Positions 1 through 64,000 of a stretch of DNA of 64,000 nucleotides are shown one piece after another; within the stretch, counting starts at the first letter, position 1, and every line of letters starts with the position of its first letter. The notes under the pieces were generated by a model, which did not search any database, was not told the origin of the DNA, and saw only the letters and a program-made list of their open reading frames with translations. The DNA is taken from assembly GCF_000265205.3 (NCBI RefSeq), contig NC_018000.1, positions 5,861,001 to 5,925,000 on the forward strand, written 5' to 3'. The DNA is from Sinorhizobium fredii USDA 257 (GTDB taxonomy: Bacteria > Pseudomonadota > Alphaproteobacteria > Rhizobiales > Rhizobiaceae). The position numbers and the translations under genes are program-made.

Positions 1-1
1 G

Positions 2-577
2 CAGATGGCTTCGAAAATGACGGAGCCGGACTACGGCTGCATTCTTGACGATGCCCTTTACAACGACGGAGCGCAGATCAGGGCTGACTTGTTTATCAAG
101 CCGCGCCTCGAGGTCGAGCTGGCCTTTGTTATGGGTGAGGATCTCGTCGGACCCGGCACCAGGATCTATGACGTCATGCGTGCGACCGAATTCGTTGTCC
201 CGGCGCTCGAGATTATCGACTACCGGACCGAAGTCCCTCGAGCGATCACCGACACCATTGCGGACAACGCAGCTTTCGGCGCCCTCGTCGTTGGCGGCCG
301 TATAATTCGCCCGATGGACATTGATATCCGTTGGGTCGGAGCGACTCTTTCCAAGAACGGCATCATCGAGGAGTCGGGCGTGTCGGCGGCGATCATGGGA
401 CATCCGGCAGCCGGCATCGCGTGGCTGGTCAACAAACTTCATGCTGTGGGCGGTGGCCTGAAGAAGGGACAAATAGTCCTGGCCGGCTCCTTCACGCGTC
501 CTGTCGATATCGCGAAAGGTGATGTCATTCAGGCCGACTATGGCCCTGTTGGCTCCATCGGCGTGTCGTTCGTGTGA
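2..577 (+). CDS. 2-oxohepta-3-ene-1,7-dioate hydratase family protein (5' end cut by window)
   Basis: The protein belongs to the fumarylacetoacetate hydrolase/hydratase fold, as in HpaH and 2-keto-4-pentenoate hydratase, which add water to the dienol produced by meta ring cleavage. Visible family blocks are EPDYGCILDD near the start, PRLEVELAFV (metal-binding acidic residues), VVPALEIIDYR, and a C-terminal GDVIQADYGPVGSIGVSF strand. About 190 residues are present where the family has about 265, and the reading frame stays open to the window edge. The gene is therefore truncated by the window and its true start lies upstream. It ends 8 bp before the HpaI-type aldolase, so the two are co-transcribed. 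Hydratase followed by aldolase is the usual order in homoprotocatechuate-type pathways; the exact substrate is inferred. Confidence 0.85.
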   Translation, partial: QMASKMTEPDYGCILDDALYNDGAQIRADLFIKPRLEVELAFVMGEDLVGPGTRIYDVMRATEFVVPALEIIDYRTEVPRAITDTIADNAAFGALVVGGRIIRPMDIDIRWVGATLSKNGIIEESGVSAAIMGHPAAGIAWLVNKLHAVGGGLKKGQIVLAGSFTRPVDIAKGDVIQADYGPVGSIGVSFV

Positions 578-585
578 GGTGCTAG

Positions 586-1377
586 ATGGAACATCCTGTC
601 AATCGGTTCAAGCAGAAGCTTCTTGCTGGTCAAAGTCAGATCGGCCTGTGGTGTGGCCTGCCGGGAAACTACGCCGCGGAAATCGTCGCGCCTTCAGGTT
701 TCGATTGGCTCCTGTTCGACACGGAACATTCTCCGGGTGACGTTCTGACCGTCCTGCCACAATTGCAAGCGGTCGCACCATACGACGTTTCCCCAGTCGT
801 CCGCCCGGCCATCAACGACCCCGTTCTCATCAAACGTTTCCTGGATATTGGCGTTCAGACACTGCTCATTCCCTACGTTCAGAACGCGGAAGAGGCGAAA
901 GCCGCAGTCGCGGCGGTGCGATATCCTCCGGATGGAATTCGTGGTGTTTCTGCCCTGACGCGCGCCACTCGTTTCGGCCGAGTTGCGAACTATGCGCAAA
1001 ATGCGGAACGGGAAATTTGCCTGTTGCTGCAAGTTGAGACGCGGGAAGCGCTTGGCAACCTCGAGTCGATTGCCTCGGTAGAGGGAGTGGATGGGGTATT
1101 CGTAGGACCGGCAGACCTGGCAGCGAGTTTCGGACACAGGGGCCAACCGAGCCACCCGGAGGTGGTCGATGCAATTGTCGACGCGATTGAACGCCTGAAA
1201 GCGTTGGGCAAGCCTGCGGGCATTCTTACCCCGGATGAGAAGTTTGCGGCGCGGTGCATCTCACTGGGAACACTATTTACTGCCGTTGGTGTCGATGTCG
1301 CTGTTCTGGCAAGGGGATCGGAAGCACTCGCGGCACGATTTGCATCGCAAGGAGCGGGCCGCGATGCCGGAACGTGA
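586..1377 (+). CDS. hpaI: HpcH/HpaI family aldolase (4-hydroxy-2-oxoheptanedioate aldolase type)
   Basis: This is a class II, metal-dependent pyruvate aldolase of 263 residues, normal for HpaI. It cleaves 4-hydroxy-2-oxo-heptane-1,7-dioate to pyruvate and succinate semialdehyde. Sequence marks are the early GLWCGLPG strand, [14 protein letters not shown] (catalytic His region), [53 protein letters not shown] (metal-binding Glu) and [14 protein letters not shown] (metal-binding Asp). These are all expected HpaI blocks. It follows the hydratase by 8 bp and its last 14 bp overlap the next gene, so the three form one operon. Related HpaI enzymes act on other 4-hydroxy-2-oxoacids, so the named substrate is a family-level assignment. 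Confidence 0.9.
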
Positions 1378-2047
1378 TGAACTCCTCACTGAAATCGCAC
1401 CGACGGGAGTCATCAGAGCGGCGGTCAACATGTCGAATGCCGCACTTGTCCAACTCGATCCAGTGACAGGCTCTCTAACAGGGCCGAGCGCGCAGATCGC
1501 GATCGCACTTGCGGCAGAACTCGACTGCAGTTTGTCGCTGGTTCGATACGGATCGGCCGCTGACATTCTCGCGGCTGCCGAAGGCAACGAGTGGGACGTT
1601 GCGTTCATTGCTTCCGATCCATCGCGTGCCGACAGGTTCTCCTTCTCGCCCTCCTATACCACGGTGACCGCCAGCTTTCTGGTGTCAGACAGTAGCCCGC
1701 TGGGCAGCGTCGAGCATGTCGACGTCAAAGGGGTACGCATTGCCGCCGCCAGAACCGCTGCGTATACAAAGCAGCTTGAGCGACAGATTAGAAATGCAAT
1801 CCTCCTCCATACCGAAAATCCCGCCTCCGCCCTGGACATGCTTGTATCCTCCCAGTGCGATGCGGCTGCGGGCTTGACCGAGTCCCTGTCACGTTTCTGC
1901 GAAGAGAAACCAGGTTTCCGCGTTGTTGAGGGGACATTCTCGAAAGTGCCTCAGGCGATCGCTGTGCATCGGAGGTGCGTTCACGCTTCAACCTTCCTGT
2001 CGGACTTCATCCAGCAGCATTGCAGTGCGGGTAAGCCGAGCAATTGA
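1364..2047 (+). CDS. Solute-binding protein family 3 domain protein without a signal peptide
   Basis: The 227-residue product resembles the amino-acid-type periplasmic binding fold (SBP_bac_3): an opening [14 protein letters not shown] strand, a [21 protein letters not shown] block that matches the family core, and [18 protein letters not shown] in the second lobe. No signal peptide is present; the protein starts [11 protein letters not shown] and looks cytoplasmic. The start at 1364 is chosen because AAGGAGCGGG precedes it and homology begins just after; a longer in-frame reading would be translated from inside hpaI. It overlaps hpaI by 14 bp, suggesting translational coupling. A leaderless binding domain encoded with catabolic genes could act as a soluble sensor or sequestering protein. 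That role is inference. Confidence 0.65.
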
Positions 2048-2996
2048 AGCAGTTGGCGGGACATGCGAGGGAGCCAGGTCGAGGGGACGCGACACGTTAA
2101 CTCCCGAATAGTCAATTGGAATCCTCTTCCTTCTCAAGCGTTCCGACTCGGAAGTTCATGTTTCGTTAAGCCTTAGCGTACGATGAAAGGGTTGGCGGCG
2201 GCCGTGCCCTGGATCCTGGGCGTGTGCTTCGTGGTGCTGGCGCAGCAAGTCCTTGCCGTAGTCGTTGCCATTCGACGTCCTGACGACCGTGTGGATGTGC
2301 CCGCGCGTCGGCCACGCCCCGCCGCCACCGCCAGAATGGCCCAGATCGGCGCTCCTCCCCCAGCACCATGACCGCCAGGAAAACTGCGAGCGCGATCGCG
2401 ACCGACTGGGTGAGCATCATCAGGCGGCGGCGCGGAAGCCGGTCGGCGGTTTATTGCCGGGTGATACGATTGCGTTAGGGACTATCGTCCTTTCCGTGCC
2501 GATCGCATCGCGAAAGTCTCTTTCCTGGACGATCGCTACTCCCGCAACCACCGTCAGCTTGTCAAGCCAGGAAGAGCTTCGACGCAAGCAACAAGACGGC
2601 AGCTAAAATTCGTCCTAGTACGGGCCGGCACGATTGGCCGAAAGGTCCCGCTTAGCGGCCGATTCGCTCGTTCGCTCGAACTTCCGCAGTCTACTCACCC
2701 ACGACGCTGATGAAGGCGAATTCTGGACCCGTTGAGGACATCGCGCGCTACCGCCCAGAACTTCCGTATTCGTTGCGCAAAGCAGACCGTTGTGTTGGCC
2801 TCCTCAGAATTTCGACCGGCCGCTTTGGAGCTCGCGCCTTAGGCCCGCATCCGAACACAGCCGCATAATGCGAAGATCGATTCTCAGCCTCTCGAATGAA
2901 AGGCATTGTAGGTTTCCGCGGTCGAGTCGACGTCCTCGTAGTGCTGGCTCCAGCCCCGTGGCTGTGCTCCAAGGCGCCTTCAAGCAAGCACGATTC
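2048..2996. other. Gene-poor stretch between converging operons
   Basis: No convincing gene is seen across roughly 950 bp. On the minus strand around 2166-2440 there is a hydrophobic start ([17 protein letters not shown]) followed by arginine-rich, out-of-frame sequence. This could be a decayed membrane-protein end but matches nothing I can name. The stretch separates the plus-strand hydratase/aldolase operon from the 3' end of the minus-strand polyol operon, so it should carry terminators for both; I could not identify a clear one. Confidence 0.5.
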
Positions 2997-4620
2997 TCAT
3001 AACCGCTTCAGAATGGCTTCTGATGCCTTCTCCGCGATCATGATCACCGGCGAGTTCGTGTTGCCGGAGACGATCGTCGGCATGATGGAGGCGTCAACGA
3101 CACGCAATCGGCCGACGCCGTGCACGCGCAGCTTCGCGTCCACCACAGCCATAGGGTCACTCCCCATCTTGCAGGTACCGACCGGGTGAAAGATGGTTGT
3201 CGCAATGTCCCCGGCGCGGCGGATCAAATCCTCGTCGCTGTCGTGCTCGCGGCCGGGAAGCATTTCCTGCGGCCGGAATTGCGCAAGCGCCTTCGTTTCC
3301 ATCAGGCTGCGGGCGTGGCGAATGGAGTTCGCGCAAGCAATCGGTCGCCGGCGGTGGAGAGATAGTTTGGGCGTATTTCAGGTGGCTGTGCCGCATCACG
3401 CGCGGTGACATGCGCTGTGCCGCGGCTCTCTGGCCGAAGATTGCAGACGGACACCGTAACGGCTGGATAGCGGTGCAACGGCTCACCGAGCCGGTCCGTG
3501 CTAAGCGGCTGAACGTGATATTCGAGATCGGCCGTCGCGACCGCCGGATCGCTCTTGGCGAAGATCCCGAGCTGGCTCGGCGCCATTGAGAGCGGGCCGG
3601 ATCGGCTAATGGCATATTGCAGCCCCATGCCGGCGCGGCTGAAGAGGTTGTGATAGAGCTGGTTGAGTGTGCGCGCGCCTTCGATCTTGAATACGGTGCG
3701 GATCTGCAAGTGATCCTGAAGGTTCTCGCCGACGCCCTGAAGTTCGTGGTGGACGGGGATGCCGAGGGCGGACAGCAGGGCCGGTCGACCGATGCCCGAC
3801 AGCTCCAGGATTTTGGGCGAGTTGATGGCGCCAGCCGACAACACCACTTCGCGTGACGCACGAGCGACCCAGAGGCGGCCGTCAAGGCGGAAACGCACGC
3901 CGGTGACCATCTTGCCGTCAAACTCCAGCCGTTCGGTCTCGGCCCCGGTCAGGACGCGCAAATTCTTGCGCTTCATTGCCGGCCGCAGGAAGGCTTTGGT
4001 CGTATTCCAGCGCACGCCGCCGCGCTGGTTGACTTCGAAATAGCCGGAACCCTCGTTGTCGCCGCCGTTGAAATCATCCGTCTTCGGAATGCCGAGCTCC
4101 TCCGCGGCATCGCGGAAGGCGTCGAGGATCGGCCAGGAGAGACGCTGGCGCTCGACGCGCCACTCGCCGCCCGCCCCGTGAATGGCGGACTTGCCGCGGT
4201 AATTGTCCTCCGACTTCAGAAAATAGGGCAGCACGTCGTCCCAGCCCCAGCCCGCATTGCCCGCCTGCCGCCAGCCGTCATAGTCGGCAGCCTGCCCGCG
4301 CATGTAGATCATGCCGTTGATCGACGAGCAGCCGCCGAGCACCTTGCCGCGCGGATAGTTCAGCGCGCGGCCGTTGAGGCCGGCTTCGGGTGCCGTCTTC
4401 ATCAGCCAGTCGGTGCGCGGATCCCCATGCAGTAAAGATAGCCGATCGGCACATGCACCCAGTGGTAGCGGTCAGAGCCCCCCGCTTCGAGCAGCAGAAC
4501 CCGGTACTTCGGATCGGCCGAGAGCCGGTTTGCGAGAACGCAGCCAGCCGAACCGGCACCGACGATAATGAAGTCGTATATGCCTTCGTCCACCGGCATT
4601 TCAGTGTCATGCATGGTCAT
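2997..4620 (-). pseudogene. GMC-family FAD-dependent oxidoreductase (choline/alcohol dehydrogenase type), two frameshifts
   Basis: Three consecutive pieces in different frames together make one glucose-methanol-choline oxidoreductase. Piece one has [20 protein letters not shown] (FAD-binding Rossmann) and runs off frame after YLYCMG near 4420. Piece two resumes with MKTAPEAGLNGRALNYPRGK and GGCSSINGMIYMRGQ and goes to about 3335. Piece three resumes MKxx-like at [19 protein letters not shown] and ends with HPVGTCKMG and [15 protein letters not shown], the standard C-terminal catalytic His/Asn motifs. A single-base change at each junction restores the family sequence. The start ATG at 4620 overlaps the kinase stop (ATGA). 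The rest of the operon is intact, so this last gene is probably a recent loss, unless the shifts are sequencing errors. Confidence 0.8.
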
Positions 4621-6146
4621 GCTGCAACTCCAGTCTCCCGGCCTGTGGTTGCCGAAAGCCGCCGCCAAAGCGGGGTCATCGCATCTGCTACGTCCCTGTA
4701 GAGCGCATAGCGGCGATGGTAGTGCGCGGCGAGCGCGCTATTCGGTCTGTAGTGCCGGTCGACACGTACCATGGCGGCCGCGCCGTCGGTGAAATCGGCG
4801 AAGAGGCCGACGCCCGTCCCCGCCGCGATCGCTGCACCCAGCGCGCCCGTTTCCCGCGAGGTGGTGACGGAGACGGGAACTCCGAGCACATCGGCAAAGA
4901 TCTGCGGCCAGAGTCGGCTGCGCGAACCGCCACCGGACAGGACCGCCTCGTCGAAGCTGGCCCCCGCGTTACGAATCGTCCCGATATGATGGCGGTGGCC
5001 GAAGGCGACGCCTTCTAGCAGGGCACGGATCAGATGCCCCTTGCTGTGCCAGCCCGCGATTCCATAAAAACCTGCCCGCGCGTGGCCGTCCTGCTGGGCG
5101 CCGTAGAGATAGGGGTGATAGAGCGGATCGTCCGCAGCGGGTTCGACGGCAGCTGCCAGCGCGCAGCAGGCGTCAAAGGGCGAGAGGTTCTCCGCATGCT
5201 CCCCCTCGAAGAACTCCCGCACCAGCCATTCGAGATTGACAGCAGAGGTGGCGCTGTTTTCCATCGCCATGTAGCGGGTGCGGTCGAAGGTTGACGACAT
5301 GAAGACGGGACCGTCGAGATCGGGACCGTCTATGATGACCTGGTTGATGCTCCAGGTGCCCGCGATGATCGAGGCGCTGCCGGTGCGCGCCACGCCGGAA
5401 CCGAGGGCCGAGGCGACGACGTCGAAGAGTCCGCCGATCACCGGCGTGCCCGCGGCAAGCCCGGTTTCTTTTGCCACCGCCTCCGTCACCGTGCCGGCGA
5501 TATCGGCGCTTTCGACAAGTGGCGGCAACAGGTCCATGCAATCGGCAAGCCCGTATGCCTCCATCAGTGCCTTGTCGTAGCAGCGCGCCCCGAGGTCAAG
5601 CAGGCCGGCGCCCGACATGTCCGAGACCTCGCTGACGCGGCTCCCCGTCAGGCGGTTGACGACGAAATCCTTGGAGAAGAACACGGTGCCGATGCGCTTG
5701 AAGACGTCCGGGCGATTGCGCTTCAGCCAGGCGAGCAATGTCGGAGTCTGCGAAGGCCACGGGCGCTGGCGGGCGATCGGATAGGTTCGATCGCCCACAC
5801 CTTCCGTCGCCCATTCCTCGACGAGGCCCGTCGCACGTGTGTCGAGCGACTGGATGCCGAGGAGCGGTTCACCGTCGCGGTCGAGCGCATAAAGTCCGTT
5901 ACCGTGGCCGGCGCAGCCGATCGCGGCGATTTGGGTCGCGGCGATGCCCGCCCTGTCGAGGCAGGTGCGGATGACGCGCTTGGCATTGGCCCACAGTTCG
6001 CCGAGGTCGCGCTCGACATGCCCGGGGCATGGCATGCGGCTGTGGCCCTCCTCCCCCGCATGTGCAAGTTCCCGGCCGGTCCGGTCGAAGATCACCGCCT
6101 TGATGACGGTGTTGCCGGCGTCGATCCCCAAAAGATAGTCTCCCAT
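4617..6146 (-). CDS. FGGY-family carbohydrate kinase
   Basis: This is a 509-residue sugar or polyol kinase of the FGGY superfamily, the normal length. It has the phosphate-1 motif [17 protein letters not shown] at the N-terminus, [13 protein letters not shown], the catalytic-Asp region [23 protein letters not shown] (ATP-binding loop), and the signature [20 protein letters not shown] near residue 430. It phosphorylates a pentulose, tetritol or similar polyol in the cytoplasm. Closest recognisable relatives are xylulose/L-xylulose kinases and the erythritol kinase EryA; the substrate cannot be set from sequence. The start at 6146 follows GGGAGGGG. It lies 31 bp after the aldolase gene and overlaps the GMC pseudogene by ATGA. 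Confidence 0.88.
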
Positions 6147-6177
6147 TCGGAACCCCTCCCAAGGTTCGTTTACGCTC

Positions 6178-7020
6178 TCACCCCTGCTGATAGAGCGCGA
6201 AGGCGTCCTCGCCGCCGGCATCCTCGTGCACGATCGCCATCAACCCGCGCACCACGGCGCTAGGATTGGCGTGCTGGTAGATATTGCGCCCATAGACCAT
6301 GCCCATGGCGCCCTGCCGCATCAAGGCGGCTGACTTGTCAAAGACTGCGCGAAGATCCTCCTTGCCGCCGCCGCGCACCAGAACTGGGCAGCGCGCCGCC
6401 TCGACGACACGATGGAAATCCTCCGCATTGGTCGTCGGGTCCGCCTTGACGATATCGGCACCCATCTCGCGGGCAAGCCGCGTCAATGTGACGATCTTTT
6501 CAGCATCGCCATCGACCATGTAGCCGCCGCGGTCCGTCACCGGCTGCATGACGAGCGGTTCGATCATCAGCGGCATGCCGTATCTTTCGCAGTCTGCCCG
6601 CACGCGCGAAATGTTCTGGACGCACTGGCGGAAGAGATCGGGTTCGTCGGGCAGCATGAAGAGGTTGACCACCACGCAGGCGGCATCCATCTGCAACGCA
6701 CCGATCAGCGGCTCGGTCTCGTTCTGCAATACCGCCCACATGTCGCGATGGCGGATGCGGTTATATGGGTTGCCCATGTCGATGCGCATGACGAGCGCCG
6801 GCTTGTCCTTACCGGGAACGTCCTGCAACAGGTCGGCCTGGCCGTAGTTCATCTGGATCGCGTCAGGTCTGGCCTGGAGCAGCGCCTTTACGACGGCTGG
6901 CATGTTCTCCAGCCCATCGAGGAAGGACGGCTCGTTGCACACGCCGTGATCGATCGCCACGTCAAGGCAACGGCCGTTGCCGAACAGCCGGTTCATCCGG
7001 ACCTTGCGGTTGTTTCGCAT
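6178..7020 (-). CDS. Class I aldolase of the DhnA/FbaB/LsrF family
   Basis: The 280-residue protein is a TIM-barrel Schiff-base aldolase. Family marks are CLDVAIDHGVCN at the first strand, PLMIEPLVMQ, GADIVKADPT (candidate lysine forming the Schiff base), CPVLVRGGGKED, and GAMGMVYGRNIYQH as the phosphate-binding end. Relatives include archaeal-type fructose-bisphosphate aldolase and LsrF. In this operon it likely splits or rearranges a phosphorylated sugar made by the kinase and dehydrogenase neighbours. The start at 7020 has a strong AAAGGAGTG site and overlaps the end of the dehydrogenase gene by 28 bp, indicating coupling. The exact reaction is unresolved. Confidence 0.8.
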   Translation of the reverse strand: MRNNRKVRMNRLFGNGRCLDVAIDHGVCNEPSFLDGLENMPAVVKALLQARPDAIQMNYGQADLLQDVPGKDKPALVMRIDMGNPYNRIRHRDMWAVLQNETEPLIGALQMDAACVVVNLFMLPDEPDLFRQCVQNISRVRADCERYGMPLMIEPLVMQPVTDRGGYMVDGDAEKIVTLTRLAREMGADIVKADPTTNAEDFHRVVEAARCPVLVRGGGKEDLRAVFDKSAALMRQGAMGMVYGRNIYQHANPSAVVRGLMAIVHEDAGGEDAFALYQQG

Positions 7021-8741
7021 AATTCACTCCTTTGTTCGTTCCTTGCGGAAAGGGTTGCCTCCGCGACGCCGTGGCGCTCGCGCATGAGGGTGAGAAAACG
7101 GCTCAATTCCTCGGCCTTGGTTTGCTCCGGCCAGCCCTTTTCGGCTGCAAGCAGGTCGAGCGCGGCCTCGGCCATGGCAAGCGAAAGCTCGCCGGTGATG
7201 GCAAGTGTCGTGCGTCGGAGGAGCAGGTCGTCCACATGCTCGACCGCCTCCGTGCGGATGAGATGCAGGAGCTCCCGGGCGCTGTAGCCGGCATGGGGCA
7301 AGCGGTGGTCCTGCCCCGCGGCGGTGAAGCGAGCGACGTCCTCCGCGTCTGTGCCGTAGCGCTCGAAAAGCGTCGCGGCGCGATCGGGGGAAAGGCCTGT
7401 CGATTCCGACAGGTCCCGGATCCAGCCGCTATGGTCTTTCGGAAATTCACGTCCGCCGCCGAAAGTGCGATCGGCCGTGTTCACGCGGCGGCTCTGGCCC
7501 AGCCGTTCCAGCGCCATGTCAGCTGCGAGCTCGCCGAAGGATCGGAAAGTCGTCCACTTGCCGCCGATCATGCAAATGACCGGCGGCCCACTCTCGCCGC
7601 CTTCGAGCACGGTGCAGAAATGGTCGCGCGGGATGCGGCCGGTGAAGCTATCCTTGCTGGCCGGCAGCGGTCGCACGCCGGCGAACTGAAAGACGATCTC
7701 TTCCGGTCGGATGCGCACACCCGGCAGCACGTAGGCAAGCGATTGCAGGATATAGTCCCGCTCTTCGGCCTCGCACCGCACTTCATCGGGATCGTCGACG
7801 CGGATATCCGTCGAGCCAACCAGCACCTTGCCGAGGTAGGGAAACAGGATGCAGATGCGCCCGTCCTCGTTCTCGTAGTAGATCATGTGCCCGTCGAGCA
7901 TGTCGTGGAGTGCCGGATTGTCGATGATCAGGTGCGAGCCCTTCGTGCCACCCATCACCGGCGCGGGTCGGTCGTCTGCAGGAAACAGCGTGCCGTTTGC
8001 CATATCGATCCAGCCGCCGGTGGCATTGACGACCAGCCGCGGCCGGATCGGGAATTTATCTCCGGAAAGCTTGTCATGCAGCAGGAATTCCCCGGCATCG
8101 GCCTGCACGAGCGTCGCGTAGTTGAGGGCGCCGGCATTCGCCCCGGCGGACAGAGCGTCGCGCAACAGCTCGATGCCGATGCGTTCGGGATGACTGACCC
8201 AGGCATCGTGATAGGTCGCCGAGCTCAGGATTGCCGGATTGAGCGCCGGCCATTTTTCCAGCGTTGCCTTGCGTCCGCGAAATTGGTGGCGCGGCATCAG
8301 CGCCCGCTTGCGCGTCAGGAAATCGTAGATGCCGAGGCCCGCCTTGATGGCGACGGCACCACGACGGCTGGGACGGCGGGTGAGGCGAAGAAAGCGCACG
8401 ATGCCGTTGGCGAGACCGGAGAAGAGGTCGAAGATCGGCACCGTGGTCGGCAGCGGAGCGACATAATGGGGGGCGTTGCGCAGCAGCCGGTCGCGCTCGA
8501 CGAGCGACTCCCGCACCAGGCTGAACTCACCATTCTCCAGATAGCGCAGGCCACCGTGAACCATGCGCGACAGCGCAGCACTTGCGCCGGAACAGTAGTC
8601 GCCCTTCTCGACCAGCAGCACGCTCGCGTTCTGCAGCGCCAACTCGCGGAAGACGCTGATCCCGTTGATGCCGCCGCCGAGGACGCACACGTCCACCTTC
8701 GGGCTTTGGCGCAGCCCGTCCAATGTCTCTTTCCGGTCCAT
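6993..8741 (-). CDS. FAD-dependent glycerol-3-phosphate dehydrogenase family protein (GlpD/EryB-like)
   Basis: This 582-residue flavoprotein oxidises a phosphorylated polyol at the membrane and passes electrons to quinone. It shows the dinucleotide-binding motif VCVLGGGINGISVFRELA near residue 18, the GlpD signature RMVHGGLRYLENGEF, GGTKGSHLIID, and the substrate-region motif GKWTTFRSFGELAADMAL, followed by the C-terminal helical domain. The enzyme is intact. Next to an FGGY kinase and a SorC regulator it matches the EryA/EryB/EryD arrangement of erythritol catabolism, but the DhnA-type aldolase and aldo/keto reductase are not standard ery genes. A related polyol such as threitol or a pentitol is equally possible. 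Confidence 0.85.
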   Translation of the reverse strand: MDRKETLDGLRQSPKVDVCVLGGGINGISVFRELALQNASVLLVEKGDYCSGASAALSRMVHGGLRYLENGEFSLVRESLVERDRLLRNAPHYVAPLPTTVPIFDLFSGLANGIVRFLRLTRRPSRRGAVAIKAGLGIYDFLTRKRALMPRHQFRGRKATLEKWPALNPAILSSATYHDAWVSHPERIGIELLRDALSAGANAGALNYATLVQADAGEFLLHDKLSGDKFPIRPRLVVNATGGWIDMANGTLFPADDRPAPVMGGTKGSHLIIDNPALHDMLDGHMIYYENEDGRICILFPYLGKVLVGSTDIRVDDPDEVRCEAEERDYILQSLAYVLPGVRIRPEEIVFQFAGVRPLPASKDSFTGRIPRDHFCTVLEGGESGPPVICMIGGKWTTFRSFGELAADMALERLGQSRRVNTADRTFGGGREFPKDHSGWIRDLSESTGLSPDRAATLFERYGTDAEDVARFTAAGQDHRLPHAGYSARELLHLIRTEAVEHVDDLLLRRTTLAITGELSLAMAEAALDLLAAEKGWPEQTKAEELSRFLTLMRERHGVAEATLSARNEQRSELCETTARSG

Positions 8742-8753
8742 GATGACAGTCCG

Positions 8754-9749
8754 TTATCCGTCCATGTTGGCCAGCTTCACCGAAACGGCCGTTTCGATGG
8801 CTGCCAGATCTTCATCGGAAAGCCGCAGCGTGCCCGCTCGCGCATTGTCGAGCGCCTGCGCCGGGTTGCGCGCGCCGCACAGGGCAAAGGTCACGCCCGT
8901 CTGGTTGAGTGTCCAGGCGATCACCGTCTGCGCGATGCTTGCGGCGTGCCGCTCCGCGACGGGCCGAATCGCCTCGGCGAAATCCCTGGCCTTCTGCCGG
9001 TTGGCCATGGAAAAGCGCGGATTGTCCTTGCGCTGGTCATCGCCTGAAAACGCCCGGTTCGGTTCGATCGTGCCGGAGAGGAGACCGAGCGCGAGCGAGG
9101 AATAGCTGAGCGTCGACACGCGATTGGCAACCGTGAGCGGCAGCAGTTCCGACTCGATCTGGCGATCGATCATGCTGAACCGTTCCTGGATCGCGTCGAG
9201 CGATCCGGTACTGATGTATTGCTCCAGCTCCTCACGGCTGACGTTGCTGGCGCCGATCGCGCGGATCTTGCCGGCTCGCTTCAGCTCCTCCAGAGCCGCA
9301 ACCGTCTCCTCGATGGGCGTCGTCGCGTCCTGCCAATGAGTGATATAGAGATCGATATGATCGGTGCCGAGGCGGCGCAGGCTTTGCTCAACCTCATGGA
9401 TGATCGAGTCCCGACCGAGATAACGATGGACTGGCTTGCTGTCCTGGTCGAAGAAGTGGTCGCCTTTCTTGGTATGCCACACGAGACCGCATTTCGTGGC
9501 GATTGCCGCCTTGTCGCGGCGGCCCGCGATCGCCTTGCCGACGATCTCTTCCGAGCGGCCGAGGCCATAGGCCGGCGCCGTGTCGATGAGGGTGACGCCG
9601 GCCTCGAGCGAAGCCTGAATGGCGGCAATGGATTCCGCCTCATCCGTTCCGCCCCACATCCAGCCGCCGATCGCCCAGGTGCCGAGGCCGACGGCCGATG
9701 CCTTGACGCCGGAGCGTCCGATCTCGCGGGTTAGCTGCTCACCGCTCAT
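8754..9749 (-). CDS. Aldo/keto reductase
   Basis: A 331-residue NADPH-dependent reductase or dehydrogenase of the AKR superfamily (IolS/YajO-like branch). Visible are GLGTWAIGGWMWGG, TLIDTAPAYGLGRSEEIVGKAI (catalytic Asp and Tyr), IATKCGLVW (catalytic Lys), HIDLYITHWQD (catalytic His) and IRAIGASNVSREEL. All four catalytic residues are present. The ATG overlaps the regulator stop codon (ATGA), and the next gene begins 12 bp downstream, so it is inside the operon. It probably reduces an aldose or oxidises a polyol in the same catabolic route. Confidence 0.87.
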   Translation of the reverse strand: MSGEQLTREIGRSGVKASAVGLGTWAIGGWMWGGTDEAESIAAIQASLEAGVTLIDTAPAYGLGRSEEIVGKAIAGRRDKAAIATKCGLVWHTKKGDHFFDQDSKPVHRYLGRDSIIHEVEQSLRRLGTDHIDLYITHWQDATTPIEETVAALEELKRAGKIRAIGASNVSREELEQYISTGSLDAIQERFSMIDRQIESELLPLTVANRVSTLSYSSLALGLLSGTIEPNRAFSGDDQRKDNPRFSMANRQKARDFAEAIRPVAERHAASIAQTVIAWTLNQTGVTFALCGARNPAQALDNARAGTLRLSDEDLAAIETAVSVKLANMDG

Positions 9750-10753
9750 GCGGAAAATCCTTCCTCAGAGGCAATTTCAAGAATACGCACGCCGGTCGCC
9801 TCGTCGGTTACGAGCGTGTCGAGATGGTTGCCCCGCATGACGCTGAGAATCGGGCCCGCCTTGTTCGGTCCGCTCGCGACCCCGATCTTGGTCGGGATCG
9901 AGGCAAATTCCTCAAGCGTCAGCGACACCAGCGAACGGTTGAGGCTGTAGTCGCAAACCCGGCCTCGTTCGTCGAGCAGGTGGGCGAGCAGTTCGCAGGT
10001 CGCGCCGGAGCGTTCGATCGCCGCCCGGTCGGTGCTCGAAGACGGATGCAGATCGTAGTAGCTCGAGTCGTCGGTAAGGATCGAGCCGATGCCAACCACC
10101 GCCACCTTCGCCTCGCGCGCCCGTTTGAAGACGTCGGCGACGGAGCGCATGCTGATCAGCATTTCGCGCTGCTTGGCATCGTCGGCGAAGAGGGGCGCGT
10201 GGATCTGGTAGGAGCGTCCGCCGAGCCGGTCGGCCATCAGGGTCGAGACATGATTGACATCGGTGTAGTGTTTGCCCTGCACGCAGCCCGTCGCCGGGAT
10301 GACTTCGACATCGAAACGACGCGGCGGCTTCAGGCCGGCGACGACGGCGCTCACGCCCTTGCCGCCGGTGATGCAGATTGTGTCGCGGTCGCCGATCTCC
10401 TCGAGCAACAGCCGTGCCGCCGCCTCGCCGACCGACTGAAGCGCAGTCTGCGGATTGCCGGAAATGGTCGGCACCACGACCGCGCGGCTGATGCCGCCGA
10501 GCGCGAGCAGTCGCTCCTCCATGTCAACCAGCGGCTCGACCGGCGATTTGATCTTGATCTCAACGAGACCGAGCTGGCGGCCGCGCTTGATGAGGCGGTT
10601 GACGGTGGCTTGCGAGATGCCGAGTTGGTCGGCGATCTGGGCCTGCGTCAGACCCTCCATATAGTGCAGGACGAGCGCCTGGTGCATCTGGCGGGCGATG
10701 ACGATCTCCTCGCGCGGTGCTGTCGTCCGGAGTTTCGGATTGGCGATTGGCAT
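9746..10753 (-). CDS. SorC/DeoR-type sugar-binding transcriptional regulator
   Basis: The 335-residue protein has an N-terminal helix-turn-helix (GLTQAQIADQLGISQATVNR, residues about 34-53) and a C-terminal sugar-phosphate-binding domain (SGNPQTAL, ICITGGKGVSAVV, GIGSILTDDSSYY, IPTKIGVASGPNKAG). This is the SorC family, which includes EryD and DeoR-like repressors released by a phosphorylated sugar. It sits in the middle of the operon, one base after the permease stop and overlapping the reductase start, which suggests autoregulation. Its likely target is the 27-bp palindrome at 14515-14541 upstream of the first gene; that link is inference. Confidence 0.88.
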   Translation of the reverse strand: MPIANPKLRTTAPREEIVIARQMHQALVLHYMEGLTQAQIADQLGISQATVNRLIKRGRQLGLVEIKIKSPVEPLVDMEERLLALGGISRAVVVPTISGNPQTALQSVGEAAARLLLEEIGDRDTICITGGKGVSAVVAGLKPPRRFDVEVIPATGCVQGKHYTDVNHVSTLMADRLGGRSYQIHAPLFADDAKQREMLISMRSVADVFKRAREAKVAVVGIGSILTDDSSYYDLHPSSSTDRAAIERSGATCELLAHLLDERGRVCDYSLNRSLVSLTLEEFASIPTKIGVASGPNKAGPILSVMRGNHLDTLVTDEATGVRILEIASEEGFSA

Positions 10754-10754
10754 G

Positions 10755-11744
10755 TCAGGCGGCCTTCCGATTGTGCAGGAAATGGTCGATGGAAACGGCA
10801 GCGAGCAGAATGCACCCCTTGATCATGTCCTGCCAATAGACGGAGACGTTCAGCAGGATCAGCGAACTGGTGACGACAGAGAGAAGCGCTATGCCGAGGA
10901 TGGCGCCGAGGATCGTGCCGGAGCCGCCGTTGAGCGAGGCGCCACCGATTACCGCCGCCGCAATGATGTTGAGTTCCATGCCGACGCCGAAGGTGGGGGT
11001 CGCGGCACCGAAACGGGACATGTAGATGGCTCCCGCCACACCGGCGAGCGTCGAGCAGAGCACCGTCACCCAGAATTTCACGCGATTGGTCTTGATGCCG
11101 GAATAGAGCGCCGCCTTCTCGTTGCTGCCGGTGTAGAAGACCTTGCGGAAGGCGGTTGCCCGGCGCAGCAGGAAGTCGAACAGGATGACGACGGCGACGA
11201 AGATCAGGATGACATAGGGAACGCCGTAAAACGTGCCCTGCCCCACCGCCTTGAAGCCCGACGGCAGTGTGAAGAGCGAAAGCGGCGTGCCCTTTGTGAT
11301 GATGAGGCAAAGCCCGCGTACGATCACCATCGCGGCGAGCGACGTGATGAAGTGGTTGAGACCCACGACCGTCACGAAGAAACCCATGATGCTGCCAATC
11401 GCGCTGCTCGCGGCAATGCCTACAAGAGAGGCCGCCCAAGGGTCGACGCCGGCTAGGAAGAGCGAACCCGAGAGCACCATGGCAAAGCAGACGACGGAGC
11501 CAACCGCGAGATCGATGCCGCCGACGATGAGCAGGATCGTCATGCCCACGACGACGATGCCCTCAACGGAAAAACTCATCAGCATGGCGCGGAAGTTGCC
11601 GAGTGTCAGGAAATGCGGCGAGGCAAAGCTCATCATTACGCAGAGTGCAAGGATGATCGCGATCAGCCCCGCCTCGCGCATCCTGCCCATGCGCTTCCAG
11701 GACGATGTCTTCGGCGCGCCTGCCACAATCGTGTCGAGTGCCAT
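10755..11744 (-). CDS. Ribose-type sugar ABC transporter permease (RbsC family)
   Basis: This is the membrane channel subunit of a carbohydrate ABC importer, about 329 residues with roughly eight to ten hydrophobic helices. Recognisable blocks are NFRAMLMSFSVEGIVVVGMTILLIVGGIDLAVGS near residue 60, the cytoplasmic coupling region FYTGSNEKAALYSGI, and AAAVIGGASLNGGSGTILGAILG towards the end. All are typical of BPD_transp_2 permeases. The start at 11744 is preferred over a longer frame because GGGAGG sits just upstream; it lies 22 bp after the ATPase gene. Substrate class (pentose, polyol) is inferred from the catabolic genes downstream. Confidence 0.9.
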   Translation of the reverse strand: MALDTIVAGAPKTSSWKRMGRMREAGLIAIILALCVMMSFASPHFLTLGNFRAMLMSFSVEGIVVVGMTILLIVGGIDLAVGSVVCFAMVLSGSLFLAGVDPWAASLVGIAASSAIGSIMGFFVTVVGLNHFITSLAAMVIVRGLCLIITKGTPLSLFTLPSGFKAVGQGTFYGVPYVILIFVAVVILFDFLLRRATAFRKVFYTGSNEKAALYSGIKTNRVKFWVTVLCSTLAGVAGAIYMSRFGAATPTFGVGMELNIIAAAVIGGASLNGGSGTILGAILGIALLSVVTSSLILLNVSVYWQDMIKGCILLAAVSIDHFLHNRKAA

Positions 11745-11766
11745 TCCCGTCCCTCCCAATTTCTCG

Positions 11767-13293
11767 TCACGCTGCATGGCTCGCCGCCCTTGCCGTTCCC
11801 ACCCCCGAGGCAAGGCGGATCACGGCCTCTTCCGTCATTTCGTCGGCGCCGAGTTCACCAGCGATGCGCCCCTCCCGGACGACGAGCACGCGGTCCGAGA
11901 GACCGAGCAGCTCTGGCATCTCCGAAGATATGACGATGATACCGATGCCCGAGCAGGCAAGCTCACGCAGCAGCCGGTGAATTTCCGCCTTCGCGCCCAC
12001 ATCGATGCCGCGCGTCGGCTCGTCCATCAGGATCACCTTCGGCTTCACCGCGAGCTGCTTGGCGATCGCGACCTTCTGCTGGTTACCGCCTGAGAGCGAT
12101 TTTACGGGTGCCTCGACACCGCCCATCCGCACTGCAAGCCGTCGGGCGAAATCCTCAGCAAGCGCGGCCTCCGCACGCCCGTTCATGAGACCGACGGCAT
12201 TCGTCAGCGACTTCAGTTCCAGCACGGAAATGTTCTGCGCGATCGACATCTCCAGAAAGATGCCAGCGCCCTTTCGGTCCTCCGACAGATAAACGACCCC
12301 GGCCTTCACCGCATCGGAATAGGAATTGATCGTCTGCGTCTTGCCGCGGAGGCGTACCGCACCGGCCGTGCGCGCTCGAAGCCCGCATATACCCTCGGCG
12401 ATTTCCGTGCGGCCGGATCCGATCAGGCCGCCAATGCCAAGAATCTCGCCCTTGCGAAGCGCGAAGCTGACGCCATGGAAACGCTCGCCGTCACCAATGT
12501 TGTCCACCTCGAAGACCAGCTCGCCAGACGCCTCACCGGGCCTAAGCTTTTCCGGGTAGAGCTGCGTGATCTCGCGCCCCACCATCCGGCGTACCACGTC
12601 ATCCGGCGTGATGTCGGCAATGCGATCGGTACAGACGTAACGGCCATCGCGGAACACGGTCACCCGGTCACAGAGGCTGAATATCTCGGCCATGCGATGA
12701 CTGATATAGATGATTGATATGCCGTTCGCCTTGAGATCTCGGACAATCGAAAAGAGCTGCTGCGCCTCGCTTTCGGTCAGCGCCGCGGTCGGCTCGTCCA
12801 GGATCAGCACCCGGCAGTCGAGCGTCAAAGCCTTGGCGATCTCGACGAGCTGCTGGCTGGAAATCGGTAGGTCCGCAACCTTGCGGCCGACATCGATTGC
12901 GCCCAGCCGATGCATTACCGCCTGCGCGTCACGTTCGAGCGCGCGGTAGTTCATGAAGGGGGCACGGCGGCGGTTGGTCGCCGCCATGAACATGTTTTCC
13001 GCAACCGTCACATCCGGGCAGAGGGCGATTTCCTGATGCACCAGACCAATGCCGAGCGATTGGGCGACGGCTGGTGAGGATATCCGCACGACCTTCCCGT
13101 CCATGCGGATCTCGCCCTCGGTCGGCTGCAGTACGCCTGCGATGATGTTCATCAATGTCGACTTTCCGGCGCCGTTCTCGCCGCAGAGCGCATGGATCTC
13201 ACCGCGTTCGAGTATGAAATCGACGTCCGTCAGCGCCTTCACCGCACCGAAGTGCTTGGTGACGCGATGAATTGTCAGCACAGGCTCCGCCAT
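11767..13293 (-). CDS. Sugar ABC transporter ATP-binding protein (RbsA/MglA family, two ATPase domains)
   Basis: A 508-residue energy-coupling subunit with two fused ABC domains, as in RbsA. Domain one has Walker [10 protein letters not shown], the unusual signature-region [13 protein letters not shown] and Walker [12 protein letters not shown]. Domain two has [15 protein letters not shown] in place of a classical Walker [16 protein letters not shown] and [16 protein letters not shown]. The degenerate second site is normal for this family. It lies 62 bp after the binding-protein gene and 22 bp before the permease. Confidence 0.92.
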
Positions 13294-13355
13294 CGTGTTC
13301 CTCCCCTACCCGAGACCATCCGCGCTATGAGGCGCGGATGGCGCAATTCCGCAGC

Positions 13356-14384
13356 TTACTCCTCGATGCCCTTCGTGCCGCGACGTTTCAGGTATTTGTC
13401 CCAATAGAAGTCATCGGCATTTTCCGCCGTCACGATGGAGAGGCCGTTGTCGACGACCGGGATGCTCATCGGGTTGAAGCCGGATCGCTTGGCATCGTTC
13501 ATCGGATCGATCAATTCCGGATGCTTGGCGAGCCACAGCAACATGAAGCCCATATAGCCCTGCATGCCCTGGTTCGGGTTGATTGAACCGAAGACCTCGC
13601 CAGCCTTGATCATGTCGAGGATATTGGCGTTGACGTCCGCGCACATGACGAGGACCTTGCCGCCGCTTTCCTTGTTGGCCTGGGCGGCGCCGATTGCCGA
13701 ATTCGCTTCCGGCATGAAGACGGCGCCGAGGTTTGGATTGGCCTGGATGATGCTGTTGAGGCCCTGATAGGCCTTGGTCGGATCCTGATTGGAGGCAGCG
13801 CGGCCGACCAGCTTCATGTCCGGCCACTGCTCCTCCATGCGGCCGATGAAGGCCGCGATGCGCTTGTCGTGGTTGCCCTGGCCCGGATTTTCCAGAACCG
13901 CATACTCGCCCTTGCCGCCCATCTTTTCGGCGATCGCGTCGGCGGCATAGATGCCTTCGCGGGTATTGTCCGAGGTGATGAACGACACGCGCTTGGAGAG
14001 CGGCGAGTCGGCCGCGAAGGTCACGACCGCCGTGCCCTGGTCGATCGCGCGGTTGATCGGCTCGATGAAGGGGTCGGAGTTCATCGGATGGACGAGAATA
14101 CCAGCCGGGTTCTGTGCCAGTGCCTGGTCGAAGGTGGCGATCTGTTTGTTGACGTCATATTCCGGCGTGCCCGTATATTCCGTTTCGCAGCCGAACTGCT
14201 GGCCCGCCTGCTTGAACATTTCATAGACCGGAAACCAGTATTCGACGCCCGAGACCATGACGTTCATGACGTATTTTTCGCCCGGTTTGCAGCGGAACGG
14301 GTTCTCTGTCTCGGCGGCTGCGGAATCGGCAAAAAGCGTTGCCGCAAGGACCGCCATCGCGGTCGTGCTAAAAAAAGTGCGCAA
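13356..14384 (-). CDS. Periplasmic sugar-binding protein (RbsB-like, Peripla_BP_4)
   Basis: First gene of the minus-strand uptake and catabolic operon. The 342-residue product has a signal peptide (MRTFFSTTAMAVLAATLFADSAAA, cleavage after AAA) and a two-lobe type I sugar-binding fold: YVMNVMVSGVEYWFPVYEMF, NPAGILVHPMNSDPFIEPI, FITSDNTREGIYAADAIAEKMGGKGE and PNLGAVFMPEANSAIGAAQANKE. It captures the substrate and delivers it to the RbsC/RbsA-type transporter. Binding-protein genes are usually the most highly expressed of such operons, consistent with first position directly after the palindromic operator candidate. Confidence 0.9.
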   Translation of the reverse strand: MRTFFSTTAMAVLAATLFADSAAAETENPFRCKPGEKYVMNVMVSGVEYWFPVYEMFKQAGQQFGCETEYTGTPEYDVNKQIATFDQALAQNPAGILVHPMNSDPFIEPINRAIDQGTAVVTFAADSPLSKRVSFITSDNTREGIYAADAIAEKMGGKGEYAVLENPGQGNHDKRIAAFIGRMEEQWPDMKLVGRAASNQDPTKAYQGLNSIIQANPNLGAVFMPEANSAIGAAQANKESGGKVLVMCADVNANILDMIKAGEVFGSINPNQGMQGYMGFMLLWLAKHPELIDPMNDAKRSGFNPMSIPVVDNGLSIVTAENADDFYWDKYLKRRGTKGIEE

Positions 14385-14514
14385 GTGTCCTCCTCGAGGC
14401 CGAAGCCCCTCCCAAAAATCCCGAAGGCGCCGAACCGACGCCGATCTCAGTGAAGACCGGATTTCCTCCTCGAAGTCCGGTATGGGCAGCTAAATGCAAA
14501 GCGCATGGCCTGTC

Positions 14515-14541
14515 AATATAATTCATCGTATGAATTATATT
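14515..14541. promoter_or_regulatory. Candidate SorC-family operator: perfect palindrome, 12-bp arms, 3-bp spacer
   Basis: The core reads ATTCATCGTATGAAT, with arms that continue as perfect complement to 12 bp on each side of a CGT spacer. It lies about 130 bp upstream of the binding-protein ATG in an AT-rich patch, and a further half-site (TTTCATACG) follows at once. Perfect symmetry and position fit an operator for the SorC-type regulator encoded within the operon. Binding is not shown by sequence alone. Confidence 0.6.
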
Positions 14542-14691
14542 TCATACGCTCGCAAAGGGCGACAGCCGGGCGGTGAGGACGTGACCAATCCTCTGCTCCC
14601 CACTCCACCCGAAAAATCGCTTCTCGAAGTACGATCCATGCGCTTGAAGATTGAGTGCTAAGGTGTGGGGGTGGCTTTTGGGAGGAAAGCT

Positions 14692-15283
14692 ATGTCTAGC
14701 TGGAACTCGGGCCGCATCATCGGTCAGAAGCCTCCATTAAAGCCGAAGGAGGTCTGGGCCATCCGCACCCGCCTCCAGATGTTGGGTGCAGTGCGCGACC
14801 TGGCGCTGTTCAACCTCGCGATCGACAGCAAATTGCGAGCTTGTGATCTCGTCGCGATCTCAGTTGGCGATGTTTCGATTTCCGGGAGGGTTCGCGAGCG
14901 GGCGATCATTATTCAACGGAAGACCGGCCGACCCGTGCAATTCGAGATCACCGATCAAACGCGGGAGGCTATCGCGGCATGGATTGGAAGTCGCAGGCTC
15001 GGTGAACGGGATTACCTGTTTCCAAGCCGCGTGCACGTATTGCCGCATCTGTCGACGCGGCAATATAGCAGGGTCGTTGAACGGTGGGTGTCGAGCATCG
15101 AATCCCAAACGCTACGGCACACACTCGATGAGGCGGACGAAGGCGGCCCACATTTACAAGAAGACGGGCAATCTGCGCGCCGTCCAGCTCTTGCTCGGCC
15201 ACAAGAAGCTGGAGAGCACCGTACAGTACCTCGGAATCGAGGTGGACGACGCCCTGGCCATCTCTGAGCAGGTTGAGTTGTAG
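14692..15283 (+). pseudogene. Tyrosine recombinase/integrase-like gene with one frameshift
   Basis: The first frame, from ATG 14692, gives SSWNSGRIIGQKPPLKPKEVW, LAIDSKLRACDLVAI and LFPSRVHVLPHLSTRQYSRVV, which match the small (about 200-residue) core-only tyrosine recombinases common in rhizobia. Near 15090-15100 the frame is lost. The +1 frame then carries YGTHSMRRTKAAHIYKKTG, LRAVQLLLGHKKLESTVQYLG and VDDALAISEQVEL, which hold the catalytic His/Arg box and the nucleophilic Tyr. One inserted or deleted base explains the break, so the protein is probably inactive. These proteins lack the N-terminal arm-binding domain and are often remnants of mobile DNA; it marks the edge of the respiratory module. 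Confidence 0.8.
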
Positions 15284-15335
15284 TTACTCGATAGCGGCGC
15301 TTCGAACAGAGGCGCCGCTATCGCCACGCGGAAGC

Positions 15336-15833
15336 CAAATTCGACCCGGTCGGTGATCACCACGGGAGCAACATTCAAGGCCGCGATGGTCAATTATCAT
15401 CCCGGCGCAAATGGCCGGGCTCTTGGCGCACCAGGCAGGGCTCGCCATTCAGTCGGGCTCGCGTCCGTTCGATCCGGTCGCCTTCGAATCGGCGCTGCAG
15501 CCCGGCATGCATATAGTCGGCGACGCGATCATCGGCGGGGTATGCCGAAATCCGCCTTCTGCGCTGACAGCCGGGCCAAAGCCTGCGCCTTTGCCATCGC
15601 GGCCGATCTCACCGAATCAGCGCGTTTCCCGGCGCATTTGTTCAACACCTGCCGCACCCTTCTCGGCCCGACGATGCGTTCAGCAACGCCATCAGCTTCA
15701 AGCTCGTCGACGGGAAGCTCAAGAGAGTCATCGGGTTTGTCAGCAAGGTCGAGGAAAGCTCCGAGGTCGCTGGCAGGCTGCGCTCGCGGCGGAAGCCGGA
15801 AATGACGCCTTCACGCACCATGTGTTTGGCTGA
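15336..15833 (+). pseudogene. Decayed C-terminal part of flavocytochrome c sulfide dehydrogenase (second copy)
   Basis: Pieces in three frames align in order with the C-terminal third of the intact flavoprotein at 31481-32755: RSVITTGATFKAA, then IPAQMAGLLAHQAGL and DPVAFESALQPGMHIVGDAIIGG, then MPKSAFCADSRAKACAFAIAADLT with FPAHLFNTCRTLLGP, then KLVDGKLKRVIGFVSKVEESSEVAGR and a final HHVFG stop. Several frameshifts make it non-functional and the N-terminal two thirds are absent. Residues differ at many positions from the intact copy, so this is an old or separately acquired paralogue. Its end lies 9 bp from the end of convergent fixI, the same arrangement as the reciprocal remnant at 31.2 kb. 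Confidence 0.82.
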
Positions 15834-15841
15834 AACGAAAC

Positions 15842-18028
15842 TCAACTCCGCTCGACGGCCGGACCGGCCATTGCGGAAATGCCGGTGCCATTGTGTATAC
15901 GCTCCGCCTTGGCGCCGGATCGTTGCTCCGGGACCAGCGCTGGAACAGGATCGGGCAGCCGCTCTAGCCGCAGCGAATTCACCACCACGAGGATGCTCGA
16001 GCCGGCCATGACCGCCGCCGCAAGGATTGGCTGCAGAAGTCCGAATGTTGCGAACGTCAGCGCGACAAGGTTGTAGCCGAACGCCCACATAAGGTTGGTC
16101 AAGATGGTCCTGCGGACCGCGCGGGCCACGTCGACGATCCAGGGCAGCATCCACAATCCATCCGCAGGCAGCACGAGCGCCGCAGTCTCGCGGGCGAGAT
16201 CGGTGGCGGAGCCGACGGCGATACCGACATCTGCGGCGGCCAATACCGGGCCGTCATTCAGTCCATCGCCGACCATCGCCACCGAACCGTGGTCATGGCG
16301 GAGCCGATCCAGGGCCAGCCGTTTGGCCTCCGGCGAAAGGCCCGCTTTGACGTCCTTGATCCCAACCAGGGCCGCGATCCGCTCCGCCGCTTGCGCCAAG
16401 TCGCCGGTCAACAGTGTGGCGTCGAGCCCGCGCTCACGCAGGGCCGCGATCGCGCCCTGCGCCTCTGGAAGCGGTGAGTCATCGAGCGACAGCACGGCTT
16501 GAACCCGCTCGCCCCAACCGACATAGACCACCGAATGACCGCTCGCCTCCAGCGTTCGCGCACGCTCGGTCAGGAACGGGGAAAGCGGCCAGCCCAGATC
16601 ATTCATCAACCTGCCGTTCCCTACCGCCACGGGCCGGCCTTCGGCGCTGCCGCGGATGCCACGGCCGGGAATCGTCCGAACATCGCGGGTGACGAGCGGC
16701 GTGATGTCCCGCTGAGCGGCGCCTGCGGCGATAGCCCGCGCCAGACCATGCTCGGAAAGCCGCTCCAGACCGGCGGCCCGCGCCAGTACTTCGTCGATGC
16801 CGACCTCCTCGCGGTCGACGCCGACGAGACGCGCTTTGCCCGCAGTCAGAGTGCCGGTCTTGTCGAAGGCGAGTAACCGTACACGCGCGAGAGTCTCGAG
16901 CACGCCGGGGTCGCGGACGAGGCAGCCGTGCCGCGCGAGCCGGCCGATGCCGAGAGAAGTCGCCATCGGAGCAGCGAGGCCGACGGCACAAGGACAGGCA
17001 ACCACCAGTACCGAGAGGCCAATCAGCAACGCCCTATCGAACGGCAATGACTGCGCCCAGTAAACGATCGTTAGACCGCCGAGGGCGAGGACCAGCGGCA
17101 CGGACACGCCCACGGCGCGGTCTGCAACGCGCTGGGTTGAACTGCGACGGCCCAGCGCTTCGCGCACCGACCGGCAAATCCGCGCCCAGCGGGTTGCGGT
17201 TCCGTCACCGCTGCTTTGTATCAGGAGCGGGCCGTCGATATTGATGCTACCGGCAATCACCTTGGAGCCGGCGCCCTTTGTCACTTGCCGGCTTTCTCCG
17301 GTAATCACGGCTTCATCGGTGTTCGATTCCCCCTCGACAACCACACCGTCGACCGGAATGCGCTCGCCTGGCCGGACCCGCACCAGCATGCCGGCCGACA
17401 CCTCCCGCACCGGACGGCGGATCTCTGCCGCGCCATGGACCACGGTCGCGCTCTCGCTTTCTGCGGCCAGAAGAGGTTCGAGGTCGCGCGCCGCCCTTGC
17501 GCGGCCAACAGCCTCGAGATAGCGGCCAACGGTGAATAGCATCAGCACCATCACGGCGGTGTCGAAATAGACATGCGTGCTGCCCTCGAACACGGCCAAT
17601 GCCGAATAGAGGTACGCGGCAGCGACGCCAAGCACGATGAGTGCCGACGACGTCACTCGTCCCTGAATGCCATTGAGCCACATTTCGCGCAGATAAGGTC
17701 CGCCGAGAATCACGACCGCCGGCGTCGCGAAGATCCAGAGCAAAAAGTGAACCCACGGCAGCACGCCCGCATCGACCCCGGTGAACGCGTCCGAATAGAG
17801 GAGGAGGCTGAACATCATGATATTCATGGAGAGAAAGCCTCCCACGCCGAGCTGGATCAGAAGCCAGGCGGCTTCCCACTCTTCGTGTCTGCCGCTCTTC
17901 ACCTGAAAGGCGATGCAGCAGCCGTAGCAGCAGAACGCGCAAGCCTCGCCGTTGAGCCTGCGCTCCATCGGGCGCAGGCCGACGGGCAGTGAACAGTGGC
18001 TACAGAGTATGTCGTCATGCGCAGTCAT
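15842..18028 (-). CDS. fixI: Copper-transporting P1B-type ATPase of cbb3 oxidase maturation (FixI/CcoI)
   Basis: This 728-residue heavy-metal ATPase exports copper needed for the CuB site of cbb3 oxidase. Sequence shows N-terminal cysteine sites CSHC and CCYGC, six to eight membrane helices, the TGES-type actuator (ITGESRQVTKG), the ion channel CPC (VVACPCAVGLAAPMATSLG), the phosphorylation site DKTGTLTAGK, the SEHGLA His-Pro-like loop and hinge VGDGLNDGPVLA. The start at 18028 overlaps the upstream TauE/SafE-type gene by ATGA; a longer frame upstream is out-of-frame shadow. It ends the cbb3 operon. The C-terminal tail past the last helix is longer than usual and low in homology. Confidence 0.92.
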   Translation of the reverse strand: MTAHDDILCSHCSLPVGLRPMERRLNGEACAFCCYGCCIAFQVKSGRHEEWEAAWLLIQLGVGGFLSMNIMMFSLLLYSDAFTGVDAGVLPWVHFLLWIFATPAVVILGGPYLREMWLNGIQGRVTSSALIVLGVAAAYLYSALAVFEGSTHVYFDTAVMVLMLFTVGRYLEAVGRARAARDLEPLLAAESESATVVHGAAEIRRPVREVSAGMLVRVRPGERIPVDGVVVEGESNTDEAVITGESRQVTKGAGSKVIAGSINIDGPLLIQSSGDGTATRWARICRSVREALGRRSSTQRVADRAVGVSVPLVLALGGLTIVYWAQSLPFDRALLIGLSVLVVACPCAVGLAAPMATSLGIGRLARHGCLVRDPGVLETLARVRLLAFDKTGTLTAGKARLVGVDREEVGIDEVLARAAGLERLSEHGLARAIAAGAAQRDITPLVTRDVRTIPGRGIRGSAEGRPVAVGNGRLMNDLGWPLSPFLTERARTLEASGHSVVYVGWGERVQAVLSLDDSPLPEAQGAIAALRERGLDATLLTGDLAQAAERIAALVGIKDVKAGLSPEAKRLALDRLRHDHGSVAMVGDGLNDGPVLAAADVGIAVGSATDLARETAALVLPADGLWMLPWIVDVARAVRRTILTNLMWAFGYNLVALTFATFGLLQPILAAAVMAGSSILVVVNSLRLERLPDPVPALVPEQRSGAKAERIHNGTGISAMAGPAVERS

Positions 18029-18753
18029 GCGGGATGTCCGTTCAGCCAGGCAAGGCCGATATGCGCGTGAGAAGGCAGGAGACCACGGCCGAGCGTGATG
18101 AGACCGAGCAAGAGAATAAAGCCACCGGCCAGCCGCACGCCGCGCCGCCGCGAGGCTGGCCCGAGTATCCGGCCAACGCCACCCATCATCAACATAGCGG
18201 GGAAGGTTCCCAGTCCGAACCATGCCATGACGAGGAACCCGGGAAGCGCTCCGGCGGTGCTCGCCGCCTGGGCGGCGAAGGCATAGACCAGGGGACATGG
18301 CAGGAAGCCGTTGAAAACGCCAAAGGCGAGCGGTGCGGCGCTGCTCCGGGCCGTCAACAGACCGCGCAGGGACAATGCAAATGTACTGCCGCCAAATCCG
18401 ATCGCGAGGCGATGAAAGACCTGCAACAAGCCGAAGAACTGCAACGCCATGGCAATCATGAGCAGGCCAGCGACGATCGCGAGAATTCGTTGGCCGATGT
18501 CGAGGGTGCCGTTCAAGAGCGGCACCGCCGTTAGACCTTGCGTGGTGCAGATGACCTGACCTATCGCACCCGCGAGCCCGCCCAGAAAGCAATAGGTTGT
18601 CAACCGGCCGGTATTATAGAGCAGGTGGCGAAGGACGGTTGCGCCTCCGCCTCGCTGATCGCGGCCCAGCGCGCAGGCAAAGCCGCCGCACATGCCGATG
18701 CAATGAAAGCTACCTGCAAATCCAGCGGCGAAGATCATGAGGTAGTAGATCAT
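18025..18753 (-). CDS. Sulfite exporter TauE/SafE family protein of the cbb3 cluster
   Basis: A polytopic membrane protein of about 242 residues with the conserved opening FAAGFAGSFHCIGMCGGFACALG, a double-cysteine GMCGGF motif typical of the UreH/DsbD-like transmembrane family placed beside cbb3 oxidase genes. Later blocks are YNTGRLTTYCFLGGLAGAIGQ, FNGFLPCPLVYAFAAQAASTAGALPGFLVM and WFGLGTFPAM. Family members in this position are linked to oxidase assembly or copper handling, although the name refers to sulfur transport. Start 18753 is chosen because it is 19 bp after the preceding small gene and begins the first helix; its ribosome site is weak. The stop overlaps fixI (ATGA). Confidence 0.85.
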   Translation of the reverse strand: MIYYLMIFAAGFAGSFHCIGMCGGFACALGRDQRGGGATVLRHLLYNTGRLTTYCFLGGLAGAIGQVICTTQGLTAVPLLNGTLDIGQRILAIVAGLLMIAMALQFFGLLQVFHRLAIGFGGSTFALSLRGLLTARSSAAPLAFGVFNGFLPCPLVYAFAAQAASTAGALPGFLVMAWFGLGTFPAMLMMGGVGRILGPASRRRGVRLAGGFILLLGLITLGRGLLPSHAHIGLAWLNGHPA

Positions 18754-18772
18754 TGGCGTTTTCGCTGCGCCG

Positions 18773-18895
18773 CTATAGCCGCACAAGATAGAAAAGATAG
18801 ATGATAAAGCCGACGGTGCAGCCGCCATAGATGAGGAAGCCGAGCATCTGCGGCAAGCCGGCGTCAGCGAGCTTGAAGACGGTGTCCTGTAGCAT
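18773..18895 (-). CDS. Small single-span membrane protein, 40 residues
   Basis: Too short for routine gene calling, but well supported. A strong AGGAGG lies 8 bases before the ATG at 18895. The product MLQDTVFKLADAGLPQMLGF continues into one hydrophobic helix (LIYGGCTVGFIIYLFYL) and stops after VRL. It sits inside the cbb3 operon between another tiny membrane gene and the TauE/SafE-like gene. By size and position it could be a CcoS-like or CcoQ-like accessory, but it lacks recognisable motifs of either. Function unknown. Confidence 0.65.
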   Translation of the reverse strand: MLQDTVFKLADAGLPQMLGFLIYGGCTVGFIIYLFYLVRL

Positions 18896-18909
18896 CCACG
18901 CCTCCTATG

Positions 18910-19017
18910 TCAGCCGAAATAAAGACGAAGCACGTTTATCGCCACCTCGAAGGTCAGGAAAAGGAGGTTCAATGCGGCGACCCCAAGGAGAATTTTTGCT
19001 ATCAACATCTCCATCAT
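18910..19017 (-). CDS. Very small membrane protein, 35 residues
   Basis: The frame MMEMLIAKILLGVAALNLLF continues into LTFEVAINVLRLYFG and is almost entirely one transmembrane helix. It lies 31 bp after the preceding small gene and 14 bp before the next, inside the cbb3 operon, so the four tiny genes form a continuous run. The start is uncertain because a longer cysteine-rich frame extends upstream across the preceding gene; that extension looks like shadow. No family is recognised. Confidence 0.55.
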   Translation of the reverse strand: MMEMLIAKILLGVAALNLLFLTFEVAINVLRLYFG

Positions 19018-19048
19018 TCCTGCCTTACCGGCCCTTGCGACAGTCTTC

Positions 19049-19273
19049 TTAGAACAGACGGCCGGGGCCGAGCCCGCCCCAATAAACATACATGTAATAC
19101 AGCCCCCAGGCGAACAGCAGCACGTAGACGACGAGAAGCCATAGCGGAATGAATCCCACACGCGCCTGTATCAGGCCGCCGGCATAGTCCTCCAGTTCAG
19201 GGTGCGAGCTTTGACGCACATCCAGTTCCGGATGCCTCGGGCTCTCCGGATCGCTGCTCTGCAGATCGCTCAT
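19049..19273 (-). CDS. Small membrane protein of the cbb3 operon, about 74 residues
   Basis: A soluble acidic N-terminus (MSDLQSSDPES, then proline- and glutamate-rich) leads to a single helix VGFIPLWLLVVYVLLFAWGLYYMYVYWGG and a short tail. This layout resembles the cytochrome c oxidase-associated small subunits sometimes found with divergent cbb3 enzymes. Its start region overlaps the 3' end of the preceding gene by about 77 bp in another frame, which is unusual; one of the two ends may be mis-set or altered by a frameshift. It precedes the 35-residue membrane gene. Confidence 0.65.
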   Translation of the reverse strand: MSDLQSSDPESPRHPELDVRQSSHPELEDYAGGLIQARVGFIPLWLLVVYVLLFAWGLYYMYVYWGGLGPGRLF

Positions 19274-19421
19274 TTTCCATTTCCCTTTCAAAAAACCCAT
19301 TGGCGGCTTTGTCGGTGCCGCTCAACGCGCCGGATAGGACGCCCCAGATGAACAAGAACAGGGCCGCCAGGCTCATAAGCATGGCGCCCACATAGGGTCC
19401 GGTGACTTCAAAACCGAGCAT
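19197..19421 (-). CDS. Small membrane protein after ccoOP, possible CcoQ/CcoS-like subunit
   Basis: Seventy-four residues: one helix (GPYVGAMLMSLAALFLFIWGVLSGAL) followed by a charged stretch FFEREMENERSAEQ and a polar tail. It starts 3 bp after the CcoO-CcoP fusion gene, the place normally held by ccoQ or ccoS. The helix is CcoQ-like in size, but the conserved CcoS residues (YDDLEGPA-type) are not visible. Its tail overlaps the next gene by about 77 bp. It is most likely an oxidase accessory subunit. Confidence 0.65.
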   Translation of the reverse strand: MLGFEVTGPYVGAMLMSLAALFLFIWGVLSGALSGTDKAANGFFEREMENERSAEQRSGEPEASGTGCASKLAP

Positions 19422-19424
19422 GCG

Positions 19425-21089
19425 CTAACCTCCAGCGGGTGCCTGTTTCTCGCCAGGCGGAGCTGGCGGGCCGGACGCCGGCACCGACGGATCGGGCACA
19501 TAGGCTCGCTCAGGCTTGTCCGCGACCAGTTCCAGATTGTTCAGCGCCGCGCGGGCCTCCTTCGTGATCGAGAGCGGCTGCAGCGAGAGCGGGTCTTTAT
19601 AGGCGGAAAGCGCCACCACGAAATAGGAAAGCGCCCACCGGTCCTCATCCGGAAACGCATTCCGATAGGACGGCATCGGCGTGCCGCTGAGGCCGGTAGT
19701 TATCGTCCGGAAGATGTCCTCGACGGCCGGGCCAGACTTGAACTGGCCGCTGGTGAGGTCGGCCGGCACCATCGGGAAGCCGAGGTCATCCTTGAGGCCG
19801 GCGGCTTTCTCGCCATCGCCCTTGCCCCCTTGGCCGTGGCACTCCCAGCACTTCGCCGCCTGCCAAACCTCCTTGCCACGGTCCAGCATCGTCTGGGACG
19901 GGGTCGGCGGGCGCCCGATATATAACGGTGGGCCAGGCGGTTCCTCGACGAAGAAAGCGTAAGGAGCGGCGGGATCGGAACGGTCAACCGCGAGCTCATA
20001 CTTGATGTACTGGATCACCGCCAGCCGATCGTTGAGCGGCAGTTCGTACCAAGGGGGCATTGCTGTGCCGCGGATGCCGCGAGTAATGGTGCGCAGCATG
20101 TCGCCGTCCGTGGGCAGGGGCTCCTTTGTCAACCTGAACTTGAAGACTGCGGACGTGAAGTCCCTGGGCCGCTGGTTGAACATAAAGGTGGCGGCCGGCC
20201 CGTTGCCGTCGCCTTTGACACCGTGGCAACCGATGCAGCGGCGCTCATAGACTTCCTTGCCGTAAGCAATCCATTCCTCCGAGCGCGGCATAGTCGCATC
20301 CATGACCTCCAGGCTTTGCGGCTCGAAGAGATCGCGCCATTTACCCCGGTTCGTGCCGAGCTTCTGGACGTAGGAAACGAGCGCCGCCAACGCTTCCGTT
20401 TCCGCCGCGATGCTGACGGTTTCTCCTGTGTATTCGTCGTTCGGTGTCAGGATGATCGGCTTTCTTTCGCGCGCCTCCAGCGGCACGAACAGCAACCCGT
20501 CCGCATTCGGCGTCAACTGGATCGCTCGTTGGCTGTCGAAGTCGAACAGGCCTTCGGTGACCTCTGTCCTTTCCACGGTCCGATTGCCAGCGCCGTCGTT
20601 AACGATACGGACAGCTGCATCGGGCTCGTGGAAGAGGCCGCGATACGGCGCCATTATAGAGTCCGGCACGAGCATTCGCGGATCGTAGAAGTGCGCCAGG
20701 TGCCATTCGTCGCTGTATTTCAGGCCGACGCGCGTCAGGTCCGGTCCGATCCGGCGTGTGCCGAACAGGTGGGGCACGTCATAGGCGTATTCGCCCGCCT
20801 CGCTAACCGGTCCCCAGCGGCGGATCTCGCCGGTCACTGGCCGCACGAATTGCGAATGACAGTACCAGCAGCCCTCGCGCAGGTAAATGTTGCGGCCGCG
20901 AAGCTGCTGCTCGGTGTAGTCTGTCGCCTCTGAAACCATCCATTTCAGCTGGCCGAAATCCGTGCGCACCACCGAGGTCACGCGCGTAGTTCGCGAGGAT
21001 GGCTCCACGAAGGGCAGCACGCCCTGCGTGATCACCGCGAGGGTGATGCAGAAGACGCCGGCGAAAAGCGCGAAGAAGCGAACGTTCAC
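19425..21089 (-). CDS. cbb3 oxidase CcoO-CcoP fusion, three c-type haem sites
   Basis: One 554-residue protein joins a CcoO-like monohaem subunit to a CcoP-like dihaem region. Residues 1-25 form a membrane anchor. C74-W-Y-C-H78 in LREGCWYCHSQFVRP is the classic CcoO haem site, followed by GTRRIGPDLTRVG and a DPRMLVPDSIMAPYR methionine-ligand region. The second and third haem sites are C285-I-G-C-H289 and C414-W-E-C-H418, each followed by a MPPW- or MPSY-type methionine ligand. Separate CcoO and CcoP genes are the textbook state. The protein would carry electrons from a soluble cytochrome to CcoN. GTG start at 21089 overlaps the ccoN stop. The C-terminus is proline-rich and disordered. Confidence 0.9.
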   Translation of the reverse strand: MNVRFFALFAGVFCITLAVITQGVLPFVEPSSRTTRVTSVVRTDFGQLKWMVSEATDYTEQQLRGRNIYLREGCWYCHSQFVRPVTGEIRRWGPVSEAGEYAYDVPHLFGTRRIGPDLTRVGLKYSDEWHLAHFYDPRMLVPDSIMAPYRGLFHEPDAAVRIVNDGAGNRTVERTEVTEGLFDFDSQRAIQLTPNADGLLFVPLEARERKPIILTPNDEYTGETVSIAAETEALAALVSYVQKLGTNRGKWRDLFEPQSLEVMDATMPRSEEWIAYGKEVYERRCIGCHGVKGDGNGPAATFMFNQRPRDFTSAVFKFRLTKEPLPTDGDMLRTITRGIRGTAMPPWYELPLNDRLAVIQYIKYELAVDRSDPAAPYAFFVEEPPGPPLYIGRPPTPSQTMLDRGKEVWQAAKCWECHGQGGKGDGEKAAGLKDDLGFPMVPADLTSGQFKSGPAVEDIFRTITTGLSGTPMPSYRNAFPDEDRWALSYFVVALSAYKDPLSLQPLSITKEARAALNNLELVADKPERAYVPDPSVPASGPPAPPGEKQAPAGG

Positions 21090-22543
21090 CGCTCGAGCCC
21101 TCCCGCCGGGGACGGGATAGGGGCTCCCACCGGCCCGCGGACGCGTCGCGCCTCAGCCGCCGGGCTAGTCAGCGCGGTCAGCATCAGATTCACCACCAGC
21201 AGCGACATGCCGATATCCATGCTGATACCTGACAGGGTCCGCGCCAGCCAATAGGGCTTCACCCAGACGAGCGAGTCGAGCCATTCGACCCCATTCATCC
21301 ATTGATAACCCTGCTGCAGCCCGCCCGCTGTGAGGACCAGGCCCATGGTCGCGATCCCGACGGTGATCAGCCAGAACGACCAGTTGCCAAGTTTGAAGGA
21401 CCAGAGTTCGCGCCCGAACAGCCGCGGCCAAGTATAGACGAGGCCCCCCATCGCCCAGACGACGAAGGTGCCGAACACGGTGAGGTGCGAATGCGAGATG
21501 ACGAAATCGGTGAAATGGGTCGGCTGCTGCAGCTGCCGCAGCGCCTCGGTCGAACCTTGGAAGCAGCCGACGAGATACATGAGCGAGCCCATGATCAGGA
21601 ACTTCGCCGGCAGGTTCCTGCCGAACTCATGCCACTTGCCCATCATGGTGCCGAAGAAGTTCACCAGCACCGTCCACACCGGAATGATCAGCAGCATCGA
21701 CGTGACGACGGCCAAGGTCTCGGCCCAGTCGGCGATCGGACTGTAGAGGTAATGGTGGATGCCGACGAACGGGTAGAACAATGCCAGGGACCAGAAGCCT
21801 ACCAGCGAGAGCTTGTGGGCATAGAGCGGATTTCGCGCGCTGACCGGCAGGAAATAGTAGATGATCACGTAGCCTGCGGGCGTTAGCCACAGCCCGACGA
21901 TGTAGTGGAGGTAGAGGCCATGGAAGGCGGCGCTGTTGATGCCCGAGATCGTGTATGGCAGGATGAAGCTTCCAAGCACGAAGTTCATCGTCGTCCACAC
22001 GAAAGTGGCGATCAGGTACCATAGCGCGACATAGATTGCCGGCTCGAGCCGTCGACTGATCGTGATCAGGAACTGCGCGGTAGCAATAGCCACCACGATG
22101 AAGAATGCGACTTTCGCGTAGAGCGGAAGCTCTCCGGCTTCCAAACCGTCACTGTCGCCGATCAGCAAGCCGACCAAACCGGCAAGTGTTGCGATGTTCC
22201 AGACCCATGCAAGAAGAACCGACCACTCCGACCATATTACCCGCACCCCCGACAGACGCGGTACAAGATAGTAGCAAAGGCCGATGAAAAGCGTCGAGAA
22301 GGCGCCGAAGATGACTCCGTTGACGTGGACCGGGCGCAGCCGGCCGAAGGTGAGCTCGAGGTTCCCAGATCCGAGATAGTCGGGATAGTTGAAGGTGCTC
22401 GAGATCAAAACGCCGACGGATGGCGTCACCATGAGCCAGAACATGCCAAAATAAAGCCAGGTCCGCACGACCCGGTTGTCGACCAGCGCATCCAGGTCCA
22501 CATTCGCGAAGTTGCCGCGCAGTTCCATCCCAGTCTCTGCCAA
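21086..22543 (-). CDS. ccoN: cbb3-type cytochrome c oxidase subunit I
   Basis: The 485-residue catalytic subunit reduces oxygen to water with high affinity. It has about twelve helices and the full set of histidine ligands: RPVHVNG (low-spin haem b), LHYIVGLW, GIHHYLY (CuB pair) and SHSHLTVFG (haem ligands). The tyrosine in LALFYPFVGIHH matches the cross-linked tyrosine position. The sequence is a divergent ccoN type, with less similarity to Pseudomonas CcoN than is usual. It is the first gene of the minus-strand oxidase operon. No FNR/FixK box (TTGAT-N4-ATCAA) was found upstream, so oxygen control cannot be claimed. ccoG, ccoH and a typical ccoS are absent from the cluster. Confidence 0.92.
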   Translation of the reverse strand: MAETGMELRGNFANVDLDALVDNRVVRTWLYFGMFWLMVTPSVGVLISSTFNYPDYLGSGNLELTFGRLRPVHVNGVIFGAFSTLFIGLCYYLVPRLSGVRVIWSEWSVLLAWVWNIATLAGLVGLLIGDSDGLEAGELPLYAKVAFFIVVAIATAQFLITISRRLEPAIYVALWYLIATFVWTTMNFVLGSFILPYTISGINSAAFHGLYLHYIVGLWLTPAGYVIIYYFLPVSARNPLYAHKLSLVGFWSLALFYPFVGIHHYLYSPIADWAETLAVVTSMLLIIPVWTVLVNFFGTMMGKWHEFGRNLPAKFLIMGSLMYLVGCFQGSTEALRQLQQPTHFTDFVISHSHLTVFGTFVVWAMGGLVYTWPRLFGRELWSFKLGNWSFWLITVGIATMGLVLTAGGLQQGYQWMNGVEWLDSLVWVKPYWLARTLSGISMDIGMSLLVVNLMLTALTSPAAEARRVRGPVGAPIPSPAGGLER

Positions 22544-22925
22544 CGCATAGACCTCCCCGCGCGGTTCCTGGGCCGCACGACTGCTTCAACCCCACCGATG
22601 GTCGACTCGCGACGCGCTCCCTGCAGCCGGTGCCCGGTCTATCGACTAGACTAGTATTTACGTGGCACCAACACCGAGCCGGTGTTCGAACAGGTGATGT
22701 ACGCCTCGGGCGCCATCATCGCCTCCGATTGGGGATCGATCTTCTCGCCCTGGTTCGGCTTCTCGATGCACCAATAACCCGCTCATCGTCATAGAAGCCA
22801 CCTCATGAGGACGAGGGGCAACTTTTAAAAATAGAGCTAAAACAGTACCATGTCTAGCCACGGCGGAGATCGCGATTATGCAGTTGAGCGATGCGCCGAA
22901 AGTTGTCATCCGGAAGGAGGCGGCC
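22544..22925. other. Intergenic region with an unidentified coding remnant
   Basis: About 380 bp between ccoN and a small hypothetical gene on the other strand, so it should hold both promoters. On the plus strand, roughly 22663-22785 encodes TEPVFEQVMYASGAIIASD followed by WGSIFSPWFGFSMHQ and a stop. It reads like the true C-terminus of a protein but has no start or upstream part. I do not recognise it. No FNR or FixK box was found. Confidence 0.4.
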
Positions 22926-23168
22926 ATGCAAAGACATACAAAGGAAGCTTCGGAGCTTAAGGAATTGATCCTCGCGGATCTTCATAAGGAGCCGGGATGC
23001 GAGTACGTCACAGATTTTGTGATTCAGCGGCTCGAAACGAGGGAGAACGGGGCAAACTGGACTGTCAAATATCTGGATACTAATCAAGATAAGGTCTGCG
23101 AGACAATTCTCATTAATATTGCGCGAATGTTGCAGCTCAGCTTCGACCTTCCCGAACGCCGGTCGTGA
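22926..23168 (+). CDS. Conserved-looking small hypothetical protein, 80 residues
   Basis: ATG at 22926 is preceded by AAGGAGGCGG, a strong ribosome site, so this start is preferred over an upstream one at 22878. The product begins MQRHTKEASELKELILADLH and contains PGCEYVTDFVIQRLETRENG and a NWTVKYLDTNQDKV strand. It appears soluble, alpha/beta, with no signal peptide or known motif. It is divergent to ccoN. Function unknown. Confidence 0.6.
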   Translation: MQRHTKEASELKELILADLHKEPGCEYVTDFVIQRLETRENGANWTVKYLDTNQDKVCETILINIARMLQLSFDLPERRS

Positions 23169-23387
23169 GAACGATGAGCGGGATCGGCGCGCATCGCACT
23201 TCCAGGATGGCTGGACCCACAGCGTTGCAACACCGACAAACCTGGGCGTCGTGATTGATCAGCTCGCGGCAGCTCTGTTCGATGTCTGGAAGCGGCTCGG
23301 GCTGCTACGGGACAATCTCGCCTGCGCGGTTGATTAAAGCTTGCCCGTCGCCGGACGTTCCTTGGACATTAAGTCTTAAGGATCAAG
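23169..23387. other. Intergenic stretch with no supported gene
   Basis: Nothing convincing is encoded here on either strand. It separates the small hypothetical gene from the groEL remnant. Confidence 0.4.
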
Positions 23388-23475
23388 GAAGGCTGCCAAG
23401 GAAATCATGTTCTCGTTTGGCGCTAGCAACAGAATGGTGCGCGGCATTGACATCCTGGCGAATGCGGTGCGCTAG
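23388..23475 (+). pseudogene. N-terminal remnant of a second groEL
   Basis: The plus strand encodes KAAKEIMFSFGASNRMV and then [11 protein letters not shown] before a stop. This matches the GroEL N-terminus (AAKEV..ARERMLRGVDILANAV) better than the intact copy nearby does. The initiator ATG appears changed to AAG. The homology ends exactly at the TAG shared with the 3' end of the intact, opposite-strand groEL, so the two genes meet end to end. It is a remnant without function and one of three relics of a second, inverted gene set. Confidence 0.78.
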
Positions 23476-25112
23476 AAATCAATGTCGAGATTGTCCTCGT
23501 GATCGTGATGGCCGGGAAGCTCGGGCGGCGGCGGTCCAGGCACCTCGGCCACCATGGCCTCAGTCATAATCATTAGACCGGCCATTGAGGCGGCACCCTG
23601 AAGCGCTGTGCGCACGACCTTGGCGGGATCGACGATGCCCGCCTCCAACAGATCGCGAAACGTTCCGGTTTGCGCATCGTAGCCCCAGCCGTAGTCGTCC
23701 CTTTGGAGAATTTGGGCGGCGACGAGCGAGCCATCCACGCCCGCATTAGACGCAATCTGTTTCGCCGGCCAGGTTATCGCTTCCTTGACGACGTTGATGC
23801 CGGCCTGCTGGTCGAGGGTCTCAGCCTTCAAAGTCCGGATTGCACTGCTTGCGCGCAAGAGAGCGATGCCGCCCCCGGGCAGAATACCCTCCTCTACGGC
23901 GGCTCGAGTGGCATGCATGGCGTTGCGGATACGGTCCTTCTTCTCCCTAACCTCCGACTCGGTCGCGCCGCCAACCCGGATCACGGCAATCCCGGCGGAG
24001 AGCCGCGCCAGCCGCTCCTGAAGCTTTTCCCGATCAAAGTCGGATGTGGACAGGTCAAGCTGCGCCTTGATCGCAGCGATCCGCCCAGCGATGTCCGCGC
24101 TTGACCCGCCTCCTTCCGCGATTGTGGTATTCTGTTTGTCGACTCTAATCTTCCGGGCACGTCCGAGACGGTCGAGCGATATGCTCTCGAGCTTAAGACC
24201 TAGATCCTCCGAGATAACCGTTCCGCCGGTGAGCAGTGCAATGTCTTGCATGATCGCCTCGCGGAGCTCGCCGTAGGCCGGCGCCTTGACAGCAGCCACT
24301 TTGAGGCCGCCACGCAGCCTGTTGATAACAAGCGCCGCCCTGACTTCAGCCTCGATGTCTTCGGCGATGATGAGAAGTGGCTTGTCAGCCTGTACGACCT
24401 TTTCCAAAAGCGGCAAAATTTCGCTAAGGCTAGACAGCTTCTTCTCGCAAACGAGGATAAGTGCCTCTTCCATTTCCACCCGCATTTTGTCTCGATTGGT
24501 GACGAAATAGGGAGAGATATAGCTGCGGTCGAACTGAATGCCGGTGATGACTTCGCTTTCGGTTTCGAGCGATCTCCCTTCCTCGATCATGATCACGCCG
24601 GCGTTGCCGACCTCCGCCATAGCCTCGGCGATGATGTGGCCGATCTCTCGATCTCCATTGGCCGAAATCGTAGCGACCTGCGTGATCTCGACATTTGAAG
24701 CGACAGCTCTTGCATTCTGTTTCAACTCCGCGACGACCGCCTCGACCGCACGATCGATCCCGCGCTTCAGGTCCATCGGGTTCATGCCGGCAGTGACCGC
24801 CCGGACACCGCCCCTGAGGATTGCGTCGGCGAGGACCACCGCTGTCGTCGTTCCGTCGCCCGCCTGATACGAGGTTTTGATGGCGACCTGCCTGAGCAAC
24901 TGAACGCCCATGTCCTCGAATCGGTCCTCGAGTTCGATTTCCCTCGCGACCGTCACACCGTCCTTGGTGATTTTCGTGCCAAAGGATCGATTGATGGCTA
25001 CGTTTCGCCCGCGCGGCCCAAGCGTGACAGCGACAGCACGCGCGAGCGTGTCGATGCCATGCAGCATGCTGTCGCGCGCCCGGAAAGCGAGCCTGATCTC
25101 CTTGGCCGTCAT
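23472..25112 (-). CDS. groEL: Accessory 60-kDa chaperonin with atypical tail
   Basis: A 546-residue group I chaperonin. Diagnostic blocks are [41 protein letters not shown] (ATP/Mg site), the apical [19 protein letters not shown], and [14 protein letters not shown]. The C-terminus ends [12 protein letters not shown] and not with the usual Gly-Gly-Met repeats, and no groES is adjacent. It is therefore probably a specialised paralogue, not the housekeeping chaperonin. It follows hemA by 80 bp on the same strand and likely belongs to the SCO1-hemA-groEL unit. Strong GGGAGGGAGA precedes the ATG. Confidence 0.93.
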
Positions 25113-25192
25113 GTCTCCCTCCCTTTCTTGCGTCGCGCATCTGAGCGGATGACCAAAGGACGCAACGACGCTTTTTGATTGGCGCGGTCTTT

Positions 25193-26482
25193 TTAGGGCA
25201 ACGCGGTACCTCTTCTTTCCGCCGCAGAGGCGGTACTTTCGCGTGGCAGCCCGAGTTCATCCCAAACCTTGCTGAGCGCGGCCACAAGTTGGCAGATCAT
25301 GATGTCGTCATGGCACGGAGAGGGCGTGATGCGCAGCCGCTCGGTTCCCTTCGCCACGGTAGGATAGTTGATCGGCTGAATGTAGATGCGATGCCCGGCG
25401 AGCAGCATGTCGCTCGCCGACTTGCACTTGGCGGGATCGCCGACCCGCACTGGAACGATGTGACTGCCACTGGCCATGACCGGCAGCCTCGCCCCGATTA
25501 GCTCTGCCTTTACCCGCTGAACGCGGTCCTGATGAGCGCGTCGCTCAGAGTGCGACACCTTCAGATGGCGGATCGCGGCGGTGGCCGCGGCACAAATTGG
25601 TGGAGGTAAAGCCGTGGTGAAGATGAACCCCGGCGCGTAGGAGCGAACCGCATCGATGAGCGTGGCGGTTCCCGTTATGTAGCCACCAAGACAGCCGAAC
25701 GCCTTGGCAAGCGTTCCTTCGATAACATCGATCCGCTGCATGACGCGGTCTCGTTCAGCGATGCCGCCACCGCGCGGGCCGTACATGCCGACGGCATGGA
25801 CCTCATCGAGGTAAGTCATGGCCCCGTAACATTCGGCAAGATCGCAGATGCGGCGAATCGGAGCGATGTCGCCATCCATCGAATAGAGGCTTTCGAAAAC
25901 GATCAATTTCGGCCGCACCCGCCCGGCCGCTCTCAGCAATTCCTCGAGATGGCAGAGATCACTGTGACGGAAGATCCGCTTTTCGCATCCAGACTGTCGT
26001 ATACCCTCGATCATCGAATTATGATTGAGCGCATCCGAGAGGATGACACAATCGGGGACCAGCTTCGCAATCGTGGATATCCCTGTCTGGTTTGAGATAT
26101 ATCCTGAGGTGAAAACCAGCGCCGCTTCCTTGTGATGAAGATCCGCGAGTTCGATCTCCAGCTCGACCAGCGGATGACTGGTTCCGGATATATTGCGCGT
26201 GCCCCCCGCGCCTGTTCCCAGACGCTTCGCTGTTTCAGTCATGGCGCCGATCACACTCGGGTGTTGCCCCATGCCCAGATAGTCGTTGGAACACCAGATA
26301 ACGACTTCCTTCGACCCGCCCGATCCGTGCCAGATTGCGCGCGGAAAATTCCCGGCGATCCGTTCGAGGTCTGCGAAGACACGATACCGATGCTCGGCAT
26401 GGAGCTGGGCCGTCGCGTCGGCGAAGAACCGATCGTATCGAGCTGTCACGAACCTTTGAGCGCGAGACAAGCTTTCAGACAT
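25193..26482 (-). CDS. hemA: 5-aminolevulinate synthase
   Basis: A PLP enzyme of about 429 residues that condenses glycine and succinyl-CoA to 5-aminolevulinate, the first step of haem synthesis in alphaproteobacteria. Blocks include [66 protein letters not shown] and [16 protein letters not shown], with the PLP lysine in the last. The start at 26482 has an excellent AAGGAGG site; a TTG start 24 bp upstream is less likely. It lies 36 bp after the SCO1 gene. A hemA linked to cytochrome genes probably boosts haem supply and is likely a second copy in the genome (inference). Confidence 0.92.
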
Positions 26483-26518
26483 GGCCTCCTTGTCTCCGAG
26501 TTGCAACCGTTCGACGAT

Positions 26519-27127
26519 TCACTCGCGATGCTTCGTCATCACTTGCCGCAGCATATCGGCCATGGAATCACCGGACATACCGGCCCGCAAGCCGCGAACG
26601 AACTTGCCCTGAGGGTCCATGACATAGATGTATGTGCTGTGGTCAACGATATAATCGGCGCCTGTTTCCAGCAGATGGTGGTCGCTGTAAGCGCCATATT
26701 TCTGCGCCACCGCGGCGATCTGCTCCCCGCTTCCGCTCAATCCCAGGATCCGCCGGTCGATGGCGCCGGTATATTGCCCCATGACAGCGGGCGTATCGCA
26801 TTCGGGATCGACTGTGATGAAGATTGGCTGCACCTTCGCTGCCTCGGGGCCAAGTCTGTCGAGAGCGATGGCAATCTCGCTCAGCGTCGTTGGACAAAGA
26901 CTCGGACACGAGGTGTAACCGAAGAAGACCAGCATCCATCTGCCGCGGAACTTCGCGTCGGTCACCACGGCGCCACCCGGTTCGATGAGGCTGAACGGTC
27001 CGCCCACGGTCACCGGCGACGCTGCGAATCCAGGCACGGTGCTTACGAATACCGCAGCCGAAAACAATCCATGGAAGACCGCGCGTCGGCAAGTCGAAGC
27101 CCAAAGCAGGCCGTTCCGCCTCTCCAT
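26519..27127 (-). CDS. SCO1/SenC family copper chaperone
   Basis: The 202-residue protein has an N-terminal export helix (AVFHGLFSAAVFVSTVPGFAA) and a thioredoxin-like domain. The copper-binding residues are C74 and C78 in FFGYTSCPSLCPT and H163 in YIVDHSTYIYVMD. It delivers copper to oxidase centres or acts as a thiol reductant in the periplasm. The start at 27127 follows GAGGAGG; longer frames are rejected. It heads the minus-strand SCO1-hemA-groEL unit and is divergent from the cupredoxin-like gene. It likely serves the cbb3 oxidase or the copper protein next door. Confidence 0.9.
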   Translation of the reverse strand: MERRNGLLWASTCRRAVFHGLFSAAVFVSTVPGFAASPVTVGGPFSLIEPGGAVVTDAKFRGRWMLVFFGYTSCPSLCPTTLSEIAIALDRLGPEAAKVQPIFITVDPECDTPAVMGQYTGAIDRRILGLSGSGEQIAAVAQKYGAYSDHHLLETGADYIVDHSTYIYVMDPQGKFVRGLRAGMSGDSMADMLRQVMTKHRE

Positions 27128-27358
27128 GTCGTGCCTCCTCATCGCAGGCCAACATCCTTTGCTGCACGCGTTCAGCGGCCATGCCAACCGGATGCCTGGC
27201 GAGGCCGAAGAACTGCTCCGATAGCTCAGCCTTGCAATGGATACGAAGAGATATGACGCGGCCGGGAGCTTCCCGCTGGCGTCTATCTATATTCGTCGCC
27301 AGCCCTGCCAAAATCGCGATTTCGCCTTGATATTAGAATCATTCTGAAGGAAAATACA

Positions 27359-28108
27359 ATGTTTCCTTCAAGGCGAGGGAGGCTTGCTGTGGCAAAGCAC
27401 CGCTTCTTGTCTAAGTTTCTTGGAACCGCTGCGGTTATGATGATCGCACCGCCGGCTCTATCCTATGAGGTAAGCGCCGTGACCGGAGGCGGGTCGATTG
27501 AAGGCGTCATCGTCTATCGCGGCGACGTTCCGACGACCAAAATCATACCGACGAAAGATGTTGAGGTTTGCGGGCAACCGCGGGACGAACCGCTAATCCG
27601 CGTTGGCGCCGATCAGGCGGTCGAAAGCGCGGTTGTATATCTGGTCGACGTCGCATCGGGAAAGGAATGGCCGGCACCCGGCAAGACGCCCGAGCTAAAC
27701 AACCTGAAATGCCGGTTTGAACCCCAGGTGCAGGTGATCGCGGCAGGCCCGCTCGATGTGATCAACTCGGACCCGGTGCTTCACAACACGCACGGCTTTT
27801 ACGGCAAGCGCACCGCCTTTAACCTGGCCCTGCCGAACAAAGGCCAGCGCATACCGGTAGAATTGCCGCGGCCGGGCACCGTCCGTATCGACTGCGACGC
27901 ACATGGTTGGATGGAAGGCTGGATTTACGTGGTGGACAATCCCTACTACGCGGTCACCGGCGCTGACGGCAAGTTTTCCATCACTGACATCCCGCCGGGC
28001 GACTACAAGCTCGTGGCAGTGCAGCCCTTTATCGGACCCATAGAAATGCCCGTTAAAGTCGAGGGCGGGAAAGCCACCAAGTTCGACATCGAGCTCAAGA
28101 AGAAGTAG
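27359..28108 (+). CDS. Periplasmic cupredoxin-like protein
   Basis: A 249-residue exported protein (signal helix FLGTAAVMMIAPPALS). The middle carries a plastocyanin-like pattern: H142 and H145 in VLHNTHGFYGK and C179, H182, M185 in RIDCDAHGWMEGW, a credible type 1 copper site. The last 60 residues (YYAVTGADGKFSITDIPPGDYKLVA) form a carboxypeptidase-regulatory-like beta sandwich. Similar proteins are annotated as methylamine-utilisation-like or plastocyanin-like. It starts the plus-strand set with the metallophosphoesterase and cytochrome and could be a soluble electron carrier. GAAGGAAAA precedes the ATG. Copper binding is predicted only. Confidence 0.75.
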   Translation: MFPSRRGRLAVAKHRFLSKFLGTAAVMMIAPPALSYEVSAVTGGGSIEGVIVYRGDVPTTKIIPTKDVEVCGQPRDEPLIRVGADQAVESAVVYLVDVASGKEWPAPGKTPELNNLKCRFEPQVQVIAAGPLDVINSDPVLHNTHGFYGKRTAFNLALPNKGQRIPVELPRPGTVRIDCDAHGWMEGWIYVVDNPYYAVTGADGKFSITDIPPGDYKLVAVQPFIGPIEMPVKVEGGKATKFDIELKKK

Positions 28109-28227
28109 CATAGTAACGTGTCGGCGTGAGAGACGTAAAATAAAGAACAAGAAAAGCACTGACTGGCTTACATGCCATGTCTGCCTCTGAGCCGAGTTCT
28201 TCTTTCGGCCTAAGAGGAGGATTCGTC

Positions 28228-29367
28228 ATGTCTGACGAGCTTGATCGCATTCGCCGCGAAATGCATTCGGTACTGCAACCCGAAGGGGTTCGGCCCGATG
28301 ACTCGCTGAAAATTACCCGCCGCACCTTTATCCACGGATCCCTGATCTTCGGCGCGGCAACTGTCGGTCAGGCCTTCGCCTGGTGGCCGCTGCTCAACAC
28401 GCTCGATATTGCTCACGCGGCCGAGACGCCCTTCAAGTTTGCCTGGATATCCGACACCCATCTCTATCCAAGATCCCTGAACACACGCTTCGTAGACAAG
28501 GTGGTGCGTGCGGCCCAAGAAGTCCAGGCGATGGATCCGCCGGCCGATTTCCTGATTTTCGGTGGTGACCTGGCCCAACTTGGAAAGATAGAAGAGCTGG
28601 AACTCGGCGTCGACCTGCTGAAGGAGATCAAGATCCCGAAACATTACATCCCCGGCGAGCACGACTGGTACCTCGACATGGGCAAGAAATGGGGCGAGCT
28701 GTTTGGCCAGCCCAACTGGACCTTCGACCATAAGGGTGTGCGCTTCATTGGCCTCGACACCGTCAGCCGCGGACCGGACTATTGGACGGCCAAGAACATG
28801 ACGCCCGAAGAGCGGATGGGGCATATGGCCACACTCGACGGCACCGTCGCCGGACCATGGGCGGGCGTCGGCCGGGATCAGCTCGACTGGATGGAAAAGA
28901 CCCTCGCCGACTGGGACAAGCAGCGCCCCGTCGTGATCTTCAGCCACAACCCCCTTTACGAGTACTATCCGCCGTGGAATTTCTGGGTGCGTGACTGGCG
29001 CGAAGTCCATGAGGTGCTGAAACCGTATGCCAAGGTCACGAACATTCACGGTCACGTGCACCAGGTCCTCTACAACGAGATCGGGACGTTGCGTTCGATT
29101 GGGATGTTGGCAACGTCCTGGCCGTGGCCCTATGCCCCGGAAGGTTTGCCGAAGCTCACCAAGCCGATGATCCGTGTCGACCCCGGCGATCCCTATGATG
29201 GAGTCGGCTGGAGCAAGATCGATGTGGCGGCCAACGACCAGTTGGAAACGGAATATATCATGTGGGGGCGCAAGGAAGTCTTCGTGCAATCCCCGGAAGA
29301 CCATGACAAGCATGTTTCTGAGGTTATTCGCCCAAGGATCGCCGACAACATGTGGCCATATCGTTAG
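28228..29367 (+). CDS. Tat-exported calcineurin-like metallophosphoesterase
   Basis: The 379-residue protein has a twin-arginine signal (ITRRTFIHGSLIFGAATVG, R31-R32) after an unusual 30-residue polar lead. The full binuclear-metal motif set is present: D76-T-H78 in WISDTHLYP, GGDLAQLG, PGEHDWYLD, FSHNPLYEY and IHGHVHQV. It should therefore be an active periplasmic hydrolase. The start at 28228 has AGAGGAGG upstream; a frame from 28177 is rejected. It is followed 13 bp later by a SoxA-like cytochrome. The fold is the one used by SoxB, but SoxB's own family motifs and length (about 560) are not seen; the substrate is unknown. Confidence 0.85.
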   Translation: MSDELDRIRREMHSVLQPEGVRPDDSLKITRRTFIHGSLIFGAATVGQAFAWWPLLNTLDIAHAAETPFKFAWISDTHLYPRSLNTRFVDKVVRAAQEVQAMDPPADFLIFGGDLAQLGKIEELELGVDLLKEIKIPKHYIPGEHDWYLDMGKKWGELFGQPNWTFDHKGVRFIGLDTVSRGPDYWTAKNMTPEERMGHMATLDGTVAGPWAGVGRDQLDWMEKTLADWDKQRPVVIFSHNPLYEYYPPWNFWVRDWREVHEVLKPYAKVTNIHGHVHQVLYNEIGTLRSIGMLATSWPWPYAPEGLPKLTKPMIRVDPGDPYDGVGWSKIDVAANDQLETEYIMWGRKEVFVQSPEDHDKHVSEVIRPRIADNMWPYR

Positions 29368-29380
29368 CGGAGGAAGGGTC

Positions 29381-29851
29381 ATGACAACCCATTCGAAAAT
29401 CCGCTGTTCACTGCGGCGCTTCCCCTTGATTGGGGGAATTGCCATTGCCGCCGTTTTCGCGGGACCGACCAGCGCCCATAAAGATCCGGTAAAGCAGGAG
29501 CAGTTGAAGCTCTACCAGGAAGTGTTCATGGAAGAGGTCAGGAAGGGTGACCTTCTCTTCCATGGCGACCAAAAGATGGCCGAGCAGCTAGGTGTTGCCG
29601 ACGACCTCTCGAAAACTGGCATGGCCTGCGCGATGTGTCATCCCATGGCGTCCGACACACACCCCCAATCCTTCCCGAAGTTCCAAGCGCAGATCGCTAA
29701 GTTCGCTACCCTCCGCGACATGATCAACTGGTGCATCGAGAAGCCGAACCAGGGCGTGAAGATCGATCCGGAATCCGAGGCAATGAAGGCGCTCGAAGCC
29801 TACATCACGTGGTCCAACACCGGTTCGGTGCTGCAGCCGGGCAAGTTTTAA
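29381..29851 (+). CDS. Exported monohaem cytochrome c, SoxA-like
   Basis: A 156-residue protein with a signal peptide (FPLIGGIAIAAVFAGPTSA) and one haem site, C83-A-M-C-H87. The following segment, THPQSFPKFQAQIAKFATLR then DMINWCIEKPNQG and EAMKALEAYITW, resembles the C-terminal part of SoxA, including the INxC-type cysteine. It is shorter than SoxA (about 250-290) and has only one haem. It lies 13 bp after the metallophosphoesterase and is surely co-expressed. It could take electrons from a sulfur or other periplasmic substrate. GGAGGAAGGG precedes the ATG. Confidence 0.75.
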   Translation: MTTHSKIRCSLRRFPLIGGIAIAAVFAGPTSAHKDPVKQEQLKLYQEVFMEEVRKGDLLFHGDQKMAEQLGVADDLSKTGMACAMCHPMASDTHPQSFPKFQAQIAKFATLRDMINWCIEKPNQGVKIDPESEAMKALEAYITWSNTGSVLQPGKF

Positions 29852-29947
29852 GGCGGCCGCTGTCCGCATGAGCGCTACGGCCATCCTTGCGTGAACCCGA
29901 ACTGGCGCGGGCAAGGGAGGCATGTTTTGTGACCTTGCCCCCAAGTT

Positions 29948-30877
29948 TTATCCAGTTTTGAGTTCGCTCCAGCGGTTTTGGGTTGCTGTATTCGGGGCGG
30001 TAGCGGCGGGTTGCGGTGCGGAGCCATTCCGGCTGCGCAGCACCGCATCACGTCGCGGGTTGATTGTCTGAGCGAACTCGGCCGGTGTCATCCAGCCAAG
30101 TCCAGAGTGTGGTCGATGATCGTTGTAATCGCTGCGCCAGTTTGAAAGCGCGGATCGAGCATGGGTCAGTGACGAGAAGAGAGTTTCATTCAGGAGCTCG
30201 TCTCGCAGCCGCCCATTGAAGCTTTCGATGAAGGCGTTCTGTATCGGCTTGCCCGGCGCAATATAATGCCAGTCCACTTTGGCCCCGTCCGTCCATTGCA
30301 GGATCGCGTTGCTGGTGAACTCGCTGCCATTGTCGCTGACGATCATCTTCGGCTTGCCGCGCCCCTCGATGATCCGGTCAAGCTCACGGGCAACCCGCAG
30401 GCCGGAAAGCGACGTATCGGCGACGAGGCCCAAGCATTCCCTGGTGCAATCGTCGACGACCGTCAAAATTCGGAACCGGCGTCCATCGGTGAGTTGATCC
30501 GACACGAAGTCCAGTGACCAGCGATCATTGGCGGCAAGCGGGATCAGCATCGGTGCGCGTGTGCCGATCGCTCGCTTGCGGCCACCACGTTTGCGCACTG
30601 TCAGCTTCTCTTCCCGATAGAGCCGGAAGAGCCGCTTATGGTTCACAAGGTGACCCTCACGCCTGAGCAGCACATGAAGGCGTCGATATCCAAAGCGGCG
30701 ACGTTCATGCGCCAGCGCCTTCATCCGCTCGCGAAGGTCATGGTCATCGCTGCGCCTGGTTTCGTAACGGATCGTCATCCGGCAAAAGCCGATGGCTTTA
30801 CACGCCCGCCGTTCACTCATCTGGTGGCGATCCATCAGATGAGCGACAGCGTTCCGCCTTGCTGCGGGCGTCACCAC
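29948..30877 (-). CDS. IS407-group transposase OrfB (DDE integrase domain)
   Basis: The 309-residue catalytic part has the IS3-family HTH_21 segment near the start and an rve-type core with DDE residues: the Asp in [11 protein letters not shown], the Asp in [12 protein letters not shown] and the Glu in [14 protein letters not shown]. The first codon in frame is GTG; the protein is normally made as a frameshift fusion with OrfA. It is intact. Confidence 0.92.
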
Positions 30878-31137
30878 TTCTTTCCCAAAAGGTCTTTTAA
30901 AGCGGCATTGTCGAGCATGGCGTCTGCCAGAAGCCGCTTCAGTTTCGTGTTCTCGTCCTCAAGCGTCTTCAGCCGCTTGGCCTCAGACACGTCCATCCCG
31001 CCGAACTTGGCCTTCCACTTGTAGATGCTGGCATCGCTGACACCGTGCTTGCGGCAGAGCTCCGAGACCGGCGTGCCCGCTTCATGCTCCTTCAGAATGC
31101 CGATGATCTGTTCGTCCGTAAAACGGTTGCGTTTCAT
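30871..31137 (-). CDS. IS407-group transposase OrfA
   Basis: The 88-residue DNA-binding subunit starts [20 protein letters not shown] and has a helix-turn-helix ([18 protein letters not shown]) and a leucine-zipper-like segment ([20 protein letters not shown]). It overlaps OrfB by 7 bp in the -1 frame near GGGAAAGAAG, where a programmed -1 frameshift could make the OrfAB fusion transposase. Confidence 0.92.
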
Positions 31138-31205
31138 TCCCTGGTCCTCTCAATGGGCCAGAGCTTACTTCAAAATGGACTATTTCAACGGGGCAAGGTC
31201 ATTTG

Positions 31206-31455
31206 GCAAAGACTGCACTCGTCTTCCCGAAGGGGGGATGATGCCTTGGATCGACGTCGCCCGCACGGTTCGCCGGACCGTTCTCACCAATCTCCACTGG
31301 GCCTGGCTACAATCTCATCGCATTGACGCCGCGCATTGACGCCGCGTCCATCCGATTTCTGAAGCCGATTCTCGCGGCGGCCGTCATGTCGGATCGAGCG
31401 TTCGTCGTTATGCATTCGATGGGCTCCAGCGCCTGCCGGACCCGGATCCATCACG
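31206..31455 (+). pseudogene. Decayed C-terminal part of a second fixI
   Basis: In successive frames the plus strand gives MMPWIDVARTVRRTVLTNLHWA, shifting to GYNLIALT, then FLKPILAAAVMSDRAFVVMHS, then GLQRLPDPDPS. These match in order the last 90 residues of intact FixI (LPWIVDVARAVRRTILTNL, GYNLVALT, LLQPILAAAVM, LERLPDPV). Frameshifts and an insertion make it non-functional. Homology begins within a few bases of the insertion sequence but lies outside its target duplication, so truncation came before the insertion. It abuts the 3' end of the intact flavocytochrome c gene. Confidence 0.82.
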
Positions 31456-31480
31456 CTGGTCGCCAGACCCAGTTATTTCT

Positions 31481-32755
31481 TCAGGAACCTCCGCCGAACA
31501 CGTCCGCAGTGAAGGCGGAATACCAGCCCACGGCGTGATGGGCGGTGCGGCGGCGGACCTCAGCGCTCTCGCCCACCTTGCTGATGAACATTCTTACGGT
31601 TTTTATTCTTCCGCCCTCGGGTACGAAGGTGAGGGCATTGGTGAAAGCGTCGTGGGGCGCCAGAAACGTGTAGCACGAGTTGAACAGGTGCGGCGGAAAC
31701 TGACGCGAGCCCGTGAGGGAAGCCGCAATGGCAAAAGCGCATGCTTTGGCCTGGCTGTTGGCAGAGAAGGCAGACTTCGGCATGTCGCCGCCGATAATCG
31801 AGTCGCCTACAACGTGGATGCCGGGCTGCAACGTCGACTCGAACGTCACAGGATCGACTGGGCACCAGCCGGATGCGTCAGTGAGACCTGCCTTCTCGCC
31901 GATGAGCCCCGCCTTTTGGGCTGGAATAATATTGGCGACCGCCGCCCTGAACGTCTCGCCTTCTGTCACCACCGATCGCGCCGCAACATCTACGGCTTTG
32001 ATTGCCCCGATGAACTGAGACGGTAGCCATTCAATCATGCCCGGATAGTGGCGCGACCACGCATCCTGAAACAGTTCCTGACCTGAAAACTTATCCTTCG
32101 CGTCGAGAATGAGTATCTTCGATTTGGGTTTGAACTGCTTGAAATAGTAAGCGACCAGCGAGGCCCGCTCATATGGGGCCGGCGGGCAGCGGAACGGGTT
32201 TGGAGGCGCAGCGATAACGAACACACCGCCGTCGTCCATGCTTTTGAGTTGTCGGCGCAGCAGTTCACTCTGGGGTCCGGCAATCCAGGCATGCGGCATG
32301 ATCTTTGCCGCTGCCTCATCATAGCCCTCGATCTCGCCGAACTTGAAGGCGATCCCCGGTGCGACGACGAGGCGGTCATAGGAGAGCTTTGTGCCGCCGC
32401 GAAGTTCGACAGCCCTTCCTGCAGGATCGATAGCCACCGCGCTGTCGCGGATGATCGTTATGCCGTGGCCTTCGGCCAGCATCTCCAGGCCGAAAGTCAG
32501 GGAGGCGAGCGAGCGAAGACCGGCAAGATAGAGGTTGCTGGAGAAGCAAGTGACGTGGGTGGAGTTCGGTTCGACCAGTGTGACGTCAATTGACTTCATG
32601 TCGCCGAGGTATCGGGCAACCGTTGCGCCGCCGATGCCGCCGCCGATCACTACAACTTTAGCCCGCCCCTGACCGCGAACAATGTGTGGCGCGGCCAGCG
32701 CCAGCAGCGCTCCTCCGATCAGGCCGCCGATCTGGCGACGCGTCCAATCCGTCAC
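31481..32755 (-). CDS. fccB: Flavocytochrome c sulfide dehydrogenase, flavoprotein subunit
   Basis: A 424-residue FAD protein that oxidises sulfide to sulfur in the periplasm and passes electrons to its cytochrome partner. It has a Tat signal (TRRQIGGLIGGALLALAAP), the FAD motif VVVIGGGIGGATVARYL near residue 34, and the two redox cysteines of the family, C190 in PFRCPPAPYE and C361 in FNSCYTFLAP. VVGDSIIGGDMPKSAF is the second FAD contact. Length is normal. It overlaps the small cytochrome gene by ATGA. Such proteins are also named SoxF when near sox genes. Confidence 0.92.
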   Translation of the reverse strand: MTDWTRRQIGGLIGGALLALAAPHIVRGQGRAKVVVIGGGIGGATVARYLGDMKSIDVTLVEPNSTHVTCFSSNLYLAGLRSLASLTFGLEMLAEGHGITIIRDSAVAIDPAGRAVELRGGTKLSYDRLVVAPGIAFKFGEIEGYDEAAAKIMPHAWIAGPQSELLRRQLKSMDDGGVFVIAAPPNPFRCPPAPYERASLVAYYFKQFKPKSKILILDAKDKFSGQELFQDAWSRHYPGMIEWLPSQFIGAIKAVDVAARSVVTEGETFRAAVANIIPAQKAGLIGEKAGLTDASGWCPVDPVTFESTLQPGIHVVGDSIIGGDMPKSAFSANSQAKACAFAIAASLTGSRQFPPHLFNSCYTFLAPHDAFTNALTFVPEGGRIKTVRMFISKVGESAEVRRRTAHHAVGWYSAFTADVFGGGS

Positions 32756-33123
32756 GGCTGCCTCCCGGCGTTGGCTCTGTCAGCGAGATAGCGCGCTGTT
32801 GCGGCCAGCTCGTCGTCACTGAGCGACAATGCGACCGCATGCATTACAAGACTGGGGCTTTCACTTGCACGAAAGGCGAGCATGGCTTTCACGATAGCCT
32901 GTTCGTCCAGTGCCGCAATCGGCGGGATGGCCTGCCCGCCGCCAGTTGGGTCGTGACAGGACGCGCAGGTCGCGGCAATCTGCGCGCCTTGACTAACGTC
33001 CGCAGGAGCGGAACTTTCGGGAAAAAGCAGGATCGCGGAAAGCAAAAGACCAAGCAACCACCGGATTTCGGATGCGAGACCCTTCGCACGCGAGACAAGC
33101 GCGGCCGCCCGTTCCCGCTTCAT
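32752..33123 (-). CDS. fccA: Small cytochrome c, flavocytochrome c haem subunit type
   Basis: A 123-residue exported cytochrome with an N-terminal hydrophobic segment (WLLGLLLSAILLFP) and one haem site, C53-A-S-C-H57, followed by DPTGGGQAIPPI and a C-terminal LSDDELAATARYLAD helix. Its place directly before and overlapping fccB identifies it as the likely electron-accepting subunit. It begins one base after the soxZ stop. The signal is long and charged at the start (KRERAAALVSRAKG). Confidence 0.85.
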   Translation of the reverse strand: MKRERAAALVSRAKGLASEIRWLLGLLLSAILLFPESSAPADVSQGAQIAATCASCHDPTGGGQAIPPIAALDEQAIVKAMLAFRASESPSLVMHAVALSLSDDELAATARYLADRANAGRQP

Positions 33124-33124
33124 G

Positions 33125-33451
33125 TCAGGTGACCACTATGTCATGATACAGCGAATAGGTCGCGCCGCCGTCCTCCCGCCAGGAGAACTCAAGGCGACCG
33201 TTTTCCGTCGCGAGCAACTGGAACTCAAGGAACGGATTGGCCGAGACGGCTTCGTGCAGATCGGTACGGAAGACCTCGAGGCCGCCGTAGCGGCAGACGA
33301 ACTGATTGATGATCTTCCGCGGGATCGTCTTGCCCGCGGAATCGGTGCGCAGCCCCGTCTCCATCTGGTGCTGGATGATGGCCTTGACCGTGAACACCTC
33401 GTTTTTTGGTACCGAGCCTGGAACCATCACGCGGGGTACGGGAGTGGTCAC
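33125..33451 (-). CDS. soxZ: SoxZ, sulfur-carrier partner subunit
   Basis: A 108-residue protein with the Ig-like SoxZ fold: PRVMVPGSVPKNEVFTVKAI, QHQMETGLRTDSAGKTIPR and FLEFQLLATENGRLEFSWRE are characteristic blocks. It has no signal peptide, as is normal, because SoxZ is exported with SoxY. It follows soxY by 21 bp and precedes the cytochrome by one base. It forms the SoxYZ carrier that holds sulfur intermediates. Confidence 0.9.
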   Translation of the reverse strand: MTTPVPRVMVPGSVPKNEVFTVKAIIQHQMETGLRTDSAGKTIPRKIINQFVCRYGGLEVFRTDLHEAVSANPFLEFQLLATENGRLEFSWREDGGATYSLYHDIVVT

Positions 33452-33472
33452 GCCTACCTCCTTGCGCCACTT

Positions 33473-33922
33473 TCAGAGACAGCCATTGGTGGCGACAGCC
33501 ACCCAGGCCTGTGCCATCAGCAGGTTACCGTTGCTCATCTCAGCAAGTGCCACCACATGTTGCGGGGCGGCCAGCCGGACGCGCGTCGAGACGCGGGGAA
33601 GGCTGCGACCCGGAACGAAATGAAATTGTGCCACTTCGACGAGCGGGTTCTTCGGAGCGAATACACGGACGGATTTGACGTGATCGGCCTCGGTCATCGG
33701 ACTGTCGACCGAGATGCTCATAGGCACCGTATAGCCGGTCGAGAATTCCGCCGGCATCACGAGGCGAAGCCGATTCGAGGGCGTTGCCTTTCGCCCAGTC
33801 ACACGGAAGAGAAAGTCCTCTACCTCATCCGCTCCCCGGGAATGCTTCGGCGCCAGCAAGGCAACCGCACATGCCACTGTTCCCATGGTGCTGGTCAGCA
33901 TATGACGTCGCGTCAGGCTCAT
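33473..33922 (-). CDS. soxY: SoxY-like sulfur carrier with a non-standard C-terminus
   Basis: A 149-residue protein with a Tat-type signal (LTRRHMLTSTMGTVACAVALL), then the SoxY beta-sandwich (NRLRLVMPAEFSTGYTVPMSI, VKSVRVFAPKNPLVEVAQFHF, VSTRVRLAAPQHVVALAEMSNG). Standard SoxY ends GGCGG with the cysteine that bears the substrate. Here the end is ATNGCL: the cysteine (C148) is kept but the glycines are gone. First gene of soxY-soxZ-fccA-fccB. Whether the altered arm still loads sulfur is open. Confidence 0.83.
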   Translation of the reverse strand: MSLTRRHMLTSTMGTVACAVALLAPKHSRGADEVEDFLFRVTGRKATPSNRLRLVMPAEFSTGYTVPMSISVDSPMTEADHVKSVRVFAPKNPLVEVAQFHFVPGRSLPRVSTRVRLAAPQHVVALAEMSNGNLLMAQAWVAVATNGCL

Positions 33923-35214
33923 CGCTGTGTCTCCGGGACGGCTTGCACGCAGTCAAAAAGGATTTCGTGCCTTCTCAAACGTCGCCACCGCGGTTCTGGG
34001 AAGAGTACACCCTGTCCCTTGCCCCGTAAATTGCGCACGATCCAGAGTTCATCGGCATTACATTGAGGCATCCCTCCTATGCTGGCTGCGGCGATTATCG
34101 AACTTGACCAAATTGCTTCGTTGGGGTGGCAGGCACTGGTCGACCACAACGGTTCGAGGAGAGGCCGTAGATTTGTGCAAACGTCGTTTGAGGAAGGAAG
34201 AAATTTGAGCGCGAGGAGACAACCTGAAACACCGAATCTTTGGGACACGAGCCGCTGCTGAATCAAGCCCCGGTCACGAGGACAGCGGCGAGTATCAGCC
34301 CCTATCAGCCAAGAGCAAAAATCCCCGCGGGGTCGACGGGGATGATGATTGAGTTATGCCTTAATTGGTTGCAGGCGGTGCGCATAAGATGGTCTCAGCT
34401 TGGATCATTTCATAGCATCTCAGCAGATCTCTCGTGCCGCAGCGACAGCGTGAACGCCCCAAATTCGCGGGCGTCTGAACGGCGCCTTCGTCCCGTCCTA
34501 GCGGACGCCCAGGGATATTCTTCTGGACGTCTGTTCACCACCCCGTGCAGACGGTCGATTGATTGGAGAAGCTCACCGCATCATCGCCCCCGCCCAAGCC
34601 CGAGGACTTTGGTTGGCTATTCGGTCGTGAAGGCAGCGATGGGGTGCCGACGTTAGGCAGCGGCTCGGTTGAGGCGGACCCAGCCACGCCTTCGCACTTC
34701 TGGATCCTGACGACGACATTGTTCAGCCTCAACGGTTGATCGATGCCTACGGGGAATTCGTGATCGTGGGGGGCGCAGCGGTGAATGGGCAACGAGCATC
34801 GACGGGCGGGCGCGACAGGGACCTAGACCTCCTCCTCCGCCAGACAGACGCAAACCTCGAGCGCCTGATCGACGTGCAACTCAACTGGCTACGCTTCAAC
34901 GACACGCGCATCGCCAACTCAAGGAAGCGGGCGCAAAAATCCAGGATCGTAGACGGGGTCTAGGCGCGTCTGCTTACGGGTGGCGCTCAAGGCAATCATC
35001 TTCTTGCTTCGCGCACGTTTCGATGGTCGCCGTATCTTCCGCCACCGCGCTGACGCGATGGGAGCAGGAGGGGATTTACGCATGCAGCCGGGCAAGCGGA
35101 TATGGTCAGCGGGTCCACTTCGAGCGAGGACGCGCGGATTCGTTGGAAAGAGCTTAGGCTAGAGCCGCTGCTTTAATGGTCTTCGCCAAACAATTCAAAT
35201 ACTTACTAGTGTAC
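33923..35214. other. Gene-poor junction between the accessory region and the core chromosome
   Basis: No complete gene is supported over about 1.3 kb. A plus-strand stretch near 34550-34740 reads PKPEDFGWLFGREGSDGVP, then TPSHFWILTTTLFSLNG and a stop, and looks like a genuine protein end without a start. Another plus frame at 34736-34963 (RDLDLLLRQTDANLERLID) is unrecognised. The DNA looks like layered debris between the soxY promoter and the tRNA gene. No clear att repeat of the tRNA end was found by eye. Confidence 0.45.
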
Positions 35215-35304
35215 TGGCGGAGAGGGGGGGATTCGAACCCCCGATGGGCTTGCACCCATGCCGCATTTCGAGTGCGGTGCATTCAACCACTCTGCCACCT
35301 CTCC
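35215..35304 (-). tRNA. tRNA-Ser (anticodon CGA)
   Basis: Reading the minus strand, the acceptor stem GGAGAGG pairs with CCTCTCC, followed by discriminator G and an encoded CCA. The anticodon stem CCGCA/TGCGG encloses loop CTCGAAA, so the anticodon is CGA (codon UCG). There is a long variable arm (ATGGGTGCAAGCCCAT), as expected for serine, and a GGTTCGAATCC T-arm. The 90-nt gene is complete. Its 3' end faces the accessory region, the usual geometry for island insertion. Confidence 0.95.
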
Positions 35305-35608
35305 GCGGGGCCGGTTGGCGCTATGTGAGCGCGGCCGGTTCATAGCGGCAGTTTCCGCCGCTGACAAGGGGCAGAAAGAAGAATATCTTCAACTCAGTAC
35401 CTTTCGCCTTGACAAGGCAGGGCGACTCCCTTAATCCGCGCCATGAAGTGGTGTGGCCTGCCCGCACCGCGGCGGGTCATGGTTTGTGCCCGTTCACTGG
35501 CGGTGGCCAAGAGTTTCCCTCAAGGCGCTCCGCTCAACGTAACGACTGAAAAAAAGACGGCCTTGCTGTTTCAGGCAAAGAGCCGGACCGAACATGAAAG
35601 GATAACAA
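35305..35608. other. Intergenic region upstream of rplU
   Basis: About 300 bp between divergent tRNA-Ser and rplU. No gene is seen. It should contain the promoter for the ribosomal-protein operon; a ribosome site (AAAGGATAAC) precedes rplU. Confidence 0.5.
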
Positions 35609-35980
35609 ATGTTCGCAGTCATCAAGACCGGCGGTAAACAGTACCGCGTGGCAGCCGACGACGTCATCACCATCGAAAAGCTGGAAGGCGTTGCAGGCGA
35701 CAAGATCGAATTCACCGAGATCCTGATGGTCGGCGTCGGCGCCGATGCAACCATCGGTGCTCCGTTTGTCGAAGGTGCCGTTGTCAGCGCCGAGGTCGTG
35801 GACCAGGGCCGCGCCAAGAAGGTCATCGCCTTCAAGAAGCGCCGCCGCCAGAACTCCAAGCGTTCGCGCGGCCATCGCCAGCATCAGACGACCGTCCGCA
35901 TCCTGGACATCGCTGCCGCCGGCGGCAAGGCGAAGAAGGCTTCGAAGAAGACCGAAGCCGCCGCTGAAGCTGCAAACTGA
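35609..35980 (+). CDS. rplU: 50S ribosomal protein L21
   Basis: Begins [20 protein letters not shown], the L21 signature, and has [20 protein letters not shown], the rRNA-binding basic region. At 123 residues it carries the Lys/Ala-rich tail ([20 protein letters not shown]) common in rhizobia. First of the rplU-rpmA pair. Confidence 0.97.
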
Positions 35981-36012
35981 GTTCGGGATCGAAGGTTTAA
36001 AGGAGAACACCA

Positions 36013-36282
36013 ATGGCACACAAGAAAGCTGGCGGTTCGTCGCGCAACGGTCGCGATTCTGAGTCCAAGCGCCTTGGCGTGAAGAAGTTCGGCGGCGAAG
36101 CCGTCATTCCAGGCAATATCATCGTGCGCCAGCGCGGCACGAAGTGGCATGCCGGCGCCAATGTCGGCCTCGGCAAGGACCATACGATTTTTGCGCTTAC
36201 GACCGGTAACGTGGACTTCCGTAAGAAGGCCAACGGCCGAGTCTACGTGTCTGTAATGCCGAAAGCCGAAGCAGCGGAATAA
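36013..36282 (+). CDS. rpmA: 50S ribosomal protein L27
   Basis: [20 protein letters not shown] is the universal L27 N-terminus, and [19 protein letters not shown] the conserved core. 89 residues. It lies 32 bp after rplU with AAAGGAGAA before the ATG and is followed by a strong terminator. Confidence 0.98.
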
Positions 36283-36360
36283 GCCGGTAGCGCTCTAAAA
36301 CAGCCGGCGTCTCATCGACCCGGCTGACGCACCCGCAAGGTTCTAAAGCCAGACTTCAAA

Positions 36361-36393
36361 GGGGAGATGGGGCAATACCCAGCTCCCCTTTTC
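36361..36393 (+). terminator. Rho-independent terminator after rpmA
   Basis: GGGGAG..GGG pairs with CCC..CTCCCC across a short loop, followed by TTTT. It closes the rplU-rpmA unit. Confidence 0.8.
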
Positions 36394-36413
36394 ACGTATC
36401 TGGAGGAAGAACC

Positions 36414-37046
36414 ATGCAAACCGAGCTCGTCAGGGAAGACCAATCCCGGTCTCCCGAACAAAGGCTGAGGCCTCAACGGTCAAGGACCGATTGCCCGATA
36501 TTGTTATCGCCCCGGCTCGTTTTGCGCGCCCCGCATGAAGACGATATCGACGCCCTTGCCCATCTTGCCAACAACGCCAATATCGCCACCATGGTCTCGC
36601 GCATGCCGCACCCCTACACCACGGCGGATGCGGCCGATTTCGTGCGACGCGCAAAAGCCGGCACGATTGGCAAGTGCGTCTACGCGATCACCAAAGCGGA
36701 CAATGGCGCATTCCTCGGCTGCTGCGGGATCGAGCCGCATGCCGACGGCAGGACGGTCGAACTCGGCTACTGGCTGGGCGAGCCCCATTGGAACCAGGGC
36801 TATGCCACCGAGGCGACGCAAGCGCTGACCGACATGGCCTTCCGCACCCGCGACATCGACCAGATCGATGCGCGCTGCCGGGTCATGAACATGGCTTCGC
36901 GCCGGGTCATTCAGAAGTGCGGCTTCCAGTTCCAGGGCTCCGGCATGGTCGACAGCCTGGCGCTCGGCGGCACCGTCGCCGTCGAGTGGTACAGGCTCGA
37001 CCGCAAGACCTGGGTTTCGCTCAAGAGCTGGGGAGGCATGCGATGA
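36414..37046 (+). CDS. GNAT-family N-acetyltransferase (RimJ/RimL type), first of a pair
   Basis: A 210-residue acetyl-CoA-dependent transferase. RLVLRAPHEDDIDALAHLAN opens the fold, VELGYWLGEPHWNQGYATEA is motif A with the acetyl-CoA loop, and MNMASRRVIQKCGFQFQG is motif B. Such enzymes acetylate protein N-termini or small amines; the substrate is unknown. The stop overlaps the start of a second GNAT gene (ATGA), so both are made together. GGAGGAAGAACC lies before the ATG. Confidence 0.88.
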   Translation: MQTELVREDQSRSPEQRLRPQRSRTDCPILLSPRLVLRAPHEDDIDALAHLANNANIATMVSRMPHPYTTADAADFVRRAKAGTIGKCVYAITKADNGAFLGCCGIEPHADGRTVELGYWLGEPHWNQGYATEATQALTDMAFRTRDIDQIDARCRVMNMASRRVIQKCGFQFQGSGMVDSLALGGTVAVEWYRLDRKTWVSLKSWGGMR

Positions 37047-37627
37047 ACGCGCTCGTCACCGAACGGGCGCGGATCGTCGCAAAGCCCGATCCCGGCCCCT
37101 GCCCGGACATCGAGACGAAGCGGCTCAGACTGCGGCCGCACCGCCTCTCCGACGCGGCACCGATCGCCGAATCGCTCGGCGATTTCCGGGTGGCGCGCAT
37201 GCTGGCGCGGGTGCCGGCGCCCTATCACCAGCAGGACGCGCTCGACTGGCTGAACCGCCAGGCGGCGAACGTGCTGCCCGACTGGACGTTCGCCGTCACG
37301 TCCGGCGACGACGTCCATATCGGCTGCGTCGGCATCGAACTGAGACACGGCGAATGGCATGTCGGCTACTGGCTGAACCGCTTCTATTGGGGCAAGGGCC
37401 TAGCGAGCGAGGCGGTCTATGCCGCGGTCGACCGGTTCCTGCGGCGGATGCCGGAGGCGGTGCTGCATTCGGGGGTCTTCGCCGACAACCCCGCCTCGCT
37501 CAAGGTGCAGGAGAAGCTCGGCTTCAAGATCACCGGCTGCAGCCAGATCTATGCGCTCGCCCGCAACACCATGGTGGCGCATATCGAAACGCGGCTGTCG
37601 GCCGAGGACCTGCGCCGGCCAGCCTGA
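37043..37627 (+). CDS. GNAT-family N-acetyltransferase (RimJ/RimL type), second of a pair
   Basis: A 194-residue paralogue-like acetyltransferase. Blocks are IETKRLRLRPHRLSDAAPIA, VGYWLNRFYWGKGLASEAVY (acetyl-CoA loop) and FADNPASLKVQEKLGFKITG. The start at 37043 overlaps the previous gene by 4 bp; a longer frame upstream is shadow of the first gene. The two share fold and order but differ in sequence, so the duplication is old. Substrate unknown. Confidence 0.88.
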   Translation: MNALVTERARIVAKPDPGPCPDIETKRLRLRPHRLSDAAPIAESLGDFRVARMLARVPAPYHQQDALDWLNRQAANVLPDWTFAVTSGDDVHIGCVGIELRHGEWHVGYWLNRFYWGKGLASEAVYAAVDRFLRRMPEAVLHSGVFADNPASLKVQEKLGFKITGCSQIYALARNTMVAHIETRLSAEDLRRPA

Positions 37628-37634
37628 CGAACCG

Positions 37635-37668
37635 AACCCGCCAGAGCCGGCTCTGGCGGGTTCTTTTG
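37635..37668 (+). terminator. Rho-independent terminator after the GNAT pair
   Basis: A perfect 14-bp inverted repeat (AACCCGCCAGAGCC and its complement, no loop spacer, so the hairpin loop forms from the centre) followed by CTTTT. Confidence 0.85.
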
Positions 37669-37676
37669 CACGATAG

Positions 37677-38819
<1,143 letters not shown>

Positions 38820-38820
38820 G

Positions 38821-40002
38821 ATGGCTGCTACGCGCAAACCGCTCGCAAAATACCGCCGGATCGTCATAAAGATCGGCTCGGCCCTGCTCGTCGATCGCAA
38901 GACGGGGCTAAGGAAGAGCTGGCTCGACGCCATGTGCGCCGACATCGCCGCCCTGAAGGCCAAGGGTGTCGAGGTGCTGGTGGTCTCCTCCGGCGCCATC
39001 GCCCTCGGCCGCACCGTGCTGAACCTGCCGGCCGGAGCCTTGAAGCTCGAGGAGAGCCAGGCGACCGCCGCGGTCGGCCAGATCGCCCTGGCGCGCGCCT
39101 GGTCGGAAAGCCTTTCGACCGATCAGATCATCGCCGGCCAGATCCTGCTGACGCTCGGCGATACGGAGGAGCGCCGCCGCTATTTGAACGCGCGCGCCAC
39201 GATCAACCAGTTGCTGAGGCTCGGCTCAGTGCCGATCATCAACGAGAACGACACGGTCGCGACCACCGAGATCCGCTATGGCGACAACGACCGGCTGGCC
39301 GCCCGCGTGGCGACGATGGTCGGGGCAGATCTGCTTGTGCTGCTGTCCGACATCGACGGGCTCTACACGGCCCCGCCGCATGTCGATCCGGAGGCCCGCT
39401 TCCTCGAGACGATTGCCGAAATCACCCCGGAAATCGAGGCGATGGCAGGCGGAGCGGCGTCCGAGCTGTCGCGCGGCGGCATGCGCACCAAGATCGATGC
39501 CGGCAAGATCGCCACCACCGCCGGCTGCGCGATGATCATCGCTTCTGGCAAGCCGGAGCACCCGCTCAAAGCGATCGAGGCGGGCGCCCGCTCCTCCTGG
39601 TTCGCGCCTTCCGGCTCGCCGGTGACGGCGCGCAAGACCTGGATCGCCGGGCAATTGCTACCGGCCGGCTCGATTGCGATCGACGCCGGGGCGGAGACGG
39701 CGCTGCGCTCCGGCAAGAGCCTGCTTCCGGCCGGCGTGCGGCAGGTGACGGGAAGTTTCAGCCGCGGCGACACGATCGCGATCCTTGGCAGCAGCGGCCG
39801 CGAGATCGCCCGCGGGCTTGCCGGCTACGATGCCGACGAAGCGCGCCAGATCGCCGGCAAAAAATCGGCCGAAATCGGCGCGATCCTCGGCTATGCCGGC
39901 CGCACCGCCATGGTGCATCGCGACGATATGGTGATGACCGCCCCCTCCGGCCCGCGGCCCGAGGAGGAACTGGATGACAGGAAGGGCAAGCTCCATGCTT
40001 GA
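38821..40002 (+). CDS. proB: Glutamate 5-kinase
   Basis: First enzyme of proline synthesis, making gamma-glutamyl phosphate. The 393-residue protein has the amino-acid-kinase domain ([44 protein letters not shown]) and a C-terminal PUA domain ([24 protein letters not shown]). It follows obgE by one base and overlaps proA by 8 bp. Proline feedback control acts on this enzyme in general. Confidence 0.97.
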
Positions 40003-41278
40003 CGCGGCCGAAAACGGCAAGGATGTCAACGCGATGATGCTGGAGATCGGCCGGCGCGCCAAGGCGGCCGCCCGGCCACTCGCCATCGCCAGCGCCGAGC
40101 ACAAGCATGCGGCGCTCGTCGCCATGGCGGACGCGATCGTCGCCAAAAGCGACGAAATTCTCGCCGCCAATGTGATCGATCTCGAAAACGCTCGGGAGAG
40201 CGGTGTCGCCACGGCCTTCATCGACCGGCTGACGCTGACGGAGGCTCGTATCCGCGACATGGCGGACGGCATTCGCGCGATCGCCGCGTTGAAGGATCCG
40301 ATCGGTGATGTCATCGCCGAATGGGACCGGCCGAACGGGCTGCATATCGAACGGGTCCGCACCCCGCTTGGCGTTATCGGTGTGATCTATGAAAGCCGTC
40401 CGAATGTCACCGCGGATGCCGGCGCGCTCTGCCTCAAGGCCGGCAATGCCGTGATCCTGCGCGGCGGCTCCGACAGCTTCCATTCGTCACGGGCGATCCA
40501 TGCCTGCCTCGTCGAGGGGCTGAAGTCGGCGGGCCTGCCGGAGGATGCGATCCAGATGGTCCCGGTTGCCGACCGCGCTGCCGTCGGCGCCATGCTTTCG
40601 GGTCTTGAGGGCGCGATCGACGTGATCGTGCCGCGCGGCGGCAAAAGCCTCGTCGCCCGCGTCCAGAACGAGGCGCGCGTGCCGGTGTTCGCCCATCTCG
40701 AAGGGCTATGCCATATCTACGTCGACGCTTCCGCCGATCTCGATATGGCGAGAAAGATCGTCGTCAACGCCAAGATGCGCCGCACCGGCATCTGCGGCGC
40801 CGCCGAGACGCTGTTGATCGACCGCAATGCAGCCGACCGGCTGGCAACACCGCTGCTCCAGGGGCTGCTTGATGCCGGATGCGAAGTGCGCGTCTCCGAA
40901 GAGTTGCAAGACCTGCTTCCCGGCCTGAAGGCGGCGAGCGATGAGGACTGGGCGACCGAATACCTCGACGCGATCATTTCGGCAAAGCTGGTCGACGGCA
41001 TCTCCGGCGCCATCGAGCACGTCAACAGCTGGTCTTCGGCCCATACGGAGGCGGTGATCGCCGAGGACCCGGCGGTCGTCGAGCGCTTCTTCACGGAAAT
41101 CGACTCGGCGATCCTCCTGCACAACGCCTCGACGCAATTTGCCGATGGCGGCGAATTCGGTATGGGCGGCGAGATTGGCATTGCCACCGGCAAGATGCAC
41201 GCCCGCGGTCCGGTCGGCGTCGAACAGCTCACCTCGTTCAAATATCGCGTGCGCGGCACGGGACAGGTGCGGCCCTGA
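39995..41278 (+). CDS. proA: Glutamate-5-semialdehyde dehydrogenase (gamma-glutamyl phosphate reductase)
   Basis: Second step of proline synthesis. 427 residues with [47 protein letters not shown] (active-site Cys in [12 protein letters not shown]) and [20 protein letters not shown]. The start at 39995 gives the expected rhizobial length; an upstream ATG at 39974 has an equally good GAGGAGG site but would add seven residues not typical of the family. Confidence 0.96.
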
Positions 41279-41292
41279 CGACACCTGCCGAT

Positions 41293-41901
41293 GTGAAGCC
41301 AAGCTATCTGCGCATGCCGCATGTCGAAAGCGGCATGACGGTCGGTCTGTTCGGCGGGTCCTTCAATCCGCCCCATGACGGCCACGTGCTCGTTGCCGAG
41401 ACGGCGCTGCGCAAGCTCGGGTTCGACCAGCTGTGGTGGATGGTGACGCCCGGCAATCCGCTGAAGGACCGCAACAATCTCGCGCCGCTTGCCGAGCGCA
41501 TCGCGATGAGCGAAAGGATCGCCCGCAATCCGCGCATCAAGGTCACCGCCTTCGAGCAGGCGCTCGGCCAGAGCTATACGGCACGCACTTTGGAGTTCGT
41601 CCGGGCGCGCAATCGCGGCGTGCGCTTCGTCTGGGTGATGGGGGCGGACAATCTCCGGAATTTTCACCGCTGGCAGAACTGGCGCCGGATCGTCGGCACC
41701 TTCCCGATCGCGGTGATCGACAGGCCGGGCGCGACGCTCGCCTATCTGTCGTCGCGGATGGCGACGACTTTCAGCCATGCGCGAATCGACGAGGACGACG
41801 CGACGACGCTCGCCTTTCAAAGGGCGCCGGCCTGGACCTTCATCCACGGGCCCCGCTCGTCCTTGAGCTCGACGGCGCTTCGTTCCGCCAAATCCGGGTG
41901 A
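41293..41901 (+). CDS. nadD: Nicotinate-nucleotide adenylyltransferase
   Basis: Makes deamido-NAD from nicotinate mononucleotide and ATP. The nucleotidyltransferase motif GLFGGSFNPPHDGH is at residues about 17-30 and the second motif SSTALR near the end (usual form SSTxIR). VWVMGADNLRNFHRW is the family middle block. The start codon is GTG at 41293 with no clear ribosome site; ATG at 41314 is an alternative. It lies 14 bp after proA. Confidence 0.93.
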   Translation: MKPSYLRMPHVESGMTVGLFGGSFNPPHDGHVLVAETALRKLGFDQLWWMVTPGNPLKDRNNLAPLAERIAMSERIARNPRIKVTAFEQALGQSYTARTLEFVRARNRGVRFVWVMGADNLRNFHRWQNWRRIVGTFPIAVIDRPGATLAYLSSRMATTFSHARIDEDDATTLAFQRAPAWTFIHGPRSSLSSTALRSAKSG

Positions 41902-41991
41902 ATTCCCGTCATTTACTTCTCGCGTCTTGAAACTGCACCGGTTTGGTGCCTACATTTGACACACGGTTCGTCCTCAGATCACGAACCGGAA

Positions 41992-42438
41992 GTGCATGTT
42001 CTGTTCATTCGGAAAGGAAAGACCCTGACAACAGCACACGCCAAGGGATATGCGGTCTCCGCATACCCGCGCAGCACGGGATCGAGCGACGAAGCCGCTG
42101 TCCGTGCGCTTAAGCTGGTCCTCGAAAGCCTAGAGGACTCAAAGGCAGAAGACATCATCACCATCAACATTGCCGGAAAGTCGGCGCTGGGAGACTTCAT
42201 GGTCGTCGTCTCCGGGCGTTCGAACAGGCATGTGATGGCTATTGCCGACCACCTGGTGAGAGACCTGAAGGACGAGGGACTTGGCAATCCCCGCGTCGAG
42301 GGCCTCGAGGGTGGTGACTGGGTGCTGATCGACACCGGCGATGTGATCATTCACATCTTCCGGCCCGAGATCCGGGAGTTCTACAACATCGAAAAGATGT
42401 GGGCCGCCCCGGAGATGGAGGACAGTACCCTGCACTGA
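41992..42438 (+). CDS. rsfS: Ribosomal silencing factor RsfS
   Basis: RsfS binds ribosomal protein L14 and blocks subunit joining in starvation. Core blocks are LKLVLESLEDSKAEDIITIN, KSALGDFMVVVSGRSNRHVM and GDWVLIDTGDVIIHIFRPEIR with EFYNIEKMW. The start is unclear because no ATG fits: a GTG at 41992 is given here, TTG at 41956 is possible, and CTG at 42025 has the best ribosome site (GGAAAGGAAAG). The nadD-rsfS-rlmH order is standard. Confidence 0.93.
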   Translation: MHVLFIRKGKTLTTAHAKGYAVSAYPRSTGSSDEAAVRALKLVLESLEDSKAEDIITINIAGKSALGDFMVVVSGRSNRHVMAIADHLVRDLKDEGLGNPRVEGLEGGDWVLIDTGDVIIHIFRPEIREFYNIEKMWAAPEMEDSTLH

Positions 42439-42560
42439 GACGCGCCGCCCGTCCCTGACCGATCGCCTCAGGACGGAGCGACGACCGGTGCCGATTTGAG
42501 ATGCGGCTGTCATCACCCGACCGGGCGGATGGCAGCAAGAGGGTTTTTGCCGACCGAAAC

Positions 42561-42604
42561 CTACAGCGTCGTGCGTCTTTTCAGACGCACAAAGGTCGCT
42601 GTAG
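42561..42604. repeat. Palindromic intergenic hairpin of a rhizobial repeat type
   Basis: CTACAGCG and CGCTGTAG form the outer stem; GTGCGTCT and AGACGCAC form an inner stem around a short loop. This long, nested hairpin lies between rsfS and rlmH. Its sequence matches the style of short dispersed palindromes in Sinorhizobium. It may also end transcription from rsfS. Confidence 0.6.
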
Positions 42605-42699
42605 CACTTTGAATCTCTGCATGTTTTATCCTTGAACTGAGAACGGTTTAAGGAAACAAACAGTAGTCGGTCGGATGCCGGTGGGGACGGAACGGGTCA

Positions 42700-43182
42700 A
42701 TGCGTATCGGACTTTTCGCAGTCGGCCGCCTGAAGGCGGGTCCGGAGAAGGATCTCGCGGCCCGTTATCTCGATCGCTTCTCCAAGGCCGGGCCGGCCGT
42801 GGGCCTGGAACTGGCGCGTGTTGTCGAGGTCAATGAGAGCCGCGCGGCGAACGCTGAAACGCGCAAGCGCGACGAAGCGGCCCAGCTCGAAAAGGCGCTT
42901 GCCGAGGGCAGCCTGCTCCTGTTGCTCGACGAGCGCGGCAAGGCGCTCGATTCCGAGAGTTTCGCCACGCTGCTCGGCGCGTTCCGGGATGGCGGCAAGC
43001 GCGACCTGATGATCGCCATCGGCGGTGCCGACGGGCTCGACCCGGCGCTCCACGCCCGCGCCGATGCCGTTCTCTGCCTTGGCAAGATGACCTGGCCGCA
43101 CCAGCTCGTCCGCATCCTCATCGCCGAACAGCTTTATCGCGCCGTGACCATCCTTGCCGGCCACCCGTACCACCGCGCGTGA
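42700..43182 (+). CDS. rlmH: 23S rRNA (pseudouridine-1915 N3)-methyltransferase RlmH
   Basis: Methylates pseudouridine 1915 of 23S rRNA. 160 residues of a SPOUT fold: MRIGLFAVGRLKAGPEKDLA opens it, LLLLDERGKALDSESFA and LMIAIGGADGLD form the SAM-binding knot, and LGKMTWPHQLVRILIAEQLYRA with HPYHRA ends it. All conserved blocks are present. Confidence 0.96.
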   Translation: MRIGLFAVGRLKAGPEKDLAARYLDRFSKAGPAVGLELARVVEVNESRAANAETRKRDEAAQLEKALAEGSLLLLLDERGKALDSESFATLLGAFRDGGKRDLMIAIGGADGLDPALHARADAVLCLGKMTWPHQLVRILIAEQLYRAVTILAGHPYHRA

Positions 43183-43194
43183 AAAGAGTCGAAG

Positions 43195-43375
43195 AGCATT
43201 CTGCAGAAGACCCCCTCCCCAACCCTCTCCACAAGGGGGATGGGCTTACTTTGCCGCGATCCCGCCTCCTATTTCGAATGTTTCCGGGATAAGCGGTGGA
43301 TGGAAAATGGTAGGCGGTCGCAGCGAACGAGATAGCCCCTCCCCCTTATGGGGAAGGGTCTGGTCGATGCGCTTC
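43195..43375. repeat. RIME-like intergenic mosaic element
   Basis: C-rich CCCCCTCCCCAACCCTCTCC with an adjacent AAGGGGGAT, and about 130 bp later CCCCTCCCCCTTATGGGGAAGGG, a pair of palindromic, C/G-rich blocks of the kind called rhizobial intergenic mosaic elements. It fills the gap between rlmH and the M23 peptidase gene. Boundaries are approximate. Confidence 0.55.
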
Positions 43376-43459
43376 ACCGCAATAACAAGAATATGTATTG
43401 GTGGCCTCCGACAAATCGGATTAGGGTTCCCTGATTTAACTGCTAGCCCACGAGACAGG

Positions 43460-44893
43460 ATGACGAGCGCCAGGAACAGAGCCGACGTCGCCCGGTTGAG
43501 ATCTGCCGCGAGGCAGATCGGCCGGCACGCGGCGATCGCCGCCGTTCTTCTGTCCATGTACGGGCCGGCGCTTGCGCAGGAGGCCGCGAGAGACGTGGCT
43601 CCAGGCCCGACCGCCGCGCAACAGGGGCCGCCCGATCCCGCGGCCGACCTGACCTTAAGACGCGACAGCACGCGCAGCGAGCTCGACGCGCTGTCGAAGA
43701 CGATCGGTCTTTCGCGCGACCGCGCCACGGCTCTCGAGCAGACGATTGCCGAGATCGACAAGAGCAATACGGCACTGCGTTCCGCGATCGTCGACTCGGC
43801 TGCGAAGCGCCAGGAACTCGAACGGCAGATTGCCGAGGGGGAGATACAGCTCAACGAACTGCGTGCCAAGGAGGACGTGGTCAAGCGTTCGCTGAGAGCC
43901 CGGCGCGGCGTGCTCGCCGAAGTGCTCGCTGCGCTGCAGCGCATGGGCCGCAACCCGCCGCCGGCGATCCTGGTGACGCCGGAAGATGCGCTTGGTTCCG
44001 TTCGCAGCGCAATCCTGCTCGGCGCCGTCGTTCCGGAAATCCGCGAGCAGACCGACAGCCTCGTCGCCGACCTCGAGGCGCTTGCCGACATCCGCGCCGG
44101 CATTGCCAGACAGAGGGACGATCTGACGGCGGCGATGACGGCCGTTCTCGAGGAAGAACGGCGCATGTCGATGCTCGTCGCCGAGAAGGAAAAGCTGCGA
44201 CAGCGGAACGCGGCGGAACTGGCCTCCGAACAGCGCAAGGCTGACGAACTCGCCTCGCAGGCGACCAATCTCGAGGGGCTGATCTCCTCGCTCGAAAACG
44301 AGATCTCCTCGGTGCGCGAGGCCGCTGAGGCCGCCCGCGCGCAGGAGGAAGAACGGCTGCGGATGAACGAGGCCGAGCGTCAGGCGGCACGGGAGTTGGC
44401 CAAGAGCGCGGTGCCCGACAAAAACCGCATTGCGCCCGCATACGTGTTTTCGGAATTGCACCAGAGGCTCAGCTATCCGGTCGCAGGCTCGATCCTGCGG
44501 CAATTCGGCGACGCGGACGGCACCGGGCACTCGCTGCAGGGGATCATGCTGGAAACCAATGCAGGCGCGCTGGTGACCACGCCGGCGGACGGCTGGGTCG
44601 TCTATGCCGGCAGCTTCCGCAGCTATGGGCAGATGATCATTCTCAATCCCGGCGACGGCTACCACATCGTGCTGGCCGGAATGGAGAATGTGAGCGTCCG
44701 CCCGGGGCAATTCGTCGTGGCAGGCGAGCCGCTCGCGACGATGGGTGCAAAAAGAGTGGCGAGTGCGGCGGCCTTGACGCTGGAAACGGACAGGCCGACG
44801 ATTTACATTGAATTCCGAAAAGACGGAAAGCCGGTTGATTCCCGACCGTGGTGGACCGCAGCAGAAGTTGGAAAGGCGCGAAATGATACGTAG
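43460..44893 (+). CDS. Murein hydrolase activator EnvC-like protein, M23 peptidase fold
   Basis: A 477-residue exported protein: signal peptide (HAAIAAVLLSMYGPALA), long coiled coils (about residues 60-320, rich in Glu, Arg and Ala, for example KRQELERQIAEGEIQLNELR), and a C-terminal LytM domain (SYPVAGSILRQFGDADGTGH, VVYAGSFRSYGQMIILNPGDGYHIVLAGM). Key zinc ligands of active M23 enzymes look incomplete: the first motif reads DADGTGHSLQ, not HxxxD. This fits an EnvC-type activator of amidases in cell division. A start at 43460 gives the signal peptide. It overlaps ctpA by 11 bp. Confidence 0.87.
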   Translation: MTSARNRADVARLRSAARQIGRHAAIAAVLLSMYGPALAQEAARDVAPGPTAAQQGPPDPAADLTLRRDSTRSELDALSKTIGLSRDRATALEQTIAEIDKSNTALRSAIVDSAAKRQELERQIAEGEIQLNELRAKEDVVKRSLRARRGVLAEVLAALQRMGRNPPPAILVTPEDALGSVRSAILLGAVVPEIREQTDSLVADLEALADIRAGIARQRDDLTAAMTAVLEEERRMSMLVAEKEKLRQRNAAELASEQRKADELASQATNLEGLISSLENEISSVREAAEAARAQEEERLRMNEAERQAARELAKSAVPDKNRIAPAYVFSELHQRLSYPVAGSILRQFGDADGTGHSLQGIMLETNAGALVTTPADGWVVYAGSFRSYGQMIILNPGDGYHIVLAGMENVSVRPGQFVVAGEPLATMGAKRVASAAALTLETDRPTIYIEFRKDGKPVDSRPWWTAAEVGKARNDT

Positions 44894-46205
44894 AGCTTCA
44901 CTTGTTCTGGTCGGGGCGCTGATGGGAGCGACGGCGATGGGCGTCGTCTATTCGGCAACGATCCCGGCCGTGGCGGCCAATTCGTCCACTTACCGCGAGC
45001 TGGCGATTTTTGGCGATGTGTTCGAGCGTGTGCGCGCGCAATACGTCACGCCGCCGCAGGACGACAAGCTCATCGAGAATGCCATCAATGGCATGCTCTC
45101 CTCCCTCGACCCGCATTCGAGCTACATGAACTCGGCCGATGCCGAGGATATGCGCACCCAGACGCGCGGCGAGTTCGGCGGCCTCGGCATCGAGGTGACG
45201 ATGGAAGAGGATCTCGTCAAGGTGACGAGCCCGATCGACGAAACCCCTGCCGCCCGCGCCGGCGTGCTGGCCGGCGATCTGATCTCGAAGATCGACGGGC
45301 AGGACGTCCGCGGCCTGAAGCTCGAGGAAGCGGTCGAGAAGATGCGCGGTGCCGTCGGCACGCCGATCAAGCTCACCATCCTGCGCAAGGGCGCGGAAAA
45401 GCCGATCGAACTGACGATCGTTCGTGACGTGATCGCCGTGCGTGCGGTCAAGGTCCGCGTCGAAGGCGATGTCGGCTATCTTCGGGTGATCTCCTTCACC
45501 GAGAAGACCTTCGACGATCTGAAGAAGGGCATCGAGAAGATCCAGGCGGAAGTGCCGGCGGACAAGCTCAAGGGCTATGTGCTTGACCTGCGCCTCAATC
45601 CGGGCGGCCTGCTCGATCAGGCGATCAATGTTTCGGACGCCTTCATGGAGCGCGGCGAGGTCGTTTCGACCCGCGGCCGCAACCCGGACGAGACGCGCCG
45701 CTTCAACGCTACGCCGGGGGATCTCGCGGACGGCAAGCCCGTCATCGTGCTCGTCAACGGCGGCTCGGCTTCGGCATCGGAGATCGTCGCAGGCGCGCTC
45801 CAGGATATGAAGCGTGCCACCGTGCTGGGCACACGTTCCTTCGGCAAGGGCTCGGTTCAGACGATCATTCCGCTCGGCGACGCCGGCGCGCTGCGCCTGA
45901 CGACGGCGCTCTACTACACGCCGTCCGGCAAATCGATCCAGGGGACCGGTATTACCCCGGACATCAAGGTCGAACAGCCGCTGCCGCCGGAACTGCTGGG
46001 CAAGGTGGAAGCGCAGGGCGAATCCGATCTGCGCGGCCATATCCCGGGGCAGAACGAGACGGACGAAGGCTCCGGCTCCGTGGCTTACGTGCCGCCGGAA
46101 ACCAAGGACGACATTCAGCTCAACTACGCGTTCGACCTGTTGCGCGGCAAGAAGACGGATCCGACCTTCCCGGCCAATCCGGAACAGGCCGAGCTCAAGA
46201 AGTGA
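44883..46205 (+). CDS. ctpA: Carboxy-terminal processing protease CtpA (S41)
   Basis: A 440-residue periplasmic serine protease. Signal segment RRASLVLVGALMGATAMG, PDZ domain (GGLGIEVTMEEDLVKVTSPID, AGVLAGDLISKIDGQDV), then the S41 domain with catalytic Ser in GGSASASEIVAGALQD and Lys in TRSFGKGSVQTIIPL. It trims or degrades envelope proteins and pairs genomically with an M23/EnvC-like regulator. The start at 44883 overlaps the previous gene. A terminator follows. Confidence 0.95.
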   Translation: MIRRASLVLVGALMGATAMGVVYSATIPAVAANSSTYRELAIFGDVFERVRAQYVTPPQDDKLIENAINGMLSSLDPHSSYMNSADAEDMRTQTRGEFGGLGIEVTMEEDLVKVTSPIDETPAARAGVLAGDLISKIDGQDVRGLKLEEAVEKMRGAVGTPIKLTILRKGAEKPIELTIVRDVIAVRAVKVRVEGDVGYLRVISFTEKTFDDLKKGIEKIQAEVPADKLKGYVLDLRLNPGGLLDQAINVSDAFMERGEVVSTRGRNPDETRRFNATPGDLADGKPVIVLVNGGSASASEIVAGALQDMKRATVLGTRSFGKGSVQTIIPLGDAGALRLTTALYYTPSGKSIQGTGITPDIKVEQPLPPELLGKVEAQGESDLRGHIPGQNETDEGSGSVAYVPPETKDDIQLNYAFDLLRGKKTDPTFPANPEQAELKK

Positions 46206-46265
46206 GGCTGGGTGGCTCATTGGCCTGATCCAGGGAGCCACGCGGCCGATCGAAGCGAATGAGAC

Positions 46266-46302
46266 AAAGGCGCCGGGCTGTTCAACCCGGCGCCTTTATA
46301 TT
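46266..46302 (+). terminator. Rho-independent terminator after ctpA
   Basis: AAAGGCGCCGGG and CCCGGCGCCTTT form a perfect 12-bp stem around an 8-base loop, followed by an AT-rich TTTATATT tail. Confidence 0.85.
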
Positions 46303-46371
46303 ATTCATCGCCGATGTAGCCGACTGCCGATGATTCTTCGCGTGCGGGCGCATTCCTCACCGCAATTTTCC

Positions 46372-46474
46372 TAGAGCAATTCCAGGAAAAGTGCGTAACC
46401 GTTTTCCGTCCGGAATGGCGTGAAAACAAAAGATAGAGCGTTTTTGCGATTCGAAGAAAAGCGGAAATGCTCTA
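46372..46474. repeat. Rhizobial dispersed repeat with terminal inverted ends (about 103 bp)
   Basis: It starts TAGAGCAATTCC and ends GGAAATGCTCTA, inverted ends around a body with CCGTTTTCCGTCCGGAATGG and GATTCGAAGAAAAGCGG. This is a familiar intergenic repeat of Sinorhizobium and Rhizobium genomes. It lies directly upstream of the polysaccharide deacetylase gene, so it may carry part of its promoter. Confidence 0.65.
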
Positions 46475-46489
46475 AGGTCGAGGCTCCGT

Positions 46490-47695
46490 TTGGGAACTGA
46501 TCTCAATGCCCCCCTTGGCCACGGCCCGAAGAAGAGGCCAGTGCGCAAGCCCGACCCGCGCCGCATGGTCGGCTATGGGTTTCTCGGCATCTTCACGCTT
46601 GCCGTCGCTGGGCTCTCCGGCTGGGCGGCTTTCGCGCCCGATCGCCTGCTCCAAACGGCCGACCCGACCACAAGCGCTGACACGACTTTGGCGTCCGCCG
46701 GGCAAGCCGCGCCTTCCGCCAAACCCGAGGGCGCAGTTCGCTCGCTTCGGCCGAGAGGGGCTCATTCGGGAGCCCATGTCGAGGAAATCCTGACGGATGA
46801 CGGCGCGACGGTTACAAAATTCACGCCGAGGTCGCGCGACGGCGACGGCCCGGCGCTGATCACTGCCGGCCCGATGCGCGGTCAGGATCCTCGCCTGGCG
46901 GCGCTTCCGAACGACGATCTCATCGAAGATACGCCTCAAGGCCGGTTGCCGATCGTCGGTCCGGACGGATTGAGGCCGATGGATCAGTATGCCCGCCCCT
47001 GGTCCGGCGCCCGCGGCACGCGCATCGGCTTGGTCGTCGGTGGTCTCGGCCTCAGCCAGACGGGAACCCAGCGCGCGATCCGCGACTTGTCGCCGGACGT
47101 GACGCTCGCCTTCGCCGCTGGCGGCAACAGCCTGCAACGTTGGATGCAGGATGCGCGGCGCGACGGCCACGAGATCCTCCTGCAAATCCCGATGGAGCCC
47201 TTCGACTATCCGGACAACGACCCGGGGCCGCATGCGCTTCTCATTTCCCGCAGCGCCACGAAAAACCTCGCCGAGTTGCACCGCAGCATGAGCCAGATCA
47301 CCAATTATACCGGCGTCATGAACTATCTCGGCGGCCGGTTTCTCTCCGACACGGATGCACTCGAGCCGGTGATGCGCGACCTCGGCAAGCGCGGTCTGCT
47401 GTTTCTCGACGACGGCACCTCGGCGCAATCGTTGTCCGGAACGCTCTCCGGCGCCTTCGGGGTGCCGCACGGCTTCGCTGATCTGGTCCTCGACGGCGAA
47501 CTCAGCCGCAACGCGATCCTGCGCAAACTCGACGAGCTCGAACGCGTCGCACGGCGCAACGGCAAGGCGATCGGTGTGGCCTCCGCCTTCGACGAAAGCG
47601 TGGCGACGATCGCCGAATGGATGGAAGAGGCCGGCGGGCGCGGCATCGAATTCGTCGGCATTTCGGCCCTCGTCAACGATCCGCAACAAAACTGA
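46490..47695 (+). CDS. Divergent polysaccharide deacetylase family protein
   Basis: A 401-residue membrane-anchored protein: one helix near the N-terminus (MVGYGFLGIFTLAVAGLSGW), an acidic and proline-rich linker (residues about 50-160), then the YibQ-type domain (RIGLVVGGLGLSQTGTQRAI, VTLAFAAGGNSLQRWMQDAR, HEILLQIPMEPFDYP, GVMNYLGGRFLSD). TTG start at 46490. Family members sit near ctpA/EnvC-like genes, suggesting a role in envelope maintenance; the substrate is unknown. Confidence 0.87.
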   Translation: MGTDLNAPLGHGPKKRPVRKPDPRRMVGYGFLGIFTLAVAGLSGWAAFAPDRLLQTADPTTSADTTLASAGQAAPSAKPEGAVRSLRPRGAHSGAHVEEILTDDGATVTKFTPRSRDGDGPALITAGPMRGQDPRLAALPNDDLIEDTPQGRLPIVGPDGLRPMDQYARPWSGARGTRIGLVVGGLGLSQTGTQRAIRDLSPDVTLAFAAGGNSLQRWMQDARRDGHEILLQIPMEPFDYPDNDPGPHALLISRSATKNLAELHRSMSQITNYTGVMNYLGGRFLSDTDALEPVMRDLGKRGLLFLDDGTSAQSLSGTLSGAFGVPHGFADLVLDGELSRNAILRKLDELERVARRNGKAIGVASAFDESVATIAEWMEEAGGRGIEFVGISALVNDPQQN

Positions 47696-47750
47696 TCTAA
47701 GCACGCGAACGGGCTGAACAGCCGGCAGCAACCATGCAGGGAATGGCGAG

Positions 47751-48281
47751 ATGGGTAAAGACAAGGACAAGGTTTTGAGGGCAGAGGACCTTCCTTATCG
47801 GCCGTGCGTCGGCGTCATGGTCCTCAATCACGAGGGGCTTGTCTGGGCCGGGCATCGGCTCGCCGTCGGCAATTCGGAATATGACGGCTCGCCGGAGCTC
47901 TGGCAGATGCCGCAGGGCGGCATCGACAAGGGCGAGGATCCGCTCGAAGCCGCCTATCGCGAACTCTACGAGGAAACCGGCATGCGCAGCGTTTCGCTGC
48001 TTGCCGAGGCGCCCGGCTGGATCAACTACGACCTGCCGGAGCACCTGATCGGCATTGGCCTCAAGGGCAAGTATCGCGGCCAGACACAGCGCTGGTACGC
48101 CTTCCGTTTCGAGGGTGACGAAAGCGAGATCGCCATCGACCCGCCGCCGGATGGCCATGATCCCGAATTCGACGCCTGGGAATGGAAGCCGATGCGCGAG
48201 CTGCCGAACCTGATCGTGCCGTTCAAGCGCAAGGCCTATGAGGAGGTCGTCGCGGCCTTCGCGCATCTGGCGGGTAGGTAA
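47751..48281 (+). CDS. rppH: RNA pyrophosphohydrolase
   Basis: Nudix hydrolase that removes pyrophosphate from mRNA 5' ends and triggers decay; in Bartonella the homologue is IalA. 176 residues: [40 protein letters not shown] followed by ELYEETGM (complete Nudix box GX5EX7REUXEEXGU), [12 protein letters not shown] and [12 protein letters not shown] at 47751 follows GGGAATGGCGAG. Confidence 0.94.
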
Positions 48282-48351
48282 GTCATCCCGCATTCCGCTG
48301 CCGGGCCATCTCCCCGCAGGTGGAACCAGAAAACGCAACCCGCCTTTTCAT

Positions 48352-48390
48352 CGGTGAAAAAAAGTGCCGCGCGTTCGCAACGCGCGGCGC
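48352..48390 (-). terminator. Rho-independent terminator of the bfd-bfr unit
   Basis: On the minus strand GCCGCGCG and CGCGCGGC form an 8-bp stem around a 7-base loop, followed by a run of seven or more T. It lies about 20 bp past the bfr stop. Confidence 0.82.
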
Positions 48391-48411
48391 TCCGTTGAGA
48401 TCGAGCCGATA

Positions 48412-48897
48412 TTACTCGGCTTCGTTGGCCGGGGCGGCGTTGAGCTGCCCGTATTTCTCCTCGCCAATCGTGTCGAGCAGCTGGAGCTGCGACTCGAGGA
48501 AGTCGATATGGCCCTCCTCGTCTGCGAGCAGTTCCTCGAAGAGCTTCATCGAGACATAGTCGCCAGCCGCGTGACAGACATCGCGGGAATTCTTGTAGGC
48601 CGTGCGGGCGTCGTATTCGCCGGCGAGATCGGCCTTGAGCACTTCCTTGACATTCTGACCGATGCGCAACGGTGCGACCGTCTGCAGGTTCGGATGGCCT
48701 TCGAGGAAGATGATGCGTGCGATGAGTTTATCGGCGTGGTGCATTTCCTCGATGGATTCCTCACGCTCCTTCTTGGCGAGCAGCGTGTGGCCCCAGTCTT
48801 CGAGAAGGCGGTAATGCACCCAGTACTGGTTTACGGCACCGAGTTCGAGAAAGAGCGCTTCGTTAAGCTGCTCGATGACCTTTGCGTCGCCTTTCAA
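48412..48897 (-). CDS. bfr: Bacterioferritin
   Basis: Haem-containing iron storage protein, 161 residues in a four-helix bundle that assembles as 24-mers. Ferroxidase ligands appear in [37 protein letters not shown] (Met as haem ligand, plus Glu/His) and [13 protein letters not shown] and [16 protein letters not shown]. It overlaps bfd by 35 bp, so the two are translationally linked. Confidence 0.96.
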
Positions 48898-49174
48898 GAT
48901 CCGCCCTCCGGTTTTCTTCGTGGAATTGTTTTAGGCGGGTCATGAAATCAAATAACTCGGCATCCGTCGAGTCGCGACGGGCGTGATATTGCTCGGTGGT
49001 ACGGATGATGATGTCGACGACATTGGGAAAACAGCCGCAGCAGCGGCCGCGCTTTTCCATCGCGTGATAGACTTTCGCCGGCACGATCAGCTGCCAACAG
49101 TCCTCATCGAGGAGGCCGATGATCGTATCCTCGATCTCTTCTTCGGTGATGAAATTGCAGCTGCAAACCAACAT
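48863..49174 (-). CDS. bfd: Bacterioferritin-associated ferredoxin
   Basis: A 103-residue [2Fe-2S] protein that reduces the haem of bacterioferritin to release iron. The four-cysteine set is CSC near residue 4-6 and CCGC near 45-48 ([16 protein letters not shown]). The C-terminal 40 residues are an extra charged helix beyond the usual Bfd (about 64). It heads the bfd-bfr unit behind an Irr-type box. Confidence 0.9.
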
Positions 49175-49275
49175 TTCGCCTTGCCTGTCACACGCAACAT
49201 CCTGATTTTGCGATAAAGCAAAAGAGGATATTTGCCGTCAACAAAAAACTCCTCTCCATAAAGTTGCGAAGCATA

Positions 49276-49290
49276 TTAGAGCGGTTCTAA
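49276..49290. promoter_or_regulatory. Candidate Irr box (ICE motif) upstream of bfd
   Basis: TTAGAGCGGTTCTAA is an inverted repeat (TTAGA-N5-TCTAA) close to the rhizobial iron control element TTTAGAA-N3-TTCTAAA. It lies about 100 bp upstream of the bfd start. Irr represses iron-storage genes under iron limitation in these bacteria; binding here is inferred. Confidence 0.6.
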
Positions 49291-49467
49291 TCTTGAGAAA
49301 AAAGTTCGCGTTTTCATTAGATTAGGCGATTCTAAGGCGAGGATTTTTCTCCCATGGCTTGCAAATTATATGTAGGGCAGCCTGCGACATTTTTACACAG
49401 GCAATTCCGGAGGCAAAAGTTGTGGGTGAATCGACGATGCAACGATCGTCGGTAGTTGACGGGAGGC

Positions 49468-52400
49468 TCAATGGAAATTGCGTCCCTTCGGCATGACCTC
49501 GGCCACCTCGCTCCCCGCCTCCGAAGCTTTCGGCCCCTCGTGCGCAGGCGGGGCCAGACGCATTTGCCGGAGTGCCTTCTTGTCGCGGGCATCCGCAGTC
49601 GGCCGCAGCGCCTCATCGGCCCGATCATTGGCTCCGAAACGCCTGGCCTCGTTGCGCAGGAGACCGAGCATCGGCGTCATGTCTTCCATATACTCGGCGA
49701 CCACATGGATGACGCCGCTTTCGCTCTGTAAGCGGCCGCGCACCTTCACGAGCCGCGATCCCATGACCTGCCGCCGGTATGTCTGGAACGTCTTTTCCCA
49801 GACGATGATGTTGGCGACACCGGTTTCGTCCTCGATCGTCATGAAGATGACGCCGTTGGCGGAGCCCGGCCGCTGGCGGACGAGCACGAGGCCTGCCACC
49901 GTCACCCGTCTTCCGGCCGGGGTCCTTGCAAGGTCACGGCTGGAAAGGATGCCCATGCGCGCGAAATCCTCCCGCATGAAGGAAACCGGATGCGCCTTCA
50001 GGGAAAGCGTCAGGTACCGATAGTCATGGATGACATGCTCGCCCGCGGGCATGGCCGGCAGGGCGACCGCCGGTTCGACCTGCAAGTCCGCCGAGCCCGC
50101 TCGGTCGAAAAGCGGCAGGCGCTCGACCGCCGACTGCTCGTTGAGCGCCTTCACCGCCCAGAGTGCTCTTCGCCGATCGAGTCCGATGGAGCGGAAGGCA
50201 TCCGCATCCGCCAGGCGCTCCAGCACGGCCCGGGACAGGCCGGAACGGATCCAGAGATCGTGGACGGAACCATATCCCTCGCCGCGACGCGCCACGAGCG
50301 CCTCCATATCCGGTTGCCGCACCCCCTTGACCAGCCGAAACCCCAGCCGCACCGCCTTCCTTGATTGGATGACATCCCGCATATCGGCATGACGCGGATC
50401 GATCGCCTCCTTGTGGAACATCCCATCGCCTTCGAGCAGGGCATCCCAGTCCGAGTGGTTGACGTCGACCGGCAGCATCCTGACCCCGTGTTCGCGGGCA
50501 TCGCGCACGAGCTGGGCGGGCGCATAGAAGCCCATCGGCTGCGAATTCAGCAGCGCGGCGCAGAAGACATCCGGGTAGTAGGCTTTGAACCAGGAGGAGG
50601 CATAGACGAGGGAGGCGAAGGAGGCGGCATGGCTCTCGGGAAAGCCATATTCGCCGAAGCCCTTGATCTGGTTGAAGCAACGTTCGGCGAACTCCCTGTC
50701 ATAGCCGTTCCTGACCATGCCATCGATCATCTTCCGTTCGAAAGTATGGATCGTGCCGGTCCTCTTGAAGGTCGCCATGGCGCGGCGCAGGCGATCGGCT
50801 TCGCTGGGCGAGAAGCCTGCAGCGGTGATGGCGATCTGCATCGCCTGTTCCTGGAACAGCGGCACGCCCAGCGTCCTTTCCAGCACCGCCTTCAATTCCG
50901 GACTCGGATAGTCGACCGCCTCTCCCCGGCGCTGCGCCTCGCGCCGCTTCAGATAGGGATGCACCATGTTGCCCTGGATGGGGCCGGGCCGGACGATCGC
51001 GACCTCGATCACCAGATCGTACATTTCGCGTGGGCGTAGGCGCGGCAGCATGCTCATCTGCGCCCGGCTTTCGATCTGGAACACCCCCACCGTATCGGCG
51101 CGGCAGATCATGTCGTAAACGGCTTCTCGCTGATCCTGGTAGAGTTCGGCGAGCGTTTTTCGTTCACCGTAATGGGCCTCCAGGAACTTGAAGGCCCTGG
51201 CGAGGCAGGTCAGCATGCCGAGCGCCAGCACATCGACCTTGAGGATCTTCAACTGGTCGAGATCGTCCTTGTCCCATTCGATCATGTAGCGGTCGGGCAT
51301 GGCCGTGTTCATGATCGGCACGACCTCGTCGAGCCTGTCGCGGGTGATGACGAAGCCGCCGACATGCTGGGAGAGATGCCGCGGGAAATTCATGAGAAGG
51401 CTGGCATAGGCAAGAACGCGTCTGGTGAGCGGATCCGCCACGTCGAGGCCCGCCCCCTTGGCCTGATCTTCGGTGAAGGGCGAAGTTCCCCAGCCCCAGA
51501 TCGAACTGACGAGAGCGGATTGCACATCCTCCGACAGGCCAAAGGCCTTGGCGACCTCGCGCCCGGCCGAACGCGAGCGATAGCTGATCACCGCGGCGGT
51601 GAGCCCGGCATGCTCCTTGCCATAGGTCCGGTAGATATATTGGATGACCTCCTCGCGCCGCTCGTGCTCGAAGTCGACATCGATATCGGGCGGCTCGTCG
51701 CGGTCGCGCGACAGGAAGCGGTCGAACAGCAGCGTGAACTTCTGCGGATCGACATCGGTGATGCCGAGACAGAAACAGACCGAGGAATTGGCCGCAGACC
51801 CCCGCCCCTGACAGAGAATGTTCACGCTGCGGGCAAATTTCACCAGCTTGTGCACGGTCAGGAAATAGGGCTCGTATTTCTTGTCGTGAATGAGTTCGAG
51901 TTCGTACTCGATCTGCCGCTGGACCTTTTCCGGCACGCCCGTCGGGTAACGCTCCAGCGCGCCTTTCGCGACCAGCCTTCGCAAGCTTTCAGCCGGCGTC
52001 TCGCCTTCGGCGTTTTCGTCCGGATATTGGTGGCTGAGTTCGTCGAGGCTGAAGGAAAGCCGCTTGAAGAATTTGCCAGCATTGGCGATCGCTTCGGGAT
52101 AGTCGCGGAAAAGCCGTGCCATCTCCTTCGGGCCCTTCAGGTGCCTTTCGGCGTTCTTCTGGAGGAGGAAGCCGGCGCTGGCGATCGTCACATGTTCGCG
52201 AATGGCGGTTACGACATCCGCAAGCGGCCTGTAATGCGGATCGTGATAGAGCGCGTCATTGGTGGCCAGAAGCCGGACATCCAGGCTCCTGGCGACTGCG
52301 GCGAGGACGGCGAAGTCATGCCGGTCGAAACCGTCATAACGGGGCGCCAGACCAAGATAGAGCCGGTTGCCTACATGCTCCTGCAATTTTTCGAGAAGCG

Positions 52401-52821
52401 TGCGCATGGCTTCCGGCTGCGGCCGACCCTCGCCCGGCATGACGATCAGGAGAAGCTCCTCCTGCCATTCGAGGAGATCGGCGAGATAAAGCGTGCAATC
52501 GCCCTTCTTCGAGCGCAGATTGCCGGTGCTGAGCAGACGGCAAAGATGCCCCCAACCCGACCTGTTTCGGGGATAGGCGAGAATATCCGGCGTGCCGTCG
52601 GCAAAAACCAGGCGGGCCCCCGGCTGGAAAGGGTAACCCTCCACTTTCGCCTTGCCATGGGCACGGACGACACCGGCCACGCTGTTGCGATCGGCGATGC
52701 CGAGACCCGAAAGCCCGGCCTTCCTGGCAAAGACGATCATCTCCTCGGCCGGCGCCGCCCCCTCGAGGAAGGAGAAATTCGTGCGCGCCCCAAGCTCGTA
52801 GAAGATCGGCTCCTCGCTCAT
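49468..52821 (-). CDS. dnaE2: Error-prone DNA polymerase III alpha subunit DnaE2 (ImuC)
   Basis: The 1117-residue translesion polymerase of the ImuABC mutasome. PHP domain at the start ([20 protein letters not shown]), catalytic block [36 protein letters not shown], and [22 protein letters not shown] in the finger region, then an OB domain ([20 protein letters not shown]). The start at 52821 overlaps the imuB stop (ATGA). It is SOS-regulated with the cassette. Confidence 0.96.
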
Positions 52822-54446
52822 GCGAACACTCCGTGCATGAACCATCGGGCCGCGGCGACTTCCCTTCCGTAGAGGCCTTCGCGGAACAGCCAGAAGCGGC
52901 GGCCCTGCTGATCCTCGACCCGGAAATAGTCGCGGGTCGGATGCCCCTCGCCGTCGATCCACCATTCGGCGGCGATCCGCTCCGGACCCTCGGCGCGGGC
53001 GACGCGATACTGGGTCTTGCGCCAGTTGAAGCTGCGCGGGGCGCCGTCCGGAACCTCGGCCGTCGCCTCCACCAGTTCGGGATAGCTGAAAATCCGAAGC
53101 GGGCGGTTTTCAGGAAAAGGCCGGCCTGCAAAAAACTTGTCGTCAGAGGCAGGGGACCCCATCACCGCCGCCACATCCCGAACGGCGGCAAACCCGCCCG
53201 CCCGTTCCGGCAGGTGGCTTTCGGCCAGGCTCGCCTGCATCAGGCAATCGGGACCGAAACGGGCGGAAACCTTGTCGATGAAGGCGGCAAGCGGCTGGCT
53301 TTCCTCGGGCACGCCGGAAAAATCCTGCTGTGCCGGATCGAGCCTTTCGCTGCGCAAAACCGCGAGCCTCAGGATTTCGAAACCATATCCGGCATCGAGA
53401 TCGTCATGAAGCGCCTGCAGCCGTTCGCGAAAGAGCGCCGCAATGCGATCGGCATCATTCAACGGGATGGCCGCATGCGCCCGGACGCGGAACACCCGTC
53501 CATCGACGCGAAACAGGAGGAGTTCGAACAGCCGCCCGCCTTCGCCATGCCGCTCCAGCGAGGCGCGGACGTCCTTGGCAAGGTGCCGTGCCAGTTCGAG
53601 AATGTATTCCTCGTCCATAAGCGGCTCGGCGAGCCGGCGCTCGGCGGAAAAGCTCGGCACCGGCAGGCGGGGCGATAAAGGTTCGTCCGCCTCGCCTCTC
53701 GCCTGGTCGAGCTTGAGGAGAAGAAGGGAGCCGAAGCGGCGGGCGAGCGGCGCGCGCGGCGCTTCGAGAAGATCGCCGATCTGCTTCAGCCCGACCCGTT
53801 CGAGCGCGGCGGCGGTTTCCGCCGGCAGGCGCAGCGCAGCGACCGGCAAAGGGGCAAGAACCCGGTCGGCCTCTCCCGGTTCGATGACGTCGGCACTGCC
53901 ATAGCGGGCAACCGCCCAGGAAAGGCCAGCAGCGGAGGAGACGGTCGCCCGCGCTTCGACGCCGAGCGAAAAAAGCCGGGACAAGACGTCGCTGACGAGC
54001 CCCTTCTCGCCGCCATGCAGATGAGCACAGCCGGTGATATCGAGGAACAGGCCGTCCTTTCCATCGAGCGCGACGAGCGGCGTATAGCGGTCGCACCAAT
54101 CGGCAAGCCCTTCCAGGAAGGCCTGGTCCGCCGCCGGATCGGCGGCGATCACGTCGAGCGCCGGACACATGGCGCGAGCCTCCGCAGCCCCCTGGCCGCG
54201 CTTCAGGCCGATGCACTCGGCAAGCGTGTCGAGCGCGACGAGGCGCATGGCATTGTCGACCTTGGCGGCAAAAGCCACCGGCGGATGATCAGGACGCCCG
54301 CGCGAAAGCCAGGAGGCGCCCCAGCGGCTGCGTGCGATGCGATCGGCCGGCAGATGCGGAAAGTGGATCGACAGGATTCTCTGGCTGTCCGTGGGCTTGA
54401 AGAGCGGCGCTCCGGCGCTCGTCGAGGGGGTAGAAGCGGCGGTCAT
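52818..54446 (-). CDS. imuB: ImuB, Y-family polymerase-like mutasome protein
   Basis: A 542-residue inactive Y-family protein that links DnaE2 to the beta clamp. Y-family fold is seen in [39 protein letters not shown] (the catalytic acidic pair of active enzymes is replaced) and [21 protein letters not shown]. The C-terminal part has the ImuB-specific region ([39 protein letters not shown]). The start at 54446 lies inside the end of imuA, an overlap of about 158 bp. Confidence 0.93.
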
Positions 54447-55242
54447 GGGCGTTCCATTCCAGAAAAATGCCGGCAGAGCCGTAAGCCCTGCTTTTTTCGA
54501 CATGGAGGTGAAAGGCGGGATGATCGAAGCTGCCGCAAAGCACCGAACCATCGGGGAGAGGACGTTCGCCGGCCGGCGCCGGCTTGATCTGGAACCGGAA
54601 GAAGGCGCTGCTCGCCTCCTCCTCGCCCGCCTGGCGGAGGAGAAGGAGAGGCACGCCGCCGGCCCGGGCCCGGACATGCAGGCGCCGGCTCTCGCTCAAG
54701 GCGAGGCTGGCGGGATTGCCGCGGATTTCCAGAATGACCGCGGCGAAGACCGGCACCGAAAGTGCTGTTTCGGTAACCCACAGCGCATCCTTGACGGTGC
54801 GCACTGAGACGAAGAGGAAGCGCTCCGGGTCGAGCCCGTAGGACTTGAGGCCGGGCGCATAGAGCTGCCCCGCCTCGCGGGAAGCAAGCGCCTGGCTGAT
54901 CCAGAGCACCGGGGCGAGATGGCCTTTCTCCTTCCTTTCCCGTTGATAAAGCACCGCAAGCGCCGCCACGAAGCCGGCGGCCGCGCCCGCATCGCGGGTT
55001 TCGGCATTGCGGATTTCCATCAGGCCTTCGAGCGGCAGCCCGCCCTTGAGGACATCGTCGAGCGGCGCAATCCCGAGCGGCAGGACCTTGCGATGCAAGG
55101 TTCCTTCCCTGCCGCGCCGAAAGCCGGCGGCATCGGCCGCCTTGGCGGTCCGCACAATTCCAGGCAAGTTGCAATTTTCAATCCGTGATATGGTGTCACG
55201 AAGGGAAAGAATGGTTTGCCGTTGCACGGCGTTCTCGGCCAT
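54289..55242 (-). CDS. imuA: ImuA, RecA-like mutasome protein
   Basis: A 317-residue RecA-fold protein of the ImuABC translesion system. VLPLGIAPLDDVLKGGLP and LMEIRNAETRDAGAAAGFVA are at the nucleotide-binding region, where the Walker lysine is not evident; VLWISQALASREAGQLYAPG follows. The start at 55242 has GGGAGG upstream; a TTG 9 bp before is rejected. A LexA box lies 23 bp upstream. Confidence 0.92.
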   Translation of the reverse strand: MAENAVQRQTILSLRDTISRIENCNLPGIVRTAKAADAAGFRRGREGTLHRKVLPLGIAPLDDVLKGGLPLEGLMEIRNAETRDAGAAAGFVAALAVLYQRERKEKGHLAPVLWISQALASREAGQLYAPGLKSYGLDPERFLFVSVRTVKDALWVTETALSVPVFAAVILEIRGNPASLALSESRRLHVRARAGGVPLLLLRQAGEEEASSAFFRFQIKPAPAGERPLPDGSVLCGSFDHPAFHLHVEKSRAYGSAGIFLEWNAHDRRFYPLDERRSAALQAHGQPENPVDPLSASAGRSHRTQPLGRLLAFARAS

Positions 55243-55264
55243 GACGGTCAACCTCCCATCAAAT

Positions 55265-55279
55265 GTTCATGTTATGTTC
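55265..55279. promoter_or_regulatory. LexA (SOS) box upstream of imuA
   Basis: GTTCATGTTATGTTC matches exactly the alphaproteobacterial LexA consensus GTTC-N7-GTTC, placed 23 bp before the imuA ATG. It should control the imuA-imuB-dnaE2 operon. Confidence 0.85.
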
Positions 55280-55412
55280 TTATGGATTCCAGAGCCTGGG
55301 GGAAGAGTCAACAGCAAAGGATAAGAATTTATTCCTCATCCCTGCTCGAACAGAATTCAACACTCGAAAAACAAACGAGAAATCGCTATATGAGGGGCAA
55401 TAAGGAGTGCCT

Positions 55413-55847
55413 ATGGCCCGCATTGACCAGACCGAGGATTGGCGGGAACGCCACGCACCGACGCTTACCACATTCGAACAGCTTGCGTTTGAAGCCTTTA
55501 GCCACCTGCCGCAAGAATTCCGCAAGCTGACGACGGACCTCATCATCGAAGTTGCCGATTTTCCAAGCGACGACGTCTTCGAAGACATGGCGCTCGAGAC
55601 GCCTTTCGACCTTCTCGGCCTGTTCGAAGGCCGCGGCATCGGTGAACGCTTTACCATGGAGACCGGCCAGTTCCCGAACCGGATCACGCTCTACCGCCGT
55701 CCGATCCTCGACTACTGGGCGGAGAACGAGGAGACCCTGGGCGACATCATCACCCATGTGCTGATCCACGAGATCGGCCACCATTTCGGTCTTTCCGACG
55801 ACGACATGGAACGGATCGAGGCCAGCGTCGAGCACGTCGGCGGGTAG
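55413..55847 (+). CDS. Zincin-like metallopeptidase family protein
   Basis: A 144-residue soluble protein with the zinc motif HEIGHHFGLSD (HExxHxxGxxD) near the C-terminus, plus PFDLLGLFEGRGIGER and NRITLYRRPILDYW. This is the small zincin_1 (DUF1025-like) family. Some resemble immunity- or stress-type peptidases; the physiological role is unknown. ATG at 55413 follows AAGGAG; a GTG 6 bp upstream is possible. Confidence 0.87.
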   Translation: MARIDQTEDWRERHAPTLTTFEQLAFEAFSHLPQEFRKLTTDLIIEVADFPSDDVFEDMALETPFDLLGLFEGRGIGERFTMETGQFPNRITLYRRPILDYWAENEETLGDIITHVLIHEIGHHFGLSDDDMERIEASVEHVGG

Positions 55848-55872
55848 CCTAGCAGCAGCTTTTCCGATCACA

Positions 55873-55985
55873 AATTTGCCCCTCATCCGGCCTGCCGGCC
55901 ACCTTCTCCCCCGCGAGCGGAGCGAAGGAAACCCGTTGCCCGCTCCGAAGTCACCTCCCTCGGGGCGAGGGGTTAGGGGCAGAAT
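55873..55985. repeat. RIME-like intergenic mosaic element
   Basis: Starts TTTGCCCCTCATCCGGCCTG, with CCGGCCACCTTCTCCCCCGCGAG inside, and ends CTCGGGGCGAGGGGTTAGGGGCA: two GC-rich palindromic blocks like RIME1. It lies between the convergent zincin and Trm112-like genes. Boundaries are approximate. Confidence 0.65.
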
Positions 55986-55992
55986 TTCCGCG

Positions 55993-56181
55993 CTAATCCT
56001 CGATCTTGCGCGCCTCCGAGACCAGCATGATCGGCACGCCGTCGCGAATCGGATAGGCAAGCCGCGCCTTTTCCGAGACCAGCTCATGGGCCTCGGCATC
56101 GTAGCGCAGCCGCCCCTTCGTCAGCGGGCAGACGAGCAGTTCGAGGAGTTTCGGATCGACCCTGCTGGCATTTGCGTCCAT
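55993..56181 (-). CDS. Trm112 family protein
   Basis: Small 62-residue protein with [17 protein letters not shown] and [20 protein letters not shown], the Trm112/YcaR fold. In other organisms Trm112 proteins activate methyltransferases. Its start overlaps the LON-domain gene end only slightly upstream (gap of 10 bp), so both are co-transcribed. Confidence 0.92.
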
Positions 56182-56191
56182 GGCTTCGTCT

Positions 56192-56872
56192 TCACTGCAG
56201 AATGTTGTCGAAATCGCCGAAATTGCGGGCGAGCACGATCTCGGTGATCGCGATCAGCGTTTCGGCGCGCGTCCTGAGATCGGGCGCTTCCAGCAGCGCC
56301 TGTTTCTCCGCCGGCCCATAGGGCGACATCATCGCCATCGAATTGACGAGCGTACGGTTGCTGGCCCGTTCGACGCTTTCCCAGTCCGCTTCCAGCTTGT
56401 TGGCGTCGAGATAGGCGCGGAAGGCGGCGAGCAGCGCCTCGCGATCGACGAGGGCTTCGTCGTCGGGCCCCTCGAGATCGGCCGCAAAGGGGCCGATGCG
56501 GAAACGCCGATAGCCGCGCACGCCGGAAATTTCGGAAAAGAGCCTGTAGCGGCAGACGCCGGTGAGCGACGTGATATAGCGGCCGTCGCCGGTCTCGGCG
56601 AAGGAGGTGATGCGGCCGATGCAGCCGACCTGGCATAGGGCCGGCACCGGCGAGGAATCGATGTCGCTGCGACCTTCGGCAAAGGAGGGTTGGACGATGC
56701 CGATCAGCCGGTCACCGGAGAGCGCGTCGTCGAACATTGCGAGGTAGCGCGGTTCGAAGATATTGAGTGGAAGCTGTGCACCCGGAAGCAGCAGCGCGCC
56801 CGTCAGGGGGAAGACCGGAATTATCTCCGGCAGATCCTTCGGACTGAGATAGCGCGCATTTCCGACATGCAT
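56192..56872 (-). CDS. LON peptidase substrate-binding domain protein
   Basis: The 226-residue protein contains the N-terminal LON domain alone: [60 protein letters not shown] and [13 protein letters not shown]. No ATPase or protease domain follows. The start at 56872 is set by homology ([21 protein letters not shown] region). It is upstream of the Trm112-like gene and downstream of the thioredoxin-domain gene. Role unclear, probably protein quality control. Confidence 0.88.
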
Positions 56873-57015
56873 TTCCGAATGCCCCTGAAGATCACGGCGT
56901 CCCCGTCGCAGAGCGTGGGCCGCACGCTCAAGAGATGGTGCATCCCTCGAAAATCTCAAGAAGAAAGCTGCGATCGGCGACGCAAAAAGCAGGTCCGCTT
57001 GCTGACGCCAACCGG

Positions 57016-57996
57016 TCAGGAGAAGAGAAGCGCGGAAAGCTTGCGGCGGGCGGCAATCGTCGCCGGATCCTTCGGCCCCCAGACTTCGAAGAAGGACAGG
57101 AGTTCGCGCCGGGCGGCGTCGTCCTCAAAGCTGCGATCGCGCTTCATGATCAGCAAGAGATGGTCGGCCGCACCGGTCCTGTCGCCTTCGACATTGCGGA
57201 TCTTGGCAAGCTTCAGCCGCGCCGCGTGATCGTCGGGGTTAAGTGCCAGCTGATGCTCCAGCTGAACCGGATCGCCGAGTTTGCGGGCCTCTTCGATCTG
57301 GTCGAGCTTCTTCGAAACGGCGCTGATGGAAGCGGCCTTGCCGAGTTCCTCCGGCAATTGCGAAAGCGCCTGGCGCGCCTCGGCAAGCTGGCCGAGCGCG
57401 ATCATGCATTCGACCATGCCGGCGATTGCATCGGTATTTTCCGGCTCCGCCTGCAGCACGGCACCGTAAAGGCCGGCGGCGTTCTGGGCGTCGCCCGCTT
57501 CGAGCAGCGCCTTGGCGTCGGCAAGCACCGCTTCGACCTCGGCCTTGGAATCGTCGACGGTCGGGCCGGCAATGCGGTCGATGAACTGCTTGATCTGGCT
57601 CTCGGGGATCGCGCCCATGAAGCCATCGACCGGACGCCCGCCGACGAAGGCGATGACCGCCGGGATCGACTGGATGCCGAGTTGGCCGGCGATCGAAGGA
57701 TGGTCGTCGATGTTCATCTTGACGAGCTTCACACGGCCGGCTGCTTCCTTGACCACCTTCTCGATGATCGGCGTCAGCTGTTTGCAGGGTCCGCACCAGG
57801 GCGCCCAGAAATCGACCAGTACCGGCTGCTGGCGCGAGGCCTCGAGCACGTCGCGCGCGAAGCTGGCGGTCGTCGTCTCCTTGATCAGGTCGCCGGCCGC
57901 GGCGGCGGCATTCGGTGCCGGCTGCTCGCCGAACGACGCCGAGGCCGTCATCTGGTTGCCGAAGGAACCTGCATAGGGATTGTCGCTACCGCCCAT
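57016..57996 (-). CDS. cnoX: Thioredoxin-TPR chaperedoxin CnoX/YbbN
   Basis: A 326-residue protein with an N-terminal thioredoxin domain (PVLVDFWAPWCGPCKQLTPI, active site WCGPC intact) and tetratricopeptide repeats (AGLYGAVLQAEPENTDAIAG, ARQALSQLPEELGKAASIS). In E. coli the homologue transfers unfolding clients to GroEL and forms mixed disulfides. The alphaproteobacterial version keeps both active cysteines. It is first of the cnoX-LON-Trm112 unit. Confidence 0.9.
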   Translation of the reverse strand: MGGSDNPYAGSFGNQMTASASFGEQPAPNAAAAAGDLIKETTTASFARDVLEASRQQPVLVDFWAPWCGPCKQLTPIIEKVVKEAAGRVKLVKMNIDDHPSIAGQLGIQSIPAVIAFVGGRPVDGFMGAIPESQIKQFIDRIAGPTVDDSKAEVEAVLADAKALLEAGDAQNAAGLYGAVLQAEPENTDAIAGMVECMIALGQLAEARQALSQLPEELGKAASISAVSKKLDQIEEARKLGDPVQLEHQLALNPDDHAARLKLAKIRNVEGDRTGAADHLLLIMKRDRSFEDDAARRELLSFFEVWGPKDPATIAARRKLSALLFS

Positions 57997-58054
57997 TTTC
58001 TCTCCTCGCGGGCTTGTCGCCCGACTTCATGGTTTCCGCGCCAAAGATCGTATG

Positions 58055-58564
58055 TCAGGCCGTCACTTTCAAGACAAGCGGTTCGTGTCCGGTTGCCTCC
58101 ATGAAGCGCAGCATATCCTTGGCGGCGATCGAGGTCGTCTGGTCGTTCGAGAGCGGGTGGCAGTTGATCGTGTCGAATTCCATCAGCCCCTCGTCGAGAA
58201 TGAACTTCACCTTGCCCGACGTGTCGTTGATCGCCCCGAGGGCAGTCACGGCGCCGGGGATCACGCCCAGATATTCCATCAGCTTCTCCGGCTTGCCGAA
58301 GGAGACCTTGCTTGCCGCACCGATGGTCTGATGAATGGTCTTCAGATCCACCGTCGCATTCTCCTCGACGATCAGCAGGAAATAATTGTCTTTTTTGTCC
58401 TTCAGGAACAGGTTTTTTGTATGTCCGCCGGGAATTTCGTCGCGTAGCGCCACCGATTCGGCCACGGTGAAGACCGGCGCATGCCGCTTCGTCCGGTGTT
58501 CGATTCCGAGTTCGTCGAGAAAGCGGAACAGGTCTTCCGCGGTCTTCGGCTGTGCCTCGCTCAT
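58055..58564 (-). CDS. Prolyl-tRNA editing protein, ProXp-ala/PrdX (YbaK fold)
   Basis: A 169-residue trans-editing deacylase that clears alanine mischarged on tRNA-Pro. LFRFLDELGIEHRTKRHAPV, the catalytic-Lys region PGGHTKNLFLKDKKDNYFLL, KVSFGKPEKLMEYLGVIPGA and VTALGAINDTSGKV match the ProXp-ala branch. It is transcribed toward cnoX, 58 bp upstream of it. Confidence 0.9.
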   Translation of the reverse strand: MSEAQPKTAEDLFRFLDELGIEHRTKRHAPVFTVAESVALRDEIPGGHTKNLFLKDKKDNYFLLIVEENATVDLKTIHQTIGAASKVSFGKPEKLMEYLGVIPGAVTALGAINDTSGKVKFILDEGLMEFDTINCHPLSNDQTTSIAAKDMLRFMEATGHEPLVLKVTA

Positions 58565-58814
58565 GCTCTTGATCCTTCTGCCACCCGAGATTTCCCCCTG
58601 CTTTACGAGGAAGGGACGGCTTGCGCAATCTCAAGGGCGACGGCGAATGACCGGGATCACGGCAGGAGCTTTTGGGATTAGCCCGAAAAATTTCTTGCCT
58701 TCGACGCTATTTCCCTGTTGCATTTGAAAAATGCTTAGGCCATATAGCGCCGGTCGCCGCAAGACGGGGCGGCAACCCACGGTCCACAGACTACCCCGGA
58801 CCTGGGTTTGATGA

Positions 58815-58889
58815 GCGGGTGTAGCTCAGGGGTAGAGCACAACCTTGCCAAGGTTGGGGTCGAGCGTTCGAATCGCTTCACCCGCTCCA
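58815..58889 (+). tRNA. tRNA-Gly (anticodon GCC)
   Basis: Acceptor stem GCGGGTG pairs with CACCCGC, then discriminator T and encoded CCA. Anticodon stem CAACC/GGTTG holds loop TTGCCAA, so the anticodon is GCC. D-arm TAGCTCAGGGGTAGAGCA and T-arm TTCGAATC are standard. 75 nt, complete. Confidence 0.96.
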
Positions 58890-58905
58890 TTCTTCCAAGA
58901 CCTTC

Positions 58906-58937
58906 AAAGCCTCGGTTTTCCGGGGCTTTTGTGTTTT
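58906..58937 (+). terminator. Rho-independent terminator after tRNA-Gly
   Basis: A 10-bp stem (AAAGCCTCGG with CCGGGGCTTT, one G-T pair) around a TTTT loop, followed by TTTTGTGTTTTT. Confidence 0.8.
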
Positions 58938-59153
58938 TCTGGCGCGCGCGAAGTCACGTCGGCTGGAAGCTGCGAAAGAGGACGTGGTTACCGCGCGGTT
59001 ACCTATTCTCGCAAACGCATAGGGCGTTGACCCTCGTAAACATTGCCAGTGGAGCGCGCGCTAATTCCCCTACAGACGACTCAAGGGGCCTCGCTCTCCA
59101 AAGTCGCTTGCCTGCGTTCCGCCCTAACTTTCAGGCTAGGCAGAGCTACGATA

Positions 59154-60170
59154 TTAGCTCTTCACGAAGACGTAGTCCGTCTCCTGCCGGAGCACTTCGC
59201 CGGGCCTCAGCACCGCCTTCGGGAAACCTTCGCGGTTCACCGCATCCGGCCAGATTTGCGTTTCGAGGCAGAAGCCGGCGAAGGGGCCGTAGCGGCGGCC
59301 CTCGAGGCCGGGGACGGGTACGTTCAGCTTGCTGCCGGTATAGAGCTGGACGCCGGGTTCGGTGGTCAGCACCTCCAACGACACGCCGGAATTGATGCTG
59401 CGCGCCAGCGCCACGGAGCGCTTCTGCATGCGCTCCGGCGAGAGGCAGAAATTGTGGTCATAGGCGATCTTCTCGCCCTCCAGCTGCCGCCGCAGCGAGG
59501 TCATCTCGCGGAGATCGAAGGCGGTGCCGGCAACCGGGCGGATCTCGCCGGTCGGGATCAACCGCTCGTCCGTCGGGAGATAGTGGTCGGCGGCGATCAT
59601 GATGTCATGGCCGAACGCGTCGGCGCCGCCGTCGAGGTTGAAATAGCTGTGCTGGCAGACATTGGCGAGCGTCGGCGCGTTCGTCTCGGTTTCGTAGAGG
59701 ACGTTCAACGTGCCGCCCGGCTTTAGCGTATAGGTGCAGGTGACGGTGCAATCGCCGGGATAGCCGGCGCGACCGTCGGGATCGGTGATCCTGAGCGTCA
59801 CGCTGTCTTCCGCCCCGTCGACGATCGTCCAGTTGCGCTTGCCGATATTGTCGCTGCCGCCGTGGAGATGCGTGACGCCCTTTTCGTTGAGCTCGAGCTG
59901 GTAGGCCTTGCCGTCGAGCACGAAGCGCCCGTCGCCGATGCGGTTGGCGTTGCGGCCGGGCGTGGCGCCGAAATAGGGGGAATGGGCTGGATAGCTTTCG
60001 AAATCCTCGAAGCCGAGCACGAGCGGGGCCGCATGGCTCTCGAGCCGCAGGTCCTGGATGACCGAGCCCCAGCTGATCACCTTCGCCGTCAGCCCGCCGC
60101 CCTTGAGCGTCACCCGATGGACCGGTTCGCCCGACGCCAGGTGGCCGAAGATTTCCGTGTCAGCGCTCAT
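59154..60170 (-). CDS. galM: Aldose 1-epimerase (galactose mutarotase)
   Basis: A 338-residue enzyme converting alpha and beta forms of aldoses. GATPGRNANRIGDGRFVLDG, HLHGGSDNIGKRNW (catalytic His), CQHSYFNLDG (second His) and GFCLETQIWPDAVN (catalytic Glu) are all present. The start at 60170 follows GAGGAGAGA; a longer frame is rejected. It stands alone between tRNA-Gly and the VWA gene. Confidence 0.93.
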   Translation of the reverse strand: MSADTEIFGHLASGEPVHRVTLKGGGLTAKVISWGSVIQDLRLESHAAPLVLGFEDFESYPAHSPYFGATPGRNANRIGDGRFVLDGKAYQLELNEKGVTHLHGGSDNIGKRNWTIVDGAEDSVTLRITDPDGRAGYPGDCTVTCTYTLKPGGTLNVLYETETNAPTLANVCQHSYFNLDGGADAFGHDIMIAADHYLPTDERLIPTGEIRPVAGTAFDLREMTSLRRQLEGEKIAYDHNFCLSPERMQKRSVALARSINSGVSLEVLTTEPGVQLYTGSKLNVPVPGLEGRRYGPFAGFCLETQIWPDAVNREGFPKAVLRPGEVLRQETDYVFVKS

Positions 60171-60253
60171 CTTGTCTCTCCTCGCTTCGTCGGTCCAAAC
60201 GGGCGACAAACTGCGTCATTTCCGGCGGTGCGGCAACCGGAAAGTCAGACTAT

Positions 60254-61438
60254 TCAGCGGGACAATTCCTTCGTCGCCGCCTGCAGGCCGGCAAGCGTCA
60301 GCGGGAACATGCGGCCGTGAAAGAGCGCGCGGATCATGCCCGTCGAATGGGTGTGGCGCCAGTCACCCTCCGGCACCGGATTGAGCCAGATCGCACGCGG
60401 GAAATGCGTCGTCAGGCGCTCGAGCCAAAGCGCCCCCGCCTCGTCGTTCCAGTGCTCGACCGAACCGCCCGGATGGCTGATCTCGTAAGGGCTCATAGCG
60501 GCGTCGCCCACGAAGATGGCGCGGTAATCGCTGCCATAGGTGCGCAGGAGTTCCGCCGTGCGGGTGATGTCGGCGCGGCGGCGGCGATTGTCCTTCCACA
60601 GGCCCTCATAGACGCAATTGTGGAAATAGAAATAGTCCATGTGGCGGAACTCGGCGCGCGCCGCCGAGAACAGTTCCTCGACGATGCGGATGTGGTCGTC
60701 CATCGATCCGCCGACATCGAAGAACATCAGGAGCTTGACGGCGTTGCGCCGCTCCGGCCGGGTCACCACGTCGAGATAGCCGTGCTCGGCGGTCGAGCGG
60801 ATCGTGCCGGAAAGGTCGAGTTCCTCGGCCGCCCCCTGGCGCACCCAGCGCCTGAGCCGTTTCAACGCGACCTTGATGTTGCGGGTGCCGAGCTCGACCG
60901 TATCGTCATAATCCTTGAACTCCCGCCGATCCCAGACCTTGACGGCGCGGCGGTGGCGCGAGCCCTCCTGACCGATCCTGACACCCTCGGGATTGTAGCC
61001 ATAGGCGCCGAAGGGCGAGGTGCCGGCCGTACCGATCCATTTCGAGCCGCCCTGGTGACGGCCGGCCTGCTCGGCAAGCCGTTGGCGCAGCATCTCCATC
61101 AGCTTGTCGAAGCCGCCGAGCGCCTCGACGAGCTTCTTCTCCTCTTCGCTCAGATATTTCTCGGCGAGCTTCTTCAGCCATTCCTCGGGGATCTCCGCCT
61201 CGGCGACACCCTGTAACGGCGAAACCGCCTCAAGTCCTGCGAAGCGATGGCGGAAGACCCGATCGAAGCGGTCGATGTAGCGCTCGTCCTTGATGAGCGC
61301 CGTGCGCGCCAGGAAATAGAAGGCCTCCACGTCGAAGGCGGCAATCCCCGTCTCCATTCCCTCGATCAGCGACAGAAACTCCCGGAGCGTTACCGGGACC
61401 TTCTCGGCCTTCAGTTCGAGGAAGAAGGGGATGAACAT
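60254..61438 (-). CDS. VWA domain protein (CoxE-like)
   Basis: About 394 residues: an alpha-helical N-terminal region (FLELKAEKVPVTLREFLSLI), a Gly-rich middle (HQGGSKWIGTAGTSPFGAYG) and a C-terminal von Willebrand A domain with a metal-dependent adhesion site DVGGSMDD, and FVGDAAMSPYE. Such proteins work with MoxR AAA+ ATPases to insert metals or mature complexes. The partner MoxR gene is at 63075-63914 in the same direction, separated by metA and a Nudix gene. It starts one base into the metA stop (TGATG). Confidence 0.88.
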   Translation of the reverse strand: MFIPFFLELKAEKVPVTLREFLSLIEGMETGIAAFDVEAFYFLARTALIKDERYIDRFDRVFRHRFAGLEAVSPLQGVAEAEIPEEWLKKLAEKYLSEEEKKLVEALGGFDKLMEMLRQRLAEQAGRHQGGSKWIGTAGTSPFGAYGYNPEGVRIGQEGSRHRRAVKVWDRREFKDYDDTVELGTRNIKVALKRLRRWVRQGAAEELDLSGTIRSTAEHGYLDVVTRPERRNAVKLLMFFDVGGSMDDHIRIVEELFSAARAEFRHMDYFYFHNCVYEGLWKDNRRRRADITRTAELLRTYGSDYRAIFVGDAAMSPYEISHPGGSVEHWNDEAGALWLERLTTHFPRAIWLNPVPEGDWRHTHSTGMIRALFHGRMFPLTLAGLQAATKELSR

Positions 61439-62361
61439 CACTCTCCAGTGCCGATCTTTTCGAGCTCGTAGGATGTCGTCTGGTACATCTCGTTGATCCA
61501 GTTGCCGAAGAACAGATGCGCATGGCTGCGCCAGCGGTTCTGAGGCGGCAAAGTCGAATCGTTATGCGGGAAATAGTCATGCGGCAGCTTGATCGGCACG
61601 CCGGCATCCGCGTCGCGGAAATATTCGTCCGACAGCGAGGTCGAATCATACTCGACATGGTTGAACATGTAGAGCCGGTTGCCCTTCTTTTCGTGTACCA
61701 GGCAAACCCCCATCTCCTTCGATTCCATCAGGATCTCGAGGCTCGGCACCCGATCGATGTCGGCGCGGCGCACCTCGGTCCAGCGCGACACGGGGACGGC
61801 GAAATCATCCGAAAAGCCGTTCAGGTAGACGGAGGAAGGCTTGAGGTTCTGGTGGCGATAGACGCCGAAGGCCTTTTCTTTGAGCGGATACTTCGGCACG
61901 CCGTGGAAGTGGTAAATCGCCGCCATCGCGCCCCAACAGACGTTCAGCGTCGAATGCACGTGCGTCGTCGTCCAGTCCAAGATGCGCTTCAATTCCTCCC
62001 AATAGGTGACCTCTTCGTAGTCGAGCGTCTCGACCGGGGCGCCGGTGATGATAAAGCCGTCGAACTTGCGGCCCTTCACCTCCTCCCAGGTCTCGTAGAA
62101 GGCGAACAGATGTTCCTCGGGCGTGTTCTTCGGCCGGTAGCCGCCGATGCGCACCAGCGTCAGCTCCACCTGCAGCGGCGTCGCGCCGATCAGCCGGGCG
62201 ATCTGGATCTCCGTCTTGATCTTGTTGGGCATCAGGTTCAAGAGCCCGATCTGCAGCGGGCGGATGTCCTGGCGGACCGCCGCGGTCTCGGTCATCACCC
62301 GCACGCCCTCGTTGACGAGTGTTTCGAAGGCGGGCAGCGTATCCGGAATCTTGATGGGCAT
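61438..62361 (-). CDS. metA: Homoserine O-acyltransferase (MetA)
   Basis: First committed step of methionine synthesis. 307 residues, normal: [60 protein letters not shown] (nucleophile Cys), [19 protein letters not shown] (catalytic His) and [20 protein letters not shown]. MetA family members use succinyl- or acetyl-CoA; the residue that decides was not judged. A SAM-II riboswitch and a terminator hairpin lie directly upstream. Confidence 0.95.
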
Positions 62362-62380
62362 GGTTCCACTCGATCAATAC

Positions 62381-62411
62381 AAAAAAACCGGCGGCGAGAT
62401 GATCGCGACCG
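62381..62411 (-). terminator. Putative attenuator hairpin between SAM-II riboswitch and metA
   Basis: On the minus strand ACCGG..GCGA..TCGC..CCGGT folds into a hairpin followed by seven T, ending 20 bases before the metA ATG. This would allow transcription-level control by the upstream riboswitch. Confidence 0.65.
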
Positions 62412-62437
62412 GTCCTCGGAAATCCGTTGTTCCTCGG

Positions 62438-62495
62438 CCCTTTAGCGATTTCTTTAACGTGGCTGCAAGCCGGCCGGCCAAATCACCACAGGATC
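62438..62495 (-). ncRNA. SAM-II riboswitch (metA leader)
   Basis: The minus strand contains GGTGATTTGGCCGGCCGGCT, then TGCAGCCACGTTAAA and finally TCGCTAAAGG. These are the conserved SAM-II pseudoknot elements (TGATTTGGCC, GCAGCCACGTTAA, GCTAAA). It lies upstream of metA, its classic position in alphaproteobacteria, and would lower metA expression when S-adenosylmethionine is abundant. Confidence 0.93.
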
Positions 62496-62542
62496 GCTTG
62501 ATAGCGTGGCGGAGGCGGCGCGGTCAATGAAAAACGATTCGC

Positions 62543-62640
62543 GGATGTTGCGGCGGCCCCTCATCCGGCCCCGCATCCCCTCGCCCCGCTTGCGGCGAGA
62601 GGGCTAGTCCTCGGGGTTAAACCCGAGGAGAGGGGCCAAC
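62543..62640. repeat. RIME-like intergenic mosaic element
   Basis: GGCCCCTCATCCGGCCCCGC, then CCCCTCGCCCCGCTTGCGGCG with AGAGGGCTAG, then TCGGGGTTAAACCCGAGGAGA. It resembles the element at 55873. It lies between the SAM-II leader and the Nudix gene. Confidence 0.6.
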
Positions 62641-63074
62641 TGCCGCTGGCTTTTGCAGCAAGGCCAGAGCTTCATTCATCCCATATCCCAATCGACTGCT
62701 GGCATCGCTTTGGCTGACCCAGAAGAAGCGAAAGCGGATCGGCGGACCGCCGCTGTCCGGCGTCATTTCGTCGTGCAGCCAGCTTTGCCGCTGCTCGCCG
62801 ACGAGGGCCGTGTGGAAATAGAGCCGCCGGTGCCAGATCTCGCTGCCGCTCTTCACGAAGCGGTAGTCCAATGTGGCGAGTTGGGCGAATGGTTCCCGCG
62901 GTGCCAGCCCGGTCTCTTCGAAGAACTCCCGGCGGGCGGCCGCTTCCGGGCTCTCGCCCGGCTCCATCGTGCCGCCCGGCACCTGCAGGTCGACCTCGGG
63001 AAAATCCGGTTGATCGAAGACCAGCAGCGAATCTCGCCAGGTGGCGTAGATCAGCACCTTGTGAGCGTCCGGCC

Positions 63075-63078
<4 letters not shown>
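62617..63078 (-). CDS. Nudix hydrolase
   Basis: A 153-residue pyrophosphohydrolase with a full Nudix box in VPGGTMEPGESPEAAARREF followed by FEETGL. The first half has HKVLIYATWRDSLLVFDQPD. Its start overlaps the MoxR stop (ATGA), so they are co-transcribed. Substrate unknown. Confidence 0.88.
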
Positions 63079-63914
<836 letters not shown>

Positions 63915-64000
63915 GGGGCTGCTGCTCTCGATTAGGAGGAACGTGCGATACGGGCAAAGACCGATCCCGTTTAGCCGCGAAACGCCGTGACCTCGATCTC
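63915..64000. other. Window end, upstream of moxR
   Basis: The last 86 bases hold a ribosome site for moxR (AGGAACGTG is on the other strand and not used) and no supported gene. Confidence 0.3.

Follow-up and report, generated by a model that had tools for sequence, protein, structure and literature searches.

Gene organization of the locus

The window, by which we mean the whole 64-kb stretch of Sinorhizobium fredii USDA 257 DNA analysed here, carries two arms of related genes in mirrored orientation. The left arm (15,343-22,773), which we call the immigrant or B arm, gives one unbroken 7,450-bp match, 94.8% identical and in a single orientation, to the Mesorhizobium locus L057, running from a relic of fccB through ccoN to a relic of a SoxA-like cytochrome gene. 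It is bordered by a phage-type integrase fragment recognized from its sequence (14665..15267, plus strand; PF00589, E 1.5e-9). The fccB relic (15336..15833, plus), assigned by nucleotide identity and by tree, is frameshifted and covers approximately codons 258-424; it is 91% identical in nucleotides to Mesorhizobium L047, L054 and L057, against 67.5% to the intact fccB of the window. Next to it lies an intact gene for a FixI/CcoI-type copper P-type ATPase (15842..18592, minus), whose ORF has an uncertain start (the homologue in S. meliloti ml21 is annotated as 2,154 nt) and whose product shares 92-95% of its residues with 9 of 13 Mesorhizobium loci. A TauE/SafE-like (DsbD_2) membrane protein, named after the S. 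meliloti annotation, is encoded at 18025..18828 (minus; PF13386). Between the oxidase and ATPase genes, an 83-residue ORF (19049..19300, minus) is 98% identical at the protein level to Mesorhizobium L044 and gave no match in a family search.

The oxidase itself is encoded by ccoOP (19425..21089, minus; PF02433, PF13442), a fusion of ccoO to cytochrome c domains, and by a divergent cbb3-type subunit I gene, ccoN (21086..22543, minus; PF00115). CcoOP is 95-96% identical to 8 of the 13 Mesorhizobium loci, and CcoN is 97-98% identical to the same eight. The best other homologues of CcoN within the genus are only about 31% identical; the protein scores 227.7 bits against the NCBIfam ccoN model, under its cut-off of 583.15, and by that score falls outside the canonical cbb3 (FixNOQP) type. 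The arm ends with the last 40 or so codons of the SoxA-like cytochrome gene (22664..22773, minus), placed by nucleotide identity and tree and 93% identical to Mesorhizobium L048, L054 and L057, against 85% to the intact copy.

The stretch between the arms (22,780-23,472) is Mesorhizobium DNA, broken by interruptions yet still collinear. It starts with a remnant of the B spacer between cpd and SCO1 (22780..22861, plus), 76-84% identical to eight Mesorhizobium stretches and collinear with them; mpp, cpd and SCO1 of B are absent on either side. A small intact B ORF of 96 residues follows (22878..23168, plus), the true start of which is probably downstream. It is 83-88% identical in amino acids in 7 of 10 Mesorhizobium stretches, has no match in six native stretches, and was assigned to no family by profile search. 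Two deletion-joined pieces of hemA and the spacer to groEL (23206..23387, plus) are collinear with the Mesorhizobium hemA region, and approximately the first 27 codons of groEL (23388..23472, plus) abut the stop codon of the intact groEL.

The right arm matches the same L057 locus in the opposite orientation at 67-78% and is the native Sinorhizobium/Rhizobium version of the cluster (A). It comprises groEL (23472..25112, minus; TIGR02348), whose product is 76-86% identical to the GroEL encoded in the clusters of four native genomes versus 68-71% to that of the Mesorhizobium clusters; hemA, for 5-aminolevulinate synthase (25193..26506, minus; PF00155; the S. meliloti ml21 homologue bears this name); an SCO1/SenC copper chaperone gene (26519..27187, minus; PF02630, E 2.4e-46); cpd, for a carboxypeptidase-regulatory-like protein (27359..28108, plus; PF13620 under cut-off, named from the S. 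meliloti annotation); and mpp, for a metallophosphoesterase (28177..29367, plus; PF00149), 94-96% identical in amino acids to four native loci versus 79-88% to the 13 Mesorhizobium loci. The intact SoxA-like cytochrome c gene (29381..29851, plus) matches PF21342 in a longer ORF of the same frame, and TIGR04484 under its cut-off.

The leader and first codons of the native ccoN (29852..29929, plus), identified by alignment with sister composites and the native genome G019, form the left side of a deletion scar in the A cluster. Inside this scar sits an element with two ORFs (29930..31201, minus; PF01527, PF13683, PF00665), which adjoins a relic of the native fixI starting at about codon 805 (31202..31455, plus). 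The element has the helix-turn-helix and rve transposase ORFs, inverted ends (TGACCTTGCCCC) and short target duplication (TTTG) of the IS3 family, where 3-4 bp is expected, and is missing from all seven sister composites. Beyond the fixI relic, which groups with sister relics and native fixI, lie intact fccB, for the flavoprotein of flavocytochrome c sulfide dehydrogenase (31481..32755, minus; PF21706, PF09242), fccA, for a c-type cytochrome (32752..33123, minus; PF00034 above and PF13442 slightly under cut-off), soxZ (33125..33451, minus; PF08770) and soxY (33473..33922, minus; PF13501). The right arm holds family domains of flavocytochrome c sulfide dehydrogenase and of SoxYZ. Two plus-strand frames, h374 and h314, were rejected as wrong-strand frames of SCO1 and soxYZ; their dN is close to dS, and the dS values are void.

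Mirrored relics

Six relic stretches are present in the window (fccB, fixI, the SoxA-like cytochrome, hemA, groEL and one spacer), and their order is inverted around position 23,472. The mirrored gene order of the two arms given in a preliminary description of this DNA was correct. That description listed three relics, all of which we recovered, but overlooked the cytochrome relic (an 85% inverted repeat of 29729-29838), the spacer remnant, and the hemA pieces at 23206-23252 and 23244 to about 23335.

A six-frame comparison of the entire 64 kb with itself (E up to 1e-4) returned only the fccB, fixI and cytochrome relic/intact pairs and one overlapping-frame pair at 36.3-37.6 kb; the groEL relic was absent from these matches. 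Some relic/intact self-matches also arise in antisense frames. The best self-match of the fccB relic has an E of 1.4e-16, compared with 2e-177 against Mesorhizobium. For the fixI relic the self-match has an E of 7e-6, and matches to the equivalent relic of seven sister loci range from 5e-48 to 5e-8. The groEL relic is 70% identical to the groEL of the window over 74 nt (E 1.3e-7); it is the continuation of a match of about 230 nt that begins at the hemA end and crosses into groEL, present in nine of ten Mesorhizobium stretches (81-84% identity in eight, 77% in the ninth; E 1e-45 to 7e-63).

Phylogeny of the relics

The fccB relic forms a clade with 12 Mesorhizobium rows (support 100/99.7), and its pairing with its own intact copy is rejected (p-AU 1.2e-4). 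Mesorhizobium L049 (strain L-8-3), the thirteenth locus, differs in its version of the cluster and lies apart from this clade, so the donor was one Mesorhizobium group and not the whole genus. The fixI relic groups with six sister relics (96/86), and these with six native fixI genes (99/98); its grouping with the intact composite fixI is rejected (p-AU 6e-35). Within the Mesorhizobium group, the intact fixI tails of the eight composites group as one clade (98/84), whose branch is very short. For the cytochrome, the eight relics form a single clade (100/100) and pairing with the intact copy is rejected (p-AU 5e-6). A clade of these relics with all 12 Mesorhizobium rows is absent from the best tree without being rejected (p-AU 0.09), and one with the nearest eight rows has a support of 70/0. 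The groEL relic by itself is too short for placement. By sequence, the fccB, fixI and cytochrome relics each belong to the parent opposite to that of their intact partner.

Distribution and divergence of the composite cluster

Among 33 genomes of the genus, eight carry the composite, four an uninterrupted native cluster, 21 no cluster and none two clusters. Both parental kinds exist uninterrupted in relatives, one in Mesorhizobium and the other in S. fredii, S. shofinae and Rhizobium. This state of the relatives supports the course put forward in the preliminary description, in which related clusters in inverted orientation lost complementary genes and left one composite set. The two clusters were indeed related, but as xenologous clusters that met, with no old copy of one cluster involved.

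The left breakpoint of the mpp deletion is identical, within 2 bp, in all eight composites and in the three plasmid copies examined. The native-scar junction is the same in four of the eight composites; in the other four a further deletion removed it. These shared deletion scars indicate one origin of the composite.

In the immigrant arm, composites differ from one another by silent distances of 0.09-0.15 and from four Mesorhizobium loci by 0.07-0.15. The corresponding rpoB values are 0.11-0.48 within the set of composites and 0.56-0.69 when composites are compared with two Mesorhizobium genomes; the search of genome G023 did not find rpoB. The immigrant-arm distance is smaller than that of rpoB in 27 of 28 composite pairs. 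Counted by hand, native groEL exceeds rpoB in six of the 28 pairs, cpd, mpp and cytochrome together in eight (seven of which involve G003, at 0.72-0.88), and fccB with fccA in one. With the native arm so uneven, movement as one unit requires recombination within that arm. Recombination between composites could likewise spread shared scars.

The word "ancient" in the preliminary description holds for the split of the parental kinds, between which silent distances reach about 0.9 to 2.0, but not for their meeting. On these distances, the parents' divergence is old and the meeting of the clusters young, given the values of 0.07-0.15 to four Mesorhizobium loci.

The tRNA-Ser island

The 3' end of tRNA-Ser(CGA) (35215..35304, minus) is the right end of an island of about 71.5 kb. 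The site is empty in two relatives, its flanks overlapping by 16 bp in G001 and lying 119 bp apart in G003. A 13-bp direct repeat occurs at both ends, weak when taken alone (E 0.16); empty site and repeat together place the insert among tRNA-associated islands. The island ORFs scanned, which cover part of the island, contain no intact integrase, only the fragment at 14665-15267. A chromosome-chromid fusion was considered and rejected: DNA located about 49-61 kb to the left of the window is on the rpoB replicon in four relatives, which makes the left flank of the window part of the island. In G001, G003 and G019 the left flank is on a replicon without rpoB, and the right flank on the rpoB replicon.

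Twenty-eight plasmid records each contain at least 80% of the junction stretch. Composite copies occur on S. meliloti pSymA, among them that of the laboratory strain Rm41, and the location of the composite differs between species. The low immigrant silent divergence, these varied locations, the pSymA copies and the tRNA-Ser island point to later spread.

Origin of the composite cluster

From the sequence data, very probably two xenologous clusters met in inverted orientation and lost complementary parts, leaving a chimeric sulfur-oxidation/cbb3-type set that spread later. Repeated, parallel origin of the composite in separate species would account for outer edges, several deletions and locations that vary by species, and for the uneven native-arm distances. 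We consider it very improbable, since the mpp breakpoint is common to all eight composites, the native scar to the four that still show it, and the cytochrome (eight rows) and fixI (seven rows) relics each form a clade. It is less probable still that the oxidase block alone was imported into a native cluster and shifted by an inversion, so that two full clusters never coexisted. The immigrant survivors are indeed only ccoN, ccoOP, the helper genes, fixI and one small ORF; however, the block has immigrant fccB at one end and cytochrome, hemA and groEL remnants in donor order at the other, and the native site retains a native fixI tail and ccoN start. Least credible is that a single cluster was duplicated in place, the inverted copies then diverging and losing genes reciprocally. 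This would give both arms the same gene order in mirrored orientation but is refuted by the relic trees, where the fccB, fixI and cytochrome relics are closer to the other lineage than to their partners in the window and all three own-pair groupings are rejected. Independent insertion of random fragments at unrelated sites is ruled out by the same trees and by the match to L057: the relics are one collinear series, and close relatives match them far better than distant homologues do.

In the meeting of two clusters, a Mesorhizobium-type B cluster, extending at least from fccB to groEL, would have arrived beside the native A; the collinear remnants show the two inverted relative to each other and meeting at groEL. 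Because no genome examined holds both clusters intact, we infer that stage. The oxidase block of A, from the first ccoN codons to about codon 805 of fixI, was then deleted, as its scar shows. Several deletions visible in B removed most of fccB, the 5' end of the cytochrome gene, mpp, cpd and SCO1, as well as most of hemA and groEL; B would also have lost fccA and soxYZ, if it ever had them. Erosion of the composite proceeded differently in each species, as their differing deletions show. The window is left with one copy per gene: from B the oxidase (CcoN, CcoOP), the FixI-type copper ATPase and helper membrane proteins, and from A FccAB, SoxYZ, the SoxA-like cytochrome, SCO1, HemA, GroEL and the metallophosphoesterase. 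The evidence supports, without proving, a single formation of the composite and its later passage from one Sinorhizobium species to another by way of pSymA-type plasmids; in USDA 257 the tRNA-Ser island would have carried it, and the native arm would have recombined.

Discussion

Judging from protein families only, the cluster may serve sulfide or thiosulfate oxidation. FccAB would take electrons from sulfur compounds and hand them on via cytochrome c to the oxidase of immigrant origin, with helpers from both sources providing its copper and haem. The losses may tentatively be read as a resolution by modules rather than by single genes: one genus would have supplied the oxidase together with its membrane assembly, the other the electron donors and most of the soluble helpers, and this form would have spread on symbiotic plasmids and an island and become the commoner one. 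No subunit pair is mixed (CcoN/CcoOP, FccA/FccB and SoxY/SoxZ are each of single origin), and the composite is the commoner form, in 8 of the 12 cluster-bearing Sinorhizobium genomes examined. Block deletions of neighbouring genes would produce an identical split without selection.

The usual evidence for a mosaic operon is conflict between trees. The locus resembles mosaic gene clusters formed by xenologous displacement, in which neighbouring genes of one pathway differ in origin: its left arm is of Mesorhizobium type and its right arm native, and the native ccoN-fixI block, lost after the acquisition, is now a scar. It differs from them in lacking displacement in situ, the foreign block lying inverted beyond groEL with only a scar at the native site, and in that relics of both parents are still legible. 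In xenologous gene displacement, as PMC1274311 defines it, a gene is acquired and the native orthologue is then lost. The loss of native ccoN, ccoOP and fixI conforms to this, but here the process was two-way, most acquired genes being lost and the native ones kept. Like tRNA-associated genomic islands, the insert lies at a tRNA-Ser 3' end with an empty site and a 13-bp repeat; among the ORFs scanned, which cover part of the island, the integrase is represented by a fragment only.

In the naming of accessory sulfur-oxidation genes, we take SoxEF to be FccAB. The soxYZEF-like accessory genes found in 7 of 33 S. meliloti and 2 of 2 S. fredii strains (PMC4053727, Table 3) are probably the same as those of the window; the available text of that source mentions no composite origin or relics. 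Among the literature matches listed, titles and the beginnings of abstracts nowhere describe the composite.

Relatives alive today preserve the two parental clusters, the relics of each, the deletion scars and several degrees of decay, which makes much of the succession of events traceable. Several species, S. meliloti among them, have retained the chimera with its genes under constraint, and this makes it a natural test of whether respiratory-chain parts of two genera work together.

Relics of opposite orientation within the window

Six-frame self-comparison of the whole window and a repeat search bore out two relics proposed in the preliminary description, a decayed fccB at 15336-15833 (plus strand) and a decayed fixI at 31202-31455 (plus strand). 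The same searches revealed an additional relic of a SoxA-like cytochrome gene at 22664-22773 (minus strand), which mirrors the intact copy at 29381-29851 (plus strand). A groEL relic, described as meeting the intact groEL end to end, gave no match in the six-frame self-comparison of the whole window; it was recovered by comparison with Mesorhizobium as the first ~27 groEL codons, which in the window abut the stop codon of the intact gene at 23,472. This comparison resolved 22,780-23,472 into a series of collinear remnants that begins with the spacer between cpd (a carboxypeptidase-regulatory-like gene) and SCO1 and continues with a small ORF that is still intact (22864-23202 including its flanks; 91-92% in 7 of the 10 Mesorhizobium stretches), hemA in two fragments and the groEL codons. 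Separately, self-comparison detected two overlapping plus-strand frames at 36291-37624 that are 32% alike across 164 residues.

Two parental cluster types

A tblastn mapping of the window's genes onto named loci returned 80 loci, of which 25 were tabulated: five composites (both arms present, complementary genes lost), four natives (uninterrupted Sinorhizobium/Rhizobium-type clusters), 13 Mesorhizobium loci and three others. The uninterrupted clusters are of two kinds with a single gene order, fccA fccB > < fixI < ccoOP < ccoN < cytochrome < metallophosphoesterase (mpp) < cpd, and the cluster groEL is located further out in both. Eight of the 13 Mesorhizobium loci (L044, L047, L048, L050, L051, L054, L057 and L089) are near the window for the oxidase side (fixI 93-95%, ccoOP 95-96%, ccoN 97-98%) and far from it elsewhere (fccB only 66-68%, cytochrome 74-80%). 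Loci L040-L043 (S. shofinae, Rhizobium sp., S. fredii and R. sullae) show the reverse pattern, with fccB at 80-81% and metallophosphoesterase at 94-96% versus ccoN at 78-81% and fixI at 62-64%. The left arm gave a single 7,450-bp match to L057 at 94.8%, and the right arm matched the same locus in reverse orientation at 67-78%.

Mesorhizobium locus L049 is close to the window in neither fixI (63%) nor ccoN (77%). L045, L046, L052 and L058 combine a close fixI (87-92% to the window) with distant ccoN and ccoOP (only 76-79%), and oxidase subunits may thus have been exchanged inside Mesorhizobium too. L051, L052 and L089 carry ~2.1 kb of extra DNA between fccB and fixI (about 11270-13400) and have the last ~90 bp of fccB in two copies; in L089, the one insert inspected, there are ORFs that resemble globins and redoxins on visual inspection.

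The relics belong to the parent opposite to that of their intact partners. Blastn gave the fccB relic 91% identity with Mesorhizobium versus 67.5% with the window's intact fccB, and the cytochrome relic 93% with Mesorhizobium versus 85% with its intact copy; for the fixI relic the values are 80% with S. fredii USDA 205 and 70% with its intact partner. The fccB tree (31 rows) places the relic in a clade with 12 Mesorhizobium rows (100/99.7), the 13th, L049, lying outside, and a forced pairing of the relic with the window's intact fccB is rejected (p-AU 1.2e-4). Seven fixI relics (36 rows; that of G014 was too short and left out) form a clade (96/86) within a wider one that includes six native rows (99/98); a position of the window relic beside the intact fixI of the composites is rejected (p-AU 6e-35). 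All eight cytochrome relics form a clade (37 rows; 100/100), and union with the own intact copy is again rejected (p-AU 5e-6). Their grouping with 12 Mesorhizobium rows is absent from the best tree (p-AU 0.09), and that with the nearest eight has a support of 70/0, so the cytochrome tree alone is no proof of the donor. The groEL relic is placed solely via the adjoining hemA tail.

Probable single origin and uneven decay

Searches with ccoN and fccB in 33 genomes of the genus identified eight composites, four uninterrupted natives and 21 genomes with neither (one of these, G009, is only 70% complete), and none with two intact clusters. The architecture was read directly in the eight composites and two natives; the other two natives were read via L040 and L042, which lie at the same contig positions as the clusters of G023 and G030. 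The composite probably has a single origin and then decayed. The deletion of the immigrant cytochrome 5' end, mpp and cpd has a left breakpoint equal within 2 bp in all eight composites, and three plasmid copies that were examined, those of S. meliloti ml21 and Rm41 and of S. americanum CCGM7, share it. At the native scar, the first codons of ccoN are joined to fixI at about codon 805 in G000, G001, G003 and G026; G004, G010 and G027 have in common an extra small deletion across it, the deletion in G014 being larger. An IS3-type element lies within the scar in the window and in none of the seven sister composites. Other losses vary between composites. Among those compared, the window alone keeps immigrant groEL codons, and more of the immigrant SCO1 and hemA is left in G026. 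The immigrant fccB remnant ranges from ~500 bp in the window to none found in G003, the compared stretch of G010 stopping at this site. The small immigrant-cluster ORF (22878-23168), for which a family search gave no match, is near full length in all eight composites despite the loss of its neighbours.

Probable spread of the composite

For fixI+ccoOP+ccoN, composites differ from one another by Nei-Gojobori silent distances of 0.09-0.15, from four Mesorhizobium loci by 0.07-0.15 and from the two natives included by 0.88-1.06. The corresponding rpoB values are 0.11-0.48 for pairs of composites and 0.56-0.69 when composites are set against two Mesorhizobium genomes. In 27 of 28 composite pairs the immigrant arm has a smaller distance than rpoB. 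Values for the native arm vary more: distances exceed rpoB in 6/28 pairs for groEL, in 8/28 for cpd+mpp+cytochrome (seven of them with G003, 0.72-0.88) and in 1/28 for fccB+fccA. By rpoB, which was not found in G023, natives are interleaved with composites, G030 being closest to the window (0.24) and G019 to G004 (0.17). The pattern is most simply read as passage of the composite between species after it had formed, with recombination between its native arm and resident clusters.

PLSDB holds 28 records with at least 80% of 21,500-25,000 in one place. Twenty-seven are S. meliloti replicons with sizes of 1.2-1.8 Mb (both of those inspected bear the name pSymA), and the remaining one is S. americanum CCGM7 plasmid C. 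In USDA 257 the composite sits close to the right end of an inserted island of ~71.5 kb (contig 1, about 5,824,750-5,896,211; window part 1-35211). The island adjoins the 3' end of tRNA-Ser(CGA), and G001 and G003 have an empty site; a 13-bp repeat at the opposite end is weak by itself. In G001, G003 and G019 the island part at ~2,740-14,580 lies on a replicon that lacks rpoB. On contig 89 of G027 (66301-78135; about 79600-96500), the DNA that precedes the composite on its left in the window is found right of it, separated from it by an integrase fragment; composite and flank may thus have travelled together.

Mosaic operons and xenologous displacement were reportedly treated by Omelchenko in 2003. 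Both are known kinds of event (PMC1274311). In a table covering 33 S. meliloti strains, seven have sulfur-oxidation genes listed as 'soxYZEF-like' (PMC4053727). A two-parent origin is not described in the literature searched, judged by title and abstract opening and for that literature only.

Constraint and predicted function

Between the window and comparable sister composites, dN is lower than dS for eleven genes of both arms (the spurious h314 frame was left out), and the composite is thus under constraint. Since hemA was found only partially in G004 and G026, it seems dispensable. By family, the immigrant side encodes a divergent cbb3-type oxidase with a fused CcoO-cytochrome c, a FixI-type copper ATPase and a TauE/SafE-like protein, and the native side FccAB, SoxYZ, a SoxA-like cytochrome, SCO1, HemA, GroEL and a metallophosphoesterase. 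These families suggest that the two sides together likely form a chain in which electrons would pass from a sulfur compound through FccAB/SoxYZ, cytochrome c and the oxidase to oxygen.
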